In this document: in pieces, positions 1-64,000 of the stretch
Numbering within the stretch: position 1 is the first letter of the stretch
How the letters are laid out: every line of letters starts with the position of its first letter
Source: Variovorax sp. WDL1
GTDB lineage: Bacteria; Pseudomonadota; Gammaproteobacteria; Burkholderiales; Burkholderiaceae_C
Direction: 5' to 3'
DNA length: 64,000 nt
Assembly: GCF_001541225.1 (NCBI RefSeq)
Contig: NZ_LMTS01000030.1
Location: 1 to 64,000, forward strand
Translations under genes and position numbers: made by a program
Notes under the pieces: model-generated
Database searches by the model: none
Told to the model about the DNA's origin: nothing
What the model saw: the letters and a program-made list of their open reading frames with translations, nothing else

Positions 1-1
1 C

Positions 2-916
2 TCAAGCCAACAGGCCTCCTCGAAAGCCGGTGTGGTTCAAACTGACTTCCGGAAGTATTTCCTTGAGTTCGCCATCGAAGGTTTGAGAGGCATCAGCCTG
101 AATCACTGCCGTGACTTTCTGACCTCGGGTCAGCCGTAGCGCCTGGGCTTCCGGAACATCGGCCACGGCCCAGACCTTGTCGAGACCGGCGATGCGAAAC
201 AGCGTCATGCCGGGCGTGACGGCAACCCCTTCCCGGACGCCCAACTCGGCGACGACGCCATCGGTCGGGGCGCTGAGGGTGAAGCGTGCCTGCGCGGTTC
301 CTGTGCTTTCGCTCTGTCGGATGAGTTCCGCCGGAATTGACATCGCGCGCATCCGCTCACGCGCTGCCGCGATGAGGTCGGGTGCGACGCCGGCGCGCTG
401 GAGCGCAAGCAACTCGTTCTGCGGTCCGAGCCACTCCGGCGCGAAGATGGTTGCCAGGGCCTGGCCCTTGCGTACCCGCTCCATGGGGGCGCGCACCGCC
501 AGGCGTTCGACGTACCCAGCGACGCGCGACTGTACCGCCACGTTCAGCCGCTCGTCGAACTGCACGGAACCAATGGCGTCGAACGAGCTCGAGGCTTCGG
601 CACGACGTACCGCAGCGAAGCGGATGCCCAGGTTTTGCTGCACCGTCGGACTGACCTTGACTCCAGAATCGCTGGGAGCGCTGTCGGCATACATGGGCAC
701 GAGTTGCATGTCCATGAACGGCGACTTGCCCGGCTTGTCGAAGCGTGGGCCTGGAACCATCGGGTCGTGCCAGTAGAGAACCTTGCGGCCTTCGGTCGAA
801 GAGGCGGCATCGCTTCCCCCGGGATGCTGGCCGGTCTGAGGCCCGAGAAAGAAGCCCGCGCCAATCAGTAACGTAGCAGCTACGACAAGCAGTGTTGTTA
901 GGCGAGCGCGTTTCAT
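2..916 (-). CDS. cusB: CusB-type RND efflux periplasmic adaptor, C-terminally truncated
   Basis: Membrane-fusion adaptor that would bridge an inner-membrane RND pump (CusA type) and the TolC-type channel encoded just upstream, for export of copper, silver or similar cations. The 304-residue product has an N-terminal signal/anchor (about residues 5-25), a heavy-metal-binding segment (YWHDPMVPGPRF, then KSPFMDMQLVPMY) and the biotin-lipoyl-like and hairpin parts of the adaptor. Homology stops at ILPEVS. About 12 unrelated residues and a TGA at bases 2-4 follow, so the membrane-proximal C-terminal domain is missing; intact CusB proteins usually run to about 400 residues or more. The ATG overlaps the stop of the TolC gene (ATGA), indicating translational coupling. 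Family call is firm. Function is doubtful because of the truncation, and no cusA is seen here. Confidence 0.85.
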   Translation of the reverse strand: MKRARLTTLLVVAATLLIGAGFFLGPQTGQHPGGSDAASSTEGRKVLYWHDPMVPGPRFDKPGKSPFMDMQLVPMYADSAPSDSGVKVSPTVQQNLGIRFAAVRRAEASSSFDAIGSVQFDERLNVAVQSRVAGYVERLAVRAPMERVRKGQALATIFAPEWLGPQNELLALQRAGVAPDLIAAARERMRAMSIPAELIRQSESTGTAQARFTLSAPTDGVVAELGVREGVAVTPGMTLFRIAGLDKVWAVADVPEAQALRLTRGQKVTAVIQADASQTFDGELKEILPEVSLNHTGFRGGLLA

Positions 917-2145
917 TGGGCGGCTCCCGGAGCAAGAGGTTTGAATGCAAGCTGGGCTTGAGCTTTTGCGAGGTCGCGCTGAAGCGAAAGCAGCTTTCGT
1001 TGCGCATCCACCTCGGCGTGCCTCGCCTCGAAGAGGGTCAGTAGCGTGCCCTGGTTCGACCGATAGGCGGCGGTGGCTACCGCGGTCCGTTGTAAGGCAG
1101 GCGTCACGACTCCAGCGCTATACCGCTCGATGCGTTCACGCAAGCGTTTCGAGTCGCTGGCGAGCGCTCGATATTCGGCGGTGGCGGTGCGTGTAGCCTC
1201 TCCAAGCTCCGCCTCGGCTTTGTCAGCCAAGGCGAACTTTGCTGCGGTCTCCCGGTCCTGTCGTTCGGACGGGGCTACCTGAAGCGGGATGCTCACGCCG
1301 AAAGTCGCCATGTCCGAATAGCCCGTGCGTTGCCCGTATGAAACCTCCCAGGTCCAATTTGGCTTGCGTTCCGAGGCCGCGACGGCGGCCGCTCGGGTGG
1401 CCACATCGATGTCGAACTGCTTTGCCAGCACAGCTGGATGAGCTGCGACGTATGCCTGCTCCGTCGGCAACGGAAACGGGGCGACGGGGGCCAATTCGTC
1501 GGCGTCGGTGCCGACCCAACGCTGGAGCGCAACTTGCGCGGCACTTTGCAACTGACGAACTTCGGCCGACTCGTCCTCGGCCAATCCGCGCGCACCAGTT
1601 AGGGCGAGCGCTTCCTGGCTGCTTCCTGTTGACGAAGCCAGGCGGGCACGTGCCGCCTCGAACTCTTCGTGGGCGTGATGCTCCATCAGGGTCGTGAGCT
1701 TCAGCGCCTCGCCGGCGTAGTAGGCGTCGAGGTAGGCGAGCGCCGTGTTCAGCCGGGTTTCGGCTTCAGCACCGCGAGCCTGGACTCCCTCGCGCGCAAC
1801 CAGCGCGTTGGCAGAGGCTTGTCGGGCTGCTCGCTTCTCGCCAGACAGCCATTCCTGGCTGATGCCGATGCGCTTCATCGTCATTGGGTCGCGCGTGGTG
1901 CTGAAGCGGTCTGCCCCGGTTACCGGCAGGTTCTCGATGCCAGCGCGCAGCGTCGGGTCCGGAAGCTGGCCCGCAGCGCGGGCCGTCTCAGACGCGCTCG
2001 TCACGCCCGCGCGCACGGCGCGAGCCATATCGGAGCGCTTGACGGCAAGGTCAAGCGCCGTCTCGAGGGTAAGGGGGGCTGCCTCTACCAGGTAGGGAAG
2101 CAGTGTGGCTGCCAAAGCGGCGGCGCGCAACAGAAGGGATTGCAT
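913..2145 (-). CDS. TolC-family outer-membrane efflux channel (CusC-like)
   Basis: Outer-membrane factor of a heavy-metal RND efflux system, forming the exit duct through the periplasm and outer membrane. I choose the ATG at 2145 (410 aa) because it begins directly with a signal peptide (MQSLLLRAAALAATLLPYL, with AEA before the mature start), whereas the frame's first in-frame start (2205) adds 20 residues that do not look like an export signal. Long Ala/Glu/Arg-rich helices with regular heptads (about 40-200 and 250-400) are typical of OEP repeats. It overlaps the truncated cusB by 4 nt, and the two genes would be one transcript. Metal specificity is inferred from the neighbouring adaptor's metal-binding motif, not from this protein. 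Confidence 0.85.
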   Translation of the reverse strand: MQSLLLRAAALAATLLPYLVEAAPLTLETALDLAVKRSDMARAVRAGVTSASETARAAGQLPDPTLRAGIENLPVTGADRFSTTRDPMTMKRIGISQEWLSGEKRAARQASANALVAREGVQARGAEAETRLNTALAYLDAYYAGEALKLTTLMEHHAHEEFEAARARLASSTGSSQEALALTGARGLAEDESAEVRQLQSAAQVALQRWVGTDADELAPVAPFPLPTEQAYVAAHPAVLAKQFDIDVATRAAAVAASERKPNWTWEVSYGQRTGYSDMATFGVSIPLQVAPSERQDRETAAKFALADKAEAELGEATRTATAEYRALASDSKRLRERIERYSAGVVTPALQRTAVATAAYRSNQGTLLTLFEARHAEVDAQRKLLSLQRDLAKAQAQLAFKPLAPGAAQ

Positions 2146-2221
2146 GAAGACTCCGAAGACAAATGGGGCATCGGCTGGCGAGCGGTCGAGCCGCACCAGC
2201 GCCATTCAGTCGACGGAGATT

Positions 2222-2605
2222 TCAGACCCGGAGTCTGAGCGTGGAGAGGAATACCGGGTCAGGCGGGGGCCGAAGCTCCGGTGCCGCTGCGACTGGAAAC
2301 GCACCGGCAAGCTGTGCCTCAAGGAGAAGCGGCACGACCAGTACTTGCACGATGGCCGGCAGCGAGGGAGTCGCGAGCTTCACTGGCTCGAACGACAGAG
2401 ACATGTCGGCTGCGTGCTGGTGGCAAAGCACCGGCTGGACCGTATCCATGCCTTCGCAGGGTTCGCCAGCCACCATCATGTCCGCCATTGCGGTCATGTC
2501 CGCTTGGCCCGGGCAGACGTAGCTGGCCAGCGCCAGTTGTGAAAACAACAGCGAAAGGACGACAGCGAGGGCGGTCGCGCAGCGATGAATGCCTTTACGG
2601 AACAT
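2222..2605 (-). CDS. Small secreted protein associated with metal-efflux genes
   Basis: A 127-residue product with a clear signal peptide (FRKGIHRCATALAVVLSLL, cleavage near ALAS), then a Cys/His/Met-rich stretch (SYVCPGQADMTAMADMM, CEGMD, LCHQHAADMS) and a proline-rich C-terminus ending PPPDPVFLSTLRLRV. The Met/His/Cys content would suit periplasmic copper binding. Small proteins of this make-up occur directly upstream of cusCBA-type genes in Burkholderiales, but I cannot name a characterised family member; CopL-like proteins are the nearest idea. The ATG at 2605 is preceded by AAAGGT, whereas upstream in-frame codons lack an export signal. It lies 76 nt upstream of the TolC gene in the same direction and is probably the first gene of that operon. 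Confidence 0.6.
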   Translation of the reverse strand: MFRKGIHRCATALAVVLSLLFSQLALASYVCPGQADMTAMADMMVAGEPCEGMDTVQPVLCHQHAADMSLSFEPVKLATPSLPAIVQVLVVPLLLEAQLAGAFPVAAAPELRPPPDPVFLSTLRLRV

Positions 2606-2929
2606 ACCTTTGAGAGTGTAGGCGCATCCATCGGTACGGTGCAGGTTCTCGAACACCTCCCTCTGACACCTCCGAGTGCCGCCGCCCACCCGAGGCCAGG
2701 CAAAGAGGAGGAGGGCACGATCGCGCTTGCCCTTCAACGACTCATCACAGGTTTCCAAAACCGTCTCCAGCGGCTCCTTGGTCAGCGCGCGCCTGCTTGT
2801 GGGGCAAGGCGTTGCGCTTGGCGTAGGCTTTTCTTGTCTTTCTCAGCAGCGCGTTCACAGCCCGCTTCTACGCACGGATTGGGCTTGGGGGCTCCAAGGA
2901 CAAAGCGGTAGCGAGGTTGCTACCGCCGG

Positions 2930-3055
2930 GGAGCCGTCATCGGCCGGCGCGATCTCCAAAACCAAGGGTACGACCTCTTTTGTGTCGAAGTAGGGCGTCA
3001 GGTAGATGACGTCGGTGTTGGGCGTCAGCGTCTGGTTCCTCCAATCCAGCAGACG
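2930..3055 (-). pseudogene. Fragment of a DUF1254-family protein
   Basis: On the minus strand this stretch reads LLDWRNQTLTPNTDVIYLTP followed by YFDTKE, LVLEIAPADDGS and then unrelated sequence. The TPNTDxxY...D...VLEIPPADDGS pattern is the conserved N-terminal core of DUF1254 proteins (secreted or lipoprotein-like, function poorly known). No start codon, signal peptide or remainder of the roughly 400-residue family length is present on either side in any frame, so this is a relic. It sits in a 1.3-kb stretch with no intact gene between the metal-efflux operon and kfrA. Recognition rests on motif memory. Confidence 0.5.
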
Positions 3056-3986
3056 GGACCCGCAACTCGCTGGTTGTACTGCCGCTGGGCTTGGCGATCC
3101 CTGCGCGCGGTTCCTTGGGTGCCTGCGGTCATCGTCACCCAGACGTTGGTGGAGCTCGTGAGCGAGCTGGTCTCTATCAAGGCCATGCCGGCGTTAGGGC
3201 GCGGCAGGGCCACCAAGGTGGCGTGAGGTGAGCACGCTGGCGCCAGCTCGATCGGCCTGCTCAGTGCGCTTGGGAAGCACGGCGCCTGATGTCAAGCACA
3301 ACGGCGAGCAGCCAGCCACGACCAGCGTCACGACCAAAGGTTCGCCCCGTTGGCCCGGTCTCAGGGACATCCTGGAGCTTCAACGAGTCGTTCATGAGCC
3401 GAAGCAGCCCACCACGCCTCCTGAGCCGACCCGCGAGACCGCCGACTTCCAAAGCGTTCGCGAACATTGCTCTGCAGCATGGCGACAAGACTTGGTGCGC
3501 CAACTCAGGAAGCCGTGGAGCGAGCATGAAGACGCGAACATTTTTGCGCAAAAACGACGAACTGATTCTGCACATGGACGGGGGGCCAAGCAGGCAAGAG
3601 CCATACCCCATTATTCATTTTACATAACCCGCATTGTATCCGCTAGGTCGTTGATTTATAACGACTTTCTCGGTTTGTTCTGAGCGGCGACCGGCCTAGT
3701 TTTGAGGCTCGAATCGTACTCCGGCGACGACGCGAGCATTTTCAAAACGGCCCCGTTAGCCCCCAGCAGATCCGCTTGGCTTATTCAAGAACATGCGCGC
3801 GTTACGCCCAGACGGCGACTTGCGCCGGGGGCGATCGAGGAGGCCCACCCATCGATGCCAAGCAGGATGCCCCCCGGCCGTGCGCTTGCCGAACGACGCA
3901 AAGGAATTGCCTGAGCTTTGTCAAACGAATTACTAGAACCACATCCAATCCTGATTCTTGAGGAGCTGTTGGCTTCATGGTTTCAT
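3056..3986. other. Region without a recognisable gene
   Basis: Open frames of 60-150 codons occur on both strands but none has a convincing start, composition or family resemblance, and they overlap one another. The only notable items are a short GC palindrome GTTCGCGAAC at 3456-3465, repeated in extended form near 52065, and a shift to lower GC beyond about 3610 where the kfrA control region begins. The stretch looks like decayed or rearranged DNA between the metal-resistance genes and the kfrA locus. Confidence 0.4.
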
Positions 3987-4054
3987 ATGTATGACGTATG
4001 ATTTGCTACATCATACATCGATAAGTCCCGATAACGTTTTATTATCGCAAGTAA
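3987..4054 (+). promoter_or_regulatory. Inverted-repeat cluster upstream of the first kfrA-like gene
   Basis: AT-rich control region. ATGTATGA (3987-3994) and TCATACAT (4011-4018) form a perfect 8-bp inverted repeat with a 16-nt spacer. CGATAA occurs at 4019-4024 and 4029-4034, and the second copy pairs with TTATCG at 4042-4047 (7-nt spacer). The block TTTATTATCGCAAGTAA at 4038-4054 recurs, with one mismatch, upstream of the second kfrA-like gene. KfrA-type proteins are known to bind their own promoter regions, so these are candidate operators; that role is inferred. Confidence 0.5.
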
Positions 4055-4076
4055 TGACAAGCGCAAGGAGCAGGGT

Positions 4077-5204
4077 ATGGATCCAAGAAGTTCGATCGCC
4101 CCCATCCACCCGATCCGCAGCGGCCGCGGCATCCAGGAAGCGCAGGTCTGGGAAGCCGCCGATTCGCTGCTCCAGGAAGGCCTGCGGCCGACGATCGAAC
4201 GCGTGCGCCAGAAAATCGGCAGCGGCTCACCGAACACCGTCAGCCCGATGCTCGAGCGCTGGTTCGCCACGCTCGGCCAGCGCCTGGGCGGCCGCGGCGC
4301 CCGCTTGACCGATTCAGGCAATCCGAGCGCCGCGACCCATGGCAACGCACATCAGCTTCCCCTGACCATCCTCCAGGCCGCCGAGCAGCTCTGGGACGTC
4401 GCCCGGCGCGAAGCCGACCAAGTGCAGATCCAGATGAGCGAGTCAACGCGACGCGAACTCGAGTTGCAGCGCACGACCCTGGCGCAGCAGGAAGCCGAGC
4501 TCCTGAAGCGCGAGGTCTCATTCGAGCAGGCCCACGTCGCCCTCGACGAGGCCCTCGCCTCTTCGCGCCAGGCGGTCACCGCCATGGAGGCTCAGATGCG
4601 CTCGCAGCAGCAGGAAGCCGCTCGCCTGCTTAGCGCATCGGAAGCCGAGCTGCGACGCCTGCGCAAGGGGCTCGAGGAAGCCCTCGCAGGGAAGGAGGCG
4701 TTTCGCGAGAAGGCGGCGATGGAGCTGGCCGTGGCGCGACGCGACGCGCGGGAGGCCGAGGAACGTCATCTGGCGCACGAGCGTCGCCTACTCTCCGACA
4801 TCGATCGCGAGCGCATGGCCGCGCGCCAGGCCAGCGCCGAACTCGCCAAAGAGCAAAAGGCCCACGCTGCCCATGTCGAGTCGGCGCACGCTGCTTCGAC
4901 CGCGGCGCAGCAGGCGCTGCACAAAGCGACGGCGTCCCACAATACTGCCGTGGCCGCTTGGTCGTCGCGACTTCAGGAGGCACAGGTCGAGCTTGCGACC
5001 TTGAGAGAGCGTGCCGCGAGTACGGAGCTGAGAGCCACCGACCTCGGCGCGCTGCTCGAGCGCCTACAGGCACAGTCGGAGCACGAGATCGCGGCGCTGC
5101 AAGACAGCCATGCGGCGACCAAGGCCGCACTGCGTCGACTGGAGTCGCAGCGTGCGGGCGGCGAGAGGTCTGCAACGGGCCGCAGCAAAGGAACGCCCAA
5201 GTAG
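4077..5204 (+). CDS. kfrA: KfrA-like plasmid DNA-binding coiled-coil protein (copy 1)
   Basis: A 375-residue protein with a compact N-terminal DNA-binding region (about residues 15-75, including RPTIERVRQKIGSGSPNTV) followed by an almost uninterrupted Ala/Glu/Gln/Arg coiled coil to about residue 360. This is the architecture of KfrA, a plasmid-borne, nucleoid-associated, autoregulated protein that contributes to stable maintenance of IncP-type and other plasmids. The start is supported by AAGGAG six bases upstream of ATG. A close paralogue in the same orientation lies at 31453-32562, with conserved DNA-binding region and first coil and more variable C-terminus. No partition or replication gene is adjacent. 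The family call is firm; its role on this replicon is inferred. Confidence 0.85.
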   Translation: MDPRSSIAPIHPIRSGRGIQEAQVWEAADSLLQEGLRPTIERVRQKIGSGSPNTVSPMLERWFATLGQRLGGRGARLTDSGNPSAATHGNAHQLPLTILQAAEQLWDVARREADQVQIQMSESTRRELELQRTTLAQQEAELLKREVSFEQAHVALDEALASSRQAVTAMEAQMRSQQQEAARLLSASEAELRRLRKGLEEALAGKEAFREKAAMELAVARRDAREAEERHLAHERRLLSDIDRERMAARQASAELAKEQKAHAAHVESAHAASTAAQQALHKATASHNTAVAAWSSRLQEAQVELATLRERAASTELRATDLGALLERLQAQSEHEIAALQDSHAATKAALRRLESQRAGGERSATGRSKGTPK

Positions 5205-5309
5205 CTTCGACGACAAGGCGTGTTGGTGGGCGGACCGTCGCATTGGGGTTGCGGCGAAGCGGCGAGCCGCAGCAGGAGGCCGCGGTGCGCTGAGCGCGCG
5301 GCGCCGCCC

Positions 5310-5320
5310 AGGCGGCCCCG
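5310..5320 (+). repeat. 11-bp direct repeat at the left edge of the cargo region
   Basis: AGGCGGCCCCG occurs here and at 31090-31100, just inside the two kfrA-like genes, so the pair flanks the 25.8-kb catabolic region. The following 20 bases are also alike (CCTCAACCCAGGCT here, CCTAAGCTTGGGCT at the other end). The sequence is GC-rich, so chance cannot be excluded. Confidence 0.3.
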
Positions 5321-5322
5321 CC

Positions 5323-5545
5323 TCAACCCAGGCTCAACGCCCCCAGGGCGGTGCCCGCGATGACCGCCACGAGGCCGACCGCGTGCCACACCGACAGGCC
5401 CTCGCCGAGCAGCAGGGCCGCGAAGCCGACGCCGAACACCGGCCCCAATAAAACCACAGCGAGACCCTCGCGACCCGATCTTCGCGATCGCATGGATCAA
5501 GGCTAGGTTGCCGAAGGCAGTCGCGACCAGGGTGGAGAACAGCAA
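5323..5545 (-). pseudogene. C-terminal remnant of an EamA/DMT permease with a frameshift
   Basis: The minus strand encodes the last two helices of a drug/metabolite transporter: LFSTLVATAFGNLALIHAIA and KIGS in one frame, then after a one-base shift near 5465 VVLLGPVFGVGFAALLLGEG, LSVWHAVGLVAVIAGTALG and a TGA at 5323-5325. No N-terminal half is present; upstream the frame runs into the end of the ene-reductase gene. Both truncation and frameshift make it non-functional. A full-length but different DMT permease is encoded at 13009-13890. The remnant sits between kfrA copy 1 and the cargo operon, so it may mark the original junction. Confidence 0.7.
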
Positions 5546-5575
5546 GAACGCAGCGATGCAGCCTCCCGACGAGGC

Positions 5576-6667
5576 TCAGGTTGCCGTCGGGTAGTCGGTG
5601 TAGCCCTTGGCTCCGCCAAGATACCAGGTCGCCATGTCATCCGGCGCTAGCGCCAGCTTTCGGGCCATGCGGGCAGGAAGGTCCGGATTTGAGATAAAGG
5701 GCCTACCGAATGAAATGGCGTCAGCCAGTCCGGCATCGAGTGCAGCCTGGGCCTTGAGCGCGTCGAAGTCGGAATTCAACACAAACTTCCCATCGAACGC
5801 CCGGCGCATTGCTGGGCCGATGGGTGGCCGCTCGGCTTGTCCATTGGTCCCCGAAAAGCCAGGCTCACGGATCTCGATGAATGCGATCCCCAATGCTGAC
5901 ATTTCAATCGATGCAGCTTCGAATAAGGCCGTCGGGTTACTGTCATTAACGCCTTTTCGTGCTTCATTGGGCGACAGGCGCACCGCCGTGCGCTGCGCCC
6001 CTACAGCGTCGAGGACCGCAGCCACGACCTCGCGTAGGAACCTGACGCGGTTGCTGATCGATCCACCATACTCGTCGTCGCGCAGGTTCACGCTGTCGCG
6101 CAGAAACTGGTCTATCAAGTAGCCGTTAGCCGCATGCACCTGCACCCCATCGAAATCGGCCGCGGCCGCATTCAACGCAGCGGCCCGATAGTCATCGACG
6201 ATGCGCTGGATCTCGGCGCGCGCAAGTGATCGCGCCTCAACGGCCGGCTGTTTTCCGTTGTAGGTGTAGACGTCCTCGGGCGACGTGGTGGCGGAAGAAG
6301 ACACTGGCTGCCCACGGCCGGGAAGACTGGGATGGACGACCCGCCCCATGTGCCACAGCTGACAAAAGATCTTGCCGCCCTGCTCGCGCACCGCGGCGGT
6401 GATAGGCTTCCAGGCCTCGATCTGTGCCTGGTTCCATATTCCCGGTGCATAGGGCCAGCCCAGGCCTTCGGCAGAGATTCCAGTTGCCTCGGACAGGATC
6501 AGGCCGGCGCCAGCACGCTGTGCGTAGTATTCGACCATCATGTCTGTCGGCACATGATCAGCGGTGGAGCGCGCCCTGGTCATTGGCGACATCAGAATCC
6601 GGTTTGACATTTCGGTCGCGCCGAGGCGGACGGGGTCGAACAATGTAGGCACGGGTTCTGGGCTCAC
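5576..6667 (-). CDS. Old Yellow Enzyme family NAD(P)H:flavin oxidoreductase (ene-reductase)
   Basis: FMN-dependent reductase of activated C=C bonds in enones, also known to act on nitro compounds. The 363 residues cover the whole TIM barrel, from the N-terminal TLFDPVRLGATEMSNRILMS to the FMN-phosphate part ISFGRPFISNPDL near 325. The substrate-carbonyl pair is H178 and N181 in VHAANGYLIDQF, the His/Asn arrangement of yeast OYE1. QLWHMGRVVHPS follows the NemA/XenB type. Start is GTG at 6667. It lies 130 nt downstream of an SDR gene in the same direction, and a LysR gene diverges from that pair, so a regulated two-gene unit is likely. In context it would reduce a cyclic enone before the Baeyer-Villiger step; that substrate is inferred. 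Confidence 0.9.
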   Translation of the reverse strand: MSPEPVPTLFDPVRLGATEMSNRILMSPMTRARSTADHVPTDMMVEYYAQRAGAGLILSEATGISAEGLGWPYAPGIWNQAQIEAWKPITAAVREQGGKIFCQLWHMGRVVHPSLPGRGQPVSSSATTSPEDVYTYNGKQPAVEARSLARAEIQRIVDDYRAAALNAAAADFDGVQVHAANGYLIDQFLRDSVNLRDDEYGGSISNRVRFLREVVAAVLDAVGAQRTAVRLSPNEARKGVNDSNPTALFEAASIEMSALGIAFIEIREPGFSGTNGQAERPPIGPAMRRAFDGKFVLNSDFDALKAQAALDAGLADAISFGRPFISNPDLPARMARKLALAPDDMATWYLGGAKGYTDYPTAT

Positions 6668-6797
6668 TTACGTTGGAAGATGGAAACTGAAAAACTCGCT
6701 TGCGACAACGCCTCAGTCAACGCTGGATGAGGCGCGGGACGCAAGCTCAGCAACAAGCGCGGGAGTTGTGCACTAGGTCCAAAGACGGCGACTAGGG

Positions 6798-7583
6798 TCA
6801 GCTCGGGACCTGGCCGCCGTCCACGTTGTAGCACTGCCCGGTGATATTTCGCGCGCCCGTGGAGGCCAGAAACACCGCCATCGCAGCAATGTCCTCCGCA
6901 GAATTCGCGCGGCCGATGGGTATGCGTTTTTGCGCTTCGCTGACCATTTGCTCCAGCGTGACCCCACTCTCCCGGGCCGCGAGCTCATACACGCTGGTCG
7001 CAAGTTCGGTCAGGGTGGCGCCGGGGCAAATGGAGTTAACGTTGATGTTGTGGCGACCCAACTGCTGCGAGGCCGTCTTGGTCAGGGCAATGACGGCTCC
7101 TTTGCTTGCAGCATAGATCGCGTTGGACGCGCCTGAATAGCCACGACCGGCGATCGAGGCAATGTTGATGACACGACCGCCATCGCCTTGGCGGATCATT
7201 TCACGGGCCGCCGCCTGGATGCAGAAGAACACACCCTTGGCGTTCACGCGGTGGGTCTTGTCCCAGTCTTCCTCGTTGAGATCCATGATGTAGGCTGGCC
7301 GAGTTACGCCTGCATTGTTGACAATGATGTCCACGCGGCCAAACTCGGCAACCGTGCGCGAGACCATGTCGTTGATGCTTGCGACATCGCCGCAGTCTGC
7401 ACGGATGCCCACCGCGCGCGCACCCAAGGCGACTGCCTTTTCGGCCGTCCGCCGGGCCCATGCCTGATCAATGTCGCTGATCGCCAGATCAGCGCCTTCG
7501 GCGGCATAGGCGATGGCGATTGCTTCACCGATACCCGACCCAGCGCCGGTGACGAGCGCGACCTTGCCTTTCAAAGTCTCCAT
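6798..7583 (-). CDS. Short-chain dehydrogenase/reductase (SDR) 1
   Basis: Classical NAD(P)(H)-dependent SDR of 261 residues: cofactor loop GAGSGIG (13-19), NNAG (89-92), catalytic Ser143, Tyr157 and Lys161 (YAASK), and the C-terminal cofactor-proximal GQCYNVDGG. Asp38 in ISDIDQ after strand 2 suggests NAD preference. I start it at the ATG at 7583, preceded by AAGGAA, rather than the ATG 14 codons upstream. It shares a transcript direction with the downstream ene-reductase and is divergent from the LysR gene at 7837. Likely job: oxidation of a secondary alcohol to the ketone or enone used by the reductase (inferred). Its exact substrate cannot be read from sequence. Confidence 0.85.
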   Translation of the reverse strand: METLKGKVALVTGAGSGIGEAIAIAYAAEGADLAISDIDQAWARRTAEKAVALGARAVGIRADCGDVASINDMVSRTVAEFGRVDIIVNNAGVTRPAYIMDLNEEDWDKTHRVNAKGVFFCIQAAAREMIRQGDGGRVINIASIAGRGYSGASNAIYAASKGAVIALTKTASQQLGRHNINVNSICPGATLTELATSVYELAARESGVTLEQMVSEAQKRIPIGRANSAEDIAAMAVFLASTGARNITGQCYNVDGGQVPS

Positions 7584-7702
7584 TCCAGTTCCTTTTTTAT
7601 GAGGCGTCGAGACGGTTAGAGCCATTCACAAAGTGTTCTCACTGATCGAAGTGCAGTTTAGGTGCGGGTGCCATCAGTGCCGACGCTTTAATCGCCAGCT
7701 CC

Positions 7703-7717
7703 ATAGCATGAGGCTAT
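7703..7717 (+). promoter_or_regulatory. Candidate LysR-type operator in the SDR1/LysR intergenic region
   Basis: ATAGCATGAGGCTAT is a perfect ATAGC-N5-GCTAT dyad with the T-N11-A spacing typical of LysR-type regulator sites. It lies between the divergent SDR1 (start 7583) and LysR (start 7837) genes, where such a regulator would control both promoters. Assignment is by pattern only. Confidence 0.4.
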
Positions 7718-7836
7718 ATGGGCAGCTCGGGCGAGGCAGGATGCACGTAGTGCTCCTTCCCGCGCACCGAAACCATGCCGGCGACCCTATCGTTAGCCCT
7801 AAGCGCGCTGGCCACACTCGAAGTTAGCCTCAGGCA

Positions 7837-8757
7837 ATGGCAGAATCCGCCAATTCCCGCTCCCGCCCAAGGGTCAGCGCCCGTCAGATCGAAGCGTTTC
7901 GCGCCGTCATGCTCAGCGGCTCGGCTCGCGGGGCCGCCGAGCTGCTCTACGTTACACAGCCCGTTATCAGCAAGCTGATCGCCCAACTGGAGAGCCGGAC
8001 GGGTTTGACCCTCTTCGTCCGACGAGGCAACGCTATCGTCCCAACCGATAACGCGAAGCTATTGCTTTCGGAAGCCCAGGGGGTCTTTCATGGCATCGAA
8101 CGCTTCGACCGTTTCGCTGCCAACTTGCGCGGCGGCGAGAAAGGCCGGCTCTCAATATTCGCGAGCCCAACGTTGACCAGTGCGGTTATCCCCTTCATCC
8201 TGAAAACACACCTTCGGCATGCTGCGCACCTGGAGATCTTCATCGCCTCCAGACTCATCCGAGACATGCCATCAGATTTGCTTGCCGACAATCAATCGCT
8301 CGGCGTGACGATCTGGCAATGCGAAGCGCCTGGCATCAGTTGCGAAGTGCTCGCCAGCAAGCGGCTCGTTTTGCTCGTCAATCCGGCAAGCCCTCTCGCC
8401 AACCGTCAGCGCCTTCAATTGAATGACGTTCGCTCAGAGCATCTCATCGGCCACCACGAGTCGATGCCGATCGGACAAAAAGTAAGGGAGGCCTTGCACA
8501 AGTTGTCACCCGACTGGCCCATCCGCGTCTCTGTCGACAGCAGTGAAGCCGCATTCTCACTGGTACAGAACAACCTCGGGGTTGCGTTCGTCGATGCGTT
8601 CTCGAAAGACTACCTTCATCAGCGTGGGCTGAAGACGCTCGAAGTCGACATCGATGTCTTCACACACTTGTGCCTCTTGAAGTCGTCCTTCCACCGACCG
8701 ACCGTGCAATGCGAATCTTTCGAGCAAGCCCTCCGCGAGTGGGCTGGCACTGTATAG
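7837..8757 (+). CDS. LysR-type transcriptional regulator 1
   Basis: 306 residues with an N-terminal winged helix (about 13-70; QIEAFRAVMLSGSARGAAEL then VTQPVISKLIAQLESRTGLT), a linker helix, and a two-lobed effector-binding domain from about 95 to the end (for example GRLSIFASPTLTSAVIPFIL). Members of this family usually activate adjacent catabolic genes in response to a pathway metabolite. It is divergent from SDR1/ene-reductase, with a T-N11-A dyad in the gap, and 200 nt upstream of the TRAP transporter genes in the same direction, so either side could be its regulon. It resembles the second LysR at 28064-28972, including a similar SLIQEMPSELL/SRLIRDMPSDLL segment. Confidence 0.9.
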   Translation: MAESANSRSRPRVSARQIEAFRAVMLSGSARGAAELLYVTQPVISKLIAQLESRTGLTLFVRRGNAIVPTDNAKLLLSEAQGVFHGIERFDRFAANLRGGEKGRLSIFASPTLTSAVIPFILKTHLRHAAHLEIFIASRLIRDMPSDLLADNQSLGVTIWQCEAPGISCEVLASKRLVLLVNPASPLANRQRLQLNDVRSEHLIGHHESMPIGQKVREALHKLSPDWPIRVSVDSSEAAFSLVQNNLGVAFVDAFSKDYLHQRGLKTLEVDIDVFTHLCLLKSSFHRPTVQCESFEQALREWAGTV

Positions 8758-8955
8758 CCCGAAGCTATTCACCTGTTGAATTAAGAGCTTTGCTCCCCTC
8801 AGGCTTACCGATACGCTTGCGTTGAACAAATAGATGGGTCCATGCAGAAACCCGCCGCGAAACGGGCTCTGTCGTCACGGCAAAGGACCTGAAAGAGCAA
8901 TCTGCATTTTAGGGCGCCGCAGCTCCCTGTCCGAATAGATAGCTTTGGAGACAAC

Positions 8956-9969
8956 GTGAACACTGTAAATATAAATCGCCGTGATCTGATGACCGCGGGG
9001 CTCGTCGCCGCCACTGGATCTCTGATCTCATTCCCGACGCGGGCCGCACCCCTGAGCATGAAAGTCGGCCTCTCCGCGCCGGCGACGCACTCTTCAGCAG
9101 TCGGCTTGACTGCCGCAGCAACCGAGATCGCGAAGCAGACCAATGGCGAAGTTCGCTTGGAAGTCTTCCCCTCGGGCCAACTTGGCTCAGACCAAAGCAT
9201 GATCGCGCAGACTCGGCAAGGCTCGCTCGAGCTATACATGGGAACAGCCAGCATATTGGACGGCATCGTCCCGAACAGTGCGATCTGGAACACGCCATTT
9301 GCATTCGCTGATTACGCGGCGATGTGGAAGGCCATCGATGGACAAGTCGGTGCCGTGGTCCGGAATGCCGCACCGCGCGCGGGCCTCAAAGCGTTTGACA
9401 CGACCTGGGACAACGGCTTTCGCCAAATCAGCACTGCAAACAAGCCAATCGCAAAGGTTACTGATTTGAAGGGTCTGAAGGTGCGTGTTCCGGTCAGCGC
9501 TGGCCTTGTCATGTTGTTCAAGGCAATGAATGCCTCCCCAGTGGCACTGAATTTTGCAGAGCTTTATCCAGCACTGCAGACCAAACTGGTAGATGGACAA
9601 GAAAATGCCCTGTCGGTATTTGCAATTGCAAACTTCAACGAGGTTCAAAAATATATCTCGATGACGAATCACGTCTGGGATGGATACGTCCCGTTGACGA
9701 GTGTAGCCTTCTGGAAGACGATACCCGCTGATATTCAGACCATAGTTGCAAATGCAATCAACGGCGAAGCCAAGAAGCAACGACAGGTCTCTGAGGCGCT
9801 TGACAAGACGCTCCGCGCGACGTTGGCAGCTAAAGGGGTCACGTTTGTGGACCCCGATATTGCCGGCTTCAGGGAGCACCTCCGCAGTGTCGGCTTCTAC
9901 AAGGAATGGCGCGAAAAGGTCGGTGAAGCTGCGTGGACGGCGCTCGTGCCGTACGCCCCCGGCCTGTAG
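8956..9969 (+). CDS. dctP: TRAP transporter solute-binding protein (DctP family)
   Basis: Periplasmic receptor of a TRAP transporter, delivering an organic acid to the DctQM permease encoded next. The 337-residue product begins with a Tat-like or Sec signal (NRRDLMTAGLVAATGSLISF, cleavage near TRAAP). The DctP fold follows, with GSDQSMIAQTRQGSLELYMG, TTWDNGFRQIST and KGLKVRVPVS, the last carrying the conserved Arg that binds a carboxylate in this family. Start is GTG at 8956 with GGAG six bases upstream. The permease start is 11 nt after this stop, clearly one operon. The ligand is unknown; by context it could be the pathway substrate or one of its acids. Confidence 0.9.
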   Translation: MNTVNINRRDLMTAGLVAATGSLISFPTRAAPLSMKVGLSAPATHSSAVGLTAAATEIAKQTNGEVRLEVFPSGQLGSDQSMIAQTRQGSLELYMGTASILDGIVPNSAIWNTPFAFADYAAMWKAIDGQVGAVVRNAAPRAGLKAFDTTWDNGFRQISTANKPIAKVTDLKGLKVRVPVSAGLVMLFKAMNASPVALNFAELYPALQTKLVDGQENALSVFAIANFNEVQKYISMTNHVWDGYVPLTSVAFWKTIPADIQTIVANAINGEAKKQRQVSEALDKTLRATLAAKGVTFVDPDIAGFREHLRSVGFYKEWREKVGEAAWTALVPYAPGL

Positions 9970-9980
9970 AGGGATCGGGA

Positions 9981-11882
9981 ATGACGACAGACTCCCTTCT
10001 GACTGGTCAAATCCCACCGCCAGCCGCCAAAAGCGCTGGACACCTTAGCGCTCGTGCACCGCGCTACGTCGCAAAACTTCTAATCGAACCGGTTTGCGTA
10101 CTCTTGTTGATCTCGCTCTTTGGGATCGTACTGGCCGGCGCTGTTTCTCGCTATGCTTTCCACGCGCCTCTGGTCTGGGTCGATGAGCTCGCTGGCTTTC
10201 TGTTTCTCTGGTTTGCCATCTTAGGCGCATCCATCGCAAGCCAGAGATATGAGCACATGAGGATGCCATTTTCGGCAGAATTTTTCTCGCCCCGAACCAC
10301 TCGTCTGCTGGACACACTCGGCGGGGTGCTCGTAGTGGTTCTGCTAGGCATCCTGCTGCCAGCCGCTGTTTCCTACACGGAATCGGAGTGGGTCGTCATC
10401 ACACCAACGCTCGGATTGCCTAATGGCATCAAGGGGGTCGGCCTAGTAGTCGGTCTTGCGCTACTTCTGTTTTTTGATCTGTGCCGTCTCTGGTCACAGA
10501 GCTCAGCGCGAGATCTAATCATTTCCACGATCATCGTTGCCATCTTTTCATTTGTGGCGTGGAAGATGGCAACGCTGTTTGGCGATTTGGGAAAAGTGAA
10601 TCTGGTCATCTATTTGGTGTTCGGGATTGCATTGTGCATTGCGATTGGTGTGCCAATCGGCTTTGCGTTCGGAATTGGGGCTACCTCCTACGTCGTTTTT
10701 GCGACGAGATTCTCAAGTGAAGTCATCGTAGGCCGGATGGATGAAGGCATGTCGCACGTCATGCTTGTCGCCATCCCACTGTTCGTTGCGTTGGGCGCCG
10801 TGATGGAACTTAGCGGCGTCGCGCGGGCCATGGTGAGGTTTCTATTTTCCATCTTTGGAAGTGTGAAAGGCGGATTAAATTACGTCATTATCGGAGCGAT
10901 GATGTTGGTTTCGGGAATATCCGGCTCCAAGATTGCTGATATGGCAGCGGTGGCTCCTCCGCTTTTTCCTGAAATGAACAAGCGCGGCTCCTCCAAGCCC
11001 GAGCTTGTCGCCTTGCTCGCGTCCACCGGTGTTCAAACGGAGACGATTCCACCCAGTTTTGTGCTGATCATTTACGGATCGCTGACCGGGGTTTCCATCG
11101 GCGCGCTGTTCACCGGTGGACTGCTGCCTGCCCTGTTTGCTGGCCTGGTGCTCGCTGCCGTGTGCGCCTACAAGGCGCGGAAGACTACTGCAACCGGTGA
11201 AGCCATCAGCTGGGTTGAGATAGTCAGTAGTCTCAAGTTCGCCCTTCCAGCGCTCCTGCTGCCTTTCATGGTGCGTACGTTGGTCGTGGAGGGAGTGGCC
11301 ACGGCTACCGAAGTCGCGACATTCGCGATTGTCTACTGTGCATTGGTTGGCATCTGTTTCTACCGAGCACATGACTGGAGTCAGCTATACGGGCGATTGG
11401 TACAGGCGACCTCTCTATCTGGCGCGATCATCCTCATCCTTGGCACGGCGACTGGCGTGTCCTGGGCTCTGTCTCAATCTGGATTCTCACGCGAGCTGGT
11501 GCAACTCGTGGTCGACTTGCCCGGCGGTCGGACCGCCTTCATGGGTGTATCGATCATTCTCTTTGTAATTCTAGGCTCGGTTCTCGAAGGTATGCCCGCG
11601 GTGGTCCTGTTCGCTCCACTCCTCGCGCCCATCGCTCAGAAATTCGGGATCAACGACGTTCACTACGCAGTAGTCGTTATTCTCTCTCTCGGACTAGGCC
11701 TCTTCGCCCCCCCGATTGGCGTTGGCTTCTATGCAGCTTGCGCCATTGGTGATGTGAATCCCAAACACGTAGTGAAGCTGATGTGGCCCTATCTACTGGC
11801 CTTGTTAATGGTCATTGTTGTGCTGGCAGCCTTTCCTTGGCTCACCACAGCGATGCTGCCCGAATCCATGCGCACTGTCTAG
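9981..11882 (+). CDS. Fused TRAP transporter permease (DctQ-DctM)
   Basis: Inner-membrane part of a TRAP transporter driven by an ion gradient. About 633 residues: an N-terminal DctQ-like four-helix module (about 35-185, with WVDELAGFLFLWFAILGASI) continuous with a DctM large subunit of about 12 helices (from about 205; GIALCIAIGVPIGFAFGIG, FVALGAVMELSGVAR, GSVLEGMPAVVLFAPLLAPI, FAPPIGVGFY). Fusion of Q and M is known in a subset of TRAP systems. The ATG at 9981 is chosen because an upstream in-frame extension overlaps the DctP gene and has no export or membrane character. It follows the receptor gene by 11 nt and forms the complete transporter with it. Confidence 0.92.
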   Translation: MTTDSLLTGQIPPPAAKSAGHLSARAPRYVAKLLIEPVCVLLLISLFGIVLAGAVSRYAFHAPLVWVDELAGFLFLWFAILGASIASQRYEHMRMPFSAEFFSPRTTRLLDTLGGVLVVVLLGILLPAAVSYTESEWVVITPTLGLPNGIKGVGLVVGLALLLFFDLCRLWSQSSARDLIISTIIVAIFSFVAWKMATLFGDLGKVNLVIYLVFGIALCIAIGVPIGFAFGIGATSYVVFATRFSSEVIVGRMDEGMSHVMLVAIPLFVALGAVMELSGVARAMVRFLFSIFGSVKGGLNYVIIGAMMLVSGISGSKIADMAAVAPPLFPEMNKRGSSKPELVALLASTGVQTETIPPSFVLIIYGSLTGVSIGALFTGGLLPALFAGLVLAAVCAYKARKTTATGEAISWVEIVSSLKFALPALLLPFMVRTLVVEGVATATEVATFAIVYCALVGICFYRAHDWSQLYGRLVQATSLSGAIILILGTATGVSWALSQSGFSRELVQLVVDLPGGRTAFMGVSIILFVILGSVLEGMPAVVLFAPLLAPIAQKFGINDVHYAVVVILSLGLGLFAPPIGVGFYAACAIGDVNPKHVVKLMWPYLLALLMVIVVLAAFPWLTTAMLPESMRTV

Positions 11883-12007
11883 TCAGACCCGAGTTCCAAG
11901 CAGGGTGGTCGCGCCGCGGCGATCATTGACACACAGAAGGACGGTCTGTCAAATTCTAGTGACAGGGGTCGCAGACCCTTGTTGGTTACGAACGGAGGAA
12001 CTACGAA

Positions 12008-12931
12008 GTGGTGATTTGTGTTGTTGGAGGAGCCGGATTTCTCGGCCGGCGCGTCATTCGCAAGCTGCTGTCCCGTGGACACGATGTGGTCTGCATGGAC
12101 ATTGCCGGCTTGCAACTCGATGTCCCTGGATCCCAGTTTCGCAGTATTCGAGTTGACGTCTGCGACTTCGAGAGCGTGTTGTCGAGTTTCCTCACGTATC
12201 GACCTGAAATAGTGATACATCTCGGTTTTCTTGTTGGAGACTATTCGCCGCGTCAAGCGATGAGAGTGAACGTCCTCGGATCGGACAATTGCTTCGAAGC
12301 AGCACATCTGGCCGGGGTTGATCGAGTGCTTTTCTCCAGCTCGATCGCAGTCAATGGCGGACAACGCCACTACGGCCATCGCCCGGTTGTTGAGGACGAT
12401 GCGTTCGTTGCCGAGACCCAGTACGCCGTACACAAGGTATTCAACGAATGGCAAGCGAAGGAATACCGTGAGAAGCACGGAATGACAATCACCGCCATCC
12501 GCCCCGCGAATATCTCAGGAGTGGACAAGATTCTTGGATCAGTTGATCACGTGGCATGCATCGTCAACCCGGCCAAAGGAATAAGTGCACGGTTCAAGTA
12601 TCGTGATCAAATGAGATGCATTGTCTACGGAGACGACATAGCCGAGCTATTCACGCGTGTCGCCGAGAAGCGGCGGCCCGCATTTTCCGTTTACAACTCC
12701 GGTGGCGAAACCTTGAGTCTCGGCCAGCTTGCCGATATGGTTAAGAAGTACATTCCCGACGCCGACATCGCATTCGATCACGAAACGGGTAGCGAGGAGA
12801 ACCAAAAGGGTGCTGTGGCCTATGTCTATGACCGCACACGGATTTGGGAGGAGTTTGGGGTCGACTACCCTCCGTTTGAGCAGCGACTTGGTCAGATGAT
12901 CGAGATGATTCGTCTCGACACTGTCACGTAG
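12008..12931 (+). CDS. NAD(P)-dependent epimerase/dehydratase family protein
   Basis: Extended SDR of 307 residues. N-terminal Rossmann motif GGAGFLG (residues 7-13 region), acidic residue after strand 2 (CMDIAG), catalytic YAVHK motif near 140, and a C-terminal substrate domain with DRTRIWEEFGVDYPP. Family members act on nucleotide sugars or other alcohol/ketone substrates; no sugar-nucleotide genes are nearby, so a dehydrogenase role in the cargo pathway is possible. Start is GTG at 12008, placed by GGAGG just upstream. It follows the TRAP permease by about 125 nt and precedes a DMT permease in the same direction. Specific substrate unknown. Confidence 0.8.
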   Translation: MVICVVGGAGFLGRRVIRKLLSRGHDVVCMDIAGLQLDVPGSQFRSIRVDVCDFESVLSSFLTYRPEIVIHLGFLVGDYSPRQAMRVNVLGSDNCFEAAHLAGVDRVLFSSSIAVNGGQRHYGHRPVVEDDAFVAETQYAVHKVFNEWQAKEYREKHGMTITAIRPANISGVDKILGSVDHVACIVNPAKGISARFKYRDQMRCIVYGDDIAELFTRVAEKRRPAFSVYNSGGETLSLGQLADMVKKYIPDADIAFDHETGSEENQKGAVAYVYDRTRIWEEFGVDYPPFEQRLGQMIEMIRLDTVT

Positions 12932-13008
12932 TTGCATCGATGCGCAGTGACAAACAGAGGCTTGCTGCCGGAGATTCGGTTCGGTGATGCATCTTCCAGG
13001 CTGACTCC

Positions 13009-13890
13009 ATGAGAGTTCCCGCAGGTGCAACAGGCCGCGTCTTGCCCATGGTCATCGTACTGACCTTGGTGTGGGGCACCAGTTGGGTGCTGTTCCCGAT
13101 CGCTCTGCGCGAGATCTCGATCTGGACCTTCCGCGCGGTGTCGTTGCTTGCATCTGGTGTTTTACTGCTTCTGGCGGCACGTGCCAAAGGACTGTCACTG
13201 TTCGTGCCGGTTGAGCAGCGCTGGCCACTGACGCTTGCGGCGTGGGTCTACCTGGTGATCTGGAACATATGCACGACCTATTCGTCCCTCCTTATTCCAT
13301 CGGGCCAGGCGGCAGTTCTCGGCTTCACGATGCCGATCTGGGCGGCGCTGATCTCATGGCTGCTGCTGGGTGAGAGGCCTTCCACACGGCTGTTCGTCAG
13401 CATTCTGCTGGCAGGAACCGGCGTTGCGTGCCTTGCCTATGCCGCACGCGGCACCTATGCCAAAGCACCACTTGGTTTCTTGCTGGGGCTGTCAGGAGGC
13501 ATCGCTTGGGCCGCTGGCACCTTGATCCTCAAGCGCGCGGGACTGACGGTCCCGCTGATCGTCTCGACAGGCTGGCAACTGATCATCAGTGGCATTCCGA
13601 TTGCGATCGCCGCCCTGTTGATGGCGAACGGCCATCCCTTTGCTCCATCGTGGAGCACCGTGATTGTGATTGCCTATCTAACGGTCGTGCCGATGGCCCT
13701 GGGTGGTGTCGTGTGGTTTTCAATCGCTGGCGCACTCTCGCCTACGCTTGCTGGCCTTTCCACCGTCATGGTGCCGATGGTGGCGATGGTGACCGGCGCT
13801 TGGGTGCATGGCGAGCCGCTCGGGCCGATGCAACTGACAGCGATGGCTTGTTGTGGTGCATCTCTCATGTTGGTTCTTGTCAAGAGCTAG
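13009..13890 (+). CDS. EamA/DMT-superfamily membrane transporter
   Basis: Inner-membrane exporter or importer of the ten-helix drug/metabolite family; 293 residues with two EamA repeats. The first begins VLTLVWGTSWVLFPIALREI and includes SGQAAVLGFTMPIWAALISW; the second begins LGFLLGLSGGIAWAAGTLIL and includes TLAGLSTVMVPMVAMVTGAW. The length is normal. The stop codon TAG is formed by the CTAG target duplication of the IS element inserted at 13891, so the native C-terminus may have been a few residues different. It is the last gene of the right-pointing TRAP-epimerase-DMT set. Substrate not deducible. Confidence 0.85.
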   Translation: MRVPAGATGRVLPMVIVLTLVWGTSWVLFPIALREISIWTFRAVSLLASGVLLLLAARAKGLSLFVPVEQRWPLTLAAWVYLVIWNICTTYSSLLIPSGQAAVLGFTMPIWAALISWLLLGERPSTRLFVSILLAGTGVACLAYAARGTYAKAPLGFLLGLSGGIAWAAGTLILKRAGLTVPLIVSTGWQLIISGIPIAIAALLMANGHPFAPSWSTVIVIAYLTVVPMALGGVVWFSIAGALSPTLAGLSTVMVPMVAMVTGAWVHGEPLGPMQLTAMACCGASLMLVLVKS

Positions 13891-14761
13891 GGAGACGCTG
13901 GTTAATTGATCGATCCCGGCGACTTGTCGCGCGAGTCGGTGCCCGACGCCACCACGTTGCTGAAGTTCAGGCGCCTGCTGCTGGACAACGACCTCACCAA
14001 GGGCTTGTTCGAGGAGATCAACGCCCATCTTGCCGAGCAAGGGCTTCTGATGCGCGCGGGCACCATCGTGGACGCGACCATCATCGCCGCGCCCAGCTCG
14101 ACCAAGAACGCAGGCAACACACGCGATCCCGAGATGCACCAAACCAAGAAAGGCAACGCCTGGCACTTCGGGATGAAGGCCCATGTGGGCGTGGATGCCG
14201 GATCGGGGCTGGTGCACACGGTGGTCGCCACGGCGGCCAACGTCAACGACGTGACGCAAGCCGGCGTGCTGCTGCACGGCGAGGAGACCGTGGCCTTCGG
14301 CGACGCGGGCTACCGGGGCGTCGACAAACGCGAAGAAGCGCAAGGGCCGAAGTGGCATGTGGCGATGCAGCCGGGCAAGCGTAGGCAACTGGACCCGCAG
14401 TGCAAGTGGGCGCGACTGCTCGAGAAGGTCGAGCAGCTGAAGGCGAGCATCCGGGCCAAGGTCGAGCATCCGTTCCATGTGATCAAGAACCTGTTTCGTC
14501 ACAAGAAGGCGCGCTACAAGGGCCTGGCCAAGAACGAAGCGCAGCTGTTCAGCCTATTCGGACTGGCCAACTTGGTCATCGCCAAAAGGTCGCTCCTGCG
14601 CGTCGCAGCCCGAGGTGCGTCTTGAACAGCGGAAGTGGCCTCGAACGAGGTGTAAAACCTATGTGGCGAAGGCCGCGCACCGCGAAGTCGACGGATTTCT
14701 CGGCTGCATTCCTTCGTCATGTCTTCAACTCTGGCTGCGACGCTAATAGTTCAGCGTCTCC
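13891..14761 (+). mobile_element. IS5-family insertion sequence, internally deleted, with CTAG target duplications
   Basis: An 871-bp element. Its terminal inverted repeats begin GGAGACGCTG at 13891 and end CAGCGTCTCC at 14761, and it is flanked by direct CTAG duplications at 13887-13890 and 14762-14765, the YTAR target type used by IS5-group elements. The transposase frame begins almost immediately inside the left repeat and lacks its N-terminal third, so the copy is probably non-autonomous through deletion of the left part. It landed at the stop codon of the DMT permease gene. Confidence 0.8.
13906..14625 (+). pseudogene. IS5-family transposase, N-terminally truncated
   Basis: DDE transposase fragment (about 239 residues). 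The first catalytic Asp is in TIVDATIIAAPSSTKN, the second in AFGDAGYRG, and the Glu in KVEHPFHVIKNLFRHKK; the spacing is that of IS5-family enzymes of about 320 residues. The N-terminal part (normally with the YPLETMLR-type region) is absent: the reading frame starts at ESVPDATTLLKFRRLL just inside the left inverted repeat. The first in-frame codon has no good ribosome-binding site. Expression of an active enzyme is therefore unlikely. Confidence 0.85.
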
Positions 14762-15022
14762 CTAGCGTGCAGAACTGGCTCGTGCTGGGACTTGGAACTC
14801 TTTTCAGGGCAGGTGTACGTCGTGGTCGACGCCCTGATGCGATGGCGTCCTGCTTCGTCTTTCTTTTTAGTGGCGTGGGCACTCTTCCCCTTCGCGCCGA
14901 CGTCAGTCGGTGGGCGCAGGACGGCAATGAGCTTGCCTTCGTCATGCAGAGGAGGACCACGCCGCGCGAGGCCGCATGCCATGACCGCGACGGAAGTCGC
15001 GATGATGGCGGCGCCGCGTCAA

Positions 15023-15814
15023 TCAGAAGCCAAAAAGGTCAGGGTTGGCGCTATCCAGCCATTGGACGGGCGCTTCGGACCAGGCGATCAAAAATGCGCC
15101 GTGGCTGCTCGAGAGCTGCACTTGCGTGCCGCCCTCGATGATGCAGAAGCCGCCAGACTCCGCATGCTGTCCGTTGATTTCGAAGCTGCCGGCAATGAGG
15201 AAAATTTCGATGGGCGCACTGACGACGAAGGGTGGCACCCGTGTACCGGGAATCAGCGTCAAGGCTGCGTTCCGGAAGTTGTGCGCAGTGCCTCGGTAAT
15301 CAGAAATGAGCCGCCTCGAAAGACCCGCAACACGGGTGACGGTGGCCGGGATACTTTCCACCGCCACGTTGAGCGTCGGAGGATCTTCCGGACGCTTGTT
15401 GGTGAAGTTTCCGACTCGTCCTCCCGCATGCAGATGCGGCGCATCGTCGAAATCCTCGCCCACATATAGCACGTGACCGTCCAGGCGCGAGGCGACGGCG
15501 CTGGGCACATAGGCGATCGCGTCGTGGGTCGCCCCTGGCAGGTTGATGCCCATCTCACCGGGTTCTGTCTTGCCGGCGTAGTCGCGAATGCTGCCACTTA
15601 GCAGATAGCTGAAGCCAACATCGCCATGCTGGTGCAAGCCGGAGGAAGTCATGGCTTCGAAGCCAAGAAGCCCGAGAAAGCGACCGGTGTCGCGGTTCTC
15701 GTGCACGGGTGCTAGGCGCAACCCGGGTTTGGAAGCATCCTTCCAGTTCAGAGCCTCTCGGCGGCTGACGTAGACATCGCGAGGGACGCTGACGGGTGGG
15801 AGTCGTGAATTCAT
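15023..15814 (-). CDS. Bicupin domain protein 1 (possible metal-dependent dioxygenase or sensor)
   Basis: 263 residues. The first cupin half has SGLHQHGDVGFSYLLSGSIR, containing a HxH-like metal site, and a second half contains the sparse β-barrel IEIFLIAGSFEINGQHAESG followed by FCIIEGGTQVQL. Bicupins of this sort include dioxygenases and ChrR-type anti-sigma sensors; the second barrel lacks obvious His ligands. I use the ATG at 15814; the longer frame to 15976 adds Arg-rich sequence without a start signal. It is convergent with the DMT/IS genes and separated by 830 nt from the acyl-CoA dehydrogenase gene, so its transcription unit is unclear. Function not assigned. Confidence 0.7.
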   Translation of the reverse strand: MNSRLPPVSVPRDVYVSRREALNWKDASKPGLRLAPVHENRDTGRFLGLLGFEAMTSSGLHQHGDVGFSYLLSGSIRDYAGKTEPGEMGINLPGATHDAIAYVPSAVASRLDGHVLYVGEDFDDAPHLHAGGRVGNFTNKRPEDPPTLNVAVESIPATVTRVAGLSRRLISDYRGTAHNFRNAALTLIPGTRVPPFVVSAPIEIFLIAGSFEINGQHAESGGFCIIEGGTQVQLSSSHGAFLIAWSEAPVQWLDSANPDLFGF

Positions 15815-16645
15815 CTTGTCTCTTGTGAAGGCCCTTCCGGCCATAAGCAGGTCGCCGAGACGCTGGCTGTGCCAGCGGGATCTCGTCGACCGGCCTATGC
15901 ATCCGATAGTTCCTTCGCTCCTATGTTGTGCCCTAGGTTGTTGACGATGCTGCCTGCGGTTTCGCGCTGCAGCCACTATCGCGGAACGGAACGTCCGCTC
16001 CGCTCTCGATCACCGCCCTGCACCTCTGCTAATCGGCCCGAGGTCGGGCAGATCGCGTAGGCTCAGGGCGCACGCACCGAAGTCTCCGGCGGACCACGCG
16101 GCAAGCTTTTGCATCTGCGTTCCGCGCGCCCGCCGCCATAAGGTGACTGGCGGCAGGTAGGCGAATCCTACAGCGCAGGTCGCCGGTATCCATTCAGTTT
16201 CCGGCAATAGTGCTTGCCGAATTGGCCGTGACCATGCCTTCGTGGCATGGCGATGGGGCCGACGGTCTTTGCACGCGCGTCTTTGCCTGCGAGCGGACAC
16301 TAGAGGACTCGATGCATGTCGTCGTCTCGAGGTCGAGCATGAGGTCGGGCCAGGTTCATCCGGCCTCCAAGCAGAGGCCCAAATGCCTCTGACAACAACG
16401 TCGGTGCCCAAACGCCTGCGCTGCCTTCCAGAGAATTCTCTCAGGCCCTCTGGATCCACGACTCCGTAGTGGATGAGAGACGCTCGGACATCCATGGATT
16501 TCATTGTTCAATGGAGCTTGACGGTTCGTCCAGTGTTCTTGTGATTGTCAAACCAACCAACGCACCAAATAATTCAAGTCCCATTTCGGGGGACATAGAC
16601 AACCCCGCTTCACAGCCATCAAGACCAGAGAGAGCAAACACAGTC
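15815..16645. other. Non-coding or degenerate stretch between cupin 1 and acyl-CoA dehydrogenase
   Basis: Frames of up to 160 codons exist on the minus strand (16010-16504), but they are Arg/Pro/Ser-rich, have no family resemblance and no good start signal. I see no tRNA, terminator or insertion-sequence end. The segment should hold the divergent promoters of the cupin gene and of the acyl-CoA dehydrogenase gene at 16646; its last 150 bases are visibly more AT-rich. Confidence 0.4.
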
Positions 16646-17875
16646 ATGGATCTTTCCTTCACGCCGAACGAAGAAGCATTCCGGAAGGAGGTTCGCGGCT
16701 TCCTCCAAGCTCGATTGCCGAAGCGGATCTCAGACAAGGGGCGCCATGGCATGCGACTGACGCAGGGCGACATGACCGAGTGGCATAGCATCCTCAACAG
16801 CCGCAAATGGCTGGCCAACCACTGGCCCGCGGAACACGGCGGACCAAGCTGGAGCGTCATCGAGAAATCGATCTTCGAGGACGAGTGTGCCATCGCCCAT
16901 GCTCCACGCATCGTGCCCTTCGGCGTCAACATGCTTGGACCCGTCCTTATCAAGTTCGGCACGGACGCGCACAAGAAGCACTGGCTGCCGCGCATCCTTG
17001 ATGGCACCGACTGGTGGTGCCAGGGGTATTCGGAACCGTGCGCAGGCTCGGATCTGGCCGCCGTGAACACCACTGCAAGGCGTGGGGCCGACGAGCAGGG
17101 CGAGCACTATATCGTCAACGGCGAGAAGACCTGGACCACCTACGGCCACTACGCAAACATGATCTTTTGTCTGGTACGCACCGACCGCGATGCCAAGAAG
17201 CAGGCGGGCATCAGCTTCCTGCTGATCGACATGAGAACGCCCGGTATCGAAGTCCGGCCTATCACCACCCTCGATGGCGGGCACGAAGTCAACCAGATTT
17301 TCCTCACCGACGTACGCGTGCCGGTCGAAAACCTTGTCGGTGACGAAAACGAGGGATGGACCTGCGCGAAATACCTTCTGACCTACGAGCGCACCAATAT
17401 CGCGGGCATGGGCCTCTCAGTGGCAGCGCTCGAACGCCTGCAGATCGCCGCAATGCAGGTCCGGCGGAACGGTCGGCCACTGGCAGATGACCCCGCCTTC
17501 GCGGCCCGGCTGGCCAGGGTCGAGATCGACCTGGAAAACATGAAGGTCACCAACCTGCGCGTCATAGCAGCCGTGGCCGACGGGGGCGTGCCGGGCGCCG
17601 AGAGTTCGATGCTGAAGATCCGAGGCACCGAAATACGACAGGAGATCTCCTCCCTGCTGCGTCGGGCCATGGGTAGCCATGCGGCCTCCTGGGAGCCTGG
17701 CATGCTGGTCGGCCCTTATGTCGAGCGCACCGAAGGTGGCAAGCACCATTTCCCGGGCCCGCCGGACGCGATGAGCGTCGCACCCCTCTATTTCAACAAC
17801 CGCAAGCTGTCGATCTACGGCGGCTCCAACGAAGTCCAGCGCAACATCGTCGCCAAGGCGCTGCTGGGCCTGTAA
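16646..17875 (+). CDS. Acyl-CoA dehydrogenase (FAD-dependent)
   Basis: Alpha,beta-dehydrogenation of an acyl-CoA, passing electrons to ETF. The ATG at 16646 gives 409 residues starting DLSFTPNEEAFRKEVRGFL, the normal N-terminus of the family; the longer frame adds an atypical 59 residues. Features in order: N-terminal helical domain; middle β-domain with WCQGYSEPCAGSDLAAVNT (FAD-binding signature) and YIVNGEKTWTT; C-terminal helical domain ending with RKLSIYGGSNEVQRNIVAKA, the typical acyl-CoA dehydrogenase tail. A second, damaged acyl-CoA dehydrogenase gene starts 9 nt downstream. Pairs like this often form heteromeric enzymes for branched or cyclic acyl-CoAs (for example steroid-type); whether that applied here is inferred. 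Confidence 0.9.
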   Translation: MDLSFTPNEEAFRKEVRGFLQARLPKRISDKGRHGMRLTQGDMTEWHSILNSRKWLANHWPAEHGGPSWSVIEKSIFEDECAIAHAPRIVPFGVNMLGPVLIKFGTDAHKKHWLPRILDGTDWWCQGYSEPCAGSDLAAVNTTARRGADEQGEHYIVNGEKTWTTYGHYANMIFCLVRTDRDAKKQAGISFLLIDMRTPGIEVRPITTLDGGHEVNQIFLTDVRVPVENLVGDENEGWTCAKYLLTYERTNIAGMGLSVAALERLQIAAMQVRRNGRPLADDPAFAARLARVEIDLENMKVTNLRVIAAVADGGVPGAESSMLKIRGTEIRQEISSLLRRAMGSHAASWEPGMLVGPYVERTEGGKHHFPGPPDAMSVAPLYFNNRKLSIYGGSNEVQRNIVAKALLGL

Positions 17876-17884
17876 GGAAAAGCG

Positions 17885-18870
17885 ATGAACTTCGAACCGA
17901 CGCAAGACCGACGCATGCTGGCTGATACGTTGAGCCGATTCATATCGGACCGCTATCCGATTGAGCACCGCCATGCCATCGCCTACAGCAAACCCGGCTT
18001 CGACGAAGCGACGTGGTCGGGCTTCGCCGAACTCGGCACGGTCGCGGCGCTGTTTCCCGAGAGCCACGGTGGCCTGGGTGGGAGCGGATTCGACATCGCC
18101 ACCGTCTTCGAGGCTCTGGGCCGAGGCCTGGTCGTCGAGCCTTTTCTAGGCAGCCTGATGGCGGGACAGGCGCTTCTTCACGCTGGTGGGCACGATGCGC
18201 TGTTGGAGCGAATCGCATCGGGCGAAGTGCGAGCAACCTTGGCATGGGAGGAAGCCGACGGGCGCTACGTCCCGGCTTTCGTAGCTGTCACGGCTCGGCG
18301 CAGTGACGATTCAGATATTTGGAGGCTGGATGGCAGCAAGTGTGCGATCCGACAAGGCCTGTCCGCGCACTGGTTCATCGTCTCTGCGCGCACCTCGGGC
18401 GCCGTCAATGAGGAGGATGGCATCAACCTCTTTTTGGTGGCAGCCGATGCGGAAGGTCTCGCGATGAGTTCTCTGGGCACCATCGACGGCGGCAGCGTGT
18501 CCAGCCTCGAGCTGCAGAATGTCCAGGCAATCGCCCTGACCGGCGGCTTCGATCATTGGAACGCGCCATCGGAGCTGGCCTGCTCGCACTTTGCGCTGAG
18601 AGCGTCGGAGCCATGCATGTCGCATGCGACGCCACTGTCGAATTTCTACAGACCCGAAAGCAGTTCGGCGTCACTATCGGCAGTTTCCAGGCTCTGCAGC
18701 ACCGCATGGCGACCGTACTGCTCGAGATCCAACAGGCCAACTCGGCGGTCATCAACGCGGCCGCGGCATTCGACGGCAACGACCGCATCCAACGGGAGCG
18801 CGCTTTGTCGGCCGCCAAGTTCTCAATGGGCCGTATCGGGACGCTGGTGTCGGAAGAGGCAATCCAGACC
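17885..18870 (+). pseudogene. Second acyl-CoA dehydrogenase, frameshifted and 3'-truncated
   Basis: The frame from 17885 gives an acyl-CoA dehydrogenase N-terminal and middle domain (NFEPTQDRRMLADTLSRFI ... FPESHGGLGGSGFDIATVFE) up to IALTGGFDHW. Near 18555 the homology jumps to another frame, consistent with loss of one base: ERAIGAGLLALCAESVGAMH, ATVEFLQTRKQFGVTIGSFQ, ALQHRMA and FSMGRIGTLVSEEAIQ. It then ends abruptly around 18868, where the usual glycine-rich HGGIGMT-type region should follow and the antisense of the CoA-transferase gene begins. Two independent lesions make it a pseudogene. It was the likely partner subunit of the enzyme at 16646-17875, 9 nt upstream. Confidence 0.8.
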
Positions 18871-19878
18871 GGCTTCCCGAACACGCGCAGAAGTCAATGC
18901 CTGGTGAAGGCCCAACACCTCACCGCAGGGAATGGATGCCAGCGTCAGCCTCTCCATCAACAATGCCCTCGGCAGCCTTTTCAAGGCAGACTCGATTTGC
19001 GGGAGCAACCGTTCGCGATGGATCGAACGGCCAATATTTGTCTTGAATTCCGCAGTCTCCGCGAGGTCAGGACGGCCGATGACCTCCCTGCAAAAGCGCT
19101 GGTACTGTGCGTTGTTGCCGACAGTGATCACCAGCGGACCGTCCACCGCGTCGAACACTCCGTACGGCACGATGGAGGGGTGTGCGTTCCCGTAGCGCGG
19201 GGGATCTTCACCGATATGCAGCGCCTCGAGTCCGTAGTAAGCGGTGATCATCACCCCACAGTCGAACAGCGCCAATTGAATGTGACGACCCCGGCCAGTC
19301 CGCTCGCGTTGGTACAGCGCCGCCAGCACGCCCTGTGCCGCATACATGCCGGTCATCAGGTCGACGGCGGCGATGCCGAACTTCAACGGCGGCCGATCCT
19401 GCTCGCCATTCATGGCCATCAGACCGGCCTCGCCTTGCACCACCAGGTCGTAACCGGGCCGAGACGCCTCGCTGCCGTCACTGCCATAGCCGGAGACCGA
19501 ACAGTAGACCAGGCGGGGGTTGACCTTGCGCAGGTCTTCATATCCCAGGCCGAGCTTCTCCATGCCACCGAACTTGAAGTTCTGGATCACAACATCGCTC
19601 TTTGCTGCAAGTGACAGCGCCAGCTCGCGGCCGAATTCACTCTGAAGGTCCAAGGCAATCGAGCGCTTGTTGCGGTTGACGCTGTTGAAGTACGCCGTTT
19701 CGGTGTGTCCGATGCGTACGCCCCAGTCCCGAGTGTCGTCCCCCCGATCGGGATGCTCGACCTTCGCCACATCAGCGCCGAGGTCCCCCAGTGCCATCGC
19801 GCAGAGCGGTCCGGCCAGCACTCTCGAAAAATCAAGCACACGCAGCCCGGAAAGCGGCAGCGCGAGTTCTTCAGACAT
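18823..19878 (-). CDS. CaiB/BaiF-type (family III) CoA-transferase, truncated at C-terminus
   Basis: Transfers CoA between acids. N-terminal GLRVLDFSRVLAGPLCAMAL with the catalytic Asp later in SRPGYDLVVQGEAGLMAMNG (family III transferases use an Asp nucleophile) and the GRGRHIQLALFDCGVMI segment. The first 320 or so residues match the family; from about 18870 the frame reads through the remnant of the convergent acyl-CoA dehydrogenase gene and ends DCLFRHQRPDTAH. Family members are usually near 390-400 residues, so roughly 60-80 C-terminal residues are lost. It starts 30 nt downstream of a Bug receptor gene in a long left-pointing cluster. Activity is doubtful. In the pathway it would activate the acid made by the hydrolase. 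Confidence 0.8.
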   Translation of the reverse strand: MSEELALPLSGLRVLDFSRVLAGPLCAMALGDLGADVAKVEHPDRGDDTRDWGVRIGHTETAYFNSVNRNKRSIALDLQSEFGRELALSLAAKSDVVIQNFKFGGMEKLGLGYEDLRKVNPRLVYCSVSGYGSDGSEASRPGYDLVVQGEAGLMAMNGEQDRPPLKFGIAAVDLMTGMYAAQGVLAALYQRERTGRGRHIQLALFDCGVMITAYYGLEALHIGEDPPRYGNAHPSIVPYGVFDAVDGPLVITVGNNAQYQRFCREVIGRPDLAETAEFKTNIGRSIHRERLLPQIESALKRLPRALLMERLTLASIPCGEVLGLHQALTSARVREAGLDCLFRHQRPDTAH

Positions 19879-19908
19879 GAACGGATCCCATGCGCTGGCA
19901 AGCGCGCA

Positions 19909-20874
19909 TCAGTCGGTGACGATGTTGGCAGCCTTGGCCACACCGGTCCAGAAGATCAGGTCCTCGCGATTCATTTCCCTTACCTTTTCCCCTTCGATGA
20001 ACCCTGGAACGATACCCTGATTCAGCATCCATGCTTTCACCTCCGGGCTCTCCACCGTGGCCCGCAAAGCCTTCGCAAGTGGTGCGGATACAGCCGCCGG
20101 CGTACGGGCCGGTGCATAGAGCGTCCACCGCGGCGGCGTCGGCCTCTTGCCGGCAACGTCGACATCGAGGTCGCTGTAGCTCGCGACTTCCGGGAGGCTC
20201 GGGCTGCGATCGCCGCAAGACGCAACGGCCTTGGCCTTGCCACCCTTGACCATCGCGGTACCGGTACCCATGTCGACAAAGGCCAACTTCACATGTCCGC
20301 CGATCAGGTCCGTCTGGATCTGGGCTACAGACTTGTAGGGAATGTGGGCCATGCCCAGCTTGAATCGGTAGTTCAGGAGCTCCCCACAAAAGTGTCCGGA
20401 CGAGCCGTTTCCCCAGGAAGCATACTGAAGGGGTTCCTTGCTCCTCTTCGACAGGGCGACCACTTCATCTAGGTTGTCTGCGGGGTAGTCCTTCACCGCG
20501 ATCAGCAGCGTCGCGGCCGAGCCAACTTTCCCGATAGGTGTGAAGTCCTTCACTGGGTCATAGGGGACATGGCGGCTGGACGCGGGGCCCAGGATGTGAG
20601 TCGAGTGGCTCCCTAGGCCCAGCGTGTAGCCGTCGGGCGCAGCCCGGGTGAGCATGTCCATGGCGATGGTGCCGCCGGCGCCCGGTTTGTTTTCGACGAC
20701 GACAGTGCCGTTGAGTTCGCGCGCTAGCTTCTCAGCCAGCAGCCGGGCCAGTGAGTCGCCACCGCTTCCGGGTGCTGCATTGACGAGCAGGCGAATCGGC
20801 TTGGCCGGATAAACGGGCTGGGCATGCGCGCCATGGACGCCAACAAGCGCCAGCGCCACGGCAGATTTCCTCAT
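19909..20874 (-). CDS. Bug-type tripartite tricarboxylate transporter solute-binding protein 1
   Basis: Secreted receptor of the Bug/TctC family, binding carboxylates or related small molecules. From the ATG at 20874 (GAGGGG upstream) it has 321 residues: signal peptide RKSAVALALVGVHGAHAQ, then YPAKPIRLLVNAAPGSGGDS, the VVVENKPGAGGTIAMD motif and DGYTLGLG, all typical of the family; the aspartate-containing pocket residues are in the expected places. No TctA/TctB membrane genes are nearby, which is normal for the many orphan Bug proteins of Burkholderiales. It lies between BVMO (16 nt upstream) and the CoA-transferase (30 nt downstream), in one transcript direction. Ligand unknown. Confidence 0.88.
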   Translation of the reverse strand: MRKSAVALALVGVHGAHAQPVYPAKPIRLLVNAAPGSGGDSLARLLAEKLARELNGTVVVENKPGAGGTIAMDMLTRAAPDGYTLGLGSHSTHILGPASSRHVPYDPVKDFTPIGKVGSAATLLIAVKDYPADNLDEVVALSKRSKEPLQYASWGNGSSGHFCGELLNYRFKLGMAHIPYKSVAQIQTDLIGGHVKLAFVDMGTGTAMVKGGKAKAVASCGDRSPSLPEVASYSDLDVDVAGKRPTPPRWTLYAPARTPAAVSAPLAKALRATVESPEVKAWMLNQGIVPGFIEGEKVREMNREDLIFWTGVAKAANIVTD

Positions 20875-20890
20875 GATTTTCTGGCCCCTC

Positions 20891-22543
20891 TCATGCGCTC
20901 TTTGCGCTATCCGACAAGACAGGGGTCTCGTTGAAGCAAAAGCCGACATACCCGAGCGCGGCGATCTCCGCACATTTTGTCCGATACCCCTCCCCGACAT
21001 AGGGCATGAAGACCCTGGGTTTGCCCGGGATGTTTGCGCCCAGGTACCAAGAATTGGCGATCGGGAACAGTGTCTTGTCAGCAACGGCCGCGACGTGTGC
21101 AACCCACTTGTCCTGTGCCTCGGCGGTCACGTCGATCGTTGGCTCCTGCTTTCCCGCGGCGTGCTCGATCAAGCGCAGCACATAGTCCACATGATGCTCG
21201 CCATGCAGCAACACATTGCCAATCACCGAGGGGCTTCCGGGTCCCGTGATGGTGAACAGGTTGGGGAATCCGTGGACCATGAGGCCAAGGTAAGACTGTG
21301 GACCGGCCGCCCATTCGTCCCTCAGCTTTCGGCCGTCCCGACCCTGGATATCCATGGCGAGGATCGCACCCGTCATGGCGTCGTAGCCGGTAGCGATCAC
21401 CAGTTCGTCGAATTCGTATCTCCCGGTTGAGGTCATCAATCCGTTGTGGGTGATGGTCTCGATCGGCTCTTGCCGCAAATTCACCAATTTGACGTTCGGC
21501 CGGTTGAACGTGGCAAAGTAGTTGGTGTCCACGCAGACCCGCTTCACGCCAAATGGAGAGGTCGTTGCGCTCAGGGCCCGTGCTGTCGCCGGATCCTTCA
21601 CAATGGTGCGGATCTTCTCGCGGACGAATGCGGCGGCACCGTCATTGACCTCTTGACTGGTCAGCAAGTTCGGGAAGGCCACAAGGAACGACTCGCCACC
21701 ATTTTCCCAAAGATGGTTGTACCGTGCGCGCTGTTCTTCATCGGAAGGCACTGGCGCCGAGTAGGCCGAAGACGGCACACGGCCGAAGTTCTCCAGGCTC
21801 TTCCTGAATTTCGGAAGGTCCGCCTCGAACCGCAGGTGGTCCTCATCGGTCAGCGGACCGTTGTGGGCGGGTACGGAAAAATTGGGCGTGCGCTGAAAAA
21901 CCAACAGTTCCTCCGCTTCCTCGGCAATTATCGGAATTGCCTGAACGCCCGAAGATCCCGTGCCGATCACCCCGACCCGCTTGCCGCGAAAATCCACCTT
22001 CTGATGTGGCCATTTGCCCGTGTGGTACACGGGTCCCGCGAAATCTCCCAGCCCTGGAACCTTCGGATAGTTCGGCACCGACAGATTGCCGGTCGCCAGC
22101 AACACATAGCGAGCCTCGATACGATCACCCGCGCTTGTCTTCACATACCAAGTTCCAGCATCCTCATCAAAATCGGCTGCGGTAACGCGGGTATCGAAAA
22201 GATAGTCCGTGCGAAGGTCGAATTTGTCCGCGACAAATTGGATGTAGCGCAGGATCTCCGGCTGCGTCGCATACTTCTCGCTCCAGCGCCACTCACGACG
22301 TACCTCTTCGCTCCAGGTGTAGGAATAGTTGAGACTGGGCACGTCGCAGCGCGCGCCTGGGTAGCGATTCCAGTACCAAGTGCCGCCCACGTCACTGGCC
22401 GCATCGATGCCAAGCACGGTCATGCCCTGCTTACGCAAGCGATGCACAGCGTAAAGCCCGGCGAAGCCAGCTCCAACGACGACCGCGTCCACGCGGGCCG
22501 CCACAGGCAGACGTGACTTCGAATCTGACGTCGTGGTTTGCAT
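20891..22543 (-). CDS. Baeyer-Villiger-type flavin monooxygenase (cyclohexanone monooxygenase-like)
   Basis: Converts a (cyclic) ketone to an ester or lactone with O2 and NADPH. 550 residues: FAD Rossmann motif GAGFAG (24-29), GGTWYWNRYPGARCD (53-67), the Baeyer-Villiger fingerprint FAGPVYHTGKWP (168-179; FxGxxxHxxxW(P/D)), the NADPH Rossmann motif GTGSSG (194-199), and late TGYDAMTG/GPGSPSVIGN segments. The length fits type I enzymes such as cyclohexanone or dihydrocarvone-type monooxygenases. AAAGGAAA precedes the ATG at 22543. Followed after 16 nt by a Bug receptor gene. Context with an ene-reductase, SDRs and an HSL esterase supports ring opening of an alicyclic ketone. The exact substrate is not readable. 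Confidence 0.92.
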   Translation of the reverse strand: MQTTTSDSKSRLPVAARVDAVVVGAGFAGLYAVHRLRKQGMTVLGIDAASDVGGTWYWNRYPGARCDVPSLNYSYTWSEEVRREWRWSEKYATQPEILRYIQFVADKFDLRTDYLFDTRVTAADFDEDAGTWYVKTSAGDRIEARYVLLATGNLSVPNYPKVPGLGDFAGPVYHTGKWPHQKVDFRGKRVGVIGTGSSGVQAIPIIAEEAEELLVFQRTPNFSVPAHNGPLTDEDHLRFEADLPKFRKSLENFGRVPSSAYSAPVPSDEEQRARYNHLWENGGESFLVAFPNLLTSQEVNDGAAAFVREKIRTIVKDPATARALSATTSPFGVKRVCVDTNYFATFNRPNVKLVNLRQEPIETITHNGLMTSTGRYEFDELVIATGYDAMTGAILAMDIQGRDGRKLRDEWAAGPQSYLGLMVHGFPNLFTITGPGSPSVIGNVLLHGEHHVDYVLRLIEHAAGKQEPTIDVTAEAQDKWVAHVAAVADKTLFPIANSWYLGANIPGKPRVFMPYVGEGYRTKCAEIAALGYVGFCFNETPVLSDSAKSA

Positions 22544-22819
22544 TTTGAATGTTTCCTTTGATGTTTCAAGGCGCCAGAAGCGATCTTCCGACCGTCGTCA
22601 TCTCGCCGTTTCGCCGACCTTCAAACGAGAAGTTGTCCGCCGACTGCCCGCAAGTCTTGAAGGGGTATGCTAAATCCGCACAACTTCAATAACCGCCGTC
22701 CTGCCTTGCTTTGTTGAATACATCCATGCCTTTGACCCATGGAAAAAACAAGCCGGCCGGGACCGAAGTGAGCACTCGGCCAGCACGCCACGGTTGCGCG
22801 TGTCAGGCCATCTCCGTGA

Positions 22820-23788
22820 TTACAGGTCCAGCACGAGCCGCGCAGACTTTGCGCGCGAACAGCATGGTGTGAACTGATCATTGGCGGCCTGCTCGTCCGG
22901 TGTAAGGTAAAAGTCGCGGTGGTCCGGAATACCCTCGATGACGCGCGTCAGGCAGGCACCACAGATGCCCTGCTCGCAGGACACGGTGATACCAACACCA
23001 GCCGCCTGGAGCGCCTGCACAACAGTCAGATTCGAATCGACTTTGATCACCCTGCCTGAGCTGGCTAGCTGAACATCGAATGCCGATCCAGGACCCGCCA
23101 TCGCGTCACCGGCCGAGAAATACTCATAGTGAAGCGCGGCTTCATCCCATCCTTGCAGGCGAGCTGTCGACAACACGGCTTCCATGAAGCCCGCAGGACC
23201 GCAAACATAGAGGTGGGTGCCTTGCTCAGGATGCAGCAACGCCTTAAGGTCAAGCTGCTGCTCTGGTGCGCCGTCGTCGAAATGAAAGGACACATTCTTT
23301 CCAAGCGCTGGAGAGGCCGCGATCAACGCCCGGAACGCAGTGCTTTCAACCGAGCGCGTGCAGTAGTGCAAGTCAAAACTGCTTTGGAGTGCGGCCAGCC
23401 GCTGCGCCATGCAGAGAATCGGGGTCACTCCGATGCCCCCAGCAATCAGCAGGTGGCGCCTGGCGTCGGATGCCAGCGCAAAGTGGTTGCGCGGTGCGCT
23501 GATCTCCAATACATCGCCCTCATTGACCAGTTCGTGCATCGCGCTCGATCCGCCTCGCGATGTCACTGTTCGCAAGACTGAGATCAGATAGCGGTGGCCC
23601 TCGGACGGATCGTTGAACAACGAATACGACCGGGTGATGCCTCCCGGCAGGTGGACTTCGATGTGTGATCCGGCCGAAAACGGCGGCAGGATGCCGCCAG
23701 TCGCCGCAACGAATTCGAAGGTCTGTATGCCGGAGGCCTCGAATTGCTTGCGGGCGACGCGCACCAACAGATTCGATCGATTCTGCAA
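22820..23788 (-). CDS. VanB/phthalate-dioxygenase-reductase-like ferredoxin reductase
   Basis: Class IA oxygenase reductase passing electrons from NAD(P)H through FMN to a plant-type [2Fe-2S] cluster. Order: FMN/FAD-binding β-barrel (HLPGGITRSYSLFNDPSEG with the RxYS flavin motif), NAD domain (LLIAGGIGVTPILCMAQRL, HLYVCGPAGFMEAVL), and C-terminal ferredoxin with CEQGICGACLTRV plus a fourth Cys near FTPCCS. Length about 322 fits the family. I prefer the TTG at 23788 with AAGGAA just before it; the frame can extend to a GTG at 23845. The expected Rieske oxygenase partner is not encoded in the window, which is odd: it may be lost, or encoded elsewhere. Between a Bug receptor gene (29 or more nt upstream) and BVMO (276 nt downstream). 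Confidence 0.88.
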   Translation of the reverse strand: MQNRSNLLVRVARKQFEASGIQTFEFVAATGGILPPFSAGSHIEVHLPGGITRSYSLFNDPSEGHRYLISVLRTVTSRGGSSAMHELVNEGDVLEISAPRNHFALASDARRHLLIAGGIGVTPILCMAQRLAALQSSFDLHYCTRSVESTAFRALIAASPALGKNVSFHFDDGAPEQQLDLKALLHPEQGTHLYVCGPAGFMEAVLSTARLQGWDEAALHYEYFSAGDAMAGPGSAFDVQLASSGRVIKVDSNLTVVQALQAAGVGITVSCEQGICGACLTRVIEGIPDHRDFYLTPDEQAANDQFTPCCSRAKSARLVLDL

Positions 23789-23874
23789 TTTTGTTCCTTG
23801 GCGAATGCAAATCCGGATGTGTCGTGCCCTGTTTGTCCGACGCACGACCGCGGCGCCTCGTGTTCCTCGGGCTG

Positions 23875-24840
23875 CTACTGCTTCGATGCCTTGGCAATCT
23901 GCAGCCAGCGCGCCACATTTCCGGGTATCTGGGCGTTGAAGGCCTGGGCATCCGCAAAGTCGGGCGCGAGTTGCTGCATGGCGCAGAACTCCTTGAATGC
24001 GGAGGTGCCGGCGATCTTTACCAAACTATCTGACAGCCTGTTGATGATCGGCGCGGGGGTACCTACAGGCGCGAGCAGTGCTAGAAAGAACACGGCCTCG
24101 TAGCCCGCGACACCCGCTTCGGCAACCGTTGGGACATCGGGTATCCCCTCCAGCCTGCGCTTGCCCGTTTGACCGAGAGCGCGCAGGCGGCCAGCTTTCA
24201 CGAGAGGCAAGGCCGTCGAGGTGCTTTGACACGTGAAGTCGACTTGTCCGCCAACGGCATCTGTGGTGGCGCCCGCTGTTCCCCTGTACGGAATGTTCTT
24301 CGCTTCCGTGTGCGTCATCTGGTTCAGCAAGGCACTGCAAAGATGCGTCGTACTGCCGCTGCCAGACGATCCGAACGTGACCTGTCCGGGACGGGATTTC
24401 ATGTCCTGCACCATGTCCTCCAGGGTCTTGTAGGGCGAGCTTGCAGGGACGACGACCATGTTCGTTCCATTGGCTAGCCGTGCAACCGGCGTGAAGTCCC
24501 TTTCAGGGTCATAAGGCAACGCACCTTCTGCGACGACCTTGCTCAGATAGTGGTGCACAGAGGTCAGCAACAGCGTGGTGCCGTCCGGCGTCGACTTCGC
24601 AACGAAATCCGCTCCGATGACGCCGTTTGCGCCGACCTTGTTCTCCACAACGACGTCCGTTCCTAAGCCGTCGCGGAGGGGCCCCGACAGATAGCGGGCC
24701 ATCAAGTCTAGAGACGATCCGGGCGAAGCCGGCACGATGATGCGAATGGGACGGCCCGCAGGCTGCGCCCAAAGGCACGGGGTTGCGAACCAAGACGCGT
24801 GGACCGCGTATTGCAGCAGGGCTCGGCGATTGATTTTCAT
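23875..24840 (-). CDS. Bug-type tripartite tricarboxylate transporter solute-binding protein 2
   Basis: 321 residues. N-terminal signal KINRRALLQYAVHASWFATP (cleavage near LWAQP), then GRPIRIIVPASPGSSLDLMA, VVVENKVGANGVIGADFVAK and TPDGTTLLLT, the standard Bug-family sequence of motifs; GTAGATTDAVGGQVDFTC is the second-lobe pocket region. Like the first Bug gene it has no membrane partners nearby. It differs widely from the receptor at 19909-20874, so the two are unlikely to share one ligand and are not a recent duplication. Cupin 2 ends 24 nt upstream, so the two genes are probably co-transcribed. Confidence 0.88.
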   Translation of the reverse strand: MKINRRALLQYAVHASWFATPCLWAQPAGRPIRIIVPASPGSSLDLMARYLSGPLRDGLGTDVVVENKVGANGVIGADFVAKSTPDGTTLLLTSVHHYLSKVVAEGALPYDPERDFTPVARLANGTNMVVVPASSPYKTLEDMVQDMKSRPGQVTFGSSGSGSTTHLCSALLNQMTHTEAKNIPYRGTAGATTDAVGGQVDFTCQSTSTALPLVKAGRLRALGQTGKRRLEGIPDVPTVAEAGVAGYEAVFFLALLAPVGTPAPIINRLSDSLVKIAGTSAFKEFCAMQQLAPDFADAQAFNAQIPGNVARWLQIAKASKQ

Positions 24841-24864
24841 TTTTTCCTCTTCGCTCTTGTGTCG

Positions 24865-25614
24865 TCAGGAATAGGCCGACGCCCGTGGCGGAGTGAACAG
24901 AAAGATCGCCTCGGCGCCCTCCGGTCCGGCTGTGAGGCGAGGCAAATCGTCAGGGCTGGAGGCAAAGACGCTTTCCCAAGCCGACATCTGCCCTTGGGCA
25001 TGCTCGAGCTGGCCGGCTAGCAGAACCACAAAGGCGCCCTGAGCCGCAGCGGGGAATGGTGTCTCCGCGACAGCGCCCGGAGGCAGTTGAAGCAGGCGCG
25101 CACCCACGCCGTCCGAGCCCACAGGAATGGCCTCGACGGTCCGGGTCGCCCCCAGCGCGATTCGTTCGGCACCTGACATTGCGACAAGAGGAGCAGAAGT
25201 GGCGTTGCGCTTGGGTCCTCGCTGCATCTTCTCGCGTGCCTCTCTCGCAAACAATATGCCGGTGTCCAGCACCGGGCGTATCGTGAGATACTGGATACCA
25301 TTTTCCCCGGCCACCAGGGGTCCGTAGCCGGTATAGGCACCCGCGTAGTGCACGGTCACCGCCTGCAATGTCTCCTGTCCGATGCGGCCGCCGCCGCCAA
25401 CGAACAGCTGAAACTGGTTCTGGCGATGGAAGTGCGGTTCAACGACCGTGTTGGGTGGTTGCTCGATGAGGAAAATCGTCGGAGAGAGCGTTGGATCAGC
25501 ACCGCTTTCCATCCACTCCGATTTGTGATACGGCAAATCACCAGTTTCTTGCGTTATTGCAAGCTGCCGCCGTTTGCTTGCGGCCTGCGCCCGGGTAGAA
25601 CTGAATACGTGCAT
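24865..25614 (-). CDS. Cupin domain protein 2
   Basis: 249 residues, two cupin-like halves. The first carries a HxHxxxQ-type cluster in VVEPHFHRQNQFQLFVGGGG, plausible metal ligands; the second half (LLQLPPGAVAETPFPAAAQG, AFVVLLAGQLEHAQG) has lost most His. No enzyme of known function can be named; ring-cleaving dioxygenases, isomerases and sensor-type cupins all share this fold. AGGAG stands upstream of the ATG at 25614. It heads the sub-cluster cupin-Bug-VanB-like reductase. Not a close relative of cupin 1 at 15023. Confidence 0.72.
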   Translation of the reverse strand: MHVFSSTRAQAASKRRQLAITQETGDLPYHKSEWMESGADPTLSPTIFLIEQPPNTVVEPHFHRQNQFQLFVGGGGRIGQETLQAVTVHYAGAYTGYGPLVAGENGIQYLTIRPVLDTGILFAREAREKMQRGPKRNATSAPLVAMSGAERIALGATRTVEAIPVGSDGVGARLLQLPPGAVAETPFPAAAQGAFVVLLAGQLEHAQGQMSAWESVFASSPDDLPRLTAGPEGAEAIFLFTPPRASAYS

Positions 25615-25753
25615 GTATGTCTCCTATCTACAAGAAAATTTGAAAATTCTCATTCGGTTGCCCAAGATGCGACAGCGGCGCCCCTCGAACTACGCCTTAT
25701 GGGCGCGAAATTGCATTTCAACGCGGTAATTACCGAACGCTCAAGGAAAAATA

Positions 25754-26719
25754 TCAGCGGTCGTCTTTGATATCGCCATTGCAGAAAGAATTTCTGACGG
25801 CCGCACGGTAGTCATGCTTGAGGCGCTTCAGGAATGAAGTATCACCGGCGCGCTGAAAACTGTGATAGGCGCCCGGATAAACATGAATTTCGGCTGATAC
25901 CCCCGATTGATTGAGCCGCAGTGCAAAATCAACATCCTCCTCGAGGAATAAATCCAGCGAACCGACAGCCAAAAACGTTGGAGGAAGTCCGTTCAAACTA
26001 CATGAATTGCCGGCGGCGGCATATGTCGGAATATCGACCTGCCCATACAAATTACCGAGATAGGCTTTCCAAGCAAAAATATTGCTGCCTTTGGTCCATA
26101 TGAATTCTCCTGAAAATGGGTTGCTTTTTCTTTTTATTTGATCCATGGGGTACTCGAGCATAGGTGCGATCAGGATCAGGAGGACGATCGAATAAAGACC
26201 CTCATCTCTCGCACGCAACGCCAGACTGGCCGCCAGACCACCACCCGCACTCTCGCCTTTAATAGCAATACGCGTCTTGTCGATCTGCAGCAGCGCCGCG
26301 TTGTGATACAGCCAGGCCAGCACTGCATGACAATCGTCCAGTGCAGCCGGGTATGGAAATTCCGGCGCAAGACGATAGGCAACGGAAACAATTGCACAGC
26401 CGCACGACAAGGCAAGTTCGATGTTTTCCTGAATATTGTCTTCGGGTTTGCCCAATAAATAGCCGCCGCCGTGAATATGAATAATTACCGGAAGCGCCAT
26501 CTTTTTAGACACTGGCCGAAAGACAAGCACGCGAATAGGCTGGCTTCCGCTATTCCACTCGATGTAGCGCTCCTCCACCTGAACTTCTTCAGTACCCCTG
26601 ATGTCGGCCGCAGGGCGGCTACCGCGTAGAAAGACGAGGCGTTCCTGCGTCATCTCGAGCGTGGGATATTGATCCAAAAATCCAGTCAACTCGGGATGCA
26701 CCAAATGACGAGTAGTCAT
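25754..26719 (-). CDS. Alpha/beta-hydrolase of the HSL (GDXG) family, probable esterase/lactonase
   Basis: Ser hydrolase of 321 residues. Oxyanion-hole motif HGGG (83-86), nucleophile elbow GESAGG (Ser157), acid in SLDLFLEEDVD (about 256) and His286 in GAYHSF: a complete triad in hormone-sensitive-lipase order. Family members cleave carboxylic esters, and the rhodococcal monoterpene epsilon-lactone hydrolase is a known HSL-type member. This gene lies in the same cluster as a Baeyer-Villiger monooxygenase, so lactone or ester cleavage after ring expansion is the natural suggestion (inferred). ATG at 26719 is used; the frame can extend 33 codons without homology. Local base composition is visibly more AT-rich than the surroundings, hinting at separate origin. 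Confidence 0.88.
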   Translation of the reverse strand: MTTRHLVHPELTGFLDQYPTLEMTQERLVFLRGSRPAADIRGTEEVQVEERYIEWNSGSQPIRVLVFRPVSKKMALPVIIHIHGGGYLLGKPEDNIQENIELALSCGCAIVSVAYRLAPEFPYPAALDDCHAVLAWLYHNAALLQIDKTRIAIKGESAGGGLAASLALRARDEGLYSIVLLILIAPMLEYPMDQIKRKSNPFSGEFIWTKGSNIFAWKAYLGNLYGQVDIPTYAAAGNSCSLNGLPPTFLAVGSLDLFLEEDVDFALRLNQSGVSAEIHVYPGAYHSFQRAGDTSFLKRLKHDYRAAVRNSFCNGDIKDDR

Positions 26720-27110
26720 GTTTTGTGTCTCTTTGATTCTTGATTCCGACTGGGGGCATTCAATAGGCACGACACCAAGTCGGAGGCATCTGAGAATACG
26801 AATGAGCAGAACGCTCAATATGGCCCAACATGCGCATGAGCAAATGCTACATGTTCATTGAATCAACGCAATCCGCACTTGGGGTCCAAAGGGTTGCAGA
26901 ATTAAGCGTCGCCATGCCTTGGGGTCATGGCTTCGTCGACCTGTCGTCGATTGCGCAGGTAAAATTTAGAGGCTTGAAAAAGGAGGGTTCAGAAGGATGT
27001 CCAACTTCTGACCCGTGCAGAGGTTCTCGAGCAGACTACGCAAGAGTCTGGAGCGAGGAGTTTCTGCCGCGCCTGCGTATCGTCAATGTAGATCGGCGCA
27101 GACGATGCGT
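26720..27110. other. Intergenic region upstream of the hydrolase gene
   Basis: 391 bases between SDR2 (stop at 27111) and the hydrolase start, both left-pointing. No frame shows family resemblance. It is more AT-rich than average and likely holds the promoter for the hydrolase-to-CoA-transferase series, but I see no unambiguous -35/-10 pair or hairpin terminator. Confidence 0.4.
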
Positions 27111-27881
27111 TCAGCGTTCGAGAAGCCCGCCAACGACAAAGCCGCCGTCCACAGCCAGCACCTGCCCGGTGATGTATGAACTTTGCTCCGAAGCCAAAAA
27201 AGAAACTGCAGCAGCAATTTCGTCTGCCGTCCCATAGCGGCGCATGGGAATTTGGCTGTGATAAAGCGCCCGCGTCTTGTCGGAATGACTCGCGCGTGTG
27301 AGGGGCGTATCGACCGGGCCCGGTGCGACTGCATTGCAAGTGATTCCGGAAAGAGCAAGTTCAATCGCTATCTGTTTGGTAAGCGAAATGATCGCCGCCT
27401 TGGACGGGCCGTATGCGGTACGCCCTACTGATGCCTTGATCCCCGCGATGGAGACAACATTGACAATGCGGCCCCAGTTCTCGCGCGCCATCATTCGTGC
27501 GGCATGTTGGGAACACAGAAAGGTCCCGGTGACGTTGACTTGCATCACCGCTTCCCAGTCTGCGAGAGAATAGTCAAGAAAGTAATTACCGCGCGCTATA
27601 CCTGCATTGTTGACCAAGATGTCGCAGCGACCGAATTCGCTTTCGATCTTGGCGAAGCCAGTAGACACCGATCCCGAATCACTGACATCCATGCAGAGGG
27701 ATGCAGCCTTAAACCCGGCTGCATGCATTCGCTTCACGGCGTTCTGTGCTCCTCCATCGTCCTTGTCGCCAATGACCACACTTACACCGCTGCGGCCGAG
27801 GTGATGGGAGACGGCCTCTCCGATGCCGCCAGCGCCACCGGTTACTAGGGCGACTCGATTTTTGACAACTGGCTCTTCCAT
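27111..27881 (-). CDS. Short-chain dehydrogenase/reductase (SDR) 2
   Basis: 256 residues, classical SDR: GGAGGIG cofactor loop (15-21), Asp39 in IGDKDD suggesting NAD(H) preference, NNAG (91-94), Ser144, Tyr157 and Lys161 (YGPSK), and TGQVLAVDGG near the end. It diverges from SDR1 enough to suggest a different step (FabG-like sequences such as GRIVNVVSIAGIKA). I prefer the ATG at 27881 over the upstream TTG at 27899. A LysR gene ends 182 nt upstream in the same direction. Likely to oxidise a hydroxy group in the degradation route, for example the hydroxy acid released by the hydrolase; this is inference. Confidence 0.85.
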   Translation of the reverse strand: MEEPVVKNRVALVTGGAGGIGEAVSHHLGRSGVSVVIGDKDDGGAQNAVKRMHAAGFKAASLCMDVSDSGSVSTGFAKIESEFGRCDILVNNAGIARGNYFLDYSLADWEAVMQVNVTGTFLCSQHAARMMARENWGRIVNVVSIAGIKASVGRTAYGPSKAAIISLTKQIAIELALSGITCNAVAPGPVDTPLTRASHSDKTRALYHSQIPMRRYGTADEIAAAVSFLASEQSSYITGQVLAVDGGFVVGGLLER

Positions 27882-28063
27882 GGTATCGGCGACTTTCAAG
27901 TTTTATGCAGCCAATCCGACTCACACATTTCAAGGTTGCTGCAAGCATGAGATTGCTCAAATATAGTGCTGGTCACAGGGTCCGGGTGCGAAGATCCTTA
28001 TGTCGGTTTGAACATAGCCATGCCTGCTGAACATACCCAACCCAGGCAGCCGTCATGGCTGCT

Positions 28064-28972
28064 TCAGGGAAGACGCTCGTAACCGAAGGATTCGGCGGAA
28101 TTGCACAGAAATTCAACAAAGCGTGCGGACAGGGAGGACAGCGGCGAGAACTTCGAAGTGATCAGGTATGCGAAAACCGGGATGTCTACGTGGATGTCCC
28201 GCACTTCCAGTCCAGCCCATGCGTCGTCATCCACGCTAAAGCTGTATACAAGCGCCACGCCGACACCCCGCCTTGCTAGCGCACAGGCGATGTCAGACCG
28301 GCTGACTTCCACGATGGGATCGGCGACTGCACCTGCGGCCTGGAATCGCTGGTTGATCTGGCTGGTGACGAACTGATCACTCATGAACGAAATCAGGGGC
28401 AGGTCCTTGAGATCGTCGATGGCCACGCGGTCCAGGGCTGCCAACCTGTGCCCCTTAGCGAAGGCAACCTTCAAGCGCCCAGTGAAAAGTGGCACGCAGT
28501 CGAGATTCGGATGATCGATCGGCCAGATGGAAAGACTGAACTCGGAAGATTTTCCAAGGAGCTCGGACGGCATCTCCTGGATCAGAGACGTCTTCACCGA
28601 AAACTGGACGCTTGGATCAGATTTGACAAAGTCGCTAATTGCAGAGGGAATGACGCTGAAGCTCAATGACGGGCTCGCGCAAAAAGCTACGCGCCCCCGC
28701 GCTGGGAGGCCCATTTTCTGAATCACCATTTCAACGCGTTCGGCCGCGTTGAAGACCTCACTCACGTCCCTGAACAGGGCGAGCGCATTCTCGGTCGGGC
28801 GCAAGGCGCCGCCAGTCCTGATGAACAGCGCGAATCCGATGCGCGACTCCAAGTGCGCCAGAGTTCGACTGACCACCGACTGGGAGACGAAGAGCATACG
28901 GGCAGCTGCGCTGACCGAGCCGGCCAGGATGATGGCTCGGAAGACCTCCATGTGGCGAAGCGTCATTTTCAT
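28064..28972 (-). CDS. LysR-type transcriptional regulator 2
   Basis: 302 residues from ATG 28972: winged helix (TLRHMEVFRAIILAGSVSAA then FVSQSVVSRTLAHLESRIGF), linker, and effector domain (GRVAFCASPSLSFSVIPSAI; VSRSDIACALARRGVGVALV). It belongs to the same subgroup as LysR 1 at 7837, with matching segments in the sensing domain, so the two may respond to related metabolites. It is in tandem with SDR2 and not divergent from any gene, which is less common for this family. An N-terminal extension of 20 residues is possible but lacks a start signal. Confidence 0.88.
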   Translation of the reverse strand: MKMTLRHMEVFRAIILAGSVSAAARMLFVSQSVVSRTLAHLESRIGFALFIRTGGALRPTENALALFRDVSEVFNAAERVEMVIQKMGLPARGRVAFCASPSLSFSVIPSAISDFVKSDPSVQFSVKTSLIQEMPSELLGKSSEFSLSIWPIDHPNLDCVPLFTGRLKVAFAKGHRLAALDRVAIDDLKDLPLISFMSDQFVTSQINQRFQAAGAVADPIVEVSRSDIACALARRGVGVALVYSFSVDDDAWAGLEVRDIHVDIPVFAYLITSKFSPLSSLSARFVEFLCNSAESFGYERLP

Positions 28973-29613
28973 CAGAACATGCCCTTGGATTCGGAAGATC
29001 CACAATATTTGATCATCGAGGTCCTCATCCACGAAGACCTGTGCCTGTCACACCTGCTACGCTGGCTTGGTTCGCGAACTACAGCATGTGGACATCACGC
29101 TCTACTTGTAGCCGGGCTTCGCGTCAGGGTGGAGATGAGATCGTCCTCGATGGCTTCGCTGACCCTGCTCAATGACATGGCCGAACCCGATGCCGGCGCA
29201 AGGAAGCCGGGGCGAGGCCCGCCCGATATGCGTACGCGAGGCAAAAAGGGCCGATAAATCCGCAGCGCCCGCGTCGAACACGACAAACGAACGCTTCCTA
29301 GACTGGCCTCCACCTGGATGGCGCAGGCGACATGCACCTGTCAGGCGTTGCTTCCTGGCCTTGCGGGGCTTGCCGACCATCCCGCAGCATCTCTCGGCCC
29401 CTGCCTCAGCGGGCTCCCTTCTATCGCGTGCTGCCACGCGCCTACGAGCGGTGCCGCAGCTGCGATCCTTGCGGCGGAGGTCTTTCGACGTAAGTTGGGT
29501 CGCCGGCTTGCGCCATTGCAAGCGCGGTGCGAGCCCTTGCCGTGAAGCAAGCGCCAGCCAGCGATCCGATCGTCGCAGGGATGTTCCGATTCGGCTACGC
29601 GGTTCCGCAAACG
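28973..29613. other. Stretch without a recognisable gene
   Basis: About 640 bases between LysR 2 and the beta-hydroxyacid dehydrogenase gene. Overlapping Arg/Pro-rich frames of 130-170 codons exist on both strands but none resembles a known protein or has a good ribosome-binding site. I see no IS ends or tRNA. It may be decayed coding DNA. The promoter of the LysR gene should lie at its left end. Confidence 0.4.
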
Positions 29614-30513
29614 TCACCTTGCAGGCTGTTGATTGAGCAGGAACTGATAAACGATTCCGTTGTCCTGGTCGCCATGGCCTGCATTGGCGCAGAGCTGGAA
29701 CAGGTGCGTCGCAGCGCCGCCCAGCACCGTGGCCGCGCCGGCTTCCATTGCTGCTTCTTGCGCCAACACCATGTCTTTCAACATCAGCTTTGTGGCAAAG
29801 CCGTTGCTGTAGTTGCGGCTGCTCGGCGATGTCGCGACGAGACCCGGGACGGGGCAGCTTTTGGTCAAGGCGAAGGACTGGGCGCTGCCCGACGATGCAA
29901 TGTCGAAGAAGACCTTGTCTTCAACACCCAGCTTGCGCGCTAGCACGAACGCTTCACTGATAGCGATCTTAATGATGCCCGCGGCCATGTTGTTGCAGAT
30001 TTTGGCCGCCTGCCCGGCTCCAGCCGGGCCCGCCAGCACGAGGTTCCTTCCAATGCCTTCAAGGACTGGCTTCACCAGGGCAAACACTTCAGCATCGCCG
30101 CCGACCATAATGGCCAAACTGCCCGCCTCCGCGCCACCAACCCCGCCCGACACAGGTGCGTCCAGCATGCGAACGCCTTTTGCCTGCGCCATGGCGTGCA
30201 ACCTGCGCGCGCTGGGCACGCCCGTGGTTGAACAGTCGATCAGGATATGCGACTTCGTGGCGTTGGCGATGATGCCGTCTGGTGCCTCGAACATGCCGAC
30301 CACGATCGGGCCATTCGGCAACATCGTGAAGATGATCTCCGAACGGGCCATGAGGTCGGCGATGCCAGTCGCGACGGTTCCGCCATGAGATGCAAATCGA
30401 GCCAGGGACTTCTGCGACAGGTCAAAGCCGCATACGACGTGCCCTTTGTTCAGCAGGTTTTCGGCCATGGGCAAACCCATGGCGCCGAGGCCGATAAAGC
30501 CGATGTTTGCCAT
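29614..30513 (-). CDS. Beta-hydroxyacid dehydrogenase, 3-hydroxyisobutyrate dehydrogenase family
   Basis: NAD(P)-dependent oxidoreductase of 299 residues acting on beta-hydroxy acids or semialdehydes. N-terminal Rossmann loop GLGAMG (8-13), the family signature DAPVSGG (118-124), and catalytic Lys171 in AAKICNNM; the all-helical C-terminal domain is complete. Family members include 3-hydroxyisobutyrate, tartronate-semialdehyde and succinic-semialdehyde enzymes; the sequence alone does not choose. It starts 11 nt after the carboxymuconolactone-decarboxylase-like gene, a clear two-gene unit. It could oxidise a downstream hydroxy acid of the cargo pathway. Confidence 0.88.
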   Translation of the reverse strand: MANIGFIGLGAMGLPMAENLLNKGHVVCGFDLSQKSLARFASHGGTVATGIADLMARSEIIFTMLPNGPIVVGMFEAPDGIIANATKSHILIDCSTTGVPSARRLHAMAQAKGVRMLDAPVSGGVGGAEAGSLAIMVGGDAEVFALVKPVLEGIGRNLVLAGPAGAGQAAKICNNMAAGIIKIAISEAFVLARKLGVEDKVFFDIASSGSAQSFALTKSCPVPGLVATSPSSRNYSNGFATKLMLKDMVLAQEAAMEAGAATVLGGAATHLFQLCANAGHGDQDNGIVYQFLLNQQPAR

Positions 30514-30524
30514 GGTCGACTCTC

Positions 30525-30911
30525 TTACGCCTTGGGAATCAAGTTCAGCTGGTTGAGAACTTCCTCTGCAGCGCGAAAGGCCTCAACGCCGGACGGCACT
30601 CCGCAGTAGATGGTGGCCTGAAGAAGTACTTCCTTGATCTCGTCCACCGTACAGCCATTGTTGATTGCACCAAGCACATGCATCTTGAGTTCAGCGCCTT
30701 TGCCGAGGGCCGTCAGCATGGCTAGCACCAGCATGCTACGTGTACGGGCGTCAAGTCCAGGCCGACCCCAGATCGTTCCAAAACAGTATTCCTCGACAAG
30801 GCCCCGCATTTCGACGTTGAAGGCATTCTGGGAAGCTTGGCGCTTCGCAAAATACTCCGCTCCAAGCACCTTCTGCAGTATCGAGAGGCCTAGTTCTTTG
30901 GTTTGATGCAT
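30525..30911 (-). CDS. Carboxymuconolactone decarboxylase (AhpD-like) family protein
   Basis: 128 residues covering the whole small helical domain: YFAKRQASQNAFNVEMRGLV, WGRPGLDARTRSMLVLAMLT, AELKMHVLGAINNGCTVDEI and KEVLLQATIYCGVPSGVEAF. The LDARTRS...LxxHxxxAxxxG pattern matches gamma-carboxymuconolactone decarboxylases (PcaC-like). The CxxC of AhpD peroxidase partners is absent, favouring a decarboxylase or lactone-acting role. ATG at 30911 (MHQTKELGLSIL) is chosen over an upstream in-frame codon at 30953. First gene of a unit with the beta-hydroxyacid dehydrogenase. Confidence 0.82.
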   Translation of the reverse strand: MHQTKELGLSILQKVLGAEYFAKRQASQNAFNVEMRGLVEEYCFGTIWGRPGLDARTRSMLVLAMLTALGKGAELKMHVLGAINNGCTVDEIKEVLLQATIYCGVPSGVEAFRAAEEVLNQLNLIPKA

Positions 30912-31370
30912 GCTGTACGTCCCAAATTTGATGGAGTTCTGAGAGGCAATCACTTGCCCGAAGACAGAATCTTAGTAACGACAGCAGAAGGTGGATTGGC
31001 GTTTTTTGAAAGCTGTATAGCCTCAGGGATGCCTGCGGAGTTCGCCCACGACCACGGCACGTCTCATGCAGGCTAGGTGTGGTGAGGCGAGGCGGCCCCG
31101 ACCTAAGCTTGGGCTGACGTCATTCAGCTAGCAGTGGCCGCCTCGTCCTCTGCAAAATCCGACACATGCTGGCTGACGGCCAAACGTAAGGACGCTAGGG
31201 GATGAGCGAATGAGAGCGCCACGAGGCCACGAGTACCAAGAGAGAGAAGACTGCTCTTGAATCCCACGGGGCCTTCACGCGTCAAATTGCGCTAAGCCGT
31301 CAATAGCCAGCTACCGGCAACCGGTCTGCAACGGCTACTCCGGGCGCTGACAACGTGACCACGCGCTACC
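30912..31370. other. Right boundary of the cargo region, no gene
   Basis: About 460 bases between the last cargo gene and the control region of kfrA copy 2. It contains the direct repeat AGGCGGCCCCG at 31090-31100 that also occurs at 5310-5320, and near 31317 the short dyad-like ACCGGCAACCGGT. No coding frame is convincing. The region probably includes the promoter of the left-pointing unit and the junction of cargo and backbone. Confidence 0.4.
31090..31100 (+). repeat. 11-bp direct repeat at the right edge of the cargo region
   Basis: Second copy of AGGCGGCCCCG (first at 5310-5320); the neighbouring bases to its right are also similar to those of the left copy. The pair brackets the 25.8-kb catabolic block in direct orientation. 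Confidence 0.3.
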
Positions 31371-31387
31371 TTTATTATCGTAAGTAA
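31371..31387 (+). promoter_or_regulatory. Conserved 17-bp element upstream of the second kfrA-like gene
   Basis: TTTATTATCGTAAGTAA matches 16 of 17 positions of the element at 4038-4054 before kfrA copy 1, although the surrounding leader sequences differ. It is 65 nt from the start codon. Conservation in otherwise divergent leaders suggests a functional site such as a promoter core or an operator. Confidence 0.5.
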
Positions 31388-31452
31388 ACAGGGCTGTGAT
31401 GCAACGACTGGGTTTGAGCCTGTCCGAGCGCCCATAGCCGCCAGGAGCACCC

Positions 31453-32562
31453 ATGGAAAGCATCAGTTCGAACGTCACCACCTTCGCGCCACGCGGCGGC
31501 CGTGGGATCCAGGAATCGCAGGTCTGGGAGGCCGCCGACGCGCTCGTGCACGAGGGTCTGCGCCCGACCATCGAGCGCGTGCGCCAGAAGATCGGCAGCG
31601 GCTCGCCCAACACCGTGAGCCCCATGCTGGAGCGCTGGTTTGCCACGCTCGGCAAGCGCCTGGACGGCCGCGGCGCCAACCTGGCCGACGGCGAGGCGCA
31701 CCAGTTGCCCCTGGCCGTCGTTCAGGCCGCCAAGCTGTTCTGGGAGGCCGCGCGCCGCGAGGCCGACCAGGTGCAGATTCAGAAGACCGAAGCGGCCCGG
31801 CGCGAGCTCGAGCTGCAGCGCGAAGCCCTTGCCCAGAAGGAATCGGAGCTGACCCAGCGCGAAGCCTCGTTCGAGCAGGCCCGCATCGCGCTCGATGAGG
31901 CGCTGGCCTCCTCGCGCCAGGCGGTCGCGGCGATCGAAGCCCAGATGCACACGCAGCAGCAGGAATCCGCACGCCTGCTCAGCGACTCGGAAGCCGAGGT
32001 CCGGCGCCTGCGCAAGGCGCTCGACGAGGCCGTGGCCAGCAAGGAAGCCCTGCGCGAGAAGGCAGCCATGGAACTGGGCGCGGCTCAGCGCGACGCGAAG
32101 GAAGCCGAGCAGCGCCACGTCTCGCACGAGCGCCGGCTCCTTGCCGACGTCGATCGCGAGCGGGTGGCCGCGGGCCAGGCTGCCGCCGAGCTCGCCAAGG
32201 AACAGAAGGCCCGGGCCGCAGAACATGAGGCTGCACGCTCCGCGCTGGCCGCGGCAGAGCAGGCGCTCCAAGCCGAGAAGTCCGCGCACCGCGAGGCGGC
32301 GGCCGGATGGTCCCGCCATGAGCAGGAGGGGAAGGTCGAACTTGCAATGTTGCGAGAGCGGGCCGCCGGGGCAGAGCACCGGGCGAACGACCTTGCCGCC
32401 CAGCTGCAGCGCCACCAGGACCAGGCTGAGAGGGAGATCGCGCAGCTGCGCGAGAGCCAAGCAGCCACAACTGCTGCGCTGCGCCAGATCGAGGCACGTA
32501 GTGCAGAGAACAATAAGTCTCCCACTGGCCGAACATCGCGAGCCAGGAAAGCCTCGGAATGA
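31453..32562 (+). CDS. kfrA: KfrA-like plasmid DNA-binding coiled-coil protein (copy 2)
   Basis: 369 residues with the same build as copy 1: N-terminal DNA-binding region (GRGIQESQVWEAADALVHEG, RPTIERVRQKIGSGSPNTV) and a long alanine-rich coiled coil (about 85-355), then a basic tail. Residues 15-75 are almost identical to copy 1; the last 100 residues are much less so. CAGGAG precedes the ATG. The two copies lie in direct orientation 26 kb apart on either side of the catabolic cargo. This protein is likely to bind sites common to both promoters; cross-regulation or mixed coiled-coil oligomers are possible but not shown. Confidence 0.85.
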   Translation: MESISSNVTTFAPRGGRGIQESQVWEAADALVHEGLRPTIERVRQKIGSGSPNTVSPMLERWFATLGKRLDGRGANLADGEAHQLPLAVVQAAKLFWEAARREADQVQIQKTEAARRELELQREALAQKESELTQREASFEQARIALDEALASSRQAVAAIEAQMHTQQQESARLLSDSEAEVRRLRKALDEAVASKEALREKAAMELGAAQRDAKEAEQRHVSHERRLLADVDRERVAAGQAAAELAKEQKARAAEHEAARSALAAAEQALQAEKSAHREAAAGWSRHEQEGKVELAMLRERAAGAEHRANDLAAQLQRHQDQAEREIAQLRESQAATTAALRQIEARSAENNKSPTGRTSRARKASE

Positions 32563-32725
32563 CGCGGCGGCTCTTTCTACCGGGCGCCGCCAACAGAAGC
32601 GCGTACGCGACGCCAAGGGGTCATATTCGGACTTTCGTGACCTATTCAATCAAGCGATAAAAGAATGCGGCTCGCGGCCTTTCAGCTGACGTTTGCCAAC
32701 CTCTCCTCCCAAAGAAGCGCCCCCA

Positions 32726-33403
32726 ATGACCAACGTCCCCCTTCCCTCCTATCCTTTCATCTCCAAACACGACGAGGAACACAAAGCCGCGTGCGAAGAG
32801 CGCTCCAGAGGCTTGGAAATCAGGCTCGAGTCGAAGCTGCAGGAGATGCGGGCTGCTGAGGTAACGCAGCGCGCGCACGAACGGTCAACCGAAATGCTCG
32901 ACCGAGCTGCAAGAGCGAAGAATGCCGCGAGCAAGGTTGAGTGGCTTATGAAAGCCATCGATATCGCCGTCGCTCCGTCGAAGGGATTGACTGCGTGTAG
33001 CAAAGGCTGCTCACACTGTTGCCACATTTCACTTGATATAAGCGAAGCCGAAGCCCGTGTCATTCACAAGGCGACCGGCCGCCGACTTGACGCGAAGGCT
33101 GGAATCGCAGGGGAGGAAGCCGAACGGGGCATCTCCGAGCGGCAGAAGCGAGCTACGGGCGTTGCTTGCCCGTTCCTTTCCAGAGTCGGCACCTGCACCA
33201 TCTACGACGTGCGTCCATTCAATTGTCGCTCCCACGTGAACGTCGATCAGGACGATCTCCTGTGCCGACTAACCACGGCCGAGGAAGATGAGAAGGTGGC
33301 CCGGGTGCCGTACTTGGAAATGCGTCATTACAAGGCGTCATATCGCTCGATCCTGGGTAGCGAGCAACGCTTCGCCGATATTCGCGGTTGGTTTCCGCGC
33401 TGA
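32726..33403 (+). CDS. YkgJ-family cysteine-cluster protein
   Basis: 225 residues. The Cys-rich core CSKGCSHCCHISLDISEAEA, CPFLSRVGTCTIYDVRPFNC and RSH matches the YkgJ-type zinc- or iron-chelating domain (CxxCxxCC...CPxL...CxxYxxRPxxCR). Function in the family is not established. The N-terminal 80 residues are charged, helical and specific to this protein. The ATG at 32726 is chosen; a TTG 11 codons upstream is possible. It is about 160 nt downstream of kfrA copy 2 and starts the backbone series of accessory genes. Confidence 0.75.
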   Translation: MTNVPLPSYPFISKHDEEHKAACEERSRGLEIRLESKLQEMRAAEVTQRAHERSTEMLDRAARAKNAASKVEWLMKAIDIAVAPSKGLTACSKGCSHCCHISLDISEAEARVIHKATGRRLDAKAGIAGEEAERGISERQKRATGVACPFLSRVGTCTIYDVRPFNCRSHVNVDQDDLLCRLTTAEEDEKVARVPYLEMRHYKASYRSILGSEQRFADIRGWFPR

Positions 33404-33506
33404 GCCGTTGCCGCTTGGCGGAGGGATGGAGAAAGAATTCCAGGGTTCGGACAGAGCCCTTACCGGTGCATCGAAGACCTCGCACGATCCTGCGACGATC
33501 GCCCTC

Positions 33507-34271
33507 ATGACCATCGCCTTCGTCCCCTCTCGCCTTGCTAACCTGGAGGTCTTCCGCGATGCCGAGTTGGACGAGTTGCGCCTCCTAGCGCAGCACACCC
33601 CGCTTCACGACCTCCTTGACGATCCAGCCTGGCGGGAGGCGTCGGCGATCGACTTCGCCTACACGTCGGGCCGGGTGGAAGGGAACACCTACTCGCGGGA
33701 AGACGCGAACGCGTTGTTGACGGCGGGGACCATCGCCGCGGGCAAGAGCCCCCAGGAAACGCAGATGCTGCTGAACCTGCGCGATGCCCACACGCTGATC
33801 CTCGACAACGCGCACGAGATCGTCCAGGCCGGACTCGCAGGCTTTCGGGAGATCCACCGGGTGCTGATGCGCCAGATCCTACCGGCCGAGCAGCTCGGCG
33901 CGACGCGCACGACCAGGCATGTCCGGATCACCGGCACGGACTACATGCCCCCGCATGGCGCGGCCTACCTCGATGGGCTGGCGGCCGAGATCTTCGCGGG
34001 CCTGGCCCGCGCGGCCAACCCATTCGATGCCTGCCTATATGCCGCATGCAACCTGTCTTACCTCCAGCTGTTCGAGGACGGGAACAAGCGCGCATCGCGG
34101 GTCATCCAGAATGCCCTGCTCGTCGCCGCCGGCCTGTCGCCGATGCTGCTTCCCGAGTCGATGGTCGGCGCCTACCTGGATGCGCAGCTCGTTTACTACG
34201 AGGCCGGCGACTACCTCATGCATCGCGGGCTCATGCTCGAGGCGTTCAGGTTCCGCGCTGCCCTGAACTGA
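33507..34271 (+). CDS. Fic-domain protein with an altered catalytic motif
   Basis: 254 residues. The N-terminal inhibitory-helix motif (S/T)xxxE(G/N) is present as SGRVEGN (54-60), and the Fic core appears at 187-198 as QLFEDGNKRASR. Active Fic AMP-transferases carry HxFx(D/E)GNGRxxR; here the catalytic His position is Gln187 and Gly of the GNGR is Lys194 (Doc kinase-type toxins also have NKR, but keep His). So AMPylation is unlikely and the protein may be inactive, regulatory, or catalyse something else. Two starts are possible (33507, or 33426); 33507 gives the shorter family-like N-terminus. No separate antitoxin gene is adjacent, consistent with an intramolecular inhibitory helix. Confidence 0.78.
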   Translation: MTIAFVPSRLANLEVFRDAELDELRLLAQHTPLHDLLDDPAWREASAIDFAYTSGRVEGNTYSREDANALLTAGTIAAGKSPQETQMLLNLRDAHTLILDNAHEIVQAGLAGFREIHRVLMRQILPAEQLGATRTTRHVRITGTDYMPPHGAAYLDGLAAEIFAGLARAANPFDACLYAACNLSYLQLFEDGNKRASRVIQNALLVAAGLSPMLLPESMVGAYLDAQLVYYEAGDYLMHRGLMLEAFRFRAALN

Positions 34272-34300
34272 GGGGCGTAGCCCGCCGCTACGATCGGCGC

Positions 34301-34516
34301 ATGACCGACTCCTTTGACCTCTTCGCCCGATCCCCTGCCCTGCTGCGCATGCCCTCATGGCTGGGCCCGGATGTGCATGAGGAGATGGAGCTCGCGTTCG
34401 AGCCGGGCGACTACAAGATCACCCCGGGCGATCGCTGGAGCGTCGTGCTGCTCAAGACAGGCGAGACGGTGTACTCGGGCATCGGGCCCGTTGAGATCGT
34501 GCGCTCGCCTCACTGA
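34301..34516 (+). CDS. Small hypothetical protein
   Basis: 71 residues, starting TDSFDLFARSPALLRMPSWL and continuing with an acidic, β-rich second half (ELAFEPGDYKITPGDRWSVV). It begins 30 nt after the Fic gene in the same direction and may be co-expressed. No family recognised; a membrane segment or signal is absent. Supported by position, start codon and normal composition only. Confidence 0.5.
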   Translation: MTDSFDLFARSPALLRMPSWLGPDVHEEMELAFEPGDYKITPGDRWSVVLLKTGETVYSGIGPVEIVRSPH

Positions 34517-34652
34517 TGCGGCCTGAGGCCGCTCGCCGCCGAAGGACATGCCCATGGGTGATCACATCACCGTTCTATCCTTCGGACGAGCCCTCGGACC
34601 GTACAGGCGAACGAAACGCGTGAGAGCCAGGCGAACCAGCGGATCCGATTCG

Positions 34653-34997
34653 CTACGAACGCGCCAGCTTGAGGGAGATGCCAATCCCTTCCTTTTTCAA
34701 CGCCGCAAGCACCATTTCATCGGGCGCCGTCGATGGCTTGCGCGGCAGGCGCACGACAAGCTCATCGCCCTTGAGCTCGGCCTCGAGAAGGCACTGCCCG
34801 ACGGCGGTATAGGACCCGCCCGCGCGCACTGTGTCAGCGCGCGCCACCAGGCGATGGCCTGGCTGCTCCAGATGGGCGTCGATCTTCTTCAGCATTTCCC
34901 GATTCATCGGATGCGGCGGCCACCGAGCAAGGTAGTCCCGGACCTGCGCTAAGAACGCGAGCGTTTCTGCGTGTCGTTCGTCACTGGAGAACTCCAT
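34653..34997 (-). CDS. Hypothetical protein, last gene of a coupled three-gene unit
   Basis: 114 residues (EFSSDERHAETLAFLAQVRD ... ELKGDELVVRLPRKPSTAPD). Predicted mixed helix/strand, soluble. The start (ATGATG at 35000-34995) overlaps the stop codon of the preceding gene, so translation is coupled. I recognise no domain. Convergent with the small gene at 34301. Confidence 0.6.
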   Translation of the reverse strand: MEFSSDERHAETLAFLAQVRDYLARWPPHPMNREMLKKIDAHLEQPGHRLVARADTVRAGGSYTAVGQCLLEAELKGDELVVRLPRKPSTAPDEMVLAALKKEGIGISLKLARS

Positions 34998-35266
34998 CAC
35001 GCCGCCCTTTCCGCCCAGGGGTGCATCAATGGCATCCCGGAGCCGCCGAAGGTCTTCGCGCTGCGTTTCACGACCGCTTCGCGAAGAGCCGCGCCGCGTT
35101 GTGCGTGTCCGATGGCACCTCCTTTGGACGCCGTGAAGAGGCGGCGTAGCGCCGCGGCGCCACGCGTCTCGATGATGTCCCTGTCCACGGCAACTCCTCT
35201 TTCGATCAGATCCGCGGATGTTAGTAGCGCATTGTCATCGTGAGAATCGGTGACGGCCTGGCGCAT
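34997..35266 (-). CDS. Small hypothetical protein, middle gene of a coupled unit
   Basis: 89 residues (RQAVTDSHDDNALLTSADLI, ERGVAVDRDIIETRGAAALR ...), basic in the second half. Starts 2 nt after the stop of the upstream gene and ends overlapping the start of the downstream one. That tight packing is the main evidence that it is real. No known domain. Confidence 0.5.
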   Translation of the reverse strand: MRQAVTDSHDDNALLTSADLIERGVAVDRDIIETRGAAALRRLFTASKGGAIGHAQRGAALREAVVKRSAKTFGGSGMPLMHPWAERAA

Positions 35267-35268
35267 CT

Positions 35269-35607
35269 CTAACGTACTGCCTTGAGGCGGCCGACCACTT
35301 CCGCCACTTTGAGCGGCGGCCGCTCGACGGTGGAAACGTCGCTGGCGGCAATTGGGCGGACGACCTGGAAGCTCCAGACGAGCGGCTCGGTATCTGCCTC
35401 TGACGCGGTGCTGTAGGCGCGGCCCTCGTCGTCGATGAGGATCTCCGCATCGTGGATGTACAGCGTCGCCCCGTCGTCGAGGTCCACGTAGGGCTTCAGC
35501 AGCGCTTCCGGTGTCTGATCCAGCATCTTGCTCACGACCTGGTGCCCGTTGCAATGAACCGTTGCGGCGGCCTCCAGCGCCTTGAAAAGGGTCGTCTTGA
35601 AACTCAT
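35269..35607 (-). CDS. Hypothetical protein, first gene of a coupled unit
   Basis: 112 residues from ATG 35607 (SFKTTLFKALEAAATVHCNG). The C-terminal part reads GATLYIHDAEILIDDEGRAY, a strand-rich segment. No family name can be given. It heads a set of three small genes whose starts and stops touch (35607 to 34653). A 108-nt upstream extension of the frame is Arg-rich and overlaps the divergent gene at 35662, so it was not used. Confidence 0.55.
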   Translation of the reverse strand: MSFKTTLFKALEAAATVHCNGHQVVSKMLDQTPEALLKPYVDLDDGATLYIHDAEILIDDEGRAYSTASEADTEPLVWSFQVVRPIAASDVSTVERPPLKVAEVVGRLKAVR

Positions 35608-35661
35608 GCGGAGATTGTCCCCTCGCCCTGCGCAGAATTGCCTCCGGGTAAAATAGCGCCG

Positions 35662-35865
35662 ATGTCCAACACACAGCTCACCCAGGACGGCCTTCGCTAT
35701 GTCAAGAAGGCACAAGGCTCCATCATCACGACCCCACGCGCCGAAGCCATGATGTCGTGCTTCAAGTGCGGGAAGTTCGCGCTACGTACGGAGATGGCCA
35801 CCCGGCGTTTTCTCGGAAAGAACCATCTCGTCTGCGCGCCGAAGTGCGGATCGACGGCGCCGTGA
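35662..35865 (+). CDS. Small zinc-ribbon-like protein
   Basis: 67 residues with CFKCGK near position 33 and CAPKC near 58, a CxxC/CxxxC pair that could bind one metal ion. N-terminus SNTQLTQDGLRYVKKAQGSI. Divergent from the three-gene unit at 35607 with a 54-nt gap. The role is unknown; small zinc-ribbon proteins of plasmids often bind nucleic acid. Moderately supported. Confidence 0.5.
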   Translation: MSNTQLTQDGLRYVKKAQGSIITTPRAEAMMSCFKCGKFALRTEMATRRFLGKNHLVCAPKCGSTAP

Positions 35866-35989
35866 CGCCCCGCCGTCCTCCGTCTCGATAGCGACTGAGT
35901 GTGGGAGGCGTGCCACAGACGCACGCTTTATGGCTCAGTGTGCGAAAGTTCGCAGCGATTCTGCGCCGCAGATCCCACAATTTCTGCTC

Positions 35990-36307
35990 ATGAACTACCG
36001 CCGTTTGCCGCTCTGGTATCGCCACGCCTGGTGGCTACCTGGCACCGTCACCGCCCTGGCGGTGGGCTTGGCAGCGGCGACGCAAAGCCCAGCGGAACAC
36101 GGCGTCATGCTGTTCGTGGCGATCTTGTGCGCGCTGCCCTGGTCCCTGGCACTTCTTCTCCTGGACTTTGGACAAGGTTTCGCCGAGCGCGGCGCAGTGA
36201 TCGTGTCCCTCGGGTTGGCCACGAACACGGCGCTGGTATGGGGCACGACCGCCCTCCTTCGCGCTCGTTTGCGCCGCCGACTGGGACTTGCTCTAGTCGG
36301 CGCATAG
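35990..36307 (+). CDS. Small integral membrane protein
   Basis: 105 residues with three hydrophobic segments (about 15-35 HAWWLPGTVTALAVGLAAAT; 40-65 GVMLFVAILCALPWSLALLL; 75-92 GAVIVSLGLATNTALVWG) and a basic C-terminus (RARLRRRLG), suggesting the tail is cytoplasmic. Start ATG 35990 is preferred; an upstream in-frame codon at 35930 adds a polar tail. No family recognised. Confidence 0.5.
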   Translation: MNYRRLPLWYRHAWWLPGTVTALAVGLAAATQSPAEHGVMLFVAILCALPWSLALLLLDFGQGFAERGAVIVSLGLATNTALVWGTTALLRARLRRRLGLALVGA

Positions 36308-36582
36308 CATCGGACGCGGCCCATTCTTGCAGGCTGCGGCGGCATGCGGCCATGAACGGTACTTCAGAGGCAATGCTCCGAAGGTCGGCTGACATTTGCG
36401 AAGCGGTCACGCGAAGGGGCCCCTATTCTTAGGAGATGTGCCCATTGCTGAAGTTTGAACGGACTCGACTCCTGCCTGCCTGGGGCCGGGAGCGGTACTT
36501 TAGACGCCGGGCGCTGGAGGTTGGGTAAGAGGCTTGTCGCTTCCGGTGCAAGAGAGATCGCGAAACGCCGCCCGCGGCCGGC

Positions 36583-37827
36583 TCAGGTCTGTTTAGGGAC
36601 GTAGTAGAGGGCGTCAAGGAACGCGGCGCGGCCGTCCCATAGTCTTTGCTCGTCGCCGGCCTGAGTCGGCCGTTCGGCTCTCCACCAAGGGGTCTCCCGA
36701 ATCCTCTCGATGAGGGGCCAGTACGTCTGCGTTGTGAGCGCGCCGCCCTCCATGCCGAAGCCGAATGCGCGCGCGAGGCCGACGCTGTTTCTTTCACTCA
36801 CGCACACGAACACGTCCGGCCGCTTCATGGCGAGCAGTCGCGATCGTGCCGGGATTGCGAGATTCCCTTTTGCAGGATCCTCCTGCAGGAATTGCCGGTA
36901 GTGGTGCTCCTCTACCAGGCCAATGGTAGGGATCGCCTCGAGGGCATCGGACCACTTCGCAGTCTGCTGGGCGAGGGACTCTCGAAACGGCGGGCTCTTC
37001 ATTGCGCCGAACCAGTGCCAGTTGGGCTCGCTCGCGGGCCAGGTTCTGACGGTGCCAGCGATTCGTTCGTGAGCGTCGGGCGGGAGCCCCGCGAAGGTGG
37101 TTGCGTTCGCGAAGAGTTCCTTCACCTTTTCGAGCACCTTCGCGCGCCCATCGAAAGTGTGCGATCCGATCGCGGAGCCATCCTCCTTGAAGACTAAATC
37201 TGCGTAGGTCGGCCAGTCGAGCTTGTAGGGATCCGGCAGATTGAGCCCTTGCAGTAGCGGAGGCGTCACCTTCACCTTCGGCTTGGCTACGAATTCTTTC
37301 AGGGGCTTCGTAGCCTGCTTGCGCTGCGCGTAATGGTGGCTGTAGTTGAAAAGCCAGCCATCGTCCGGCAGCTGTGCTTCGGGGCTCATGAAGACATCCG
37401 AGACGTATTTCCACATCTTCTTCATCTGCTCATCGCCATGTGCGGCCTCAATCGCAACGCAGGCCTCGTCGTTCCGGTGGAATGCGCCGCGCGTCAGGTT
37501 ATGGCTGCCGATGATGGCCACCGCGCGGACGTCATCGGTGAAGAGGTACATCTTGCTGTGGAACATGGGCAGGCGATCGGGCTCGAGCACCCGGAACTTG
37601 TCGCCAACGGCATCCCGCATGGCGGCGATGGCTTGGGGCGCCGTGATCCAGTCGGCTGTCCCGGTGAGCAGGAACTTGAACTTGCCCGCATGCTGCATCG
37701 CGGCCTCGAAGACGTCGCTGTTTCCCGTCGTCCAGGCAACGGCCCAGGCGGCGCGCTTGCACGTCTCCAGTTCGGCAGTGAGGTGCTTGACCACTGCCTG
37801 GCGGTCGGACAGGAACAAAAATTCCAT
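36583..37827 (-). CDS. Phospholipase-D-like (HKD) domain protein
   Basis: 414 residues. One HKD-type motif: FHSKMYLFTD (His90, Lys92) followed by AIIGSHNLTRGAFHRNDEAC, where GSxN and a downstream acidic residue complete the site. A single HKD implies dimerisation for activity, as in bacterial Nuc-type nucleases and several restriction or defence proteins. The C-terminal 250 residues (for example DLVFKEDGSAIGSHTFDGRA) are uncharacterised. Start ATG 37827; the 29 upstream in-frame residues are Arg-rich and were left out. Stand-alone gene with gaps of about 260-275 nt on each side. A nuclease role is plausible but inferred. Confidence 0.75.
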   Translation of the reverse strand: MEFLFLSDRQAVVKHLTAELETCKRAAWAVAWTTGNSDVFEAAMQHAGKFKFLLTGTADWITAPQAIAAMRDAVGDKFRVLEPDRLPMFHSKMYLFTDDVRAVAIIGSHNLTRGAFHRNDEACVAIEAAHGDEQMKKMWKYVSDVFMSPEAQLPDDGWLFNYSHHYAQRKQATKPLKEFVAKPKVKVTPPLLQGLNLPDPYKLDWPTYADLVFKEDGSAIGSHTFDGRAKVLEKVKELFANATTFAGLPPDAHERIAGTVRTWPASEPNWHWFGAMKSPPFRESLAQQTAKWSDALEAIPTIGLVEEHHYRQFLQEDPAKGNLAIPARSRLLAMKRPDVFVCVSERNSVGLARAFGFGMEGGALTTQTYWPLIERIRETPWWRAERPTQAGDEQRLWDGRAAFLDALYYVPKQT

Positions 37828-38086
37828 AGGTTGGCCCAAATGCGACCGCAACGGTCGGGTTGACTCACCTGGCCGGACGGGGATCGCCCTGCCGAAGGCC
37901 CTTGCGGCCCGCACGCGGCTGGCGCGTCGTTCCGTGTCGGGGTGTTCTGATTCTCGCCGGTGCTACCCGGTTCATTGGTAGCGCAGCGAATGGCGACGGG
38001 AAGGCTAGGACCGCTTGCCGCCCGAGACCCGGCGTTGCCCTTGGGGCTTTGACAGGTCCGCAATGGGGCCGATTGCCGTCCGTTGC

Positions 38087-38359
38087 TCAACCAGCGCCTT
38101 CAAGGGCTGCAATATATGGCAGGACTTTCGGATGCGCCTGGACCCACTGCTCGCCCAAAAACGCCGATACCGAGCCAGAGCCGATGACGCTCACGATTGA
38201 ACCGAACTTGGACGCGGCCTGCAGCAGCTCGTGGGTCGCATGCATCGCGTGCTCGCCCGCAGCCGACTCCGGCTCGCCAGCTTCAATGTCCCATTCCTTC
38301 TGAATTGCCGCGATGAGCTTGCCGGCGGCAACCTCAAGAGGTGTTCGTGAACGTGTCAT
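38087..38359 (-). CDS. Small hypothetical protein
   Basis: 90 residues, helical (TRSRTPLEVAAGKLIAAIQK ... HAMHATHELLQAASKFGSIV), soluble. ATG at 38359. It follows the gene at 38440-39213 by 80 nt in the same direction. No family recognised. Confidence 0.5.
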   Translation of the reverse strand: MTRSRTPLEVAAGKLIAAIQKEWDIEAGEPESAAGEHAMHATHELLQAASKFGSIVSVIGSGSVSAFLGEQWVQAHPKVLPYIAALEGAG

Positions 38360-38439
38360 ACGCGCAAATCTAACCTGCTGGCGAACGTCTGCTCGTGGCC
38401 GACTCTATCCCCTCCTTGCTGACGGCGTCATGGGCCTTT

Positions 38440-39213
38440 TTACTTCCGCCCCCCGGACGAGCGGCCTTCCGGGACGACTGTGCGCACCTCAAATCCATCC
38501 TCGACCTCGTTGAGCGGCATCCTCGCTTTGAACATTCGCTCTGTCCGCTGATCACGCACCGCAACGCTCAGCAGCGAGAGGTATCGAACCTTCTGGGCAA
38601 CGGTAACCTCCGGGCTAGCGTTCGAGGCCATCGCGACCTCGGTAAAGTCCAAGACCTCCTCCGGGCCGTATGCCTGAACACCGAGCCGGTACTCAATTAG
38701 ATGTTGGGTTGCGCCAGCTGTCATGTAAACGGAACGAGTCGACGTTTTCTTTTCCTGAGCTTTCGTACCGAGCTTGAGAGGCGGCGGCGAACCTTCGCCG
38801 TCACCGTCTGCGCCCCCGGAAGACTCCTTGAGGGTCGCCTCGGCCGAGCGAGCTTCGAAACCGAAGCCGGCATCGAGAAGGCGACTATTCAGATACCCGT
38901 CGTCGTAGTCGTTCAGAATTTCGAAACCAGCGAGTACGCCATCGTCAGATACGGTGTACCAACCGTGCATATTGTCGAGAGGATAGGAAAGTGGGCGCCG
39001 GCCGTTAATAGATGCGAAGCGCGCGTCAGCCGACTCGCATACAAACGAGACGCAGCCGTCCAAGCCGCAGTTGCACCGCCCCACCAGGTGCAGCGACCCG
39101 AGCTGTTCTAGCAGTTCGGGCCGATCAAGGCTGAGGGTCTCCTCCACGTGTGCGTAAAAACGCGGCATTGCGTTCTTAATGAAGACTCTGTCATCGCGGT
39201 TCTGCGTTGTCAT
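38440..39213 (-). CDS. Hypothetical protein with N-terminal CxCxxxxC cluster
   Basis: 257 residues. Near position 48 it reads GRCNCGLDGCVSFVC, a cysteine-rich knuckle, followed by a strand-rich section (WYTVSDDGVLAGFEILNDYD), a Gly/Ser/Asp linker around 135-150, and a polar C-terminal half. No known domain. Same direction as the two small genes to its left. Real-gene status rests on length, ATG start and normal composition. Confidence 0.6.
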   Translation of the reverse strand: MTTQNRDDRVFIKNAMPRFYAHVEETLSLDRPELLEQLGSLHLVGRCNCGLDGCVSFVCESADARFASINGRRPLSYPLDNMHGWYTVSDDGVLAGFEILNDYDDGYLNSRLLDAGFGFEARSAEATLKESSGGADGDGEGSPPPLKLGTKAQEKKTSTRSVYMTAGATQHLIEYRLGVQAYGPEEVLDFTEVAMASNASPEVTVAQKVRYLSLLSVAVRDQRTERMFKARMPLNEVEDGFEVRTVVPEGRSSGGRK

Positions 39214-39378
39214 TCAGCTCCTGGGTCGAGGTATGGGCGCTCCGCCGTCGCGCGGCCGGTATGCATTCTGGCAGGGCTTTTCAACGCCACAACCGCTGCC
39301 CTGAGCAATGGGCTCGGATGGCCGGTGTTTGGCCGCAAGCGGCCAATGGCGTTGTGCGACCACCCCGGTTTTCCAGAC

Positions 39379-39675
39379 TCAGCTAACCGCCTTGCAGCGC
39401 ACCAGAACGCTACGGCTCACGACTGAGCCAGCCGTGAATGAGCCACCAGAGCCAGCGAAGAAAAAGGGCGTCACGGAGCCGTCCTGTTTGGCAATGTCGT
39501 AGCCCGCGCTCCCGCAGATTTCCCCCGCCTTCTCGTAGCAGGCATCAATGCTCAGCACCGAGCCGTCGCACGAGATTTTGTGCAGCGGCTTGCCGTCCTG
39601 GCCAATGATCGTCCGAGAGGTTGCGCAGCCGCCGAGCGCGAGCGCCGACGAAAGGAGGAGGATGATTTTTTTCAT
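39379..39675 (-). CDS. Small lipoprotein
   Basis: 98 residues: KKIILLLSSALALGGCATS is a lipoprotein signal with lipobox LGGC (Cys17). The mature part has paired cysteines (KISCDGSVLSIDACYEKAGE, ICGSAGYDIA) and a Gly/Ser-rich hydrophobic stretch near the end. It resembles small YecR-type lipoproteins but I would not name it. Outer- or inner-membrane anchoring is expected. Alone in its orientation, with a 357-nt non-coding region upstream. Confidence 0.65.
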   Translation of the reverse strand: MKKIILLLSSALALGGCATSRTIIGQDGKPLHKISCDGSVLSIDACYEKAGEICGSAGYDIAKQDGSVTPFFFAGSGGSFTAGSVVSRSVLVRCKAVS

Positions 39676-40032
39676 GCTGCTAGCGTAGCGGCACGCACTG
39701 CCACCCGCACGGCACTTTTCCACAGTCGGCGGTGAACGTCGCCACTTGGACCGGAACCGATGCCCGGTGGATGCGTCTCTGCTGAGGCCATTCGAGTCGC
39801 CCACCGTACCGGCCTTCCAGAACGAAGGTTTGGAGACCCCAGGCGCTGCTGCGGCGCGTCGCCGCCGATGCAACTTTTCGACACAAGGCATCCTGCCGGG
39901 GAAGAAGCACATCACGGCTTGACTAGGTCTTCCACGCCATGGGCCGAGTCATACCGAGCGTTTGCTTTGCGGTTTAAGTCAAGGTGGCGAGAAGAATGTC
40001 AGGCTGAACGCGGCCGTGGCGTCGAGCCGAAC
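39676..40032. other. Intergenic region with a rearranged duplicate segment
   Basis: No gene. Bases 39811-39826 (GGCCTTCCAGAACGAA) repeat 41150-41165 in the same orientation, and 39838-39866 repeat 41183-41211 as a perfect 29-bp inverted copy. The source at 41150-41227 is the 5' end of the hypothetical gene 40553-41227, so this region carries a scrambled relic of that gene start. Confidence 0.6.
39811..39866 (+). repeat. Scrambled copy (direct 16 bp + inverted 29 bp) of 41150-41211
   Basis: The 16-bp part is a direct repeat and the 29-bp part an inverted repeat of the same downstream locus, with unlike spacers of 11 and 17 bases between the two parts. In the intact gene the pieces encode QALLRRVAA and SFWKA. 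See the corresponding finding. Confidence 0.6.
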
Positions 40033-40551
40033 TCAAGGCTCAGCAGCAAGCCGGCAGATCACCTGGTCGCCGACGCGCAACGTTCCGCCTTGAAGCACCC
40101 GCGCCGTAAACCCTCCATGCCCTCGCATCAGGTTGTAGCCGCCCGGCCCGAGCACCTCCTCCATTCGAGAACATGGCTCACAAGGTCCAGTGATCTCCAG
40201 ACGGACCTCGTCCCCAATCGCCACTTCGAGAGGCTGATCCCGAAAGAGGGAACGTGCTGCCGTCAAGTTCAGGCCCGAAATCACCAGGTTGCGTCGCAGC
40301 AAGGCCGGGTCCAGCTGAGGCAGTTCCGCAAGGGCGGCCACGACCGGCAGATGCTCGGCTTGGATCAGAGTAATCTGCCGGCGGCCACCAGCGCGGCCGC
40401 TGGAGCTGTGGTCTCCTTCGAGCCCTTGATCGACAAGGGCCATGACTTGGCCCACCGAAATTGTCGGAGCGCGCCGGGAGGGACGGAGATGAATGGAATC
40501 GACGCGGCCCGCCCGGGGGAAGCGGCGGGTCAGAGCGCGGAGGTCCTCCAT
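40033..40551 (-). CDS. MOSC-domain protein
   Basis: 172 residues spanning a complete MOSC domain: [32 protein letters not shown], and [13 protein letters not shown] with the conserved Cys, then [24 protein letters not shown] proteins (YiiM/YcbX-type, and the C-terminal part of molybdenum-cofactor sulfurases) move sulfur or reduce N-hydroxylated compounds with molybdenum cofactor. ATG at 40551 is 1 nt past the stop of the upstream gene, so the two are coupled. Substrate not evident. Confidence 0.82.
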
Positions 40552-40552
40552 G

Positions 40553-41227
40553 CTAAAAGCCGCCCGCGGCGAGGTGACGCAGGGCGGGCGCCAACTGCAC
40601 CCCCCGTGCCTGCCTCACAGCCGCATTGATGATGTTGCCATCCGAGGCGACATCCATCTCGACCATAGTCCCGACGTACTCGACCAGCATCTCGTGTTCG
40701 CGCATGCCGGGGACCGGGTCATCGATGTGGCCAAACCCAGCGAGCACCTCGCCGTCGATCAGACGGTACAGCAGCAGGATCCAGTGGTGGTTGTCGAGCT
40801 CCGGTGACTGCTCGGCCGTGGCGATGAACCCCGGCGCCGCGGCGATCGCGCGCAGGCCTGCAGCGAACGCCTGCAACGTCTCCGGCAACGCCATCGATCC
40901 CCCGTTCGGCTGAGCCGCCTGGATGGCTCTGGCCATGGCCGCTGCAGCGAGGGCTCGCAAAGCGGTGCTGCGGGCTTCATCGACCTCGTGCCTCAGTGAC
41001 GCCAGCTGCGCCGGCAAGATCGCCGCGGCCGCGACCCAAAGATTGCCCGTGTCGATCAGGTAGACGAACGCATCGGTCGCCAGCGGCTGCCGTCCCGCGT
41101 GGAGATCGAGGCCCCAGTTCGGCCTGGGCTCCTGCGCCAGCGCGCCAATGGCCTTCCAGAACGAACGCTCCGGGCTGGACGTGGCGGCGACGCGCCGCAG
41201 CAGCGCCTGGGTCTTGAACGACGACAA
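40553..41227 (-). CDS. Hypothetical protein coupled to the MOSC gene
   Basis: 224 residues, Ala-rich and helical, no signal or TM segment ([20 protein letters not shown] at the N-terminus; [20 protein letters not shown] in the second half). TTG start at 41227, supported by AGGAA 8 nt upstream. Its stop lies 1 nt before the MOSC start. No family recognised. A scrambled copy of its first 25 codons lies at 39811-39866. Confidence 0.6.
41150..41211 (+). repeat. Parent copy of the scrambled repeat at 39811-39866
   Basis: Contains GGCCTTCCAGAACGAA (41150-41165) and the 29-bp unit 41183-41211 which recurs inverted 1.3 kb to the left. Lies within the 5' end of the hypothetical gene 40553-41227. Confidence 0.6.
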
Positions 41228-41338
41228 CTTTCGGCTTCCTTGGAGGGACTCCCCGGCATGCTACTCCTCCCATTCATCGGTTACCGGCGCCGCTGCCCTA
41301 GCGAGATCAAGAGCGCCTCCCGTAAAGTTGGTGGCGAC

Positions 41339-42157
41339 ATGAAGCTCCTCGCCCTTTCAGACCTGCACCTCGAGTTCGGCACCTTCCGCGTGCCGAAGTT
41401 CGAGGCCGACGTCGTGATCCTGGCAGGCGACATCGCGGCGACGGCGGCCAAGGCGCTTCGGTGGGCCCAGCGGCCCGACAACTTCGGTGAGCAGACGCCC
41501 ATCGTCTTCGTACCCGGCAACCATGAGTTCTACGGCGGCGTGATGGACACGACGCTCGAGGACATGGACCGTGCCGCCTCTGGCAACGTCCACGCGCTGA
41601 ATTCCGGCGAGGTCGTGCTGCAGGGTGTCCGGTTCCTCGGAACTACGCTCTGGACCGACTTTGCGCTCGCGATCAAGACAGGCGAGGGCACCATGAGCGA
41701 CGTTCCTCGCGCGATGGAGGCCGCACGGTCGAGCATGAATGACTACCGGCGCATCCGAGTGGTTGAGGCCGTAAGCCGTCGTGGCGCCACCAAACGAGAG
41801 AAGCGCCGCTTGGCTCCGGAGGACACAGCCGCTCTTCACCTCAGACAGCGGCAGTGGCTCGCCGACAGGCTTGTCGAACCTTTCGACGGGCCCACGGTCG
41901 TCGTCACGCATCATGCTCCTCATCGCGGCTCGCTGCATCCGAGGTTCGCCTCGAACTGGGTCTCGACGGCGTACGTGAATGAGCTCCCTGAGAGCTTCTT
42001 CAAGGTAGCGGCCTGCTGGATTCATGGACACACGCATGAGAGCATGGACTATCGCGTCGGCAACACGCGCGTCGTGTGCAACCCGCGCGGCTACGCGAGC
42101 TCATTCGAACCCGAGCTGAATCCCGCATTCAATCCGGCGCTGATCATCGAGATCTAG
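41339..42157 (+). CDS. Calcineurin-type metallophosphoesterase 1
   Basis: 272 residues. Metal-binding motifs in order: SDLHLEF (DxH, about 7-13), ILAGDIA (GDxx), VFVPGNHEFYG (GNHE), VVVTHHAPHRG, and WIHGHTHESMDYRVG (GHTH). Such enzymes hydrolyse phosphodiesters, nucleotides or phosphoproteins, using two metal ions. ATG at 41339; the frame's 80-residue extension is antisense to the neighbouring gene. It precedes the PP-loop gene by 76 nt in the same direction, beginning a right-pointing series. A phage/plasmid nucleotide-repair role is possible but not demonstrated. Confidence 0.85.
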   Translation: MKLLALSDLHLEFGTFRVPKFEADVVILAGDIAATAAKALRWAQRPDNFGEQTPIVFVPGNHEFYGGVMDTTLEDMDRAASGNVHALNSGEVVLQGVRFLGTTLWTDFALAIKTGEGTMSDVPRAMEAARSSMNDYRRIRVVEAVSRRGATKREKRRLAPEDTAALHLRQRQWLADRLVEPFDGPTVVVTHHAPHRGSLHPRFASNWVSTAYVNELPESFFKVAACWIHGHTHESMDYRVGNTRVVCNPRGYASSFEPELNPAFNPALIIEI

Positions 42158-42233
42158 CTTCTACTTCGCGCCGAGCCGACTGCGCGAACATATTTTCTCG
42201 ATCTGCCCTAGCGCGATTCCGAGTGCGGTACGT

Positions 42234-43286
42234 ATGCTGGTCTGCATGACCCTGCTTGCCACCGAGCCCACCTCCAAAGCCGAGGACGAACTCACCTACA
42301 TCGAGGACGACGGAACGCCGGACCTCAGGTCCTACGACCGATTCGTGTGCTTCTTCTCCACGGGTAAGGACAGCCTGGCGTCGGTGCTCCACCTGCTCGA
42401 TCTGGGTGTGCCGGCAAGCAAGATCGAACTGCACCACCATAACGTCGACGGCGACCCCGATGCGGGCGAAGGCCTGATGGATTGGCCTGTGACGCTCGCC
42501 TACGGCCAGGCCGTGGCGCGGCACCTGGGCATGGAGTTCGTCACATCCTGGCGAGAAGGTGGGATTGAGCGAGAGATGTGTCGTCAGGACACGCGCACCG
42601 CGCCGGTGGTGTTCTACAAGGATGGCAAACGCATCGAAGTCGGCGGCGTGAATGGCCCTTTGGGCACGCGGCGCAAGTTCCCGCAGCAAAGCGCCTCGCT
42701 CTCGACGCGCTGGTGCTCGAGTGCCGCCAAGATCGATGTGGGCGCGTCATACCTGCGCAATGACCTTAAGTTTCGCAATCAGCGCACGCTCGTGGTCACC
42801 GGGGAACGCGCCGAGGAATCCAGCTCGCGGGCGCGCTATGCCACCTTCGAGCGGCATCGCACCGACAGCCGCCACGGAAAGACTGCCCGGCATATCGACC
42901 ATTGGCGAGCGGTGCATGGGTGGTCAGAGGCACAGGTGTGGGCCATCATCGAAAAGCACCGCCTGGAAGTCCACCCAGCGTACCGTCTAGGTTACGGACG
43001 TGTCTCATGTCAGTTTTGCATCTTCGGATCCAAAGACCAATGGGCCACGAATCGTGCGATCGCGCCACGAGCCTTCAGCCGGATTGCAGCGTACGAGCAG
43101 GACTTCGGCGTGACGATCCATCGCAAGCTCGCCGTCGGCGCACTGGCTGATCTGGGCGCGCCCTACCCCGCGGCAACGGGCTTCTGGCTCGAGTGCGCGA
43201 TGTCGACCACCTTTGATGCGCCGATCGTTGTGGAAAGCTGGAAGCTACCTGCAGGAGCGTTCGGCGAGAGCTGCGGTCCTACCTGA
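42234..43286 (+). CDS. PP-loop ATPase, PAPS-reductase-like family
   Basis: 350 residues. The PP-loop is FFSTGKDSLASVLHL (about 40-54), followed by a helical insertion and TLVVTGERAEESSSRA, the conserved region before the C-terminal SCQFCIFGSKDQW Cys pair. Proteins of this family adenylate a substrate and transfer sulfur or use PAPS; phage and plasmid versions, including DndC-like ones, are mostly uncharacterised. None of the Dnd partner genes is present, so DNA phosphorothioation is not supported. Followed after 8 nt by an 86-residue hypothetical gene. ATG at 42234 used; a second ATG is four codons on. Confidence 0.82.
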   Translation: MLVCMTLLATEPTSKAEDELTYIEDDGTPDLRSYDRFVCFFSTGKDSLASVLHLLDLGVPASKIELHHHNVDGDPDAGEGLMDWPVTLAYGQAVARHLGMEFVTSWREGGIEREMCRQDTRTAPVVFYKDGKRIEVGGVNGPLGTRRKFPQQSASLSTRWCSSAAKIDVGASYLRNDLKFRNQRTLVVTGERAEESSSRARYATFERHRTDSRHGKTARHIDHWRAVHGWSEAQVWAIIEKHRLEVHPAYRLGYGRVSCQFCIFGSKDQWATNRAIAPRAFSRIAAYEQDFGVTIHRKLAVGALADLGAPYPAATGFWLECAMSTTFDAPIVVESWKLPAGAFGESCGPT

Positions 43287-43294
43287 ACAAGAGC

Positions 43295-43555
43295 ATGGCA
43301 ATCATCACCCCTTCCGAAGTGCCGCGGTCATTGCGGCCCTCCGTGCGCAACCCGCTGATCGAGTTGCCAGCGGCGCGCGAGATCCAGTCTCTGCCTGAGG
43401 ACACACGCAAACACCTGCGCGCCCTGCTGCTCGACATCCGCGCAAGCGCTCAGATGAAAGCGCAGCATTCGTGGCGCTTCTCGAAGGCCCCGATGGCCTT
43501 CTACTGGAAGGTAGTCGCGGTCTACGCGGGGCACATCGCGCGCTTGCTCAGGTAA
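43295..43555 (+). CDS. Small hypothetical protein downstream of the PP-loop gene
   Basis: 86 residues (AIITPSEVPRSLRPSVRNPL ... MKAQHSWRFSKAPMAFYWKV). Basic, likely soluble with one amphipathic C-terminal helix. Starts 8 nt after the PP-loop stop, consistent with co-translation. No family recognised; function may relate to its neighbour. Confidence 0.55.
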   Translation: MAIITPSEVPRSLRPSVRNPLIELPAAREIQSLPEDTRKHLRALLLDIRASAQMKAQHSWRFSKAPMAFYWKVVAVYAGHIARLLR

Positions 43556-43709
43556 CGGCGTGCGAGGGGCAATGAACGACCGCTTCGCAGAAACTCGTTC
43601 GGCCGCTATCCGCCCTACGGTCGCGCCGCGCAGCGTCCACAATGCGGCCCGCGACCGACCACTCGCAACCGCGGCTCGAGGAACAAACCTCCTCCGATGC
43701 GAAGGACGG

Positions 43710-43856
43710 CTACGACCGAATGCCGAACACCGACAGAATGATCGCGGCCAGAGTCAGTGCTACCGGAAGCTTCTGAGCGGCGAGCACGCGGGCCTGCACG
43801 CTTGACAGCTTCGATGGCAATGCAAGATTCGCTTCGGAATGAAGAGGCGTGGACAT
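43710..43856 (-). CDS. 48-residue single-span membrane peptide
   Basis: Short frame with a strong start: AAGGAG seven bases before ATG 43856. The peptide begins STPLHSEANLALPSKLSSVQ and has one hydrophobic span (about 28-45; LPVALTLAAIILSVFGI) ending RS. Small hydrophobic peptides of this size can be type I toxins or membrane-protein modulators, but no antisense RNA promoter was identified. The gene lies alone in the 518-bp gap between two right-pointing genes. Support comes from the ribosome-binding site and TM segment; moderate doubt remains. Confidence 0.45.
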   Translation of the reverse strand: MSTPLHSEANLALPSKLSSVQARVLAAQKLPVALTLAAIILSVFGIRS

Positions 43857-44073
43857 GGTGGCAACTCCTTAGATGTCGACGAGCCGATTGCTCGCATGCC
43901 TCAAAGGTAATCCTCACGGCGCGCGTCAGAGCGCGTCTGCCGGCGACGCGGTGTTTCCGTTTCTGTATCAATCGGACCTCCCGGGGTCAGGGGCGGCCGA
44001 TTCCTCCATAACGGAACTCCCCTGCCGACTTTCCCATCCTTACTCCAAGAGCTGACAAACTCGGCTCCACCAA

Positions 44074-44862
44074 ATGATCAGTTCCCAGCAACCTCCATCC
44101 TCGCGGACAGCCAGCAGCGCGGTGCCGAAGCTGATGTTCTTCGGTGATCCGCACGGGGACTTCAAGCCCATCATCGCCGCGGTCCAGCGCTATCGGCCCG
44201 AGGCGATCATCCTGCTCGGCGATGTCCAGGCGCGGCAGCCGCTGCACGTCGAGCTCCGGTCGATCCGCGACCTCACGCAGATCTGGTTCATTCACGGCAA
44301 TCACGACACCGACTCAGATGCCGACTATGACAACCTGTGGGGCTCGGAACTGGCCGATCGGAACCTGCACGGCCGAGTCGTCGAGATCGCTGGCTACCGG
44401 GTCGCGGGCCTGGGCGGCGTCTTTCGCGGGAGGATCTGGAATCCTGACGAGCCGAAGGCTAACGCGCCTTTCCGCTCCCGCGCCGACCTCCTGCGCCATG
44501 TGACTCGAGGCGGTACGGTGGAGGGCCCATGGCGCGGTGGCTTCGCGCGCAAGCACCTGTCCAGCATCTTCCTCTACGAATACGAGGCGATGCTCGGGCT
44601 GGAGGCCGATATTCTTGTGTCGCATGAGGCGCCGGCGGCGGCCCCCGGAGGCGCCTACGCGGGCCGTCATATTGGCTTCCAGGCGATCGACCATCTCGCA
44701 GTCTCCATGGGTGCATCTTTAGCCGTGCATGGGCACCACCACCGAGCTATCGACTACGTCCACGAGGGGCTGATGTCGGCGTCCGCGCCTTTCCGGGCCT
44801 TCGGCGTGGACATGGGGTCGCACCTGGCCTGGCCGCTCGTCGACGGAAGAGGGCCGCGTTGA
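44074..44862 (+). CDS. Calcineurin-type metallophosphoesterase 2
   Basis: 262 residues, unlike phosphoesterase 1 outside motifs: FFGDPHGDF (DxH), ILLGDVQ (GD), FIHGNHDTDSD (GNHD), ILVSHEAPAAAPGG and AVHGHHHRAIDY (GHHH). The four-base overlap of its stop with the TTG start of the HAD gene implies co-translation and a joint function. Start ATG 44074 taken; the first 20 residues are polar and could be trimmed to the Met at residue 21. Likely to act on phosphate monoesters or diesters, for example in nucleic-acid end processing (inferred). Confidence 0.83.
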   Translation: MISSQQPPSSRTASSAVPKLMFFGDPHGDFKPIIAAVQRYRPEAIILLGDVQARQPLHVELRSIRDLTQIWFIHGNHDTDSDADYDNLWGSELADRNLHGRVVEIAGYRVAGLGGVFRGRIWNPDEPKANAPFRSRADLLRHVTRGGTVEGPWRGGFARKHLSSIFLYEYEAMLGLEADILVSHEAPAAAPGGAYAGRHIGFQAIDHLAVSMGASLAVHGHHHRAIDYVHEGLMSASAPFRAFGVDMGSHLAWPLVDGRGPR

Positions 44863-45314
44863 TCCTCTTCCTGGACTTCGATGGCGTCCTGCATCCGGAA
44901 GGCGAAGGGCACCTTCCCAACGACGGCACCGACTTCTGCTTTTTGCCCCGGCTGGAGGCGCTGCTGCGCGAGTTCCCGCACGTGCGCATCGTCATCAGCT
45001 CGATGTGGCGCGAACGCCTCTCGCTCGATGAGCTGCGCGAGTTCTTCTCGCCCGACATTGGCCCACGCATCATCGGGGCTACGCCGCTCCCAAAGCGCGA
45101 CAACGCCGGCTACGTGCACGCTCGCCGGGAGGGCGAGATCTGCGAATGGCTCGCGGCGAATGGAGGCGTTGAACAGCCGTGGGTCGCCCTTGATGACGCG
45201 GAGTGGCAGTTCGACCGGCACGTCAATCGCCTGGTCGCGTGCGGATCGTTCGTTGGGTTCGATGACGACGCGACGCAGGCCCTCCGCGCTCACCTCGACG
45301 CGTCACGCCTGTAG
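44859..45314 (+). CDS. HAD-superfamily phosphatase of the Swiss-Army-Knife RNA-repair type
   Basis: 151 residues with the HAD nucleophile motif ILFLDFDGVLHPEG (DxD at 6 and 8), motif II Ser in VRIVISSMWRERL, and motif III/IV VALDDAEWQFD. The short cap-less form with FLDFDGVLHP is that of the HAD domain found in multidomain RNA-repair proteins; as a free-standing protein its substrate is unknown. TTG start at 44859, sharing TTGA with the stop of phosphoesterase 2. The pair could carry out 3'- and 5'-phosphate removal on nucleic acid ends, an inference from context. Confidence 0.72.
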   Translation: MILFLDFDGVLHPEGEGHLPNDGTDFCFLPRLEALLREFPHVRIVISSMWRERLSLDELREFFSPDIGPRIIGATPLPKRDNAGYVHARREGEICEWLAANGGVEQPWVALDDAEWQFDRHVNRLVACGSFVGFDDDATQALRAHLDASRL

Positions 45315-45368
45315 GCCCGACGGCCGCCCGTAGCAAATCGCGATCGGCGAAGTGAAGCAGCTTCTGCC

Positions 45369-45398
45369 TTGCGCGAATCGATCGCGGATCAGCATACT
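45369..45398 (+). promoter_or_regulatory. Candidate sigma70 promoter before the VVA0879-like gene
   Basis: TTGCGC (45369-45374), 18-nt spacer, CATACT (45393-45398), 29 nt upstream of the GTG start at 45428. Each hexamer keeps 4 of 6 consensus bases. Weak by itself, but the only such pair in the gap. Confidence 0.3.
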
Positions 45399-45427
45399 GT
45401 TTTCACATCTCGCGTCAGGCCCATACC

Positions 45428-45802
45428 GTGAACACAAATCAGACCTCCCAGCCCATCGGGGCCAACGGCCTTTCCGACTCGATCCTCTCCGCTGAGCAAT
45501 GGCGCGCCGAAGCCTCCCGGCTGTTCGGGCCAGATCCCCTGAAGTGGCGGTTTGTGTGCCCGAGCTGCGGCCACGTTGCCGCCGTCGAGGATTGGAAGAA
45601 CGCCGGCGCGAAGGACACACAAGCCGCGTTCTCCTGCCTCGGTCGCTTCCTCGGCGCCGACGACTCACACACCTTCAAGAAGGATGGCGGCCCGTGCAAC
45701 TACGCCGGCGGTGGCCTGATCGGCCTGAACCCGGTCGCGGTTCGCAGCGAGAGCGGCGCGATCACGCGCGTATTTGCCTTCGCCGGGCCCGCCCATGCTT
45801 GA
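45428..45802 (+). CDS. VVA0879-like zinc-ribbon protein
   Basis: 124 residues: FVCPSCGHVAAVEDWKNAGA with a CxxC pair, AAFSCLGRFLGAD, and GGPCNYAGGGLIGLNPV. The CPSCGH...FSCxGR...GPCNYAGGGLxGLNPV pattern is that of small proteins of phages and plasmids known as the VVA0879 family; function unknown. Start is GTG at 45428. The next gene overlaps its stop by 8 bases. Confidence 0.7.
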   Translation: MNTNQTSQPIGANGLSDSILSAEQWRAEASRLFGPDPLKWRFVCPSCGHVAAVEDWKNAGAKDTQAAFSCLGRFLGADDSHTFKKDGGPCNYAGGGLIGLNPVAVRSESGAITRVFAFAGPAHA

Positions 45803-46184
45803 TGTGCAACCGTTCACCGACAAGCAATGGTGGAGCATGTGCGATGCGCAGATGTCGATGCCCGAACCGCTCGCCAAGTCCGACTTGAACCGGCCGTTCG
45901 TCTACGACCGGCGCTATGGCGTCTTCTACGTTCCACCGGGCCACCATCAGCACGCGATGAGCATCCTGCTCGCGTTCAGGCATGGCCACACGAAGGGAAT
46001 CGCGGTGGCCAAGCACCTGGGCCTGAAATTCTCGCAAGGGACCGCCGACGAGTGGCTCCGCACGACGCCGGGCGCCTGCTTTCTCAGTTCTGTAGGGAAG
46101 GACGTCCTTGCTGGCACCCGCGACTCGCTGAGCGTGCTCGAGAAGCGGATCATTGGAAGAAGGATTGCGTATGCGTTCGAATGA
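45795..46184 (+). CDS. Hypothetical protein overlapping the VVA0879-like gene
   Basis: 129 residues (LDVQPFTDKQWWSMCDAQMS ... GKDVLAGTRDSLSVLEKRII), no TM or known domain. ATG at 45795 lies within the last codons of the upstream gene (8-bp overlap), and the next start (46171) lies within its own end, so a packed operon is clear. The function cannot be deduced. Confidence 0.6.
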   Translation: MLDVQPFTDKQWWSMCDAQMSMPEPLAKSDLNRPFVYDRRYGVFYVPPGHHQHAMSILLAFRHGHTKGIAVAKHLGLKFSQGTADEWLRTTPGACFLSSVGKDVLAGTRDSLSVLEKRIIGRRIAYAFE

Positions 46185-46357
46185 GGGCGTGGTCCAACCA
46201 GCTGCGCACCCGCGCCAACTCGAGCTGCATTGCCAGCGCTGGAATCACCGTCGCGCAAGCTACAGGCCCGCCGGCGAAGTCTTCGATCCGCGCCGCGCCG
46301 GCGTCGAGCCGATCGAAGAGCGCGAGGCGAAGGCCTTCGTCGAAATCTTGGTTCGCA
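46171..46357 (+). pseudogene. N-terminal fragment of a plasmid/phage protein, cut off by a junction
   Basis: From ATG 46171 (14 nt inside the previous gene) the frame reads QLELHCQRWNHRRASYRPAG, EVFDPRRAGVEPIEEREAKA and FVE, then enters sequence that in another frame is the start of the DUF4942 gene. I recall a widespread family beginning WRxRRxSYRPxGExIDPRRYGVxxIDExxAKxFVxxHHYSGSYPAAR (Mom/GNAT-like); the HHYSGSYPAAR part is missing. If so, a deletion has removed most of it and brought the next gene close. Interpretation is tentative. Confidence 0.4.
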
Positions 46358-47983
46358 ATGAACCGCAACGCCCAAGAACTACAGGCCGTCGAGCGCGCCG
46401 AAACCGAGCTGGTCGACGAGAGCGCAACCTTCTTTGCGCCGGTGAGCAGCGACGTGCTCGACGAGCTGCTCGGCCAGTACCAGGCGCGAAAGCGCAGCAT
46501 CGAACAACTCGCCGACGCGTTGCTTGGTGAGGAGTTCAGAGCGGCGATGAGCTATTTCCTGGAAGCCAGCGAGATCAGGCGCGGGCACCACTTCTCCATC
46601 AGCTCGCTGGCCGACGTGGACGGTGCGATGTCCGTGCTCGATGCGAGCTACTGGTCCAAGGCCCTCGCGCTCACCGACGTCCTGGATTGCATGCCGCAAA
46701 GCCGCCGCGACCAATGGAACACAGCGATCGCCGATCGCAAGACGGTGCCATTCACTGAAGAGGCGGTCAGGCCCACCATTGCAGATCTGCTGGCCTCGCG
46801 CCACAAGTTCTTTTGCGAGCGCGTGGACGGCATCTTCCGAGGTCTCTCGGGGACCCATGTCACGAATCAACCGCAGGGATTCTCGAAGCGGATGATCCTC
46901 AGCTACGTCCTCAGCGATGGTTACCCGAACCACAGCCGCGCGGGACTCATCAACGACCTGCGCTCGGTTATCGCGACCTTCATGGGCCGCCCGGGACTGA
47001 AGCACTATGAAACGGCCAACGTGCTTCGCCGCATCGCCGAGAGCGGTGCATGGGGCGAATGGCACGACATCGATGGCGGCGCGCTGCGCATCCGCATCTA
47101 TCGGGGGGTTGGGACCGCGCACCTCGAGATCAACCCGGAGATCTCCTACCGGCTCAACAGCGTGCTGGCCAGCCTGTACCCCATGGCCATCCCGGCCAAG
47201 TTCCGGGCGCGCCCGACGTCGAAGCCGAAGACCTTCAAGCTGATGGAGCGTCCCCTGCCCTTCGCGGTACTGCGCCTGCTGGAAGCTGGCGGCGTGGGTC
47301 GCCACGAAGCGGCAGGCACCTGGGAGTTCTCGCTCTCCTACAGCGGAAAGGACGAAGGTAAGCACGCCCTCCGCGAGGCCGAACGTGTGCTGGAGGCGAT
47401 CGGGGGCGTGCCCTCGAGGTACGGCTACACCTTCGACTTCAACCCGACCGCCGTGCTCAACAAGATCCGCATCTCCGGGTGCATCCCGGATGCCGCGTCC
47501 TTCCAGTTCTACCCAACGCCGAGCACAGTCGCAGAAGCTGTCTACGAGATGCTTGGTGCGGACGGCCCCGAGGACAACTATCTCGAGCCGAGCGCCGGCA
47601 TAGGCGGTCTTGCCGGGCTGCTGCCAGCCGAACGGACCACGTGCGTCGAGATCTCGGGCCTGCGGTGCGACGTTCTGCGCGCAAGGGGCTACCAGGCGCA
47701 CCAGGCGGACTTCATCGCCTGGGCGACCGCTCAGCGCGCCGGCAGCACCAGGTGGACGAAGTGCCTGATGAACCCGCCCTTTGCGGACGGCCGTGCGCTG
47801 GCGCACCTGCACGAAGCCTCGACCTTGGTCCAGGCCGGCGGCCGGATCGTGGCCATCCTGCCGGCGTCCATGCGCGGCAAGGATCTGCTCGAAGGCTGGG
47901 CGGGGGAATGGTCCGGCGTGTTCTCGAACGAGTTCGCCGGTACCGGGGTCAGCGTGGCCATCTACGCTGCAACCAAGCCGTGA
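46358..47983 (+). CDS. DUF4942 / SAM-dependent DNA methyltransferase-like protein
   Basis: 541 residues. The N-terminal 350 residues match DUF4942-type sequence (FRGLSGTHVTNQPQGFSKRM, VATFMGRPGLKHYET-like region); the C-terminus is a methyltransferase: FQFYPTPSTVAEAVYEMLG, EPSAGIGGLAGLLP (motif I), DFIAWA, and KCLMNPPFADGRALAHLHEA (motif IV NPPF). NPPF-type motif IV is that of adenine-N6 enzymes. It starts 21-26 nt after a broken gene and is followed by hipBA. No restriction enzyme is nearby, so an anti-restriction or epigenetic role is more likely than R-M. Confidence 0.82.
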   Translation: MNRNAQELQAVERAETELVDESATFFAPVSSDVLDELLGQYQARKRSIEQLADALLGEEFRAAMSYFLEASEIRRGHHFSISSLADVDGAMSVLDASYWSKALALTDVLDCMPQSRRDQWNTAIADRKTVPFTEEAVRPTIADLLASRHKFFCERVDGIFRGLSGTHVTNQPQGFSKRMILSYVLSDGYPNHSRAGLINDLRSVIATFMGRPGLKHYETANVLRRIAESGAWGEWHDIDGGALRIRIYRGVGTAHLEINPEISYRLNSVLASLYPMAIPAKFRARPTSKPKTFKLMERPLPFAVLRLLEAGGVGRHEAAGTWEFSLSYSGKDEGKHALREAERVLEAIGGVPSRYGYTFDFNPTAVLNKIRISGCIPDAASFQFYPTPSTVAEAVYEMLGADGPEDNYLEPSAGIGGLAGLLPAERTTCVEISGLRCDVLRARGYQAHQADFIAWATAQRAGSTRWTKCLMNPPFADGRALAHLHEASTLVQAGGRIVAILPASMRGKDLLEGWAGEWSGVFSNEFAGTGVSVAIYAATKP

Positions 47984-48034
47984 GCCAGGGCGAGGCGCGA
48001 GGCGAGCCGCCGCGGAGCGTGGTAGGGTCTTCGA

Positions 48035-48058
48035 TAAAACGCCATATTTGGCGTATTA
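48035..48058 (+). promoter_or_regulatory. Inverted repeat overlapping the hipB start codon
   Basis: TAAAACGCCA-TATT-TGGCGTATTA, 9 of 10 arm positions complementary, with the last base being the A of ATG. HipB-type repressors bind such dyads at their own promoter. A bound dimer here would block initiation of transcription or translation. Role inferred from position. Confidence 0.6.
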
Positions 48059-48414
48059 TGGAGACCATGCCTGCCCTGTCCATCAAGGCTGAAACTGCTG
48101 TCATCGCTCTTTCGCAGACGTTGCGTTCCTTACGCCTGCAGCATGGCGAGTCACAGGCCATGGCTGCACAGCGAATCGGTGTGGGTCTGCGCACCTATCA
48201 GCGCATGGAGTCGACCGAACCCTCCGCCGGTCAGATCGGCGTTCCGGCCGGCGGAGTTGCCATCGGCGACTTCATCATGGCGCTGGAGGTCTACGGCGTC
48301 GATGTGGTCGAGGCGCTCACACAGCTGCCCCAGAGTGCGTCGCCAGTATCTGGCGCGCGCCGAGAGCGCGGGCGCACGCCCAAGCCCTGCCGGCCGAGCA
48401 TCCCTTCCTCCTGA
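48058..48414 (+). CDS. hipB: HipB-like XRE-family helix-turn-helix antitoxin/repressor
   Basis: 118 residues. HTH (about 25-75): LSQTLRSLRLQHGESQAMAA then QRIGVGLRTYQRMES, typical XRE. The C-terminal 40 residues are basic and low in complexity (GARRERGRTPKPC). The gene precedes hipA by 5 nt, forming a toxin-antitoxin-like pair in which HipB binds HipA and the operator at 48035-48058. Start ATG 48058 (an internal ATG at 48067 is possible). Confidence 0.8.
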   Translation: METMPALSIKAETAVIALSQTLRSLRLQHGESQAMAAQRIGVGLRTYQRMESTEPSAGQIGVPAGGVAIGDFIMALEVYGVDVVEALTQLPQSASPVSGARRERGRTPKPCRPSIPSS

Positions 48415-48419
48415 GGCAC

Positions 48420-49754
48420 ATGCGCAATTCCACACCCTCAGCAGACGCCAAATCTGTCCCCGCCCGGCTGTTCGTACACATTGACCGCCCGGACGGCGTG
48501 CGCCCGGTCGGCGAGATGCGCTTCGATGCTTCAGTGGTCGGCGGCTTCTCGGCGAAGTTCCGCTACGTGGCCGAGTGGCTCGCCAACGAGCGGCGACGCT
48601 TCCCGCTCGACCCGATCAACTTGCCATTGACGGCCACGCCTCGATGGATCGAGACCGACAGCAAGTTCGTGAACCTGGGTGTCCTCTTCGACGCCGGTCC
48701 CGACATCTGGGGCCGCCAGGTCATGCGCCACAAGACCGGCATCGCGAACCCCGCCGAATCGGCCCTGCTGCTCATGGGCCGCGGCAACGGCGTGGGCGCC
48801 CTGCTCTTCTCGACCCGTCCGGATCTGAAGCGTAGCGACCTGCCCGGCTTCGACACGTTGCCCCTGATCGAACAGGATCTCCTGCGGGTCCACCAGGCCG
48901 CGCACAACGTGTTTGCGACCACGCCCATGCCCGAAGAACTGCAGGGCCTCCTGGCGGGCTCCTGGTCGATCGGCGGCGCGCGCGCGAAGGCGGTGATGCG
49001 AGACCGGGACAACGGCATCTGGATCTGCAAGTTCAGCGAGCCCGGAAGCACGGTCGACCGGCAGCGCGTCGAGTACGCCAACATGCGAATGGCGGCCGCC
49101 ATCGGCATCGAAGTGCCCGAGGTGCGCCTGGTCGAGACAGAGCTCGGTTCCGTCCTGCAGGTGCGCCGTTTCGACCGCAATCCCCAGCTTCAGCGCCTGC
49201 ACTACGCCAGCGCCATCTCCCTCGTGAGCGCGGTTCCCGACGACAAGCGCCTGAGCAGCTCGCGCGACCAGCGTGTCTTCTCCTATGCGAACCTCGCCCA
49301 CATTGCATCGGCGGTATCGACTGATCCCGTTCACGACCGCACGAGCATCTTCGCGCGCATGGCCCTCAACGTGGCTGTCAAGAACACTGACGACCACCTG
49401 AAGAACACCGGGTTCATCGAGACCGAGTCCGCAGGCCTGAAGCGCTTGCGTCTATCGCCGGTCTTCGACGTCGTCACACAGGCGTCCTCGCACCACTACC
49501 TGCGCATCGGCTCCCAGGGCCGCCTGGGCTCGATGGAAAACGTGCTGTCCGAGTTCGACTACTTCAAGCTTACGGATAGAGGTGCGTATGCCGTCGTGGA
49601 CCGGGTCGTCGACGTCGTCGCGCACCGGCACCAGTTCTATGAGGAAGCGGGCCTGTCAGGCAGGGACATCGACGCTCTGGACGCGCTGATCGAGCCGATC
49701 GTGCCGGCGGCTGTCGACGATGCAGAGGTCGAGCCAGCGCCGGCGCCGAAGTGA
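48420..49754 (+). CDS. hipA: HipA-family Ser/Thr kinase toxin
   Basis: 444 residues with the HipA fold. ATP-binding loop SIGGARAKAV (183-192), Lys204 in WICKFS, catalytic NTDDHLKN (322-329; the Asp-Asp-His-x-x-Asn signature) and SPVFD (346-350; DFG-like Mg-binding). In E. coli HipA phosphorylates glutamyl-tRNA synthetase and induces persistence; the target of this one is unknown. Length and motif set are normal, so it should be active. It follows hipB by 5 nt. Confidence 0.88.
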   Translation: MRNSTPSADAKSVPARLFVHIDRPDGVRPVGEMRFDASVVGGFSAKFRYVAEWLANERRRFPLDPINLPLTATPRWIETDSKFVNLGVLFDAGPDIWGRQVMRHKTGIANPAESALLLMGRGNGVGALLFSTRPDLKRSDLPGFDTLPLIEQDLLRVHQAAHNVFATTPMPEELQGLLAGSWSIGGARAKAVMRDRDNGIWICKFSEPGSTVDRQRVEYANMRMAAAIGIEVPEVRLVETELGSVLQVRRFDRNPQLQRLHYASAISLVSAVPDDKRLSSSRDQRVFSYANLAHIASAVSTDPVHDRTSIFARMALNVAVKNTDDHLKNTGFIETESAGLKRLRLSPVFDVVTQASSHHYLRIGSQGRLGSMENVLSEFDYFKLTDRGAYAVVDRVVDVVAHRHQFYEEAGLSGRDIDALDALIEPIVPAAVDDAEVEPAPAPK

Positions 49755-49816
49755 AGTGTGGCCGAGAGCATTCGAACGTTCCTCCCTTCGGCAGGCACAA
49801 CCCCAACAGACCTCAC

Positions 49817-50164
49817 ATGACGATCCGATCGACCTCAGCCAGCCAGGATCAGTTCCTGGAGATGCTCGCTCAGAACGGCTACACACACGTGCGCCGGATC
49901 GGCGAGAAGTACCTGGGCCTGTTGCGTTTCAATTTCACCATCGGCCTGGTCGTTGGTCTGGACTGGGCCGGCCACGAAAGGCGCTACTGCTACGAGCTCG
50001 CCGAGGACGCGATCGCAGCGCTTGATGCATGGGATGGGCAAGGCCACCCAGGTGGACCGTGGATCAAGTGCAAGGGGGCGGGGATCGATCTGCTCAATCC
50101 CTCTTTCGGCCTCGATGTGGCAAGCCTCAGGCCGGCTGCCGCCGTCCCTCGAAATCGGCGCTGA
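49817..50164 (+). CDS. Hypothetical protein
   Basis: 115 residues (TIRSTSASQDQFLEMLAQNG; later FNFTIGLVVGLDWAGHERRY). A short amphipathic or weakly hydrophobic section, no signal. It starts 62 nt after hipA, and its tail overlaps by 38 bp the tail of the convergent HD-domain gene, a tail-to-tail overlap. No family recognised. Confidence 0.5.
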   Translation: MTIRSTSASQDQFLEMLAQNGYTHVRRIGEKYLGLLRFNFTIGLVVGLDWAGHERRYCYELAEDAIAALDAWDGQGHPGGPWIKCKGAGIDLLNPSFGLDVASLRPAAAVPRNRR

Positions 50165-50672
50165 TCGGCCGTTCGACAAGCTCGTCCAATTCGCTCCAGA
50201 TCTCGTCGCAAAGCCCCGGGCGAAAGGCCGCTGCGCGAAATGCTGCATGCTCGCTGCGGTAGACCTCCAAGAGGCGGGCGCTGCCGTCAGCGATGCAGGC
50301 ACGCATGTTCGCCAGGCGGTCGCAGGGCTTGACGATGAGGGCGAGCCGGTTGGCAGTCGCCGCGAGCCGTGAATAGGCCATTGCCTTGCGTTCCTTTCGA
50401 CTGTCAGCCAGAGGGTCGCTCAGCAGATCCACCGCCTCCGTCACCTCATCGCCAAAGATCTCGCTCAGCAAGGCGAAGGTCATCCCCGGGACATCCTCCT
50501 TCACGTCGTGCAAATAAGCCGTCACCGCTGCGTCCTCCCCATAGGGTCGGGCGAGCTGCGCCACCGCATCAAGGTGATGGACGTATGGGTGGCGTCCATA
50601 CATCTGGTCGCCGTGGGCTTCGACGGCGAACGCCCGGGCGATTGAGACCGTGGGTGCAGGGGAAGAGGACAT
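50127..50672 (-). CDS. HD-domain protein, SpoT/MESH-like hydrolase
   Basis: 181 residues of an HD fold: RHPYVHHLDAVAQLARPYG (H), TAYLHDVKEDVPGMTF (HD pair), and IVKPCDRLANMRACI (late Asp). The LHDxxED arrangement and following KxxDRLxNxR are typical of the (p)ppGpp-hydrolase group (SpoT/MESH1-like). A synthetase domain is absent. ATG at 50672, divergent from the methyltransferase at 50797 with a 124-nt control gap. Could lower (p)ppGpp or hydrolyse another phosphorylated nucleotide; which is not shown. Confidence 0.75.
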   Translation of the reverse strand: MSSSPAPTVSIARAFAVEAHGDQMYGRHPYVHHLDAVAQLARPYGEDAAVTAYLHDVKEDVPGMTFALLSEIFGDEVTEAVDLLSDPLADSRKERKAMAYSRLAATANRLALIVKPCDRLANMRACIADGSARLLEVYRSEHAAFRAAAFRPGLCDEIWSELDELVERPISADFEGRRQPA

Positions 50673-50796
50673 TGCCCATTGTCACGGGGCCGCGCCAAAG
50701 CCAGGCGGATCTTTTTTCGCGAGCTGCCCTTGCGGGTTTGAGTCCGAGTGTGCGATCTTGTTCTGCGGTAAGCCCCACCGGCAAACAACAAGAACG

Positions 50797-52041
50797 ATGC
50801 AGCAGTCAGACCTATTCGAACCTATCCTCGCGGCCTATCGCAACGTCCAGATCAACGACGAGGGAATCACCAACTCGGCGCTCTACCAAGCGCTGAACCT
50901 CACCGGCGGCGATCGCAAGCCCGTCGGTCGCGCGCGGGAACCCCACAACCTCCAGCACAGGAAAGTGCGTTGGCAACAGCAGACGCTGCGTCGGCTAGGG
51001 CTGCTCGAGCGGATTCCTGGTCAGAGAGGCAAGTGGCGGCTCACGCCAAAGGCTCAGAAAGACGGCGACCTTACGCCCGCACCAGAAGGCGTCGCCCTGG
51101 TGGCATTCAGCACGGATCTTGGCCTCGCGATATGGACGCGCACTGAGACGCTCGCCGGCAAGCTCACTGATCAGATCTCCGCGATCATCACTTCGCCGCC
51201 CTACCCTTTGCGCGAGGCACGGGCCTACGGCAACTGCTCCGAGGCAGAGTACGTCGACTTCATCTGCGGCGCCCTGGAGCCGCTCCTGAAGAACCTGATC
51301 ACCGGGGGCTGTATCGCGCTGAACGTCAGCAATGACATCTTCCTGTCCAAGTCCCCTGCCCGATCGATGTACGTCGAGAGGCTCACGCTGGCGCTGCACG
51401 ACCGGCTGGGCCTGCAGCTGCTCGAGCGCGCGATCTGGCACAACCCGACCAAGCCCCCAGGACCGACATATTGGGCGTCGATTAAGCGCCAGCAGCTGAA
51501 CGTCGGCTACGAGCCGGTGCTGATCTTCTGCAACGACCCGGTGCGCTGCATCGCCGACAACCGGCGCGTGCTGCAGCCGCATTCGAAGCGCCACACCCAG
51601 CTTCTGGCCGCCGGGGGCGAAGTCCGCACCGCCACGTATGGCGACGGCGCGTTCAAGCTCCGGCCCGGCTCCTTCGGCAATGTGACCGCTGGGAAGATCC
51701 CCAAGAATGTGATCTCCATCGCGCATGTCAGCAGGGAGGTCGAGAAGACCCGCAAAGAGGCGAAGGCGCTCGGCCTGCCAGTGCATGGGGCGTTGATGCC
51801 GGTGAAGCTCGCGAAGCTGCTGGTCGAGTTCCTTACGCCCCCTGGCGGCCTGGTGCTCGATCCCTTCGGTGGCTGGTGCTCCACGGCATTGGCCTGCGAG
51901 GAAGCCGGCTACCGTTGGATGGCATTGGAAATGATGGCCGAGTACGCCGCTGGCGGCGGCCTTCGCATGAGTGATCGTCCGGGGTTTCTCGCATCCTTTG
52001 ACCTGGAGCACTGGAAGCCTGCCGGCGCGAAACGAAACTGA
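50797..52041 (+). CDS. Site-specific DNA methyltransferase, beta class
   Basis: 414 residues. Motif IV (TSPPYPLREARAYG, SPPY) precedes motif I (LDPFGGWCSTALACEEAGY), the order of beta-class N4-cytosine/N6-adenine methyltransferases. Between them lie ERAIWHNPTKPPGPTYWASI and the target-recognition part. The N-terminal 100 residues resemble a winged-helix region (NSALYQALNL, RWQQQTLRRLGLLERI). ATG 50797 is used over a 49-codon extension. No restriction gene next to it: an orphan. Recognition sequence cannot be predicted. Confidence 0.85.
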   Translation: MQQSDLFEPILAAYRNVQINDEGITNSALYQALNLTGGDRKPVGRAREPHNLQHRKVRWQQQTLRRLGLLERIPGQRGKWRLTPKAQKDGDLTPAPEGVALVAFSTDLGLAIWTRTETLAGKLTDQISAIITSPPYPLREARAYGNCSEAEYVDFICGALEPLLKNLITGGCIALNVSNDIFLSKSPARSMYVERLTLALHDRLGLQLLERAIWHNPTKPPGPTYWASIKRQQLNVGYEPVLIFCNDPVRCIADNRRVLQPHSKRHTQLLAAGGEVRTATYGDGAFKLRPGSFGNVTAGKIPKNVISIAHVSREVEKTRKEAKALGLPVHGALMPVKLAKLLVEFLTPPGGLVLDPFGGWCSTALACEEAGYRWMALEMMAEYAAGGGLRMSDRPGFLASFDLEHWKPAGAKRN

Positions 52042-52059
52042 TGGCGCAAAGCGCGCAAA

Positions 52060-52077
52060 TGTTCGCGTTCGCGAACA
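52060..52077 (+). promoter_or_regulatory. Perfect palindrome between the methyltransferase and response-regulator genes
   Basis: TGTTCGCG-TT-CGCGAACA, 8-bp arms with a 2-bp centre. The 13-base GCGTTCGCGAACA (52065-52077) occurs again at 3454-3466. It lies in a 250-bp gap, 19 nt after the methyltransferase stop and about 215 nt before the regulator start. Compatible with an operator or a partition-type site; unproven. Confidence 0.45.
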
Positions 52078-52291
52078 CTGTTCTTGCCCGAAAAGCGCCG
52101 TCCGGGCCATTTCTGCGCCAGACTCCTCGACGGAAAAGAATGCGTCGGACCGAACCATCCCAACCCTGAGCAGCTCGCCTGCTCGGCACGCCTCTTTTCG
52201 CGTTGTAGAAGCGCCTCTGCAGCGACGTCGGAAACGACACTCACATTCATTTTGCCGACCCCCAGAGTCAGGGGTCAGGAGGGCTATTTTC

Positions 52292-52897
52292 GTGCCGATG
52301 ACGATATACGCCGTCGACGACCATCCGATGCTCCTCGATGCAGTCGTCATGGCCATGAGGCGCCTGCGGCCGCACTCGAACATCGTTGAGCTCAGCAGTC
52401 TCGCCGGCTTGGACGACGCTCTGATCAACCACGGCCCGCCCGACCTCGTTTCGCTGGACATCAACCTCCCGGACAACGACTCCGACGACGGCGTTGCCAA
52501 GGTCCGGTCCATGTTCCCCAAGGCGCAGATCGCTGTGTTCTCCGGCCGCCCATCAAGCGAGATGGAGGAGGCCTGCGTTGCGTCGGGCGCCGACATCTAC
52601 ATCGAGAAGGCCCGGGGCCGCAACGAGTACGCCGCGGCGCTGCGGGCCCTCTTGGCGGCGGCGCCCAGCTCGGACGATTTTCCATCGAATGGCGCTCCCG
52701 ATTTCAAGCTTTCCAAGCGCCAGCGACAGCTCGTGACGATGATGGACCGCGGCATGACCAACGCGGAAATGGCAACCTCGCTCGGCCTGATCGAGAGCAG
52801 CGTGAAGGTTCATCTCTGGCGTTTGTACCGCAAGCTTGGCGTGAACAATCGATCGCGGGCCCTCTTCATCGTTCGAGCCAACCACCTTCTCGACTGA
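52292..52897 (+). CDS. LuxR/FixJ-family response regulator, orphan
   Basis: 201 residues: receiver domain with acidic pair VDDHPM (9-10), phosphoacceptor in LVSLDINLPD (Asp56) and Lys in YIEKAR, then a LuxR-type HTH (about 140-190; LSKRQRQLVTMMDRGMTNAE, SSVKVHLWRLYRKLGVNNRS). The start is chosen as GTG 52292 because AGGAGGG lies 8 nt upstream; an ATG two codons later is too far from it. No histidine kinase is seen in the window, so the partner must be elsewhere. A palindrome at 52060 lies upstream and could be its site. Confidence 0.85.
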   Translation: MPMTIYAVDDHPMLLDAVVMAMRRLRPHSNIVELSSLAGLDDALINHGPPDLVSLDINLPDNDSDDGVAKVRSMFPKAQIAVFSGRPSSEMEEACVASGADIYIEKARGRNEYAAALRALLAAAPSSDDFPSNGAPDFKLSKRQRQLVTMMDRGMTNAEMATSLGLIESSVKVHLWRLYRKLGVNNRSRALFIVRANHLLD

Positions 52898-53007
52898 GTA
52901 CGACTTGGCCCCTTGCCCCTGAGACCGGGCGAATAGGGCGGAAAATCGACTGAACTGGTTCACGCCGGAGTTTCGCCCTGCGTGAAAAACTCAGTATCCT
53001 CCGCGCC

Positions 53008-54891
53008 ATGTCATCCATCCTTCCTCTGCCGCCCGCTATCGCCTACGGACTGCCCTGGAGAATGGTGTTCCCCACGAAGCGCGCCCCCGTTCTGCTGGAG
53101 CGCTTCGCAGACCCCGACTTCGTTGCAACGCTGAGCCCCGACGAGCACGCGCATAGCGAAGCAGTGATCACCGCCTTGCTGGCGAAGATGCTCGCGAACC
53201 AGAAAGCTCCAAAGACTCTCACACGTGCGCACGTGAACCGAGCCACCGCCGAGATCCTGTGGGCGGAGCGCTCGCCCGCCGGGCTGAAGGTGTCGCTTGG
53301 CAGCACCCGGTTCACCCTGTTGCAAGCCCTCGTCTGGATCGGCACCAGCGTGAGCCGCCTGGTCAAGGCGCTACGCCCGGACCCGGGCACGCGGCAGCCC
53401 GAGTATCCGAACCAGTTCACCGATTCGGATTGGGTCGACATCGGAGTCGGTGGACTGTCAGCGGCCGGTCCAAGGGGCCCCAAGCCGGGATCGGCGCCCG
53501 TAAGGCGCCCTGCCGAGCTGAATCTGTCGCCACCTTCCAGCAGCGCCGAACGACGCAAACGCCGGGACGAATCCTTCAGGCTTCGCTCCAAGTCGGGGCA
53601 CGTGATCAAAGGCAATGACCATCGGCTGGGATGGCTGCTCTTTGAGGCACACAAAGTGGTGTCCCTGAACCGGCCCGAGCTCTTCGATGCGGACCATGTC
53701 ATCGGAAAGCTCTCCCGCAGCATCATTCCTGGCGCAGCAGAGCTCGCAACGATCTTCCAGGCGCAGCTCGACGCGGTGGAGACCATGGATATCGCCCACG
53801 AGATACGTTGGGTGCTGAGGGAGCTCCTAGCGAATGCCTCCGCCCCGGAGCCGTGGACAGAGGAGAGCCTCCTTTGGGCGTTCGGAGTTTCCGAGGACGG
53901 CAAGTTCGATCCGCACTTTTGGTCTGCAGCCGCGCCCCCGAGCACGTTCCGCCTGCGTCGGACGCTCGCGAAGATCATCAGTCCATTCCTCGCTACCACC
54001 TTCTATTCGCCCGCCTTGGCCGAAATGGCCGACCACCTCACGTCCCTAGGCTTCATGGGTGCTCGGCACCTTCAGACCAGGCTCGCGCCGGTCATCGGCG
54101 ATTCGCAGATCATCGGCGTCGCGAAGTTCATGACCGACGTTTTCCAGATGAAGATTGGACGCATGGACAACGTCCCCGTCGCAGTCGACGGCCTCAATTG
54201 CGACCTGTTCTACTGGAATCAGGACGTCAAGCCCGTCACCATTCTGGAGGTCTGCGAGCTGGCTAAGGATCTGACCGCGGCGAGGGGCGCGTTCCGCTTC
54301 GAACACCTCGCGGACGCTTTCGGAGATCGCCACGAAGGACTTCGAAAAGAGTTGCTGCTACGCGAAATCCTCAACGAGTGGAGCGCTGTCCGATGGTTGG
54401 ATGAATCAGGCTACGGCGTAGTCATTGGCGCGAGCCCGATTGTCGACGTCGTTGAGCATATGCTCAACGCAACTTGGCCTCGGCCCTTGTCCGTCGAGAA
54501 CATCACGCAGGGCCTGCGATCCCTGAGAGCCCCGCCGCGAGGGATCTCCTCGGCGCGCGCAAGGCTCCAGGAGCCAGTGCCAGGTTTCGTCGAGGACGAC
54601 GTGCTCCTCGAAGCCCTGATTGCGTCCGGCAGAATGCGCCGGGTCGGCCGCGCATCGGTCGCACTCAAGAACAAGCCCGCGGCCGACTACTGGACCTGGC
54701 GGCCCGTTGAACGCGATCTGATCGACTATCTGCGGTCGGTCGGCGGCTCGGCTCCGAACCGGGCCATCTACCAGCATTTCAAGACCGACAAGTCCGTTGA
54801 GCCGCATGCGCTGGCGGAGGCAATGAAGACCTTGCCTTATCTCCACGCGCCAACAGTCCAAGGCACCGCTTTGTGGCCCTGGGCGATGTGA
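53008..54891 (+). CDS. Large hypothetical protein with C-terminal winged-helix-like repeats
   Basis: 627 residues, no TM or signal. Residues about 1-130 are helical and mixed; 160-200 form a basic Ser/Pro-rich linker (SPPSSSAERRKRRDESFRLR); the rest alternates helices with short Gly/Pro turns. The C-terminal 200 residues contain repeated winged-helix-like units (LSVENITQGLRSLRAPPRG; DDVLLEALIASGRMRRVGRA; RDLIDYLRSVGGSAPNRAIY). That architecture suggests DNA binding or a sigma-like regulator, but I recognise no family. Alone in its orientation with a long inverted repeat after its stop. A likely plasmid-specific regulator; unknown function. Confidence 0.6.
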   Translation: MSSILPLPPAIAYGLPWRMVFPTKRAPVLLERFADPDFVATLSPDEHAHSEAVITALLAKMLANQKAPKTLTRAHVNRATAEILWAERSPAGLKVSLGSTRFTLLQALVWIGTSVSRLVKALRPDPGTRQPEYPNQFTDSDWVDIGVGGLSAAGPRGPKPGSAPVRRPAELNLSPPSSSAERRKRRDESFRLRSKSGHVIKGNDHRLGWLLFEAHKVVSLNRPELFDADHVIGKLSRSIIPGAAELATIFQAQLDAVETMDIAHEIRWVLRELLANASAPEPWTEESLLWAFGVSEDGKFDPHFWSAAAPPSTFRLRRTLAKIISPFLATTFYSPALAEMADHLTSLGFMGARHLQTRLAPVIGDSQIIGVAKFMTDVFQMKIGRMDNVPVAVDGLNCDLFYWNQDVKPVTILEVCELAKDLTAARGAFRFEHLADAFGDRHEGLRKELLLREILNEWSAVRWLDESGYGVVIGASPIVDVVEHMLNATWPRPLSVENITQGLRSLRAPPRGISSARARLQEPVPGFVEDDVLLEALIASGRMRRVGRASVALKNKPAADYWTWRPVERDLIDYLRSVGGSAPNRAIYQHFKTDKSVEPHALAEAMKTLPYLHAPTVQGTALWPWAM

Positions 54892-54894
54892 GGG

Positions 54895-54931
54895 GCGTGA
54901 GGTGATGAAGCTCACATAAAGAGCCTCACGC
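54895..54931. repeat. Inverted repeat after the 627-residue gene
   Basis: GCGTGAGG (54895-54902) and CCTCACGC (54924-54931) are a perfect 8-bp dyad with a 21-nt loop; inside it GTGAG and GCTCAC give a smaller dyad. It begins 3 nt past the stop. The lack of a T-run makes a classical terminator less likely; an operator for the ExoVII gene at 55038 is an alternative. Confidence 0.5.
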
Positions 54932-55037
54932 ACCAAGGGGACCAGCGATATAGGGTCCAAAAGGGCCGAGTGGGCGTACGCATCATGACGTAGGCATCTG
55001 CGCCACTCGTCCTGCGGAATGCTCGAAAATCTCCGAA

Positions 55038-56825
55038 ATGGAAGAGCGCCACTACCTCAACGTTCCCTACAAGGAAAAGGACGCCGCGAAGGCGTTGGGC
55101 GCCCGGTTTGACCCCGAGACCAGGCGCTGGTGGGTCCGCCCGGATCTTGACCTGTCGGCATTCGCAAAATGGAACTTGCTGCCGGGGACCTCGAACGAAG
55201 CTCCGGTGCCGGCCCGCGCCGCGCCGGCGGCCGGCGCACCCGCGCCCGACCTGTTCGCCTCGCGAGAGGTCGCCCCACCCACCGCACCCGTCAGCGGCGA
55301 GCTTGCAGCGCCAGCGAAGGGCATTCCACTGTCGCGCCTGCTCGGCGGCGTGGCCACCGCGATCGCACAGGCCTTCAAGGGCGGTGTCTGGACAATGGTC
55401 GAGGTCGTGAACGTGAAGCTCGGTAACGGACACGTCTACCTCGAGCTGTCTGAGCGGGATAAGGCCGGCCAGGTGCTCGCGAAGGCGCACGCCATGATCT
55501 GGGCGAATGTCGCGGGCAAGATCCTGCCTGAGTTCGAGCGCGCCACCGGTGCGACGATCGGCGCCGGGATCAAGCTGCTGGTGCGCGCCAAGCCGACCTT
55601 CAAGGCACAGTACGGCTTCAGCCTTGAGATCGACGCCATCGACTCGGAATACACGCTGGGCGACCTGGAAGCGCGCAAGAAGGAGATCCGAACTCGGTTG
55701 CAGCGCGAGGGCGTCTTCGAGCAGAACAAGAAGGTGCCGCCCCCTTGGGACTTCACCTCGGTCTTGGTAGTGGCGCCGCACGAGGCGGCCGGCCTGGGCG
55801 ATTTCCGCAAAGAGTCGGACCGGCTGGCGCAATTCGGCATCTGCCGCTTCATCTACGTGCACAGCCGCTTCCAGGGCGAAGGTGCGGCGCGCGAGATCAT
55901 TGCGGCGCTCACCGCGGCCCTGGAGGAGTGCGCGGCCGCCGACGACTTGCCCGATGCGATCGTCATCATCCGCGGTGGCGGCGCCGTGAACGATCTGGCT
56001 TGGCTGAACGACTACGACCTGGCACGCTTCATCTGCGACCAGCGCCTGCCGGTCCTCACCGGCATCGGACACGAGCGCGACAGCACGATCCTCGACGAGG
56101 TCGCCTTTTCCAAGTTCGACACCCCCAGCAAGGTGATCGGTGCGATCGAGAAGCTCATCGCGCGCCGGGCCCGCGAGGCAAAGGCTGCCTCCGAGACGAT
56201 CATGAGCATGGCGGCGCGCGCGGCGCGCGAGATGCGAGCTGCGGTGGAGCGAGCCCACGGCCAGGTGGCGGCGGATGCGAGATCGAGCGTCGCGCGCGTC
56301 CGGCAGCGCAGCCGGGACGCCATGAATGCCATCGGGCTGGCGGCCGTGCGCGACGTCCACCAGGCAGGCAGGGAAAGCTTGCGGCTGGTAACCCAGGTGC
56401 GCCAGGACGCCGCGGCGCAGGTGGCCACCGCGCGCCAGCTCGTCCCCAAACGCATGGCCGAGGTTCAGGCCCGTGCCACTGCCGGCCTGGCCGAAGCGCG
56501 CAGCAGCTCGCGCGTCTCGCTCAACACCGTGCTCGATCGGGCGAGCGCCGGCGCGCGATCTGCGCGGCGCCAAGCCGACACGCAGTTCGCGGTGATGGGT
56601 GAGCGCGCCACGGCAACGCTGAGCCGCGCCCGAGCGAACTCCGAGGCGCTCATGCGCGAGATTACGGGCCAAGGCCCCGACAAGACCCTCCGCCGCGGGT
56701 TTGCCATCGTGCGCGACGCAACCGGCAAGCCCATCACCAGTCTCGCGCAGGCCGCGCCAGGCCAGCACATTGAAATTCAGCTCCGGGACGGCACCATGGG
56801 TGCACGCGCCGGCGACCGAGAATGA
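55038..56825 (+). CDS. xseA: Exodeoxyribonuclease VII large-subunit-like protein with N-terminal DUF5710
   Basis: 595 residues. DUF5710 segment at 5-50 (YLNVPYKEKDAAKALGARFD, RRWWVRPD), as found in TraC-type primases; a linker rich in Ala/Pro; an OB-like region (about 115-200; GVWTMVEVVNVKLGNGHVYL); then the ExoVII core with IVIIRGGGAVNDLAWLNDYD and VLTGIGHERDSTILDEVA, and a coiled C-terminus. The core matches XseA closely; the DUF5710 fusion is unlike chromosomal XseA. ExoVII is a single-strand exonuclease requiring the small subunit XseB, encoded next with a 4-bp overlap. Possible roles: processing of transferred ssDNA or counter-defence (inferred). Confidence 0.85.
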   Translation: MEERHYLNVPYKEKDAAKALGARFDPETRRWWVRPDLDLSAFAKWNLLPGTSNEAPVPARAAPAAGAPAPDLFASREVAPPTAPVSGELAAPAKGIPLSRLLGGVATAIAQAFKGGVWTMVEVVNVKLGNGHVYLELSERDKAGQVLAKAHAMIWANVAGKILPEFERATGATIGAGIKLLVRAKPTFKAQYGFSLEIDAIDSEYTLGDLEARKKEIRTRLQREGVFEQNKKVPPPWDFTSVLVVAPHEAAGLGDFRKESDRLAQFGICRFIYVHSRFQGEGAAREIIAALTAALEECAAADDLPDAIVIIRGGGAVNDLAWLNDYDLARFICDQRLPVLTGIGHERDSTILDEVAFSKFDTPSKVIGAIEKLIARRAREAKAASETIMSMAARAAREMRAAVERAHGQVAADARSSVARVRQRSRDAMNAIGLAAVRDVHQAGRESLRLVTQVRQDAAAQVATARQLVPKRMAEVQARATAGLAEARSSSRVSLNTVLDRASAGARSARRQADTQFAVMGERATATLSRARANSEALMREITGQGPDKTLRRGFAIVRDATGKPITSLAQAAPGQHIEIQLRDGTMGARAGDRE

Positions 56826-57055
56826 AGGACTCCAACATGGAACAACAGACCTTTCGCGCAGCGTACGACGTGCTCCAGAAGCACGCAGAGACCTTGCGCG
56901 AGCAGAAAGAGCCCAACATCGACGATTTGCTGAAGATCGTCACCGAGTCCGTTGCAGCGTACAACGTCTGCACCAAGCGGATCGATGCGGTGGAGGAAGC
57001 CCTCAAGGTGGCGCTCGAGGGAGCGAACGTCGACGGCGCCAGCCCTTCCGTTTAA
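56822..57055 (+). CDS. xseB: Exodeoxyribonuclease VII small-subunit-like protein
   Basis: 77 residues, about the usual XseB length, single helical pair: FRAAYDVLQKHAETLREQKE then PNIDDLLKIVTESVAAYNVC and KRIDAVEEALKV. The ExoVII small-subunit pattern (E-x-L-x..IV..LE.G.L.L.E.l..Y..g) is recognisable but divergent. Start ATG 56822 overlaps the xseA stop (ATGA); another Met is five codons on. It would cap the large subunit to form active enzyme. Confidence 0.7.
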   Translation: MKDSNMEQQTFRAAYDVLQKHAETLREQKEPNIDDLLKIVTESVAAYNVCTKRIDAVEEALKVALEGANVDGASPSV

Positions 57056-57285
57056 GGGGCAGGGGCCCGGCCGCGATCGGAAGGGGCACGACGGGCGAGG
57101 GGCCGATCGCTGCCAGGTAGCCTCCAGTGAAGCGGCGGCTTGATCGAAGAAGCAGCTAGCTTTCCGAGGGTTCACAGACAACGCGCCGCTTAGCAGGCGC
57201 CTCCCTCTACTCCAGCATGGGGTTTGCGACCATCGGCAAACTCTATTTTCAGTAGAGCTACACAAGGCTTGTTACAGGAAACGGG

Positions 57286-58110
57286 TCACTTCCCGACCAG
57301 GAAGAGAAGCGCGACGAAGATCAGGCCGGCGCCCCATTTCAGGGATGTTCTGAGCTTCTCTACGTTCGCGCTCAAGGCCACGACTGCGGCGGCCACGGGG
57401 TCGGCTGGAATCGGTGCGGAAGCCGGAATTTCCGTGTTCGGTTCATCTTCGGATGCGTAAGGGTCCGGCTCCGGAGGGGGCGCGATGGCGTGAAGGGTGT
57501 TCTTCGTGATTATGCTGTTCACGTACCCGTTGGCGTGCTTCGGCCAATCCAAGGTATCGCCTGGGTCTGCTGGCCGCAAGAACAAGTTCTCGTTGCGGGC
57601 GCCGGGTGCCATCGGGTGATGGGTCGTGAATACCTTTAGGCGCAGCACCACGATAATGCTGGCGACCTTGCCTTCTGCGATCGCGGCAATCAGAGGCTCG
57701 AACGCTGCCTTGGGCAGGTACAGCGCGACGTACCACTGATCCTTGGTGCCGTTCTCCCAATCGGCCCTGTTGAACCCGATGTTAGCGAACCCAGCCGGGG
57801 CTGAGAAGGCAGGCTGTTCTCCGTCGTCTCGGAGCGGAACTTCGCGATCCCAGATGCCCAGCTCAAGGGTCCTGGTCTTCTTGTCGGGCTCGCCGATGAT
57901 GGAAATGTCGCGGTCCTGAAGCACCGCGGTGCCTGTGATGTACCGCTTGGCCTGGACGCCTTCGTCCGTTTCGTCTTGGATCTGCATTGCCTCCTGGACA
58001 GAGTGCACGTCCAGGATCACCTGCCATCCAGGGTAGTAGCTGCGCTTCTTACCATCCTCGAAGGTAACTTCGATCTTTTTGTCCTCGTTCTCGACGATTT
58101 GGATCGGCAA
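57286..58110 (-). CDS. Hypothetical protein with C-terminal membrane anchor
   Basis: 274 residues. Long soluble part with β-rich N-terminus (PIQIVENEDKKIEVTFEDGK), a central VALYLPKAAFEPLIAAIAEG, a Pro/Glu-rich linker (about 205-235), and one hydrophobic segment at the extreme end (WGAGLIFVALLFLVG): a tail-anchored topology. TTG start at 58110, supported by AAGGAG six bases upstream. No family recognised. Divergent from the methyltransferase gene at 58302. Confidence 0.6.
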   Translation of the reverse strand: MPIQIVENEDKKIEVTFEDGKKRSYYPGWQVILDVHSVQEAMQIQDETDEGVQAKRYITGTAVLQDRDISIIGEPDKKTRTLELGIWDREVPLRDDGEQPAFSAPAGFANIGFNRADWENGTKDQWYVALYLPKAAFEPLIAAIAEGKVASIIVVLRLKVFTTHHPMAPGARNENLFLRPADPGDTLDWPKHANGYVNSIITKNTLHAIAPPPEPDPYASEDEPNTEIPASAPIPADPVAAAVVALSANVEKLRTSLKWGAGLIFVALLFLVGK

Positions 58111-58237
58111 GGTCTTCTCCTTCTTGGTTGTGTCGGTATGTTACTCATCGACCGTTGCCAAGACCTCACGCCCCGGACTTCCTCCCTCGTCACCGATTTT
58201 TCTCAGCAAGCAAACAAGCTTCTTACTTTTCTCTTAT

Positions 58238-58250
58238 TGCGTGAAACGCA
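58238..58250. promoter_or_regulatory. Small dyad in the 58.1-58.3 kb divergent promoter region
   Basis: TGCGT-GAA-ACGCA, 5-bp perfect arms, in an AT-rich 191-bp gap between the tail-anchored protein gene and the methyltransferase gene. It may be an operator for one or both genes; pattern only. Confidence 0.3.
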
Positions 58251-58301
58251 CACGAGAAAACATCGCACGCTTTCGATTCGCGTCTACCTACTATCGCGGG
58301 C

Positions 58302-59801
58302 ATGAATACCCGCGATGACTTCTTCCGCCGCCGACCCATCCTTTCGGATTCGCAGGTCGCTGACCTCCTCGAACGGGTCTGCCCGTCCCCCGTAAAGACC
58401 GGAGGGGTGCGCACCAAGTCGCAGATGTGGCTCTGCCTGCCCAGGAACGGAAAGTGGCTCCAGGGCGCTTTCGGCGACATTGATGCGACGCCGCACCTGA
58501 TGGCGCTTCTGGGGCGCGAGACCATCTACCAGGTGGTCGGGAACGACACGGCGGACCGCCACTACTACGTCGAGCTCGTCGAGCGCGTCGACGGCGTCCA
58601 TGACCTGTACCTGAAGTACCAGCACATCATCGGCTCGCGCCTGCTCGGCGGTGTCTCCGACGCCCAGATCGAAACACTGCGGGCTCGCTTCGAGGGACGC
58701 CTGCCCTTGCCCAAGTTCAAGCCGGGGCCCACCGTCGCGCACGTTCGCCTGGTTGCGGCCCCCGCCGACGGCAATGCGCGCATCGGCTCGCTCCTCAGCG
58801 AGATCCAATCATCCGTGCAGCCGGAGGTCCAACCGGCCCCGGCGCCAAGCCCTGTCGCCCAGCCGGTTGCTTCGAAGCCTGAGCCTCGCGTTATCGCCGG
58901 CGCAACTGCCGCGCCCGCGCCTACTCTGGACGGCGCTGCGGTGCCAGACGCCGCTGGATCGCGCGGGCGCCGCATCGACGAAGACGTGCTGACCGTACTC
59001 CGGGCAGGCCGAACCGAGGACAACAAGTTCTTCCTCGGGCCTGAGCGCCTCGACCCCAAGCTCTACAAGCGGGTGAACGTTGTTCTGAAGGAGCTGGGCG
59101 GCGCGTGGAGAGGCGGGAAGACCCAAGCCCACGTTTTCGAGGGCGCCGCCGACGAAGCCCTCGCCGCAGTCATCGCGTCGGGCGAATACCTCACCGCAAA
59201 GGATTTTGGCTTCTTCCCGACCCCTGCAGGCTTGGCCGATCGGGCCGTCGCAATGGCAGGGCTGCTTCCTGGCATGAAGGTGCTCGAGCCGAGCGCTGGT
59301 GACGGGAGCCTGGCGCTGCGCGCCGCAGCCATCGTGGGGGCAAAGAACGTGACTACCTGCGAGTTCCTGGCCCGCAACGTGGCGAAGCTCAAGGCTGCCG
59401 GCCTGAGCGACGTGATCCACGGCGACTTCCTGGATATCGAGCCGGCGCCCATCTACGACGCGGTCGTGATGAACCCGCCCTTTGGAAGCCTGCAGGACAT
59501 CAAGCACGTCCAACACGCAGCTCGATTTTTGAAGCCGGACGGCGTGTTGATCGCCATCACGAGCCCGAGCTTCCAGCACCGCAACACTGCAGCCGCCGCG
59601 GCCTTCCGCGACTTCGCAGCGGCCAGCCAAGCCGAGGTGGAGGACATCCCAGCAGGCACCTTCCGTGAATCCGGTACCGAAGTCGCCACCGTGCTCCTAA
59701 GGATGGACGCCTGCAACTTCCCCTGGCACCTCGCCGCCGATCTCGCCGAGGAGGAAGAAGAGCATGAATCGGAAGAGTTGGCCGAAGCGCCGCGGGGATG
59801 A
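58302..59801 (+). CDS. SAM-dependent methyltransferase, N6-adenine type
   Basis: 499 residues. N-terminal 160 residues lack a recognisable domain (LCLPRNGKWLQGAFGDIDAT); an Ala/Pro-rich linker (about 165-225); then the methyltransferase: FFPTPAGLADRAVAMAGLLP, VLEPSAGDGSLALRAAAIVG (motif I), YDAVVMNPPFGSLQDIKHVQ (motif IV NPPF). Acidic C-terminal tail (EEEEEHESEELAEAPRG). Its end overlaps the next start (ATGA). Head of the operon that runs to about 63.4 kb. Same NPPF and PTP signatures as the DUF4942 protein at 46358, though the N-termini differ. Confidence 0.8.
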   Translation: MNTRDDFFRRRPILSDSQVADLLERVCPSPVKTGGVRTKSQMWLCLPRNGKWLQGAFGDIDATPHLMALLGRETIYQVVGNDTADRHYYVELVERVDGVHDLYLKYQHIIGSRLLGGVSDAQIETLRARFEGRLPLPKFKPGPTVAHVRLVAAPADGNARIGSLLSEIQSSVQPEVQPAPAPSPVAQPVASKPEPRVIAGATAAPAPTLDGAAVPDAAGSRGRRIDEDVLTVLRAGRTEDNKFFLGPERLDPKLYKRVNVVLKELGGAWRGGKTQAHVFEGAADEALAAVIASGEYLTAKDFGFFPTPAGLADRAVAMAGLLPGMKVLEPSAGDGSLALRAAAIVGAKNVTTCEFLARNVAKLKAAGLSDVIHGDFLDIEPAPIYDAVVMNPPFGSLQDIKHVQHAARFLKPDGVLIAITSPSFQHRNTAAAAAFRDFAAASQAEVEDIPAGTFRESGTEVATVLLRMDACNFPWHLAADLAEEEEEHESEELAEAPRG

Positions 59802-60070
59802 CACAGATGCTCACCGACCTGGTTGCCCGCGACCTTCTTACCGCCGCCCTCGTGCGCCTCGTTGCGCCGGACACGTCGGCCACGGTCCTCGGGACGCAGA
59901 TCGCCTGCCGCCCCGACGGCCGCGCGATCGTTGTCCGCGACCCTGAAGGCCACGTGTTTGCGCACTTCGCCGTCCCGAGCTTCATCCGCGACGACGCGGA
60001 GACCGCGCTCACCACACCCGACGAGCCCAGCATCGCTCCTGCATCCGCGATTGATCGCCCTCTCCCTTGA
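59798..60070 (+). CDS. Small hypothetical protein overlapping the methyltransferase gene
   Basis: 90 residues (TQMLTDLVARDLLTAALVRL ... IVVRDPEGHVFAHFAVPSFI). ATG at 59798 overlaps the upstream TGA by four bases, the strongest evidence that it is expressed. Soluble, small, no family recognised. Confidence 0.55.
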   Translation: MTQMLTDLVARDLLTAALVRLVAPDTSATVLGTQIACRPDGRAIVVRDPEGHVFAHFAVPSFIRDDAETALTTPDEPSIAPASAIDRPLP

Positions 60071-60087
60071 ACGCCCAGGAGCCTCAG

Positions 60088-60486
60088 ATGAACGCCGCTC
60101 TCCGAACCACCGACACCTACTTCGCACGCCTGCTCGCCACCGTCCAGCACAACGGCTTCCTGCTGCGCACCATCAACCGACGCGAATGGACCGAGGAGCT
60201 GACCCTCGCAGCGGTCCGCAGCGAAGGCCGTGCCCTGCGTTTCATTCCAGAGCCGAGCCAAGCCGTCGTCCGGGCGGCAGTCGAACAGGACGGCGATGCG
60301 CTCCAGTACGTGGTCGAGCAGACGGACGAGATATGCACCGCTGCTTGCCGGCAATGGCTCGGCGCGCTCCACCACATCGCCGATGACGACATGCGCGAGC
60401 GTGTCATTGAAGGGTTGATCGAAGCAGGCGTGCTCGCCACCCATCCGTTCAACAAGGCCACAGACGCCCCGGCGTACGCCGCCTGA
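60088..60486 (+). CDS. DUF4116-like small protein
   Basis: 132 residues with internal repeats: LAAVRSEGRALRFIPEPSQA and VRAAVEQDGDALQYVVEQTD, the AVxxxGxALxxV pattern of DUF4116 repeats found in eukaryotic and phage/plasmid proteins. Function unknown. I prefer ATG 60088 (AGGAG upstream) over a TTG at 60067 that overlaps the preceding stop. Confidence 0.6.
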   Translation: MNAALRTTDTYFARLLATVQHNGFLLRTINRREWTEELTLAAVRSEGRALRFIPEPSQAVVRAAVEQDGDALQYVVEQTDEICTAACRQWLGALHHIADDDMRERVIEGLIEAGVLATHPFNKATDAPAYAA

Positions 60487-60506
60487 CGCTCCCAAAGGAA
60501 AAGCGC

Positions 60507-60992
60507 ATGTCCAGCTTAATTGCAGCCGCCCCGTCTGCACAGCCTTCCACGGCCGTCTCCCCGATGGCCATCGAGTACGTCACGCGCGACCTGTTCAAGG
60601 GCAAGTCATTGCGCACGGCTTCCAAGACCTTCTGCTCGAAGTTCAACGGGCAGCACAACATGTTCCTGGGACGCGTGAACCACTCGGTGGAGGAGATCAT
60701 GCAGGCTGTCCTCGAAGACAAGGCCAAGCTCGCGATCGCGGGCGCCGCGCGAATGAAGCCAGGCAACGCCGAGATTGCAATCCAGGGCACCGCCAGGCAG
60801 TTCAACTTGGATCCTGCCTCTCTGGGCCGTGAAGTTGCGGCCCTCGTCGCCCGCTCGGCCTCGATGGAGCTTCTGGAAAGCCGCGACCCGCTCGCCCTCG
60901 CAATCGGGCTGCTGAACGCCGCTCACCCCGCCGCTTGCCAAGCCCGTGAGGGCGAGAACGAACAGGCCGCGTCTGCGGCGCCGCGCGCATGA
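60507..60992 (+). CDS. Hypothetical protein in the 58-63 kb operon
   Basis: 161 residues (LFKGKSLRTASKTFCSKFNG, HNMFLGRVNHSVEEIMQAVL), soluble, with an Ala-rich C-terminus. AAAGGA is 8 nt upstream of ATG 60507. Its stop overlaps the start of the next gene (ATGA). No family recognised. Confidence 0.55.
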   Translation: MSSLIAAAPSAQPSTAVSPMAIEYVTRDLFKGKSLRTASKTFCSKFNGQHNMFLGRVNHSVEEIMQAVLEDKAKLAIAGAARMKPGNAEIAIQGTARQFNLDPASLGREVAALVARSASMELLESRDPLALAIGLLNAAHPAACQAREGENEQAASAAPRA

Positions 60993-61756
60993 ACTCGATG
61001 CTGCACAGCGATCGCCCCCTCCCGCCTCCGATCGTTTATCACGGTACCGGCGCAACCTTCGGCTCCTTCGCGCAGAACGAGCGCGGGATCTTCTTCGCAG
61101 AGCACTACAACGCAGCAGCGTCGTACCAGCGCATCCGCAAGGATGCCGCGCCGCGCGTCATCGCCGCGAGCCTGGAGATTCACAATCCCTGGACCATCGT
61201 GCGCTACGGCCTGGACGTCCCGTACAGCCAGCAGCTCGACCAGTCCGCGGTAGCGCTCAAGGCCCGCGGCTTTGATGGGATCTACATGCCCAACGAGCGC
61301 GTCTGGGTGGCCTTCGAGCCCGAACAGATCAGCATCCTGGACCACGCCGTCACTCCGACCTGCTTTGCCGGCCATCTGCAAGCCGCCGTGGATGAGGCCG
61401 AGGTCGGATGGCATTTCGAGGAAGGCGGCTGCTGGGGCATGGCGCTGGCGCTGCGTTCCGCGCTGGTCCATGGCAGTGAGATCGTCGTGCGCGACGACTT
61501 CGTTCATGCATATGTACGCGCCGGCGGCCGCACCTTCGATTGGCAGGGCGAAGCCGACTTCCCAGGCGGCCGCATCGTCACTCGCGACCAACTCGTCAAG
61601 GAAGCCCTCGCCAACGGCTGCTCGCAGGAGCAGCTCGAGGCCGACACCGAGCGGGCCGACCAGATCATTGAACGGGCGCGGCAGCTGTACCTCATAGGGG
61701 ACAGTGCATCCGAGACCGAGATCACAACCGCAGAAGCAAGCGCCCTACGGGGCTGA
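60989..61756 (+). CDS. ADP-ribosyltransferase-like protein with Cys/His/Asp-containing second domain
   Basis: 255 residues. Residues about 12-110 resemble small ART folds of the PolyVal type: IVYHGTGATFGSFAQNERGI, FFAEHYNAAASY, and GIYMPNERVWVAFEPEQI (H-Y...E-like sequence positions). Residues 120-200 have GGCWGMALALRSALVHGSEI, then DDFVHAYVRAGGRTFDWQG, a Cys...His...Asp order like papain-fold peptidases. Such fusions occur in polyvalent plasmid/phage proteins that are injected or delivered with DNA. Both activities are predicted from weak motifs. ATG at 60989 overlaps the upstream stop. Confidence 0.6.
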   Translation: MNSMLHSDRPLPPPIVYHGTGATFGSFAQNERGIFFAEHYNAAASYQRIRKDAAPRVIAASLEIHNPWTIVRYGLDVPYSQQLDQSAVALKARGFDGIYMPNERVWVAFEPEQISILDHAVTPTCFAGHLQAAVDEAEVGWHFEEGGCWGMALALRSALVHGSEIVVRDDFVHAYVRAGGRTFDWQGEADFPGGRIVTRDQLVKEALANGCSQEQLEADTERADQIIERARQLYLIGDSASETEITTAEASALRG

Positions 61757-61758
61757 GG
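61742..61758 (+). repeat. Intercistronic GC palindrome with stop codon and ribosome-binding site (copy a)
   Basis: GCCCTACGGGGC followed by TGA and GG: the near-palindrome encodes the last residues (ALRG) and its right edge contains the stop codon, which also supplies the GAGG of the next ribosome-binding site. Similar units stand at 62633-62649, 59787-59801 and 63347-63361. Confidence 0.5.
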
Positions 61759-61768
61759 AAGCATCAGA

Positions 61769-62647
61769 ATGGGATACGACGCACGAGTCACCTTCGAAGC
61801 AACGATCCGGGAGGGCGTGACCAGGCAGGCCGTCGAGGCAGCCCTCAAGCCACTACTGGACGACTCGGAATTTGATCTCCTCGACCGGGACGACCCGATG
61901 GAGGAGAAGTTGGCTGCGCTGGTAGACGGCATTCTGATCGTCCGCGCAGACATCAGCGCCGGCTATGACTTCTATGACCACGTCTTCCTTCCAGTCGTCG
62001 AAGCCGTGGGCGCAATCGCAGAGGACGCCTTCGAAGCCACCCTGGAGAACCAGGACACTGGGGACGCAGAGGAGCGTTACACGACTGTCATTGCCGGTCC
62101 GGCTCATCTCATCCCTGAGTACAAGACACGGATGGCACGCTGGAGCCTTCCGGTCGAGGATATCGCCCTGCCCCTGAGCGCCCGCGGATGGCCCCTCGAG
62201 GACATCGCCACCCGCGAGTGCATGACCATTGCCGCGTTCCCGAAGGGCGAGCACCACACGGACGCGGTGACCCGCGTCTCGGTCGATCTCCTCGGCCTAG
62301 ACCTGGACCAGGCACGTCGGAATCGCATCGCACGCTTGGCAGTGCTGCTCGCACGCGAGATCGCCGGAGAGGATTTGATCCTTCACCCCAGACCGGGCTA
62401 CGGCGCTGCCGAGCGCGCGCTGGACGCAGCGGGAGAGGCGATGCGCGCGCTGAACCACTTCGATGCAGGCCTCAACGCCGGCATGGGCAGGCCGCCCGAA
62501 GGTGCCGACTACGAAGCTCTACTCCAGATTGCAAAGTCTGGGATCGAACGCGTCCGCGACGAAGCGGTATCGCGCTCGAATGCCATCGTGGCGCCCACTG
62601 CAGAAGCCGAACCCACCATCGAACAAGCAAACGCCCCGCGGGGCTGA
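61769..62647 (+). CDS. Hypothetical protein, tandem paralogue A
   Basis: 292 residues (GYDARVTFEATIREGVTRQA ...). Shares with the next protein an ordered set of motifs: ATLENQDTGDAEERYTTVIA followed by GPAHLIPE, EDIALPLSARG, and VSVDLLGLDLDQARRNRIAR followed by LAVLLAREIAGEDLILHPRPG. An extra segment before the end (about 220-265) is absent in the paralogue. No family known to me. GAGGAAGC precedes the ATG. Confidence 0.6.
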   Translation: MGYDARVTFEATIREGVTRQAVEAALKPLLDDSEFDLLDRDDPMEEKLAALVDGILIVRADISAGYDFYDHVFLPVVEAVGAIAEDAFEATLENQDTGDAEERYTTVIAGPAHLIPEYKTRMARWSLPVEDIALPLSARGWPLEDIATRECMTIAAFPKGEHHTDAVTRVSVDLLGLDLDQARRNRIARLAVLLAREIAGEDLILHPRPGYGAAERALDAAGEAMRALNHFDAGLNAGMGRPPEGADYEALLQIAKSGIERVRDEAVSRSNAIVAPTAEAEPTIEQANAPRG

Positions 62648-62649
62648 GG
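62633..62649 (+). repeat. Intercistronic GC palindrome (copy b)
   Basis: GCCCCGCGGGGC (perfect 12-bp palindrome) + TGAGG. Copy of the unit at 61742-61758, again fused to the stop and ribosome-binding site between two coupled genes. It encodes APRG at the end of paralogue A. Confidence 0.55.
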
Positions 62650-62656
62650 GACACAC

Positions 62657-63361
62657 ATGGGCTTCAACGCATACGCACGGGTCGACGCAATTCTGCGCCC
62701 GGAAATCACCCGCGAGCAGGTGCAGGCCGCGTGCTGCAACTTCCTCGACTGGCTCGGATACGAGCTGCTCGATGACGACTCCGACCTTCACGAAACCGGC
62801 GTCGCCTACGATGACAGGACGCAGTGCTTCACCCTGCAGATCACGTGCGAATGCCCGCGCGGCTTCGCCACTGACACCTTTCGCCCACTGGTGCTGGCCG
62901 TCGGCGAGCTCGCCGCCGAGCCATTCGCCGCCACACTCGTGAACGAGGACACGAGCAACGAGGATTCGCGGGAGTTCGTGGTGCTCGCGGGGCCCGCGGA
63001 TCAACTCGGCGAGTTCCGCTTCCGCCGCGCCCAATGCGCAATTGAAGAGCAGCTCAAGGACATCGACCTGCCGCCAGGCACGCCCGGCGACTCGGTTGTA
63101 GAGCTGGCGAAGCGGGACAGCATGACGTTCTCGACGACGCCGCCAGGCGAAGCCGAACCTTCCGAGATCGCTCGGGTTTCCGTGGATCTCACTGGCCTCG
63201 AATTCGACGCAGGGCGCCGCGAGCGTATCGCGCGGCTCGCTACGGCGCTGGCGCGCGAGATCGCGGGGGATCAGTTGCTGCTTTCGGCTCGGCCGGGTGT
63301 TCTGAACGCGGCCGCCGAGGAGACCGATCAGTCCCACGAGACCGTGTCCCCGCGAGGATGA
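62657..63361 (+). CDS. Hypothetical protein, tandem paralogue B
   Basis: 234 residues (GFNAYARVDAILRPEITREQ, VQAACCNFLDWLGYELLDDD). Matches paralogue A in ATLVNEDTSNEDSREFVVLA, GPADQLGEFRFRRAQ, IDLPPGTPGDSVVELAKRD, and VSVDLTGLEFDAGRRERIAR, LATALAREIAGDQLLLSARPG. Two-domain layout. It starts 9 nt after paralogue A; GAGGG precedes. Function unknown. The tandem duplication and conserved motif spacing suggest a retained function. Confidence 0.6.
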   Translation: MGFNAYARVDAILRPEITREQVQAACCNFLDWLGYELLDDDSDLHETGVAYDDRTQCFTLQITCECPRGFATDTFRPLVLAVGELAAEPFAATLVNEDTSNEDSREFVVLAGPADQLGEFRFRRAQCAIEEQLKDIDLPPGTPGDSVVELAKRDSMTFSTTPPGEAEPSEIARVSVDLTGLEFDAGRRERIARLATALAREIAGDQLLLSARPGVLNAAAEETDQSHETVSPRG

Positions 63362-63490
63362 TCACCATGACCAAACCCCGACGTACTGGCGCAAGGTGAA
63401 GCTTCGACTGATCGCTATCTCGCCCAGACGGGAACTCGGTTGCAAAGATGTTTTCGGGGGCCGGTGGAGGGCGGCCTTTCCCCTCCACCG

Positions 63491-63772
63491 TCAGGTTCCG
63501 CCCGGCGCAGGGATGGCCCACCCGAAGGCGCGGCTGCAGCGTTCGGTCATCCCTTCCTGTCCTATCTCGCCCTTCAGGCGGGCGTCCTTCTGCCTGATGC
63601 ACTCGGGGTCTTGCGAAGCGGGCACCTCCGCGGCCTTGGCCTTTGCCTGGGCCTCTTGAGCCTCCTTCAACTCGCGCCAGCTCTTGGCTTCATCGGACTC
63701 GCAGCCTGCTGCAAAGACACATGCCACGAGCATGGCGGCGAGGAGGAGGCGGTTCATGGATTTCGTTTTCAT
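63491..63772 (-). CDS. Small lipoprotein
   Basis: 93 residues: KTKSMNRLLLAAMLVACVFA then AGC as lipobox (FAAGC), followed by a charged helical mature part (SDEAKSWRELKEAQEAQAKA) and a Cys pair near the end (PECIRQKDA, RCSRAFG). ATG at 63772; a second ATG is five codons on. Sec-secreted and lipid-anchored. Convergent with the operon to its left. Related in type to the small lipoprotein at 39379-39675, without clear sequence similarity. Confidence 0.6.
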   Translation of the reverse strand: MKTKSMNRLLLAAMLVACVFAAGCESDEAKSWRELKEAQEAQAKAKAAEVPASQDPECIRQKDARLKGEIGQEGMTERCSRAFGWAIPAPGGT

Positions 63773-63850
63773 GAGGACCAGAATACGGATCGGGAAAGCC
63801 CACCGTAAGGGCAAACCGAAAAATTTCCGCTCAAGACGCCATTTCCAACC

Positions 63851-64000
63851 ATGCCCATCGAACAGATCCTTCGCCGCTCCGAAGAGCTCGACGACACGAT
63901 CGTCAGGCTGCTCGACCCCGACACCTATCCCGTGTACGGGCCCGACAGGCTGCGCATGGGCTTGAGCGTCACCGCCGCTTCGCTTTCGCTGGAGCATGCC
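63851..64000 (+). CDS. Partial gene running off the right edge
   Basis: ATG at 63851, 50 codons visible (PIEQILRRSEELDDTIVRLL, DPDTYPVYGPDRLRMGLSVT). The translated stretch is helical and acidic-basic, with no known motif. Divergent from the lipoprotein gene with a 78-nt gap. The rest lies outside the window. Confidence 0.4.
   Translation, partial: MPIEQILRRSEELDDTIVRLLDPDTYPVYGPDRLRMGLSVTAASLSLEHA

Follow-up and report, generated by a model that had tools for sequence, protein, structure and literature searches.

A set of genes in Variovorax sp. WDL1 that looks like one catabolic pathway is best explained, with about even confidence, as a multi-source, partly decayed mosaic catabolic island on a large plasmid, with a Baeyer-Villiger monooxygenase (BVMO) and an HSL-type alpha/beta hydrolase at its core. 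Its gene content (Table 1), two truncated genes, an orphaned reductase, and the affinities of several of the sequences are observed, and we infer that the BVMO and the hydrolase are the working core. The BVMO would insert oxygen beside a carbonyl; judging by its phenylacetone monooxygenase (PAMO) and steroid monooxygenase (STMO) relatives, the substrate is most likely a ketone of the side-chain (aryl or acyl) type. The hydrolase would then cleave the ester to yield a carboxylic acid and an alcohol. An alcohol may be converted to the ketone, or the product alcohol oxidized, by SDR2 and perhaps also by SDR1, and the substrate bound by the Bug-type proteins would be a carboxylate.

Table 1. Genes and gene remnants of the island and its flanks, by position in the window.
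Feature	Coordinates	Strand	Remark
KfrA-like plasmid DNA-binding protein, left flank	4077..5204	+	
Old Yellow Enzyme (OYE, alkene reductase)	5576..6652	-	N-ethylmaleimide-reductase type; intact
SDR1, classical short-chain dehydrogenase	6798..7583	-	'glucose 1-dehydrogenase'
LysR regulator 1	7837..8757	+	
TRAP substrate-binding protein DctP	8956..9969	+	
TRAP permease	9981..11882	+	fused DctQ-DctM
NAD-dependent epimerase/dehydratase family protein	12008..12931	+	
DMT family transporter	13009..13890	+	
IS5-family transposase remnant	13906..14625	+	5'-truncated; profile positions 74-285 of 285
cupA, Cupin_7 (ChrR cupin-like) protein	15023..15814	-	
ACADL, PimC-like acyl-CoA dehydrogenase large subunit	16646..17875	+	intact
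ACADS, PimD-like small subunit	17885..18867	+	pseudogene
CaiB-type (class III) CoA-transferase	18865..19878	-	truncated
Bug1, TctC-type solute-binding protein	19909..20859	-	
Type I BVMO	20891..22543	-	PAMO/STMO group
VanB-type reductase	22820..23788	-	FAD/NAD and [2Fe-2S] domains; without oxygenase partner
Bug2, TctC-type solute-binding protein	23875..24840	-	
cupB, cupin-like protein	24865..25614	-	assigned by eye
HSL-type alpha/beta hydrolase	25754..26719	-	GC 51%
SDR2, FabG-like classical SDR	27111..27881	-	
LysR regulator 2	28064..29032	-	
3-hydroxyisobutyrate dehydrogenase (MmsB)	29614..30513	-	TIGR01692
CMD-family protein	30525..30911	-	PcaC-like; below PcaC cut-off
KfrA-like paralogue, right flank	31453..32562	+	

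The window (the whole 64,000-nucleotide stretch analysed) matches WDL1 "plasmid 3" (NZ_LR594691.1) at 100.0% identity in a single piece of 24,501 bases, which bears out the guess of the first-pass annotation that the region is plasmid-borne. The island is bounded by two KfrA-like genes, whose products are 66% identical to each other; their GC content is 69-70%, and that of the genes inside ranges from 51% (the hydrolase) to 64%. Profile searches and the annotation of the identical record located every gene type named in the first pass. A VanB-type reductase, two cupin-like proteins, an epimerase-type dehydrogenase, and a DMT transporter were absent from that earlier list. The frames of BVMO, HSL hydrolase, SDR, OYE, MmsB, and CMD are intact.

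SDR1, LysR1, the TRAP genes, the epimerase-type dehydrogenase, and the DMT transporter in the left half probably form a separate organic-acid uptake module. At E<=1e-30 the epimerase-type protein matched no further plasmid record, and at E<=1e-60 it matched no second genome among 180 Comamonadaceae genomes (own included). No protein is annotated over the span of the IS5 remnant in NZ_LR594691.1. In the right half, BVMO, Bug1, and CaiB are separated by gaps of 30-31 bp and cupB and Bug2 by 24 bp, all on one strand by their coordinates, a tight spacing that resembles an operon. The cupB product has no Pfam or NCBIfam match; its gene and a Bug gene are immediate neighbours in three of five annotated plasmid contexts (window included; two of these three are near-copies), with one and two genes intervening in the remaining two.

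Type I BVMOs share the fingerprint FxGxxxHxxxW[PD]. The island enzyme carries this fingerprint (FAGPVYHTGKWP) and the stretch GGTWYWNRYPGARCD, together with two GxGxxG Rossmann motifs (residues 24 and 194, with the fingerprint at 168) and a conserved Lys-Arg pair; its FGVKR aligns with FGTKR of PAMO, whose catalytic arginine is Arg337. The GPGSPS.. loop, which differs in cyclohexanone monooxygenase (CHMO), is gap-free against PAMO. Over nearly the full length, the protein is 52.5% identical to PAMO (1w4x) and 52.7% to STMO (4ap3/4aos), both likewise type I BVMOs. In the tree, drawn with its root at the midpoint, it falls in a 56-row group with PAMO and STMO (support 100/100), where it is grouped with 19 Bradyrhizobium proteins (support 100/99). 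It differs from PAMO and STMO in forming its own group with these proteins and in having Bug-type transport genes as neighbours. Rows for CHMO are absent from the tree; CHMO is set apart by bit scores: among solved relatives the island BVMO scores 609 with PAMO and 597 with STMO, against 445 with CHMO and 423 with OTEMO, a comparison that leaves out monoterpene ketone monooxygenases as such. On these scores the island BVMO is not closest to CHMO or OTEMO, as an enzyme of the cyclohexanone/monoterpene-ketone type would be. Having PAMO as the nearest solved structure is not by itself specific to the group, because a BVMO outside it (L036) also matches PAMO first, by a narrow margin (466 bits, versus 427 for CHMO). 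BVMOs are, moreover, promiscuous enzymes.

The hydrolase has HGGG at residue 83, GESAG at residue 155, and an Abhydrolase_3 domain, and its closest solved relatives are named lipase, heroin esterase, and esterase. In the window it lies 3.2 kb from the BVMO with three genes between, so the two are not adjacent. An HSL-type match nevertheless recurs within 5 kb of the BVMO at 7 of 18 Comamonadaceae BVMO loci (one of the seven, L053, spans just 100 residues), and on this recurrence an oxidize-then-hydrolyse core is the best reading. The frequency is 2/43 across the whole contig set, 0/13 within 5 kb of CaiB at loci chosen by CaiB, and 0/19 within 5 kb of the Bradyrhizobium BVMOs of the same group. 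One of four TRAP contexts (L159) also has an HSL-type match within 5 kb; an HSL gene beside other catabolic genes is thus not rare. From the earlier proposal of a BVMO followed by a lactonase, the sequence of ketone to ester to hydrolysis is supported; a cyclic or terpenoid substrate for it is less likely. A similar pair is BpfC/BpfD of bisphenol F degradation, where, in the available text of PMC12724174, a BVMO turns a ketone into an ester that an alpha/beta hydrolase then hydrolyses; the ketone there is made by a two-component oxidoreductase, and none is apparent in the island.

The acyl-CoA arm is broken. Both acyl-CoA dehydrogenase genes reported earlier were located, but only ACADL is intact. 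The reading frame of ACADS shifts between 18526 and 18553 and homology ends at 18867, with 46-50 C-terminal residues gone; the homology of CaiB ends at 18865, abutting the ACADS remnant, with 63 C-terminal residues gone, and the two remnants are joined tail to tail at 18865-18867. The annotation table of NZ_LR594691.1, which does not carry pseudogenes, lacks both and skips two locus tags. In profile searches ACADL matches PimC best (429 bits against TIGR03204, cut-off 624) and the ACADS remnant PimD. In related loci the module, when intact, forms an operon: ACADL lies within 5 kb of CaiB at 10 of the 13 CaiB loci fetched, all 10 in the order ACADL, ACADS, a stretch of ~1 kb, CaiB, with a Bug gene adjoining CaiB. 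At L144 the intervening gene encodes an enoyl-CoA hydratase, and the set is bordered by genes for a thiolase, a FadB-like protein, a ligase, and ETF. Hydratase, thiolase, and ligase are missing from the annotated island genes, and, with its PimD-like gene frameshifted and truncated, the island does not hold a pim-type dicarboxylate beta-oxidation operon. It resembles PimCD/pimFABCDE of Rhodopseudomonas palustris and the beta-proteobacterial homologues (PMC12543098) in the best matches of ACADL and ACADS, and differs in that only the large subunit is intact and the other pim-type genes are missing. In the available text of that paper, the PimCD-like pair of Ralstonia is linked to strong fitness defects on C8-C12 diacids, and pairs of other beta-proteobacteria act on C8-C12 dicarboxylates. 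ACADL, the broken ACADS, and the truncated CaiB would then be what is left of a PimCD-like operon for dicarboxylate beta-oxidation. This arm is probably dead in the island, and its place could be taken by PimFBCDA-like genes on contig C6 of the same genome (FadB-like, thiolase, ACADL, ACADS, and ligase genes), where the ACADL counterpart is 70% identical.

The first-pass annotation had proposed that the island may degrade an alcohol or enone that is cyclic and perhaps terpenoid. Spelled out, an SDR would form the ketone, OYE would reduce the enone, the BVMO would form a lactone, the hydrolase would open it, and CaiB and the acyl-CoA dehydrogenases would channel the dicarboxylate product to beta-oxidation. 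Cyclohexanone and monoterpenoid-ketone pathways, with CHMO, OTEMO, and the Rhodococcus monoterpenoid lactonase, use the same reaction classes. Every reaction type is encoded in the island, and ring opening should end in a dicarboxylate, with which the PimCD-like remnant is consistent. The top NCBIfam model of the BVMO is sesquiterpenoid, although the score is far under the cut-off (pentalenolactone D synthase, 306 bits, cut-off 1100), and one of the many SDR models that SDR2 matches is for the cyclohexanecarboxylate pathway (201 bits, cut-off 350). Two distant clusters, G192:C17 (L046) and the Comamonadaceae cluster G044:C83 (L113/L114), hold BVMO, HSL, SDR, CaiB, acyl-CoA dehydrogenase, and Bug genes together, the latter with two BVMOs, a luciferase-like monooxygenase, a flavin reductase, and a CoA ligase, so the full gene set may originally have formed a single pathway. 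Against this, the BVMO is closer to PAMO and STMO, the downstream arm is broken, the reductase lacks an oxygenase, and MmsB exceeds its curated cut-off (320 bits on TIGR01692, cut-off 291.6), which points to a 3-hydroxyisobutyrate-type substrate. OYE fits poorly as well: it lies within 5 kb of the BVMO at 1/18 Comamonadaceae BVMO loci and 0/43 loci of the whole contig set, and its conserved linkage to the BVMO and the remaining genes is slight. It is 62-63% identical to Bosea and Methylobacterium proteins, has relatives at E<=1e-130 in 2/299 Comamonadaceae genomes (own included), and is probably an independently acquired gene. We therefore find a single coherent cyclic or terpenoid pathway unsupported and regard it as unlikely.

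It is similarly improbable that TRAP uptake, BVMO, HSL, mmsB-CMD, and OYE were merely brought together by repeated insertion and deletion, with no joint function and several of these modules dead. Mixed GC and sequence affinities, the IS5 remnant, the ACADS/CaiB joint, the orphaned reductase, and HSL-type genes near TRAP genes without a BVMO all agree with such an origin. So do the 63 loci (L040-L102) searched with the window proteins: the full set occurs beyond distant identity at none of them, including the 61 picked by BVMO. The operon-like spacing, the recurrence of HSL beside the BVMO in relatives, and the intact frames speak against it. Quite doubtful is a working, undescribed route from CMD through MmsB, SDR2, HSL, cupB, Bug2, and BVMO to Bug1, which would act on a carboxylate-bearing ketone with Bug uptake and a metal-dependent cupB step. 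The VanB-type reductase could also pair with a Rieske oxygenase encoded elsewhere, the island making an aromatic hydroxy-ketone for the BVMO to cleave. Its frame is intact, and the genome has 30 Rieske-domain places; however, in 17 of 18 genomes checked, the close relatives (63-69% identical) have a Rieske gene upstream, whereas no Rieske domain was found on contig C84, and one Rieske query against the window gave no clear remnant. The reductase thus shares homology with VanAB-type two-component oxygenases but has no oxygenase component beside it, and we judge a distant partner very improbable.

The partly decayed mosaic corrects an over-coherent reading, in that the apparent single pathway contains tail-to-tail truncated genes and an orphan reductase. 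The BVMO, whose branch is Bradyrhizobium-like and close to PAMO and STMO, would be useful for biocatalysis tests. For the organism, the island would represent a dicarboxylate operon decaying on a plasmid of WDL1, a strain from linuron-contaminated soil.

The island, a catabolic stretch running from the Old Yellow Enzyme gene (OYE) to the carboxymuconolactone-decarboxylase-like gene (CMD), is located on a plasmid. In a DNA comparison of two records of the same strain, WDL1, window positions 5500-30000 match NZ_LR594691.1 at 100.0% as a single 24,501-base piece, which bears out the guess in the first-pass annotation that these genes are plasmid- or element-borne. NZ_LR594691.1 is 'plasmid 3' of Variovorax sp. 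WDL1 (565,873 bp; source linuron-contaminated soil); the window is contig C84 of the 8.14 Mb genome. The annotation of the identical stretch agrees with our family searches of the window. A pair of KfrA-like genes (66% identity as protein, 74% as DNA in a gapped comparison) brackets the whole catabolic stretch, and no DNA repeats of at least 60 bases were found in the window with a 16-base seed. The island perhaps entered between these duplicated backbone genes. GC content is 51% for the alpha/beta hydrolase gene HSL, 54-56% for the TRAP transporter and epimerase genes, 55% for CMD, 57% for SDR2 and LysR2, 58% for LysR1, 59-64% for the remaining island genes and 69-70% for the flanking KfrA-like genes; a mixed origin of the island genes is the simplest reading of this spread. 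Heavy-metal resistance-type genes (CzcA/CusA RND systems, a P-type ATPase and a cation diffusion facilitator) adjoin the island (L009 1-9146; L122, NZ_LR594691.1 147636-176274), and the same plasmid carries polyketide synthase and non-ribosomal peptide synthetase genes (L122 42521-49901; NZ_LR594691.1 from 198520).

Features of the island and its flanks (window positions)
Feature	Position	Description
KfrA-like gene	4077-5204	flank
OYE	5576-6652	Old Yellow Enzyme
Epimerase-type dehydrogenase	12008-12931
IS5-type transposase	13906-14625	5'-truncated; family search; locus tag RS37305 skipped there in NZ_LR594691.1 annotation
ACADL	16646-17875	PimC-like acyl-CoA dehydrogenase, intact
ACADS	17885 to ~18526; 18553-18867	PimD-like acyl-CoA dehydrogenase, one frame then another
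CaiB	19863 (19884 with one relative) down to 18865	CoA-transferase homology
BVMO	20891-22543	Baeyer-Villiger monooxygenase
VanB	22820-23788	VanB-type reductase
cupB	24865-25614	cupin-like protein, 249 aa
HSL	25754-26719	alpha/beta hydrolase
HIBADH/mmsB	29614-30513
CMD	30525-30911	carboxymuconolactone-decarboxylase-like
KfrA-like gene	31453-32562	flank

The island BVMO has the type I motifs, and its nearest solved relatives are phenylacetone monooxygenase (PAMO; 609 bits, 52.5% identity) and steroid monooxygenase (STMO; 597 bits, 52.7%). On these PDB scores we rejected the enzyme as kin of cyclohexanone monooxygenase (CHMO; Thermocrispum, 445 bits) or OTEMO (423 bits). In a 73-row tree (L097 and L098 were left out, their matches being too short), it groups with 19 Bradyrhizobium proteins (100/99) within a 56-row group that holds both PAMO and STMO (100/100). 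A control BVMO from outside the group (L036) also had PAMO first, by the small margin of 466 vs 427 bits for CHMO. Matches at E<=1e-120 occur in 27 of 299 Comamonadaceae genomes, own included, the best other at 54%, and among plasmid records 132 are matched at E<=1e-60, 131 of them at less than 60% identity. Among NCBIfam models the top match is that of a sesquiterpenoid BVMO, pentalenolactone D synthase; the score, 306 bits, is below the cut-off of 1100. The surroundings of two Bradyrhizobium BVMOs (L102 and L061; 10 ORFs scanned) hold transport and unrelated genes and no substrate clue.

To survey the neighbors of related BVMOs, 23 queries (two for ACADS, one for every other gene) were run on 63 loci, L040-L102, of which 61 had been chosen by BVMO; matches at E<=1e-10 within 5 kb of the BVMO were counted. 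Around the 18 Comamonadaceae BVMOs, SDR2 was matched 11 times, HSL 7 (in L053 over only 100 residues), the Bug solute-binding gene 3, CaiB and HIBADH 2 each, cupB, ACADL and OYE once each and VanB never; the 43 genome_contigs loci, which range from 3.7 to 21.6 kb, gave SDR2 8, ACADL 7, CaiB 6, Bug 4, HSL 2 and neither OYE nor cupB. The background for HSL is 0/13 around CaiB, in loci chosen by CaiB rather than at random, and 1/4 around TRAP genes. These counts moderately support a BVMO-HSL partnership, and they support no larger fixed set.

In the acyl-CoA module ACADL is intact, and the genes ACADS and CaiB are broken. ACADS has lost 46-50 C-terminal residues relative to three intact relatives and CaiB has lost 63 (three relatives compared); the two homologies lie tail-to-tail and meet within three bases. 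Neither has a protein in the NZ_LR594691.1 annotation table, which holds no pseudogenes and skips tags RS37280 and RS37285. CaiB matches at E<=1e-110 were found in 50/299 Comamonadaceae genomes, own included, the 49 others at 60-76% identity. Among loci fetched from 13 of these 49 (L143 is just 6.4 kb), ACADL lies within 5 kb of CaiB in 10, in the order ACADL-ACADS-~1 kb-CaiB with a Bug gene adjoining CaiB. PimC and PimD are the best models for ACADL and ACADS, each under its curated cut-off. Excerpts of a report on Ralstonia sp. CL21 describe strong fitness defects of a PimCD-like pair on C8-C12 dicarboxylic acids and syntenic homologues in three further beta-proteobacteria (PMC12543098). Because contig C6 of the WDL1 genome bears a FadB-thiolase-ACADL-ACADS-ligase set, the plasmid copy looks redundant and is probably dead. 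On SRS16 plasmid 3 (L127 5198-8720), ACADL-ACADS is followed by a convergent CaiB, all of normal annotated length, in the orientation of the broken set and at 33-45% identity.

The VanB-type reductase has relatives in 114/299 Comamonadaceae genomes at E<=1e-70, own included. A Rieske-domain gene was sought in 18 genomes, the best 19 apart from the own one less G246. In 17 of them it stands upstream of the reductase gene, on its strand and no more than ~1.7 kb away; in G131 the contig starts there. Contig C84 has no Rieske domain, and the genome has 30 Rieske places elsewhere; a Rieske remnant in the window was rejected (one Rieske query; best match 47 residues, E 0.04).

The cupB product matched nothing in Pfam or NCBIfam, and its single-sequence fold prediction was unusable (mean pLDDT 33). 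It matches 11 plasmid records at E<=1e-10, own included, and we examined five of the ten others. cupB directly follows a Bug gene, itself preceded by mmsB, in the near-identical contexts of SRS16 plasmid 4 and PBL-E5; one gene separates the two in Cupriavidus pinatubonensis and two on SRS16 plasmid 3, where cupB lies by an OYE-type gene, and the fifth record, KK10, is unannotated at the site. cupB recurs beside or near Bug genes on Variovorax and Cupriavidus plasmids. In genome G055 it stands beside a pyrimidine gene set (label read from ORFs) and the contig end.

The left half runs from OYE to the DMT transporter gene. At E<=1e-60, 111 plasmid records, own included, hold a match to its TRAP binding protein; in four contexts examined out of the 14 other records listed, SDR genes are near in 4/4, thiolase and CoA ligase in 2/4 and transketolase in 1/4, one has an HSL-type match, another a HIBADH-type match, and none a BVMO match. 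We infer that the left half is a separate uptake module. OYE, which the PDB search places closest to enzymes of the N-ethylmaleimide reductase type, is rare in Comamonadaceae (2/299 genomes at E<=1e-130, own included). No other window protein is matched within 20 kb of it in genome G039, and no other island gene types are annotated within 7 kb of it on a Bosea plasmid; with 1/18 and 0/43 BVMO loci, OYE was rejected as a member of a conserved BVMO cluster. The epimerase-type dehydrogenase has no other plasmid match at E<=1e-30 and no match at E<=1e-60 in another genome among 180 Comamonadaceae (own included).

Our best explanation is a partly decayed mosaic with a BVMO and HSL core. Two distant clusters count against it. 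The BVMO of G192:C17 (L046) has neighbors of the ACAD, CaiB, HSL, SDR and Bug types, at 27-37% to window proteins; G044:C83 (L113, L114; 75000-114800) carries two PAMO-type BVMOs, HSL, SDRs, cupB, Bug, CaiB and ACAD, together with a CoA ligase, a flavin reductase and a luciferase-like monooxygenase. Gene sets like the island's are thus real clusters, and the island may descend from one. G044:C83 is a large catabolic cluster and itself a good candidate for an as yet undescribed catabolic route for a ketone or terpenoid. The cyclic, perhaps terpenoid, alcohol/enone route proposed in the first-pass annotation is possible but not favored, as the BVMO is nearer PAMO and STMO and OYE has little conserved linkage to it. 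The HSL-type match near TRAP genes and the sesquiterpenoid NCBIfam model take some weight from the decayed mosaic.

We found no published account of the island in a literature search, and the main text of the WDL1 transcriptome paper (PMC5911999) contains neither 'monooxygenase' nor 'Baeyer'. The island is ordinary in kind. We give about an even chance to the reading that it is a real, plasmid-borne, catabolic mosaic, partly decayed, whose likeliest living core is the BVMO with HSL, acting on a predicted, probably side-chain, ketone.
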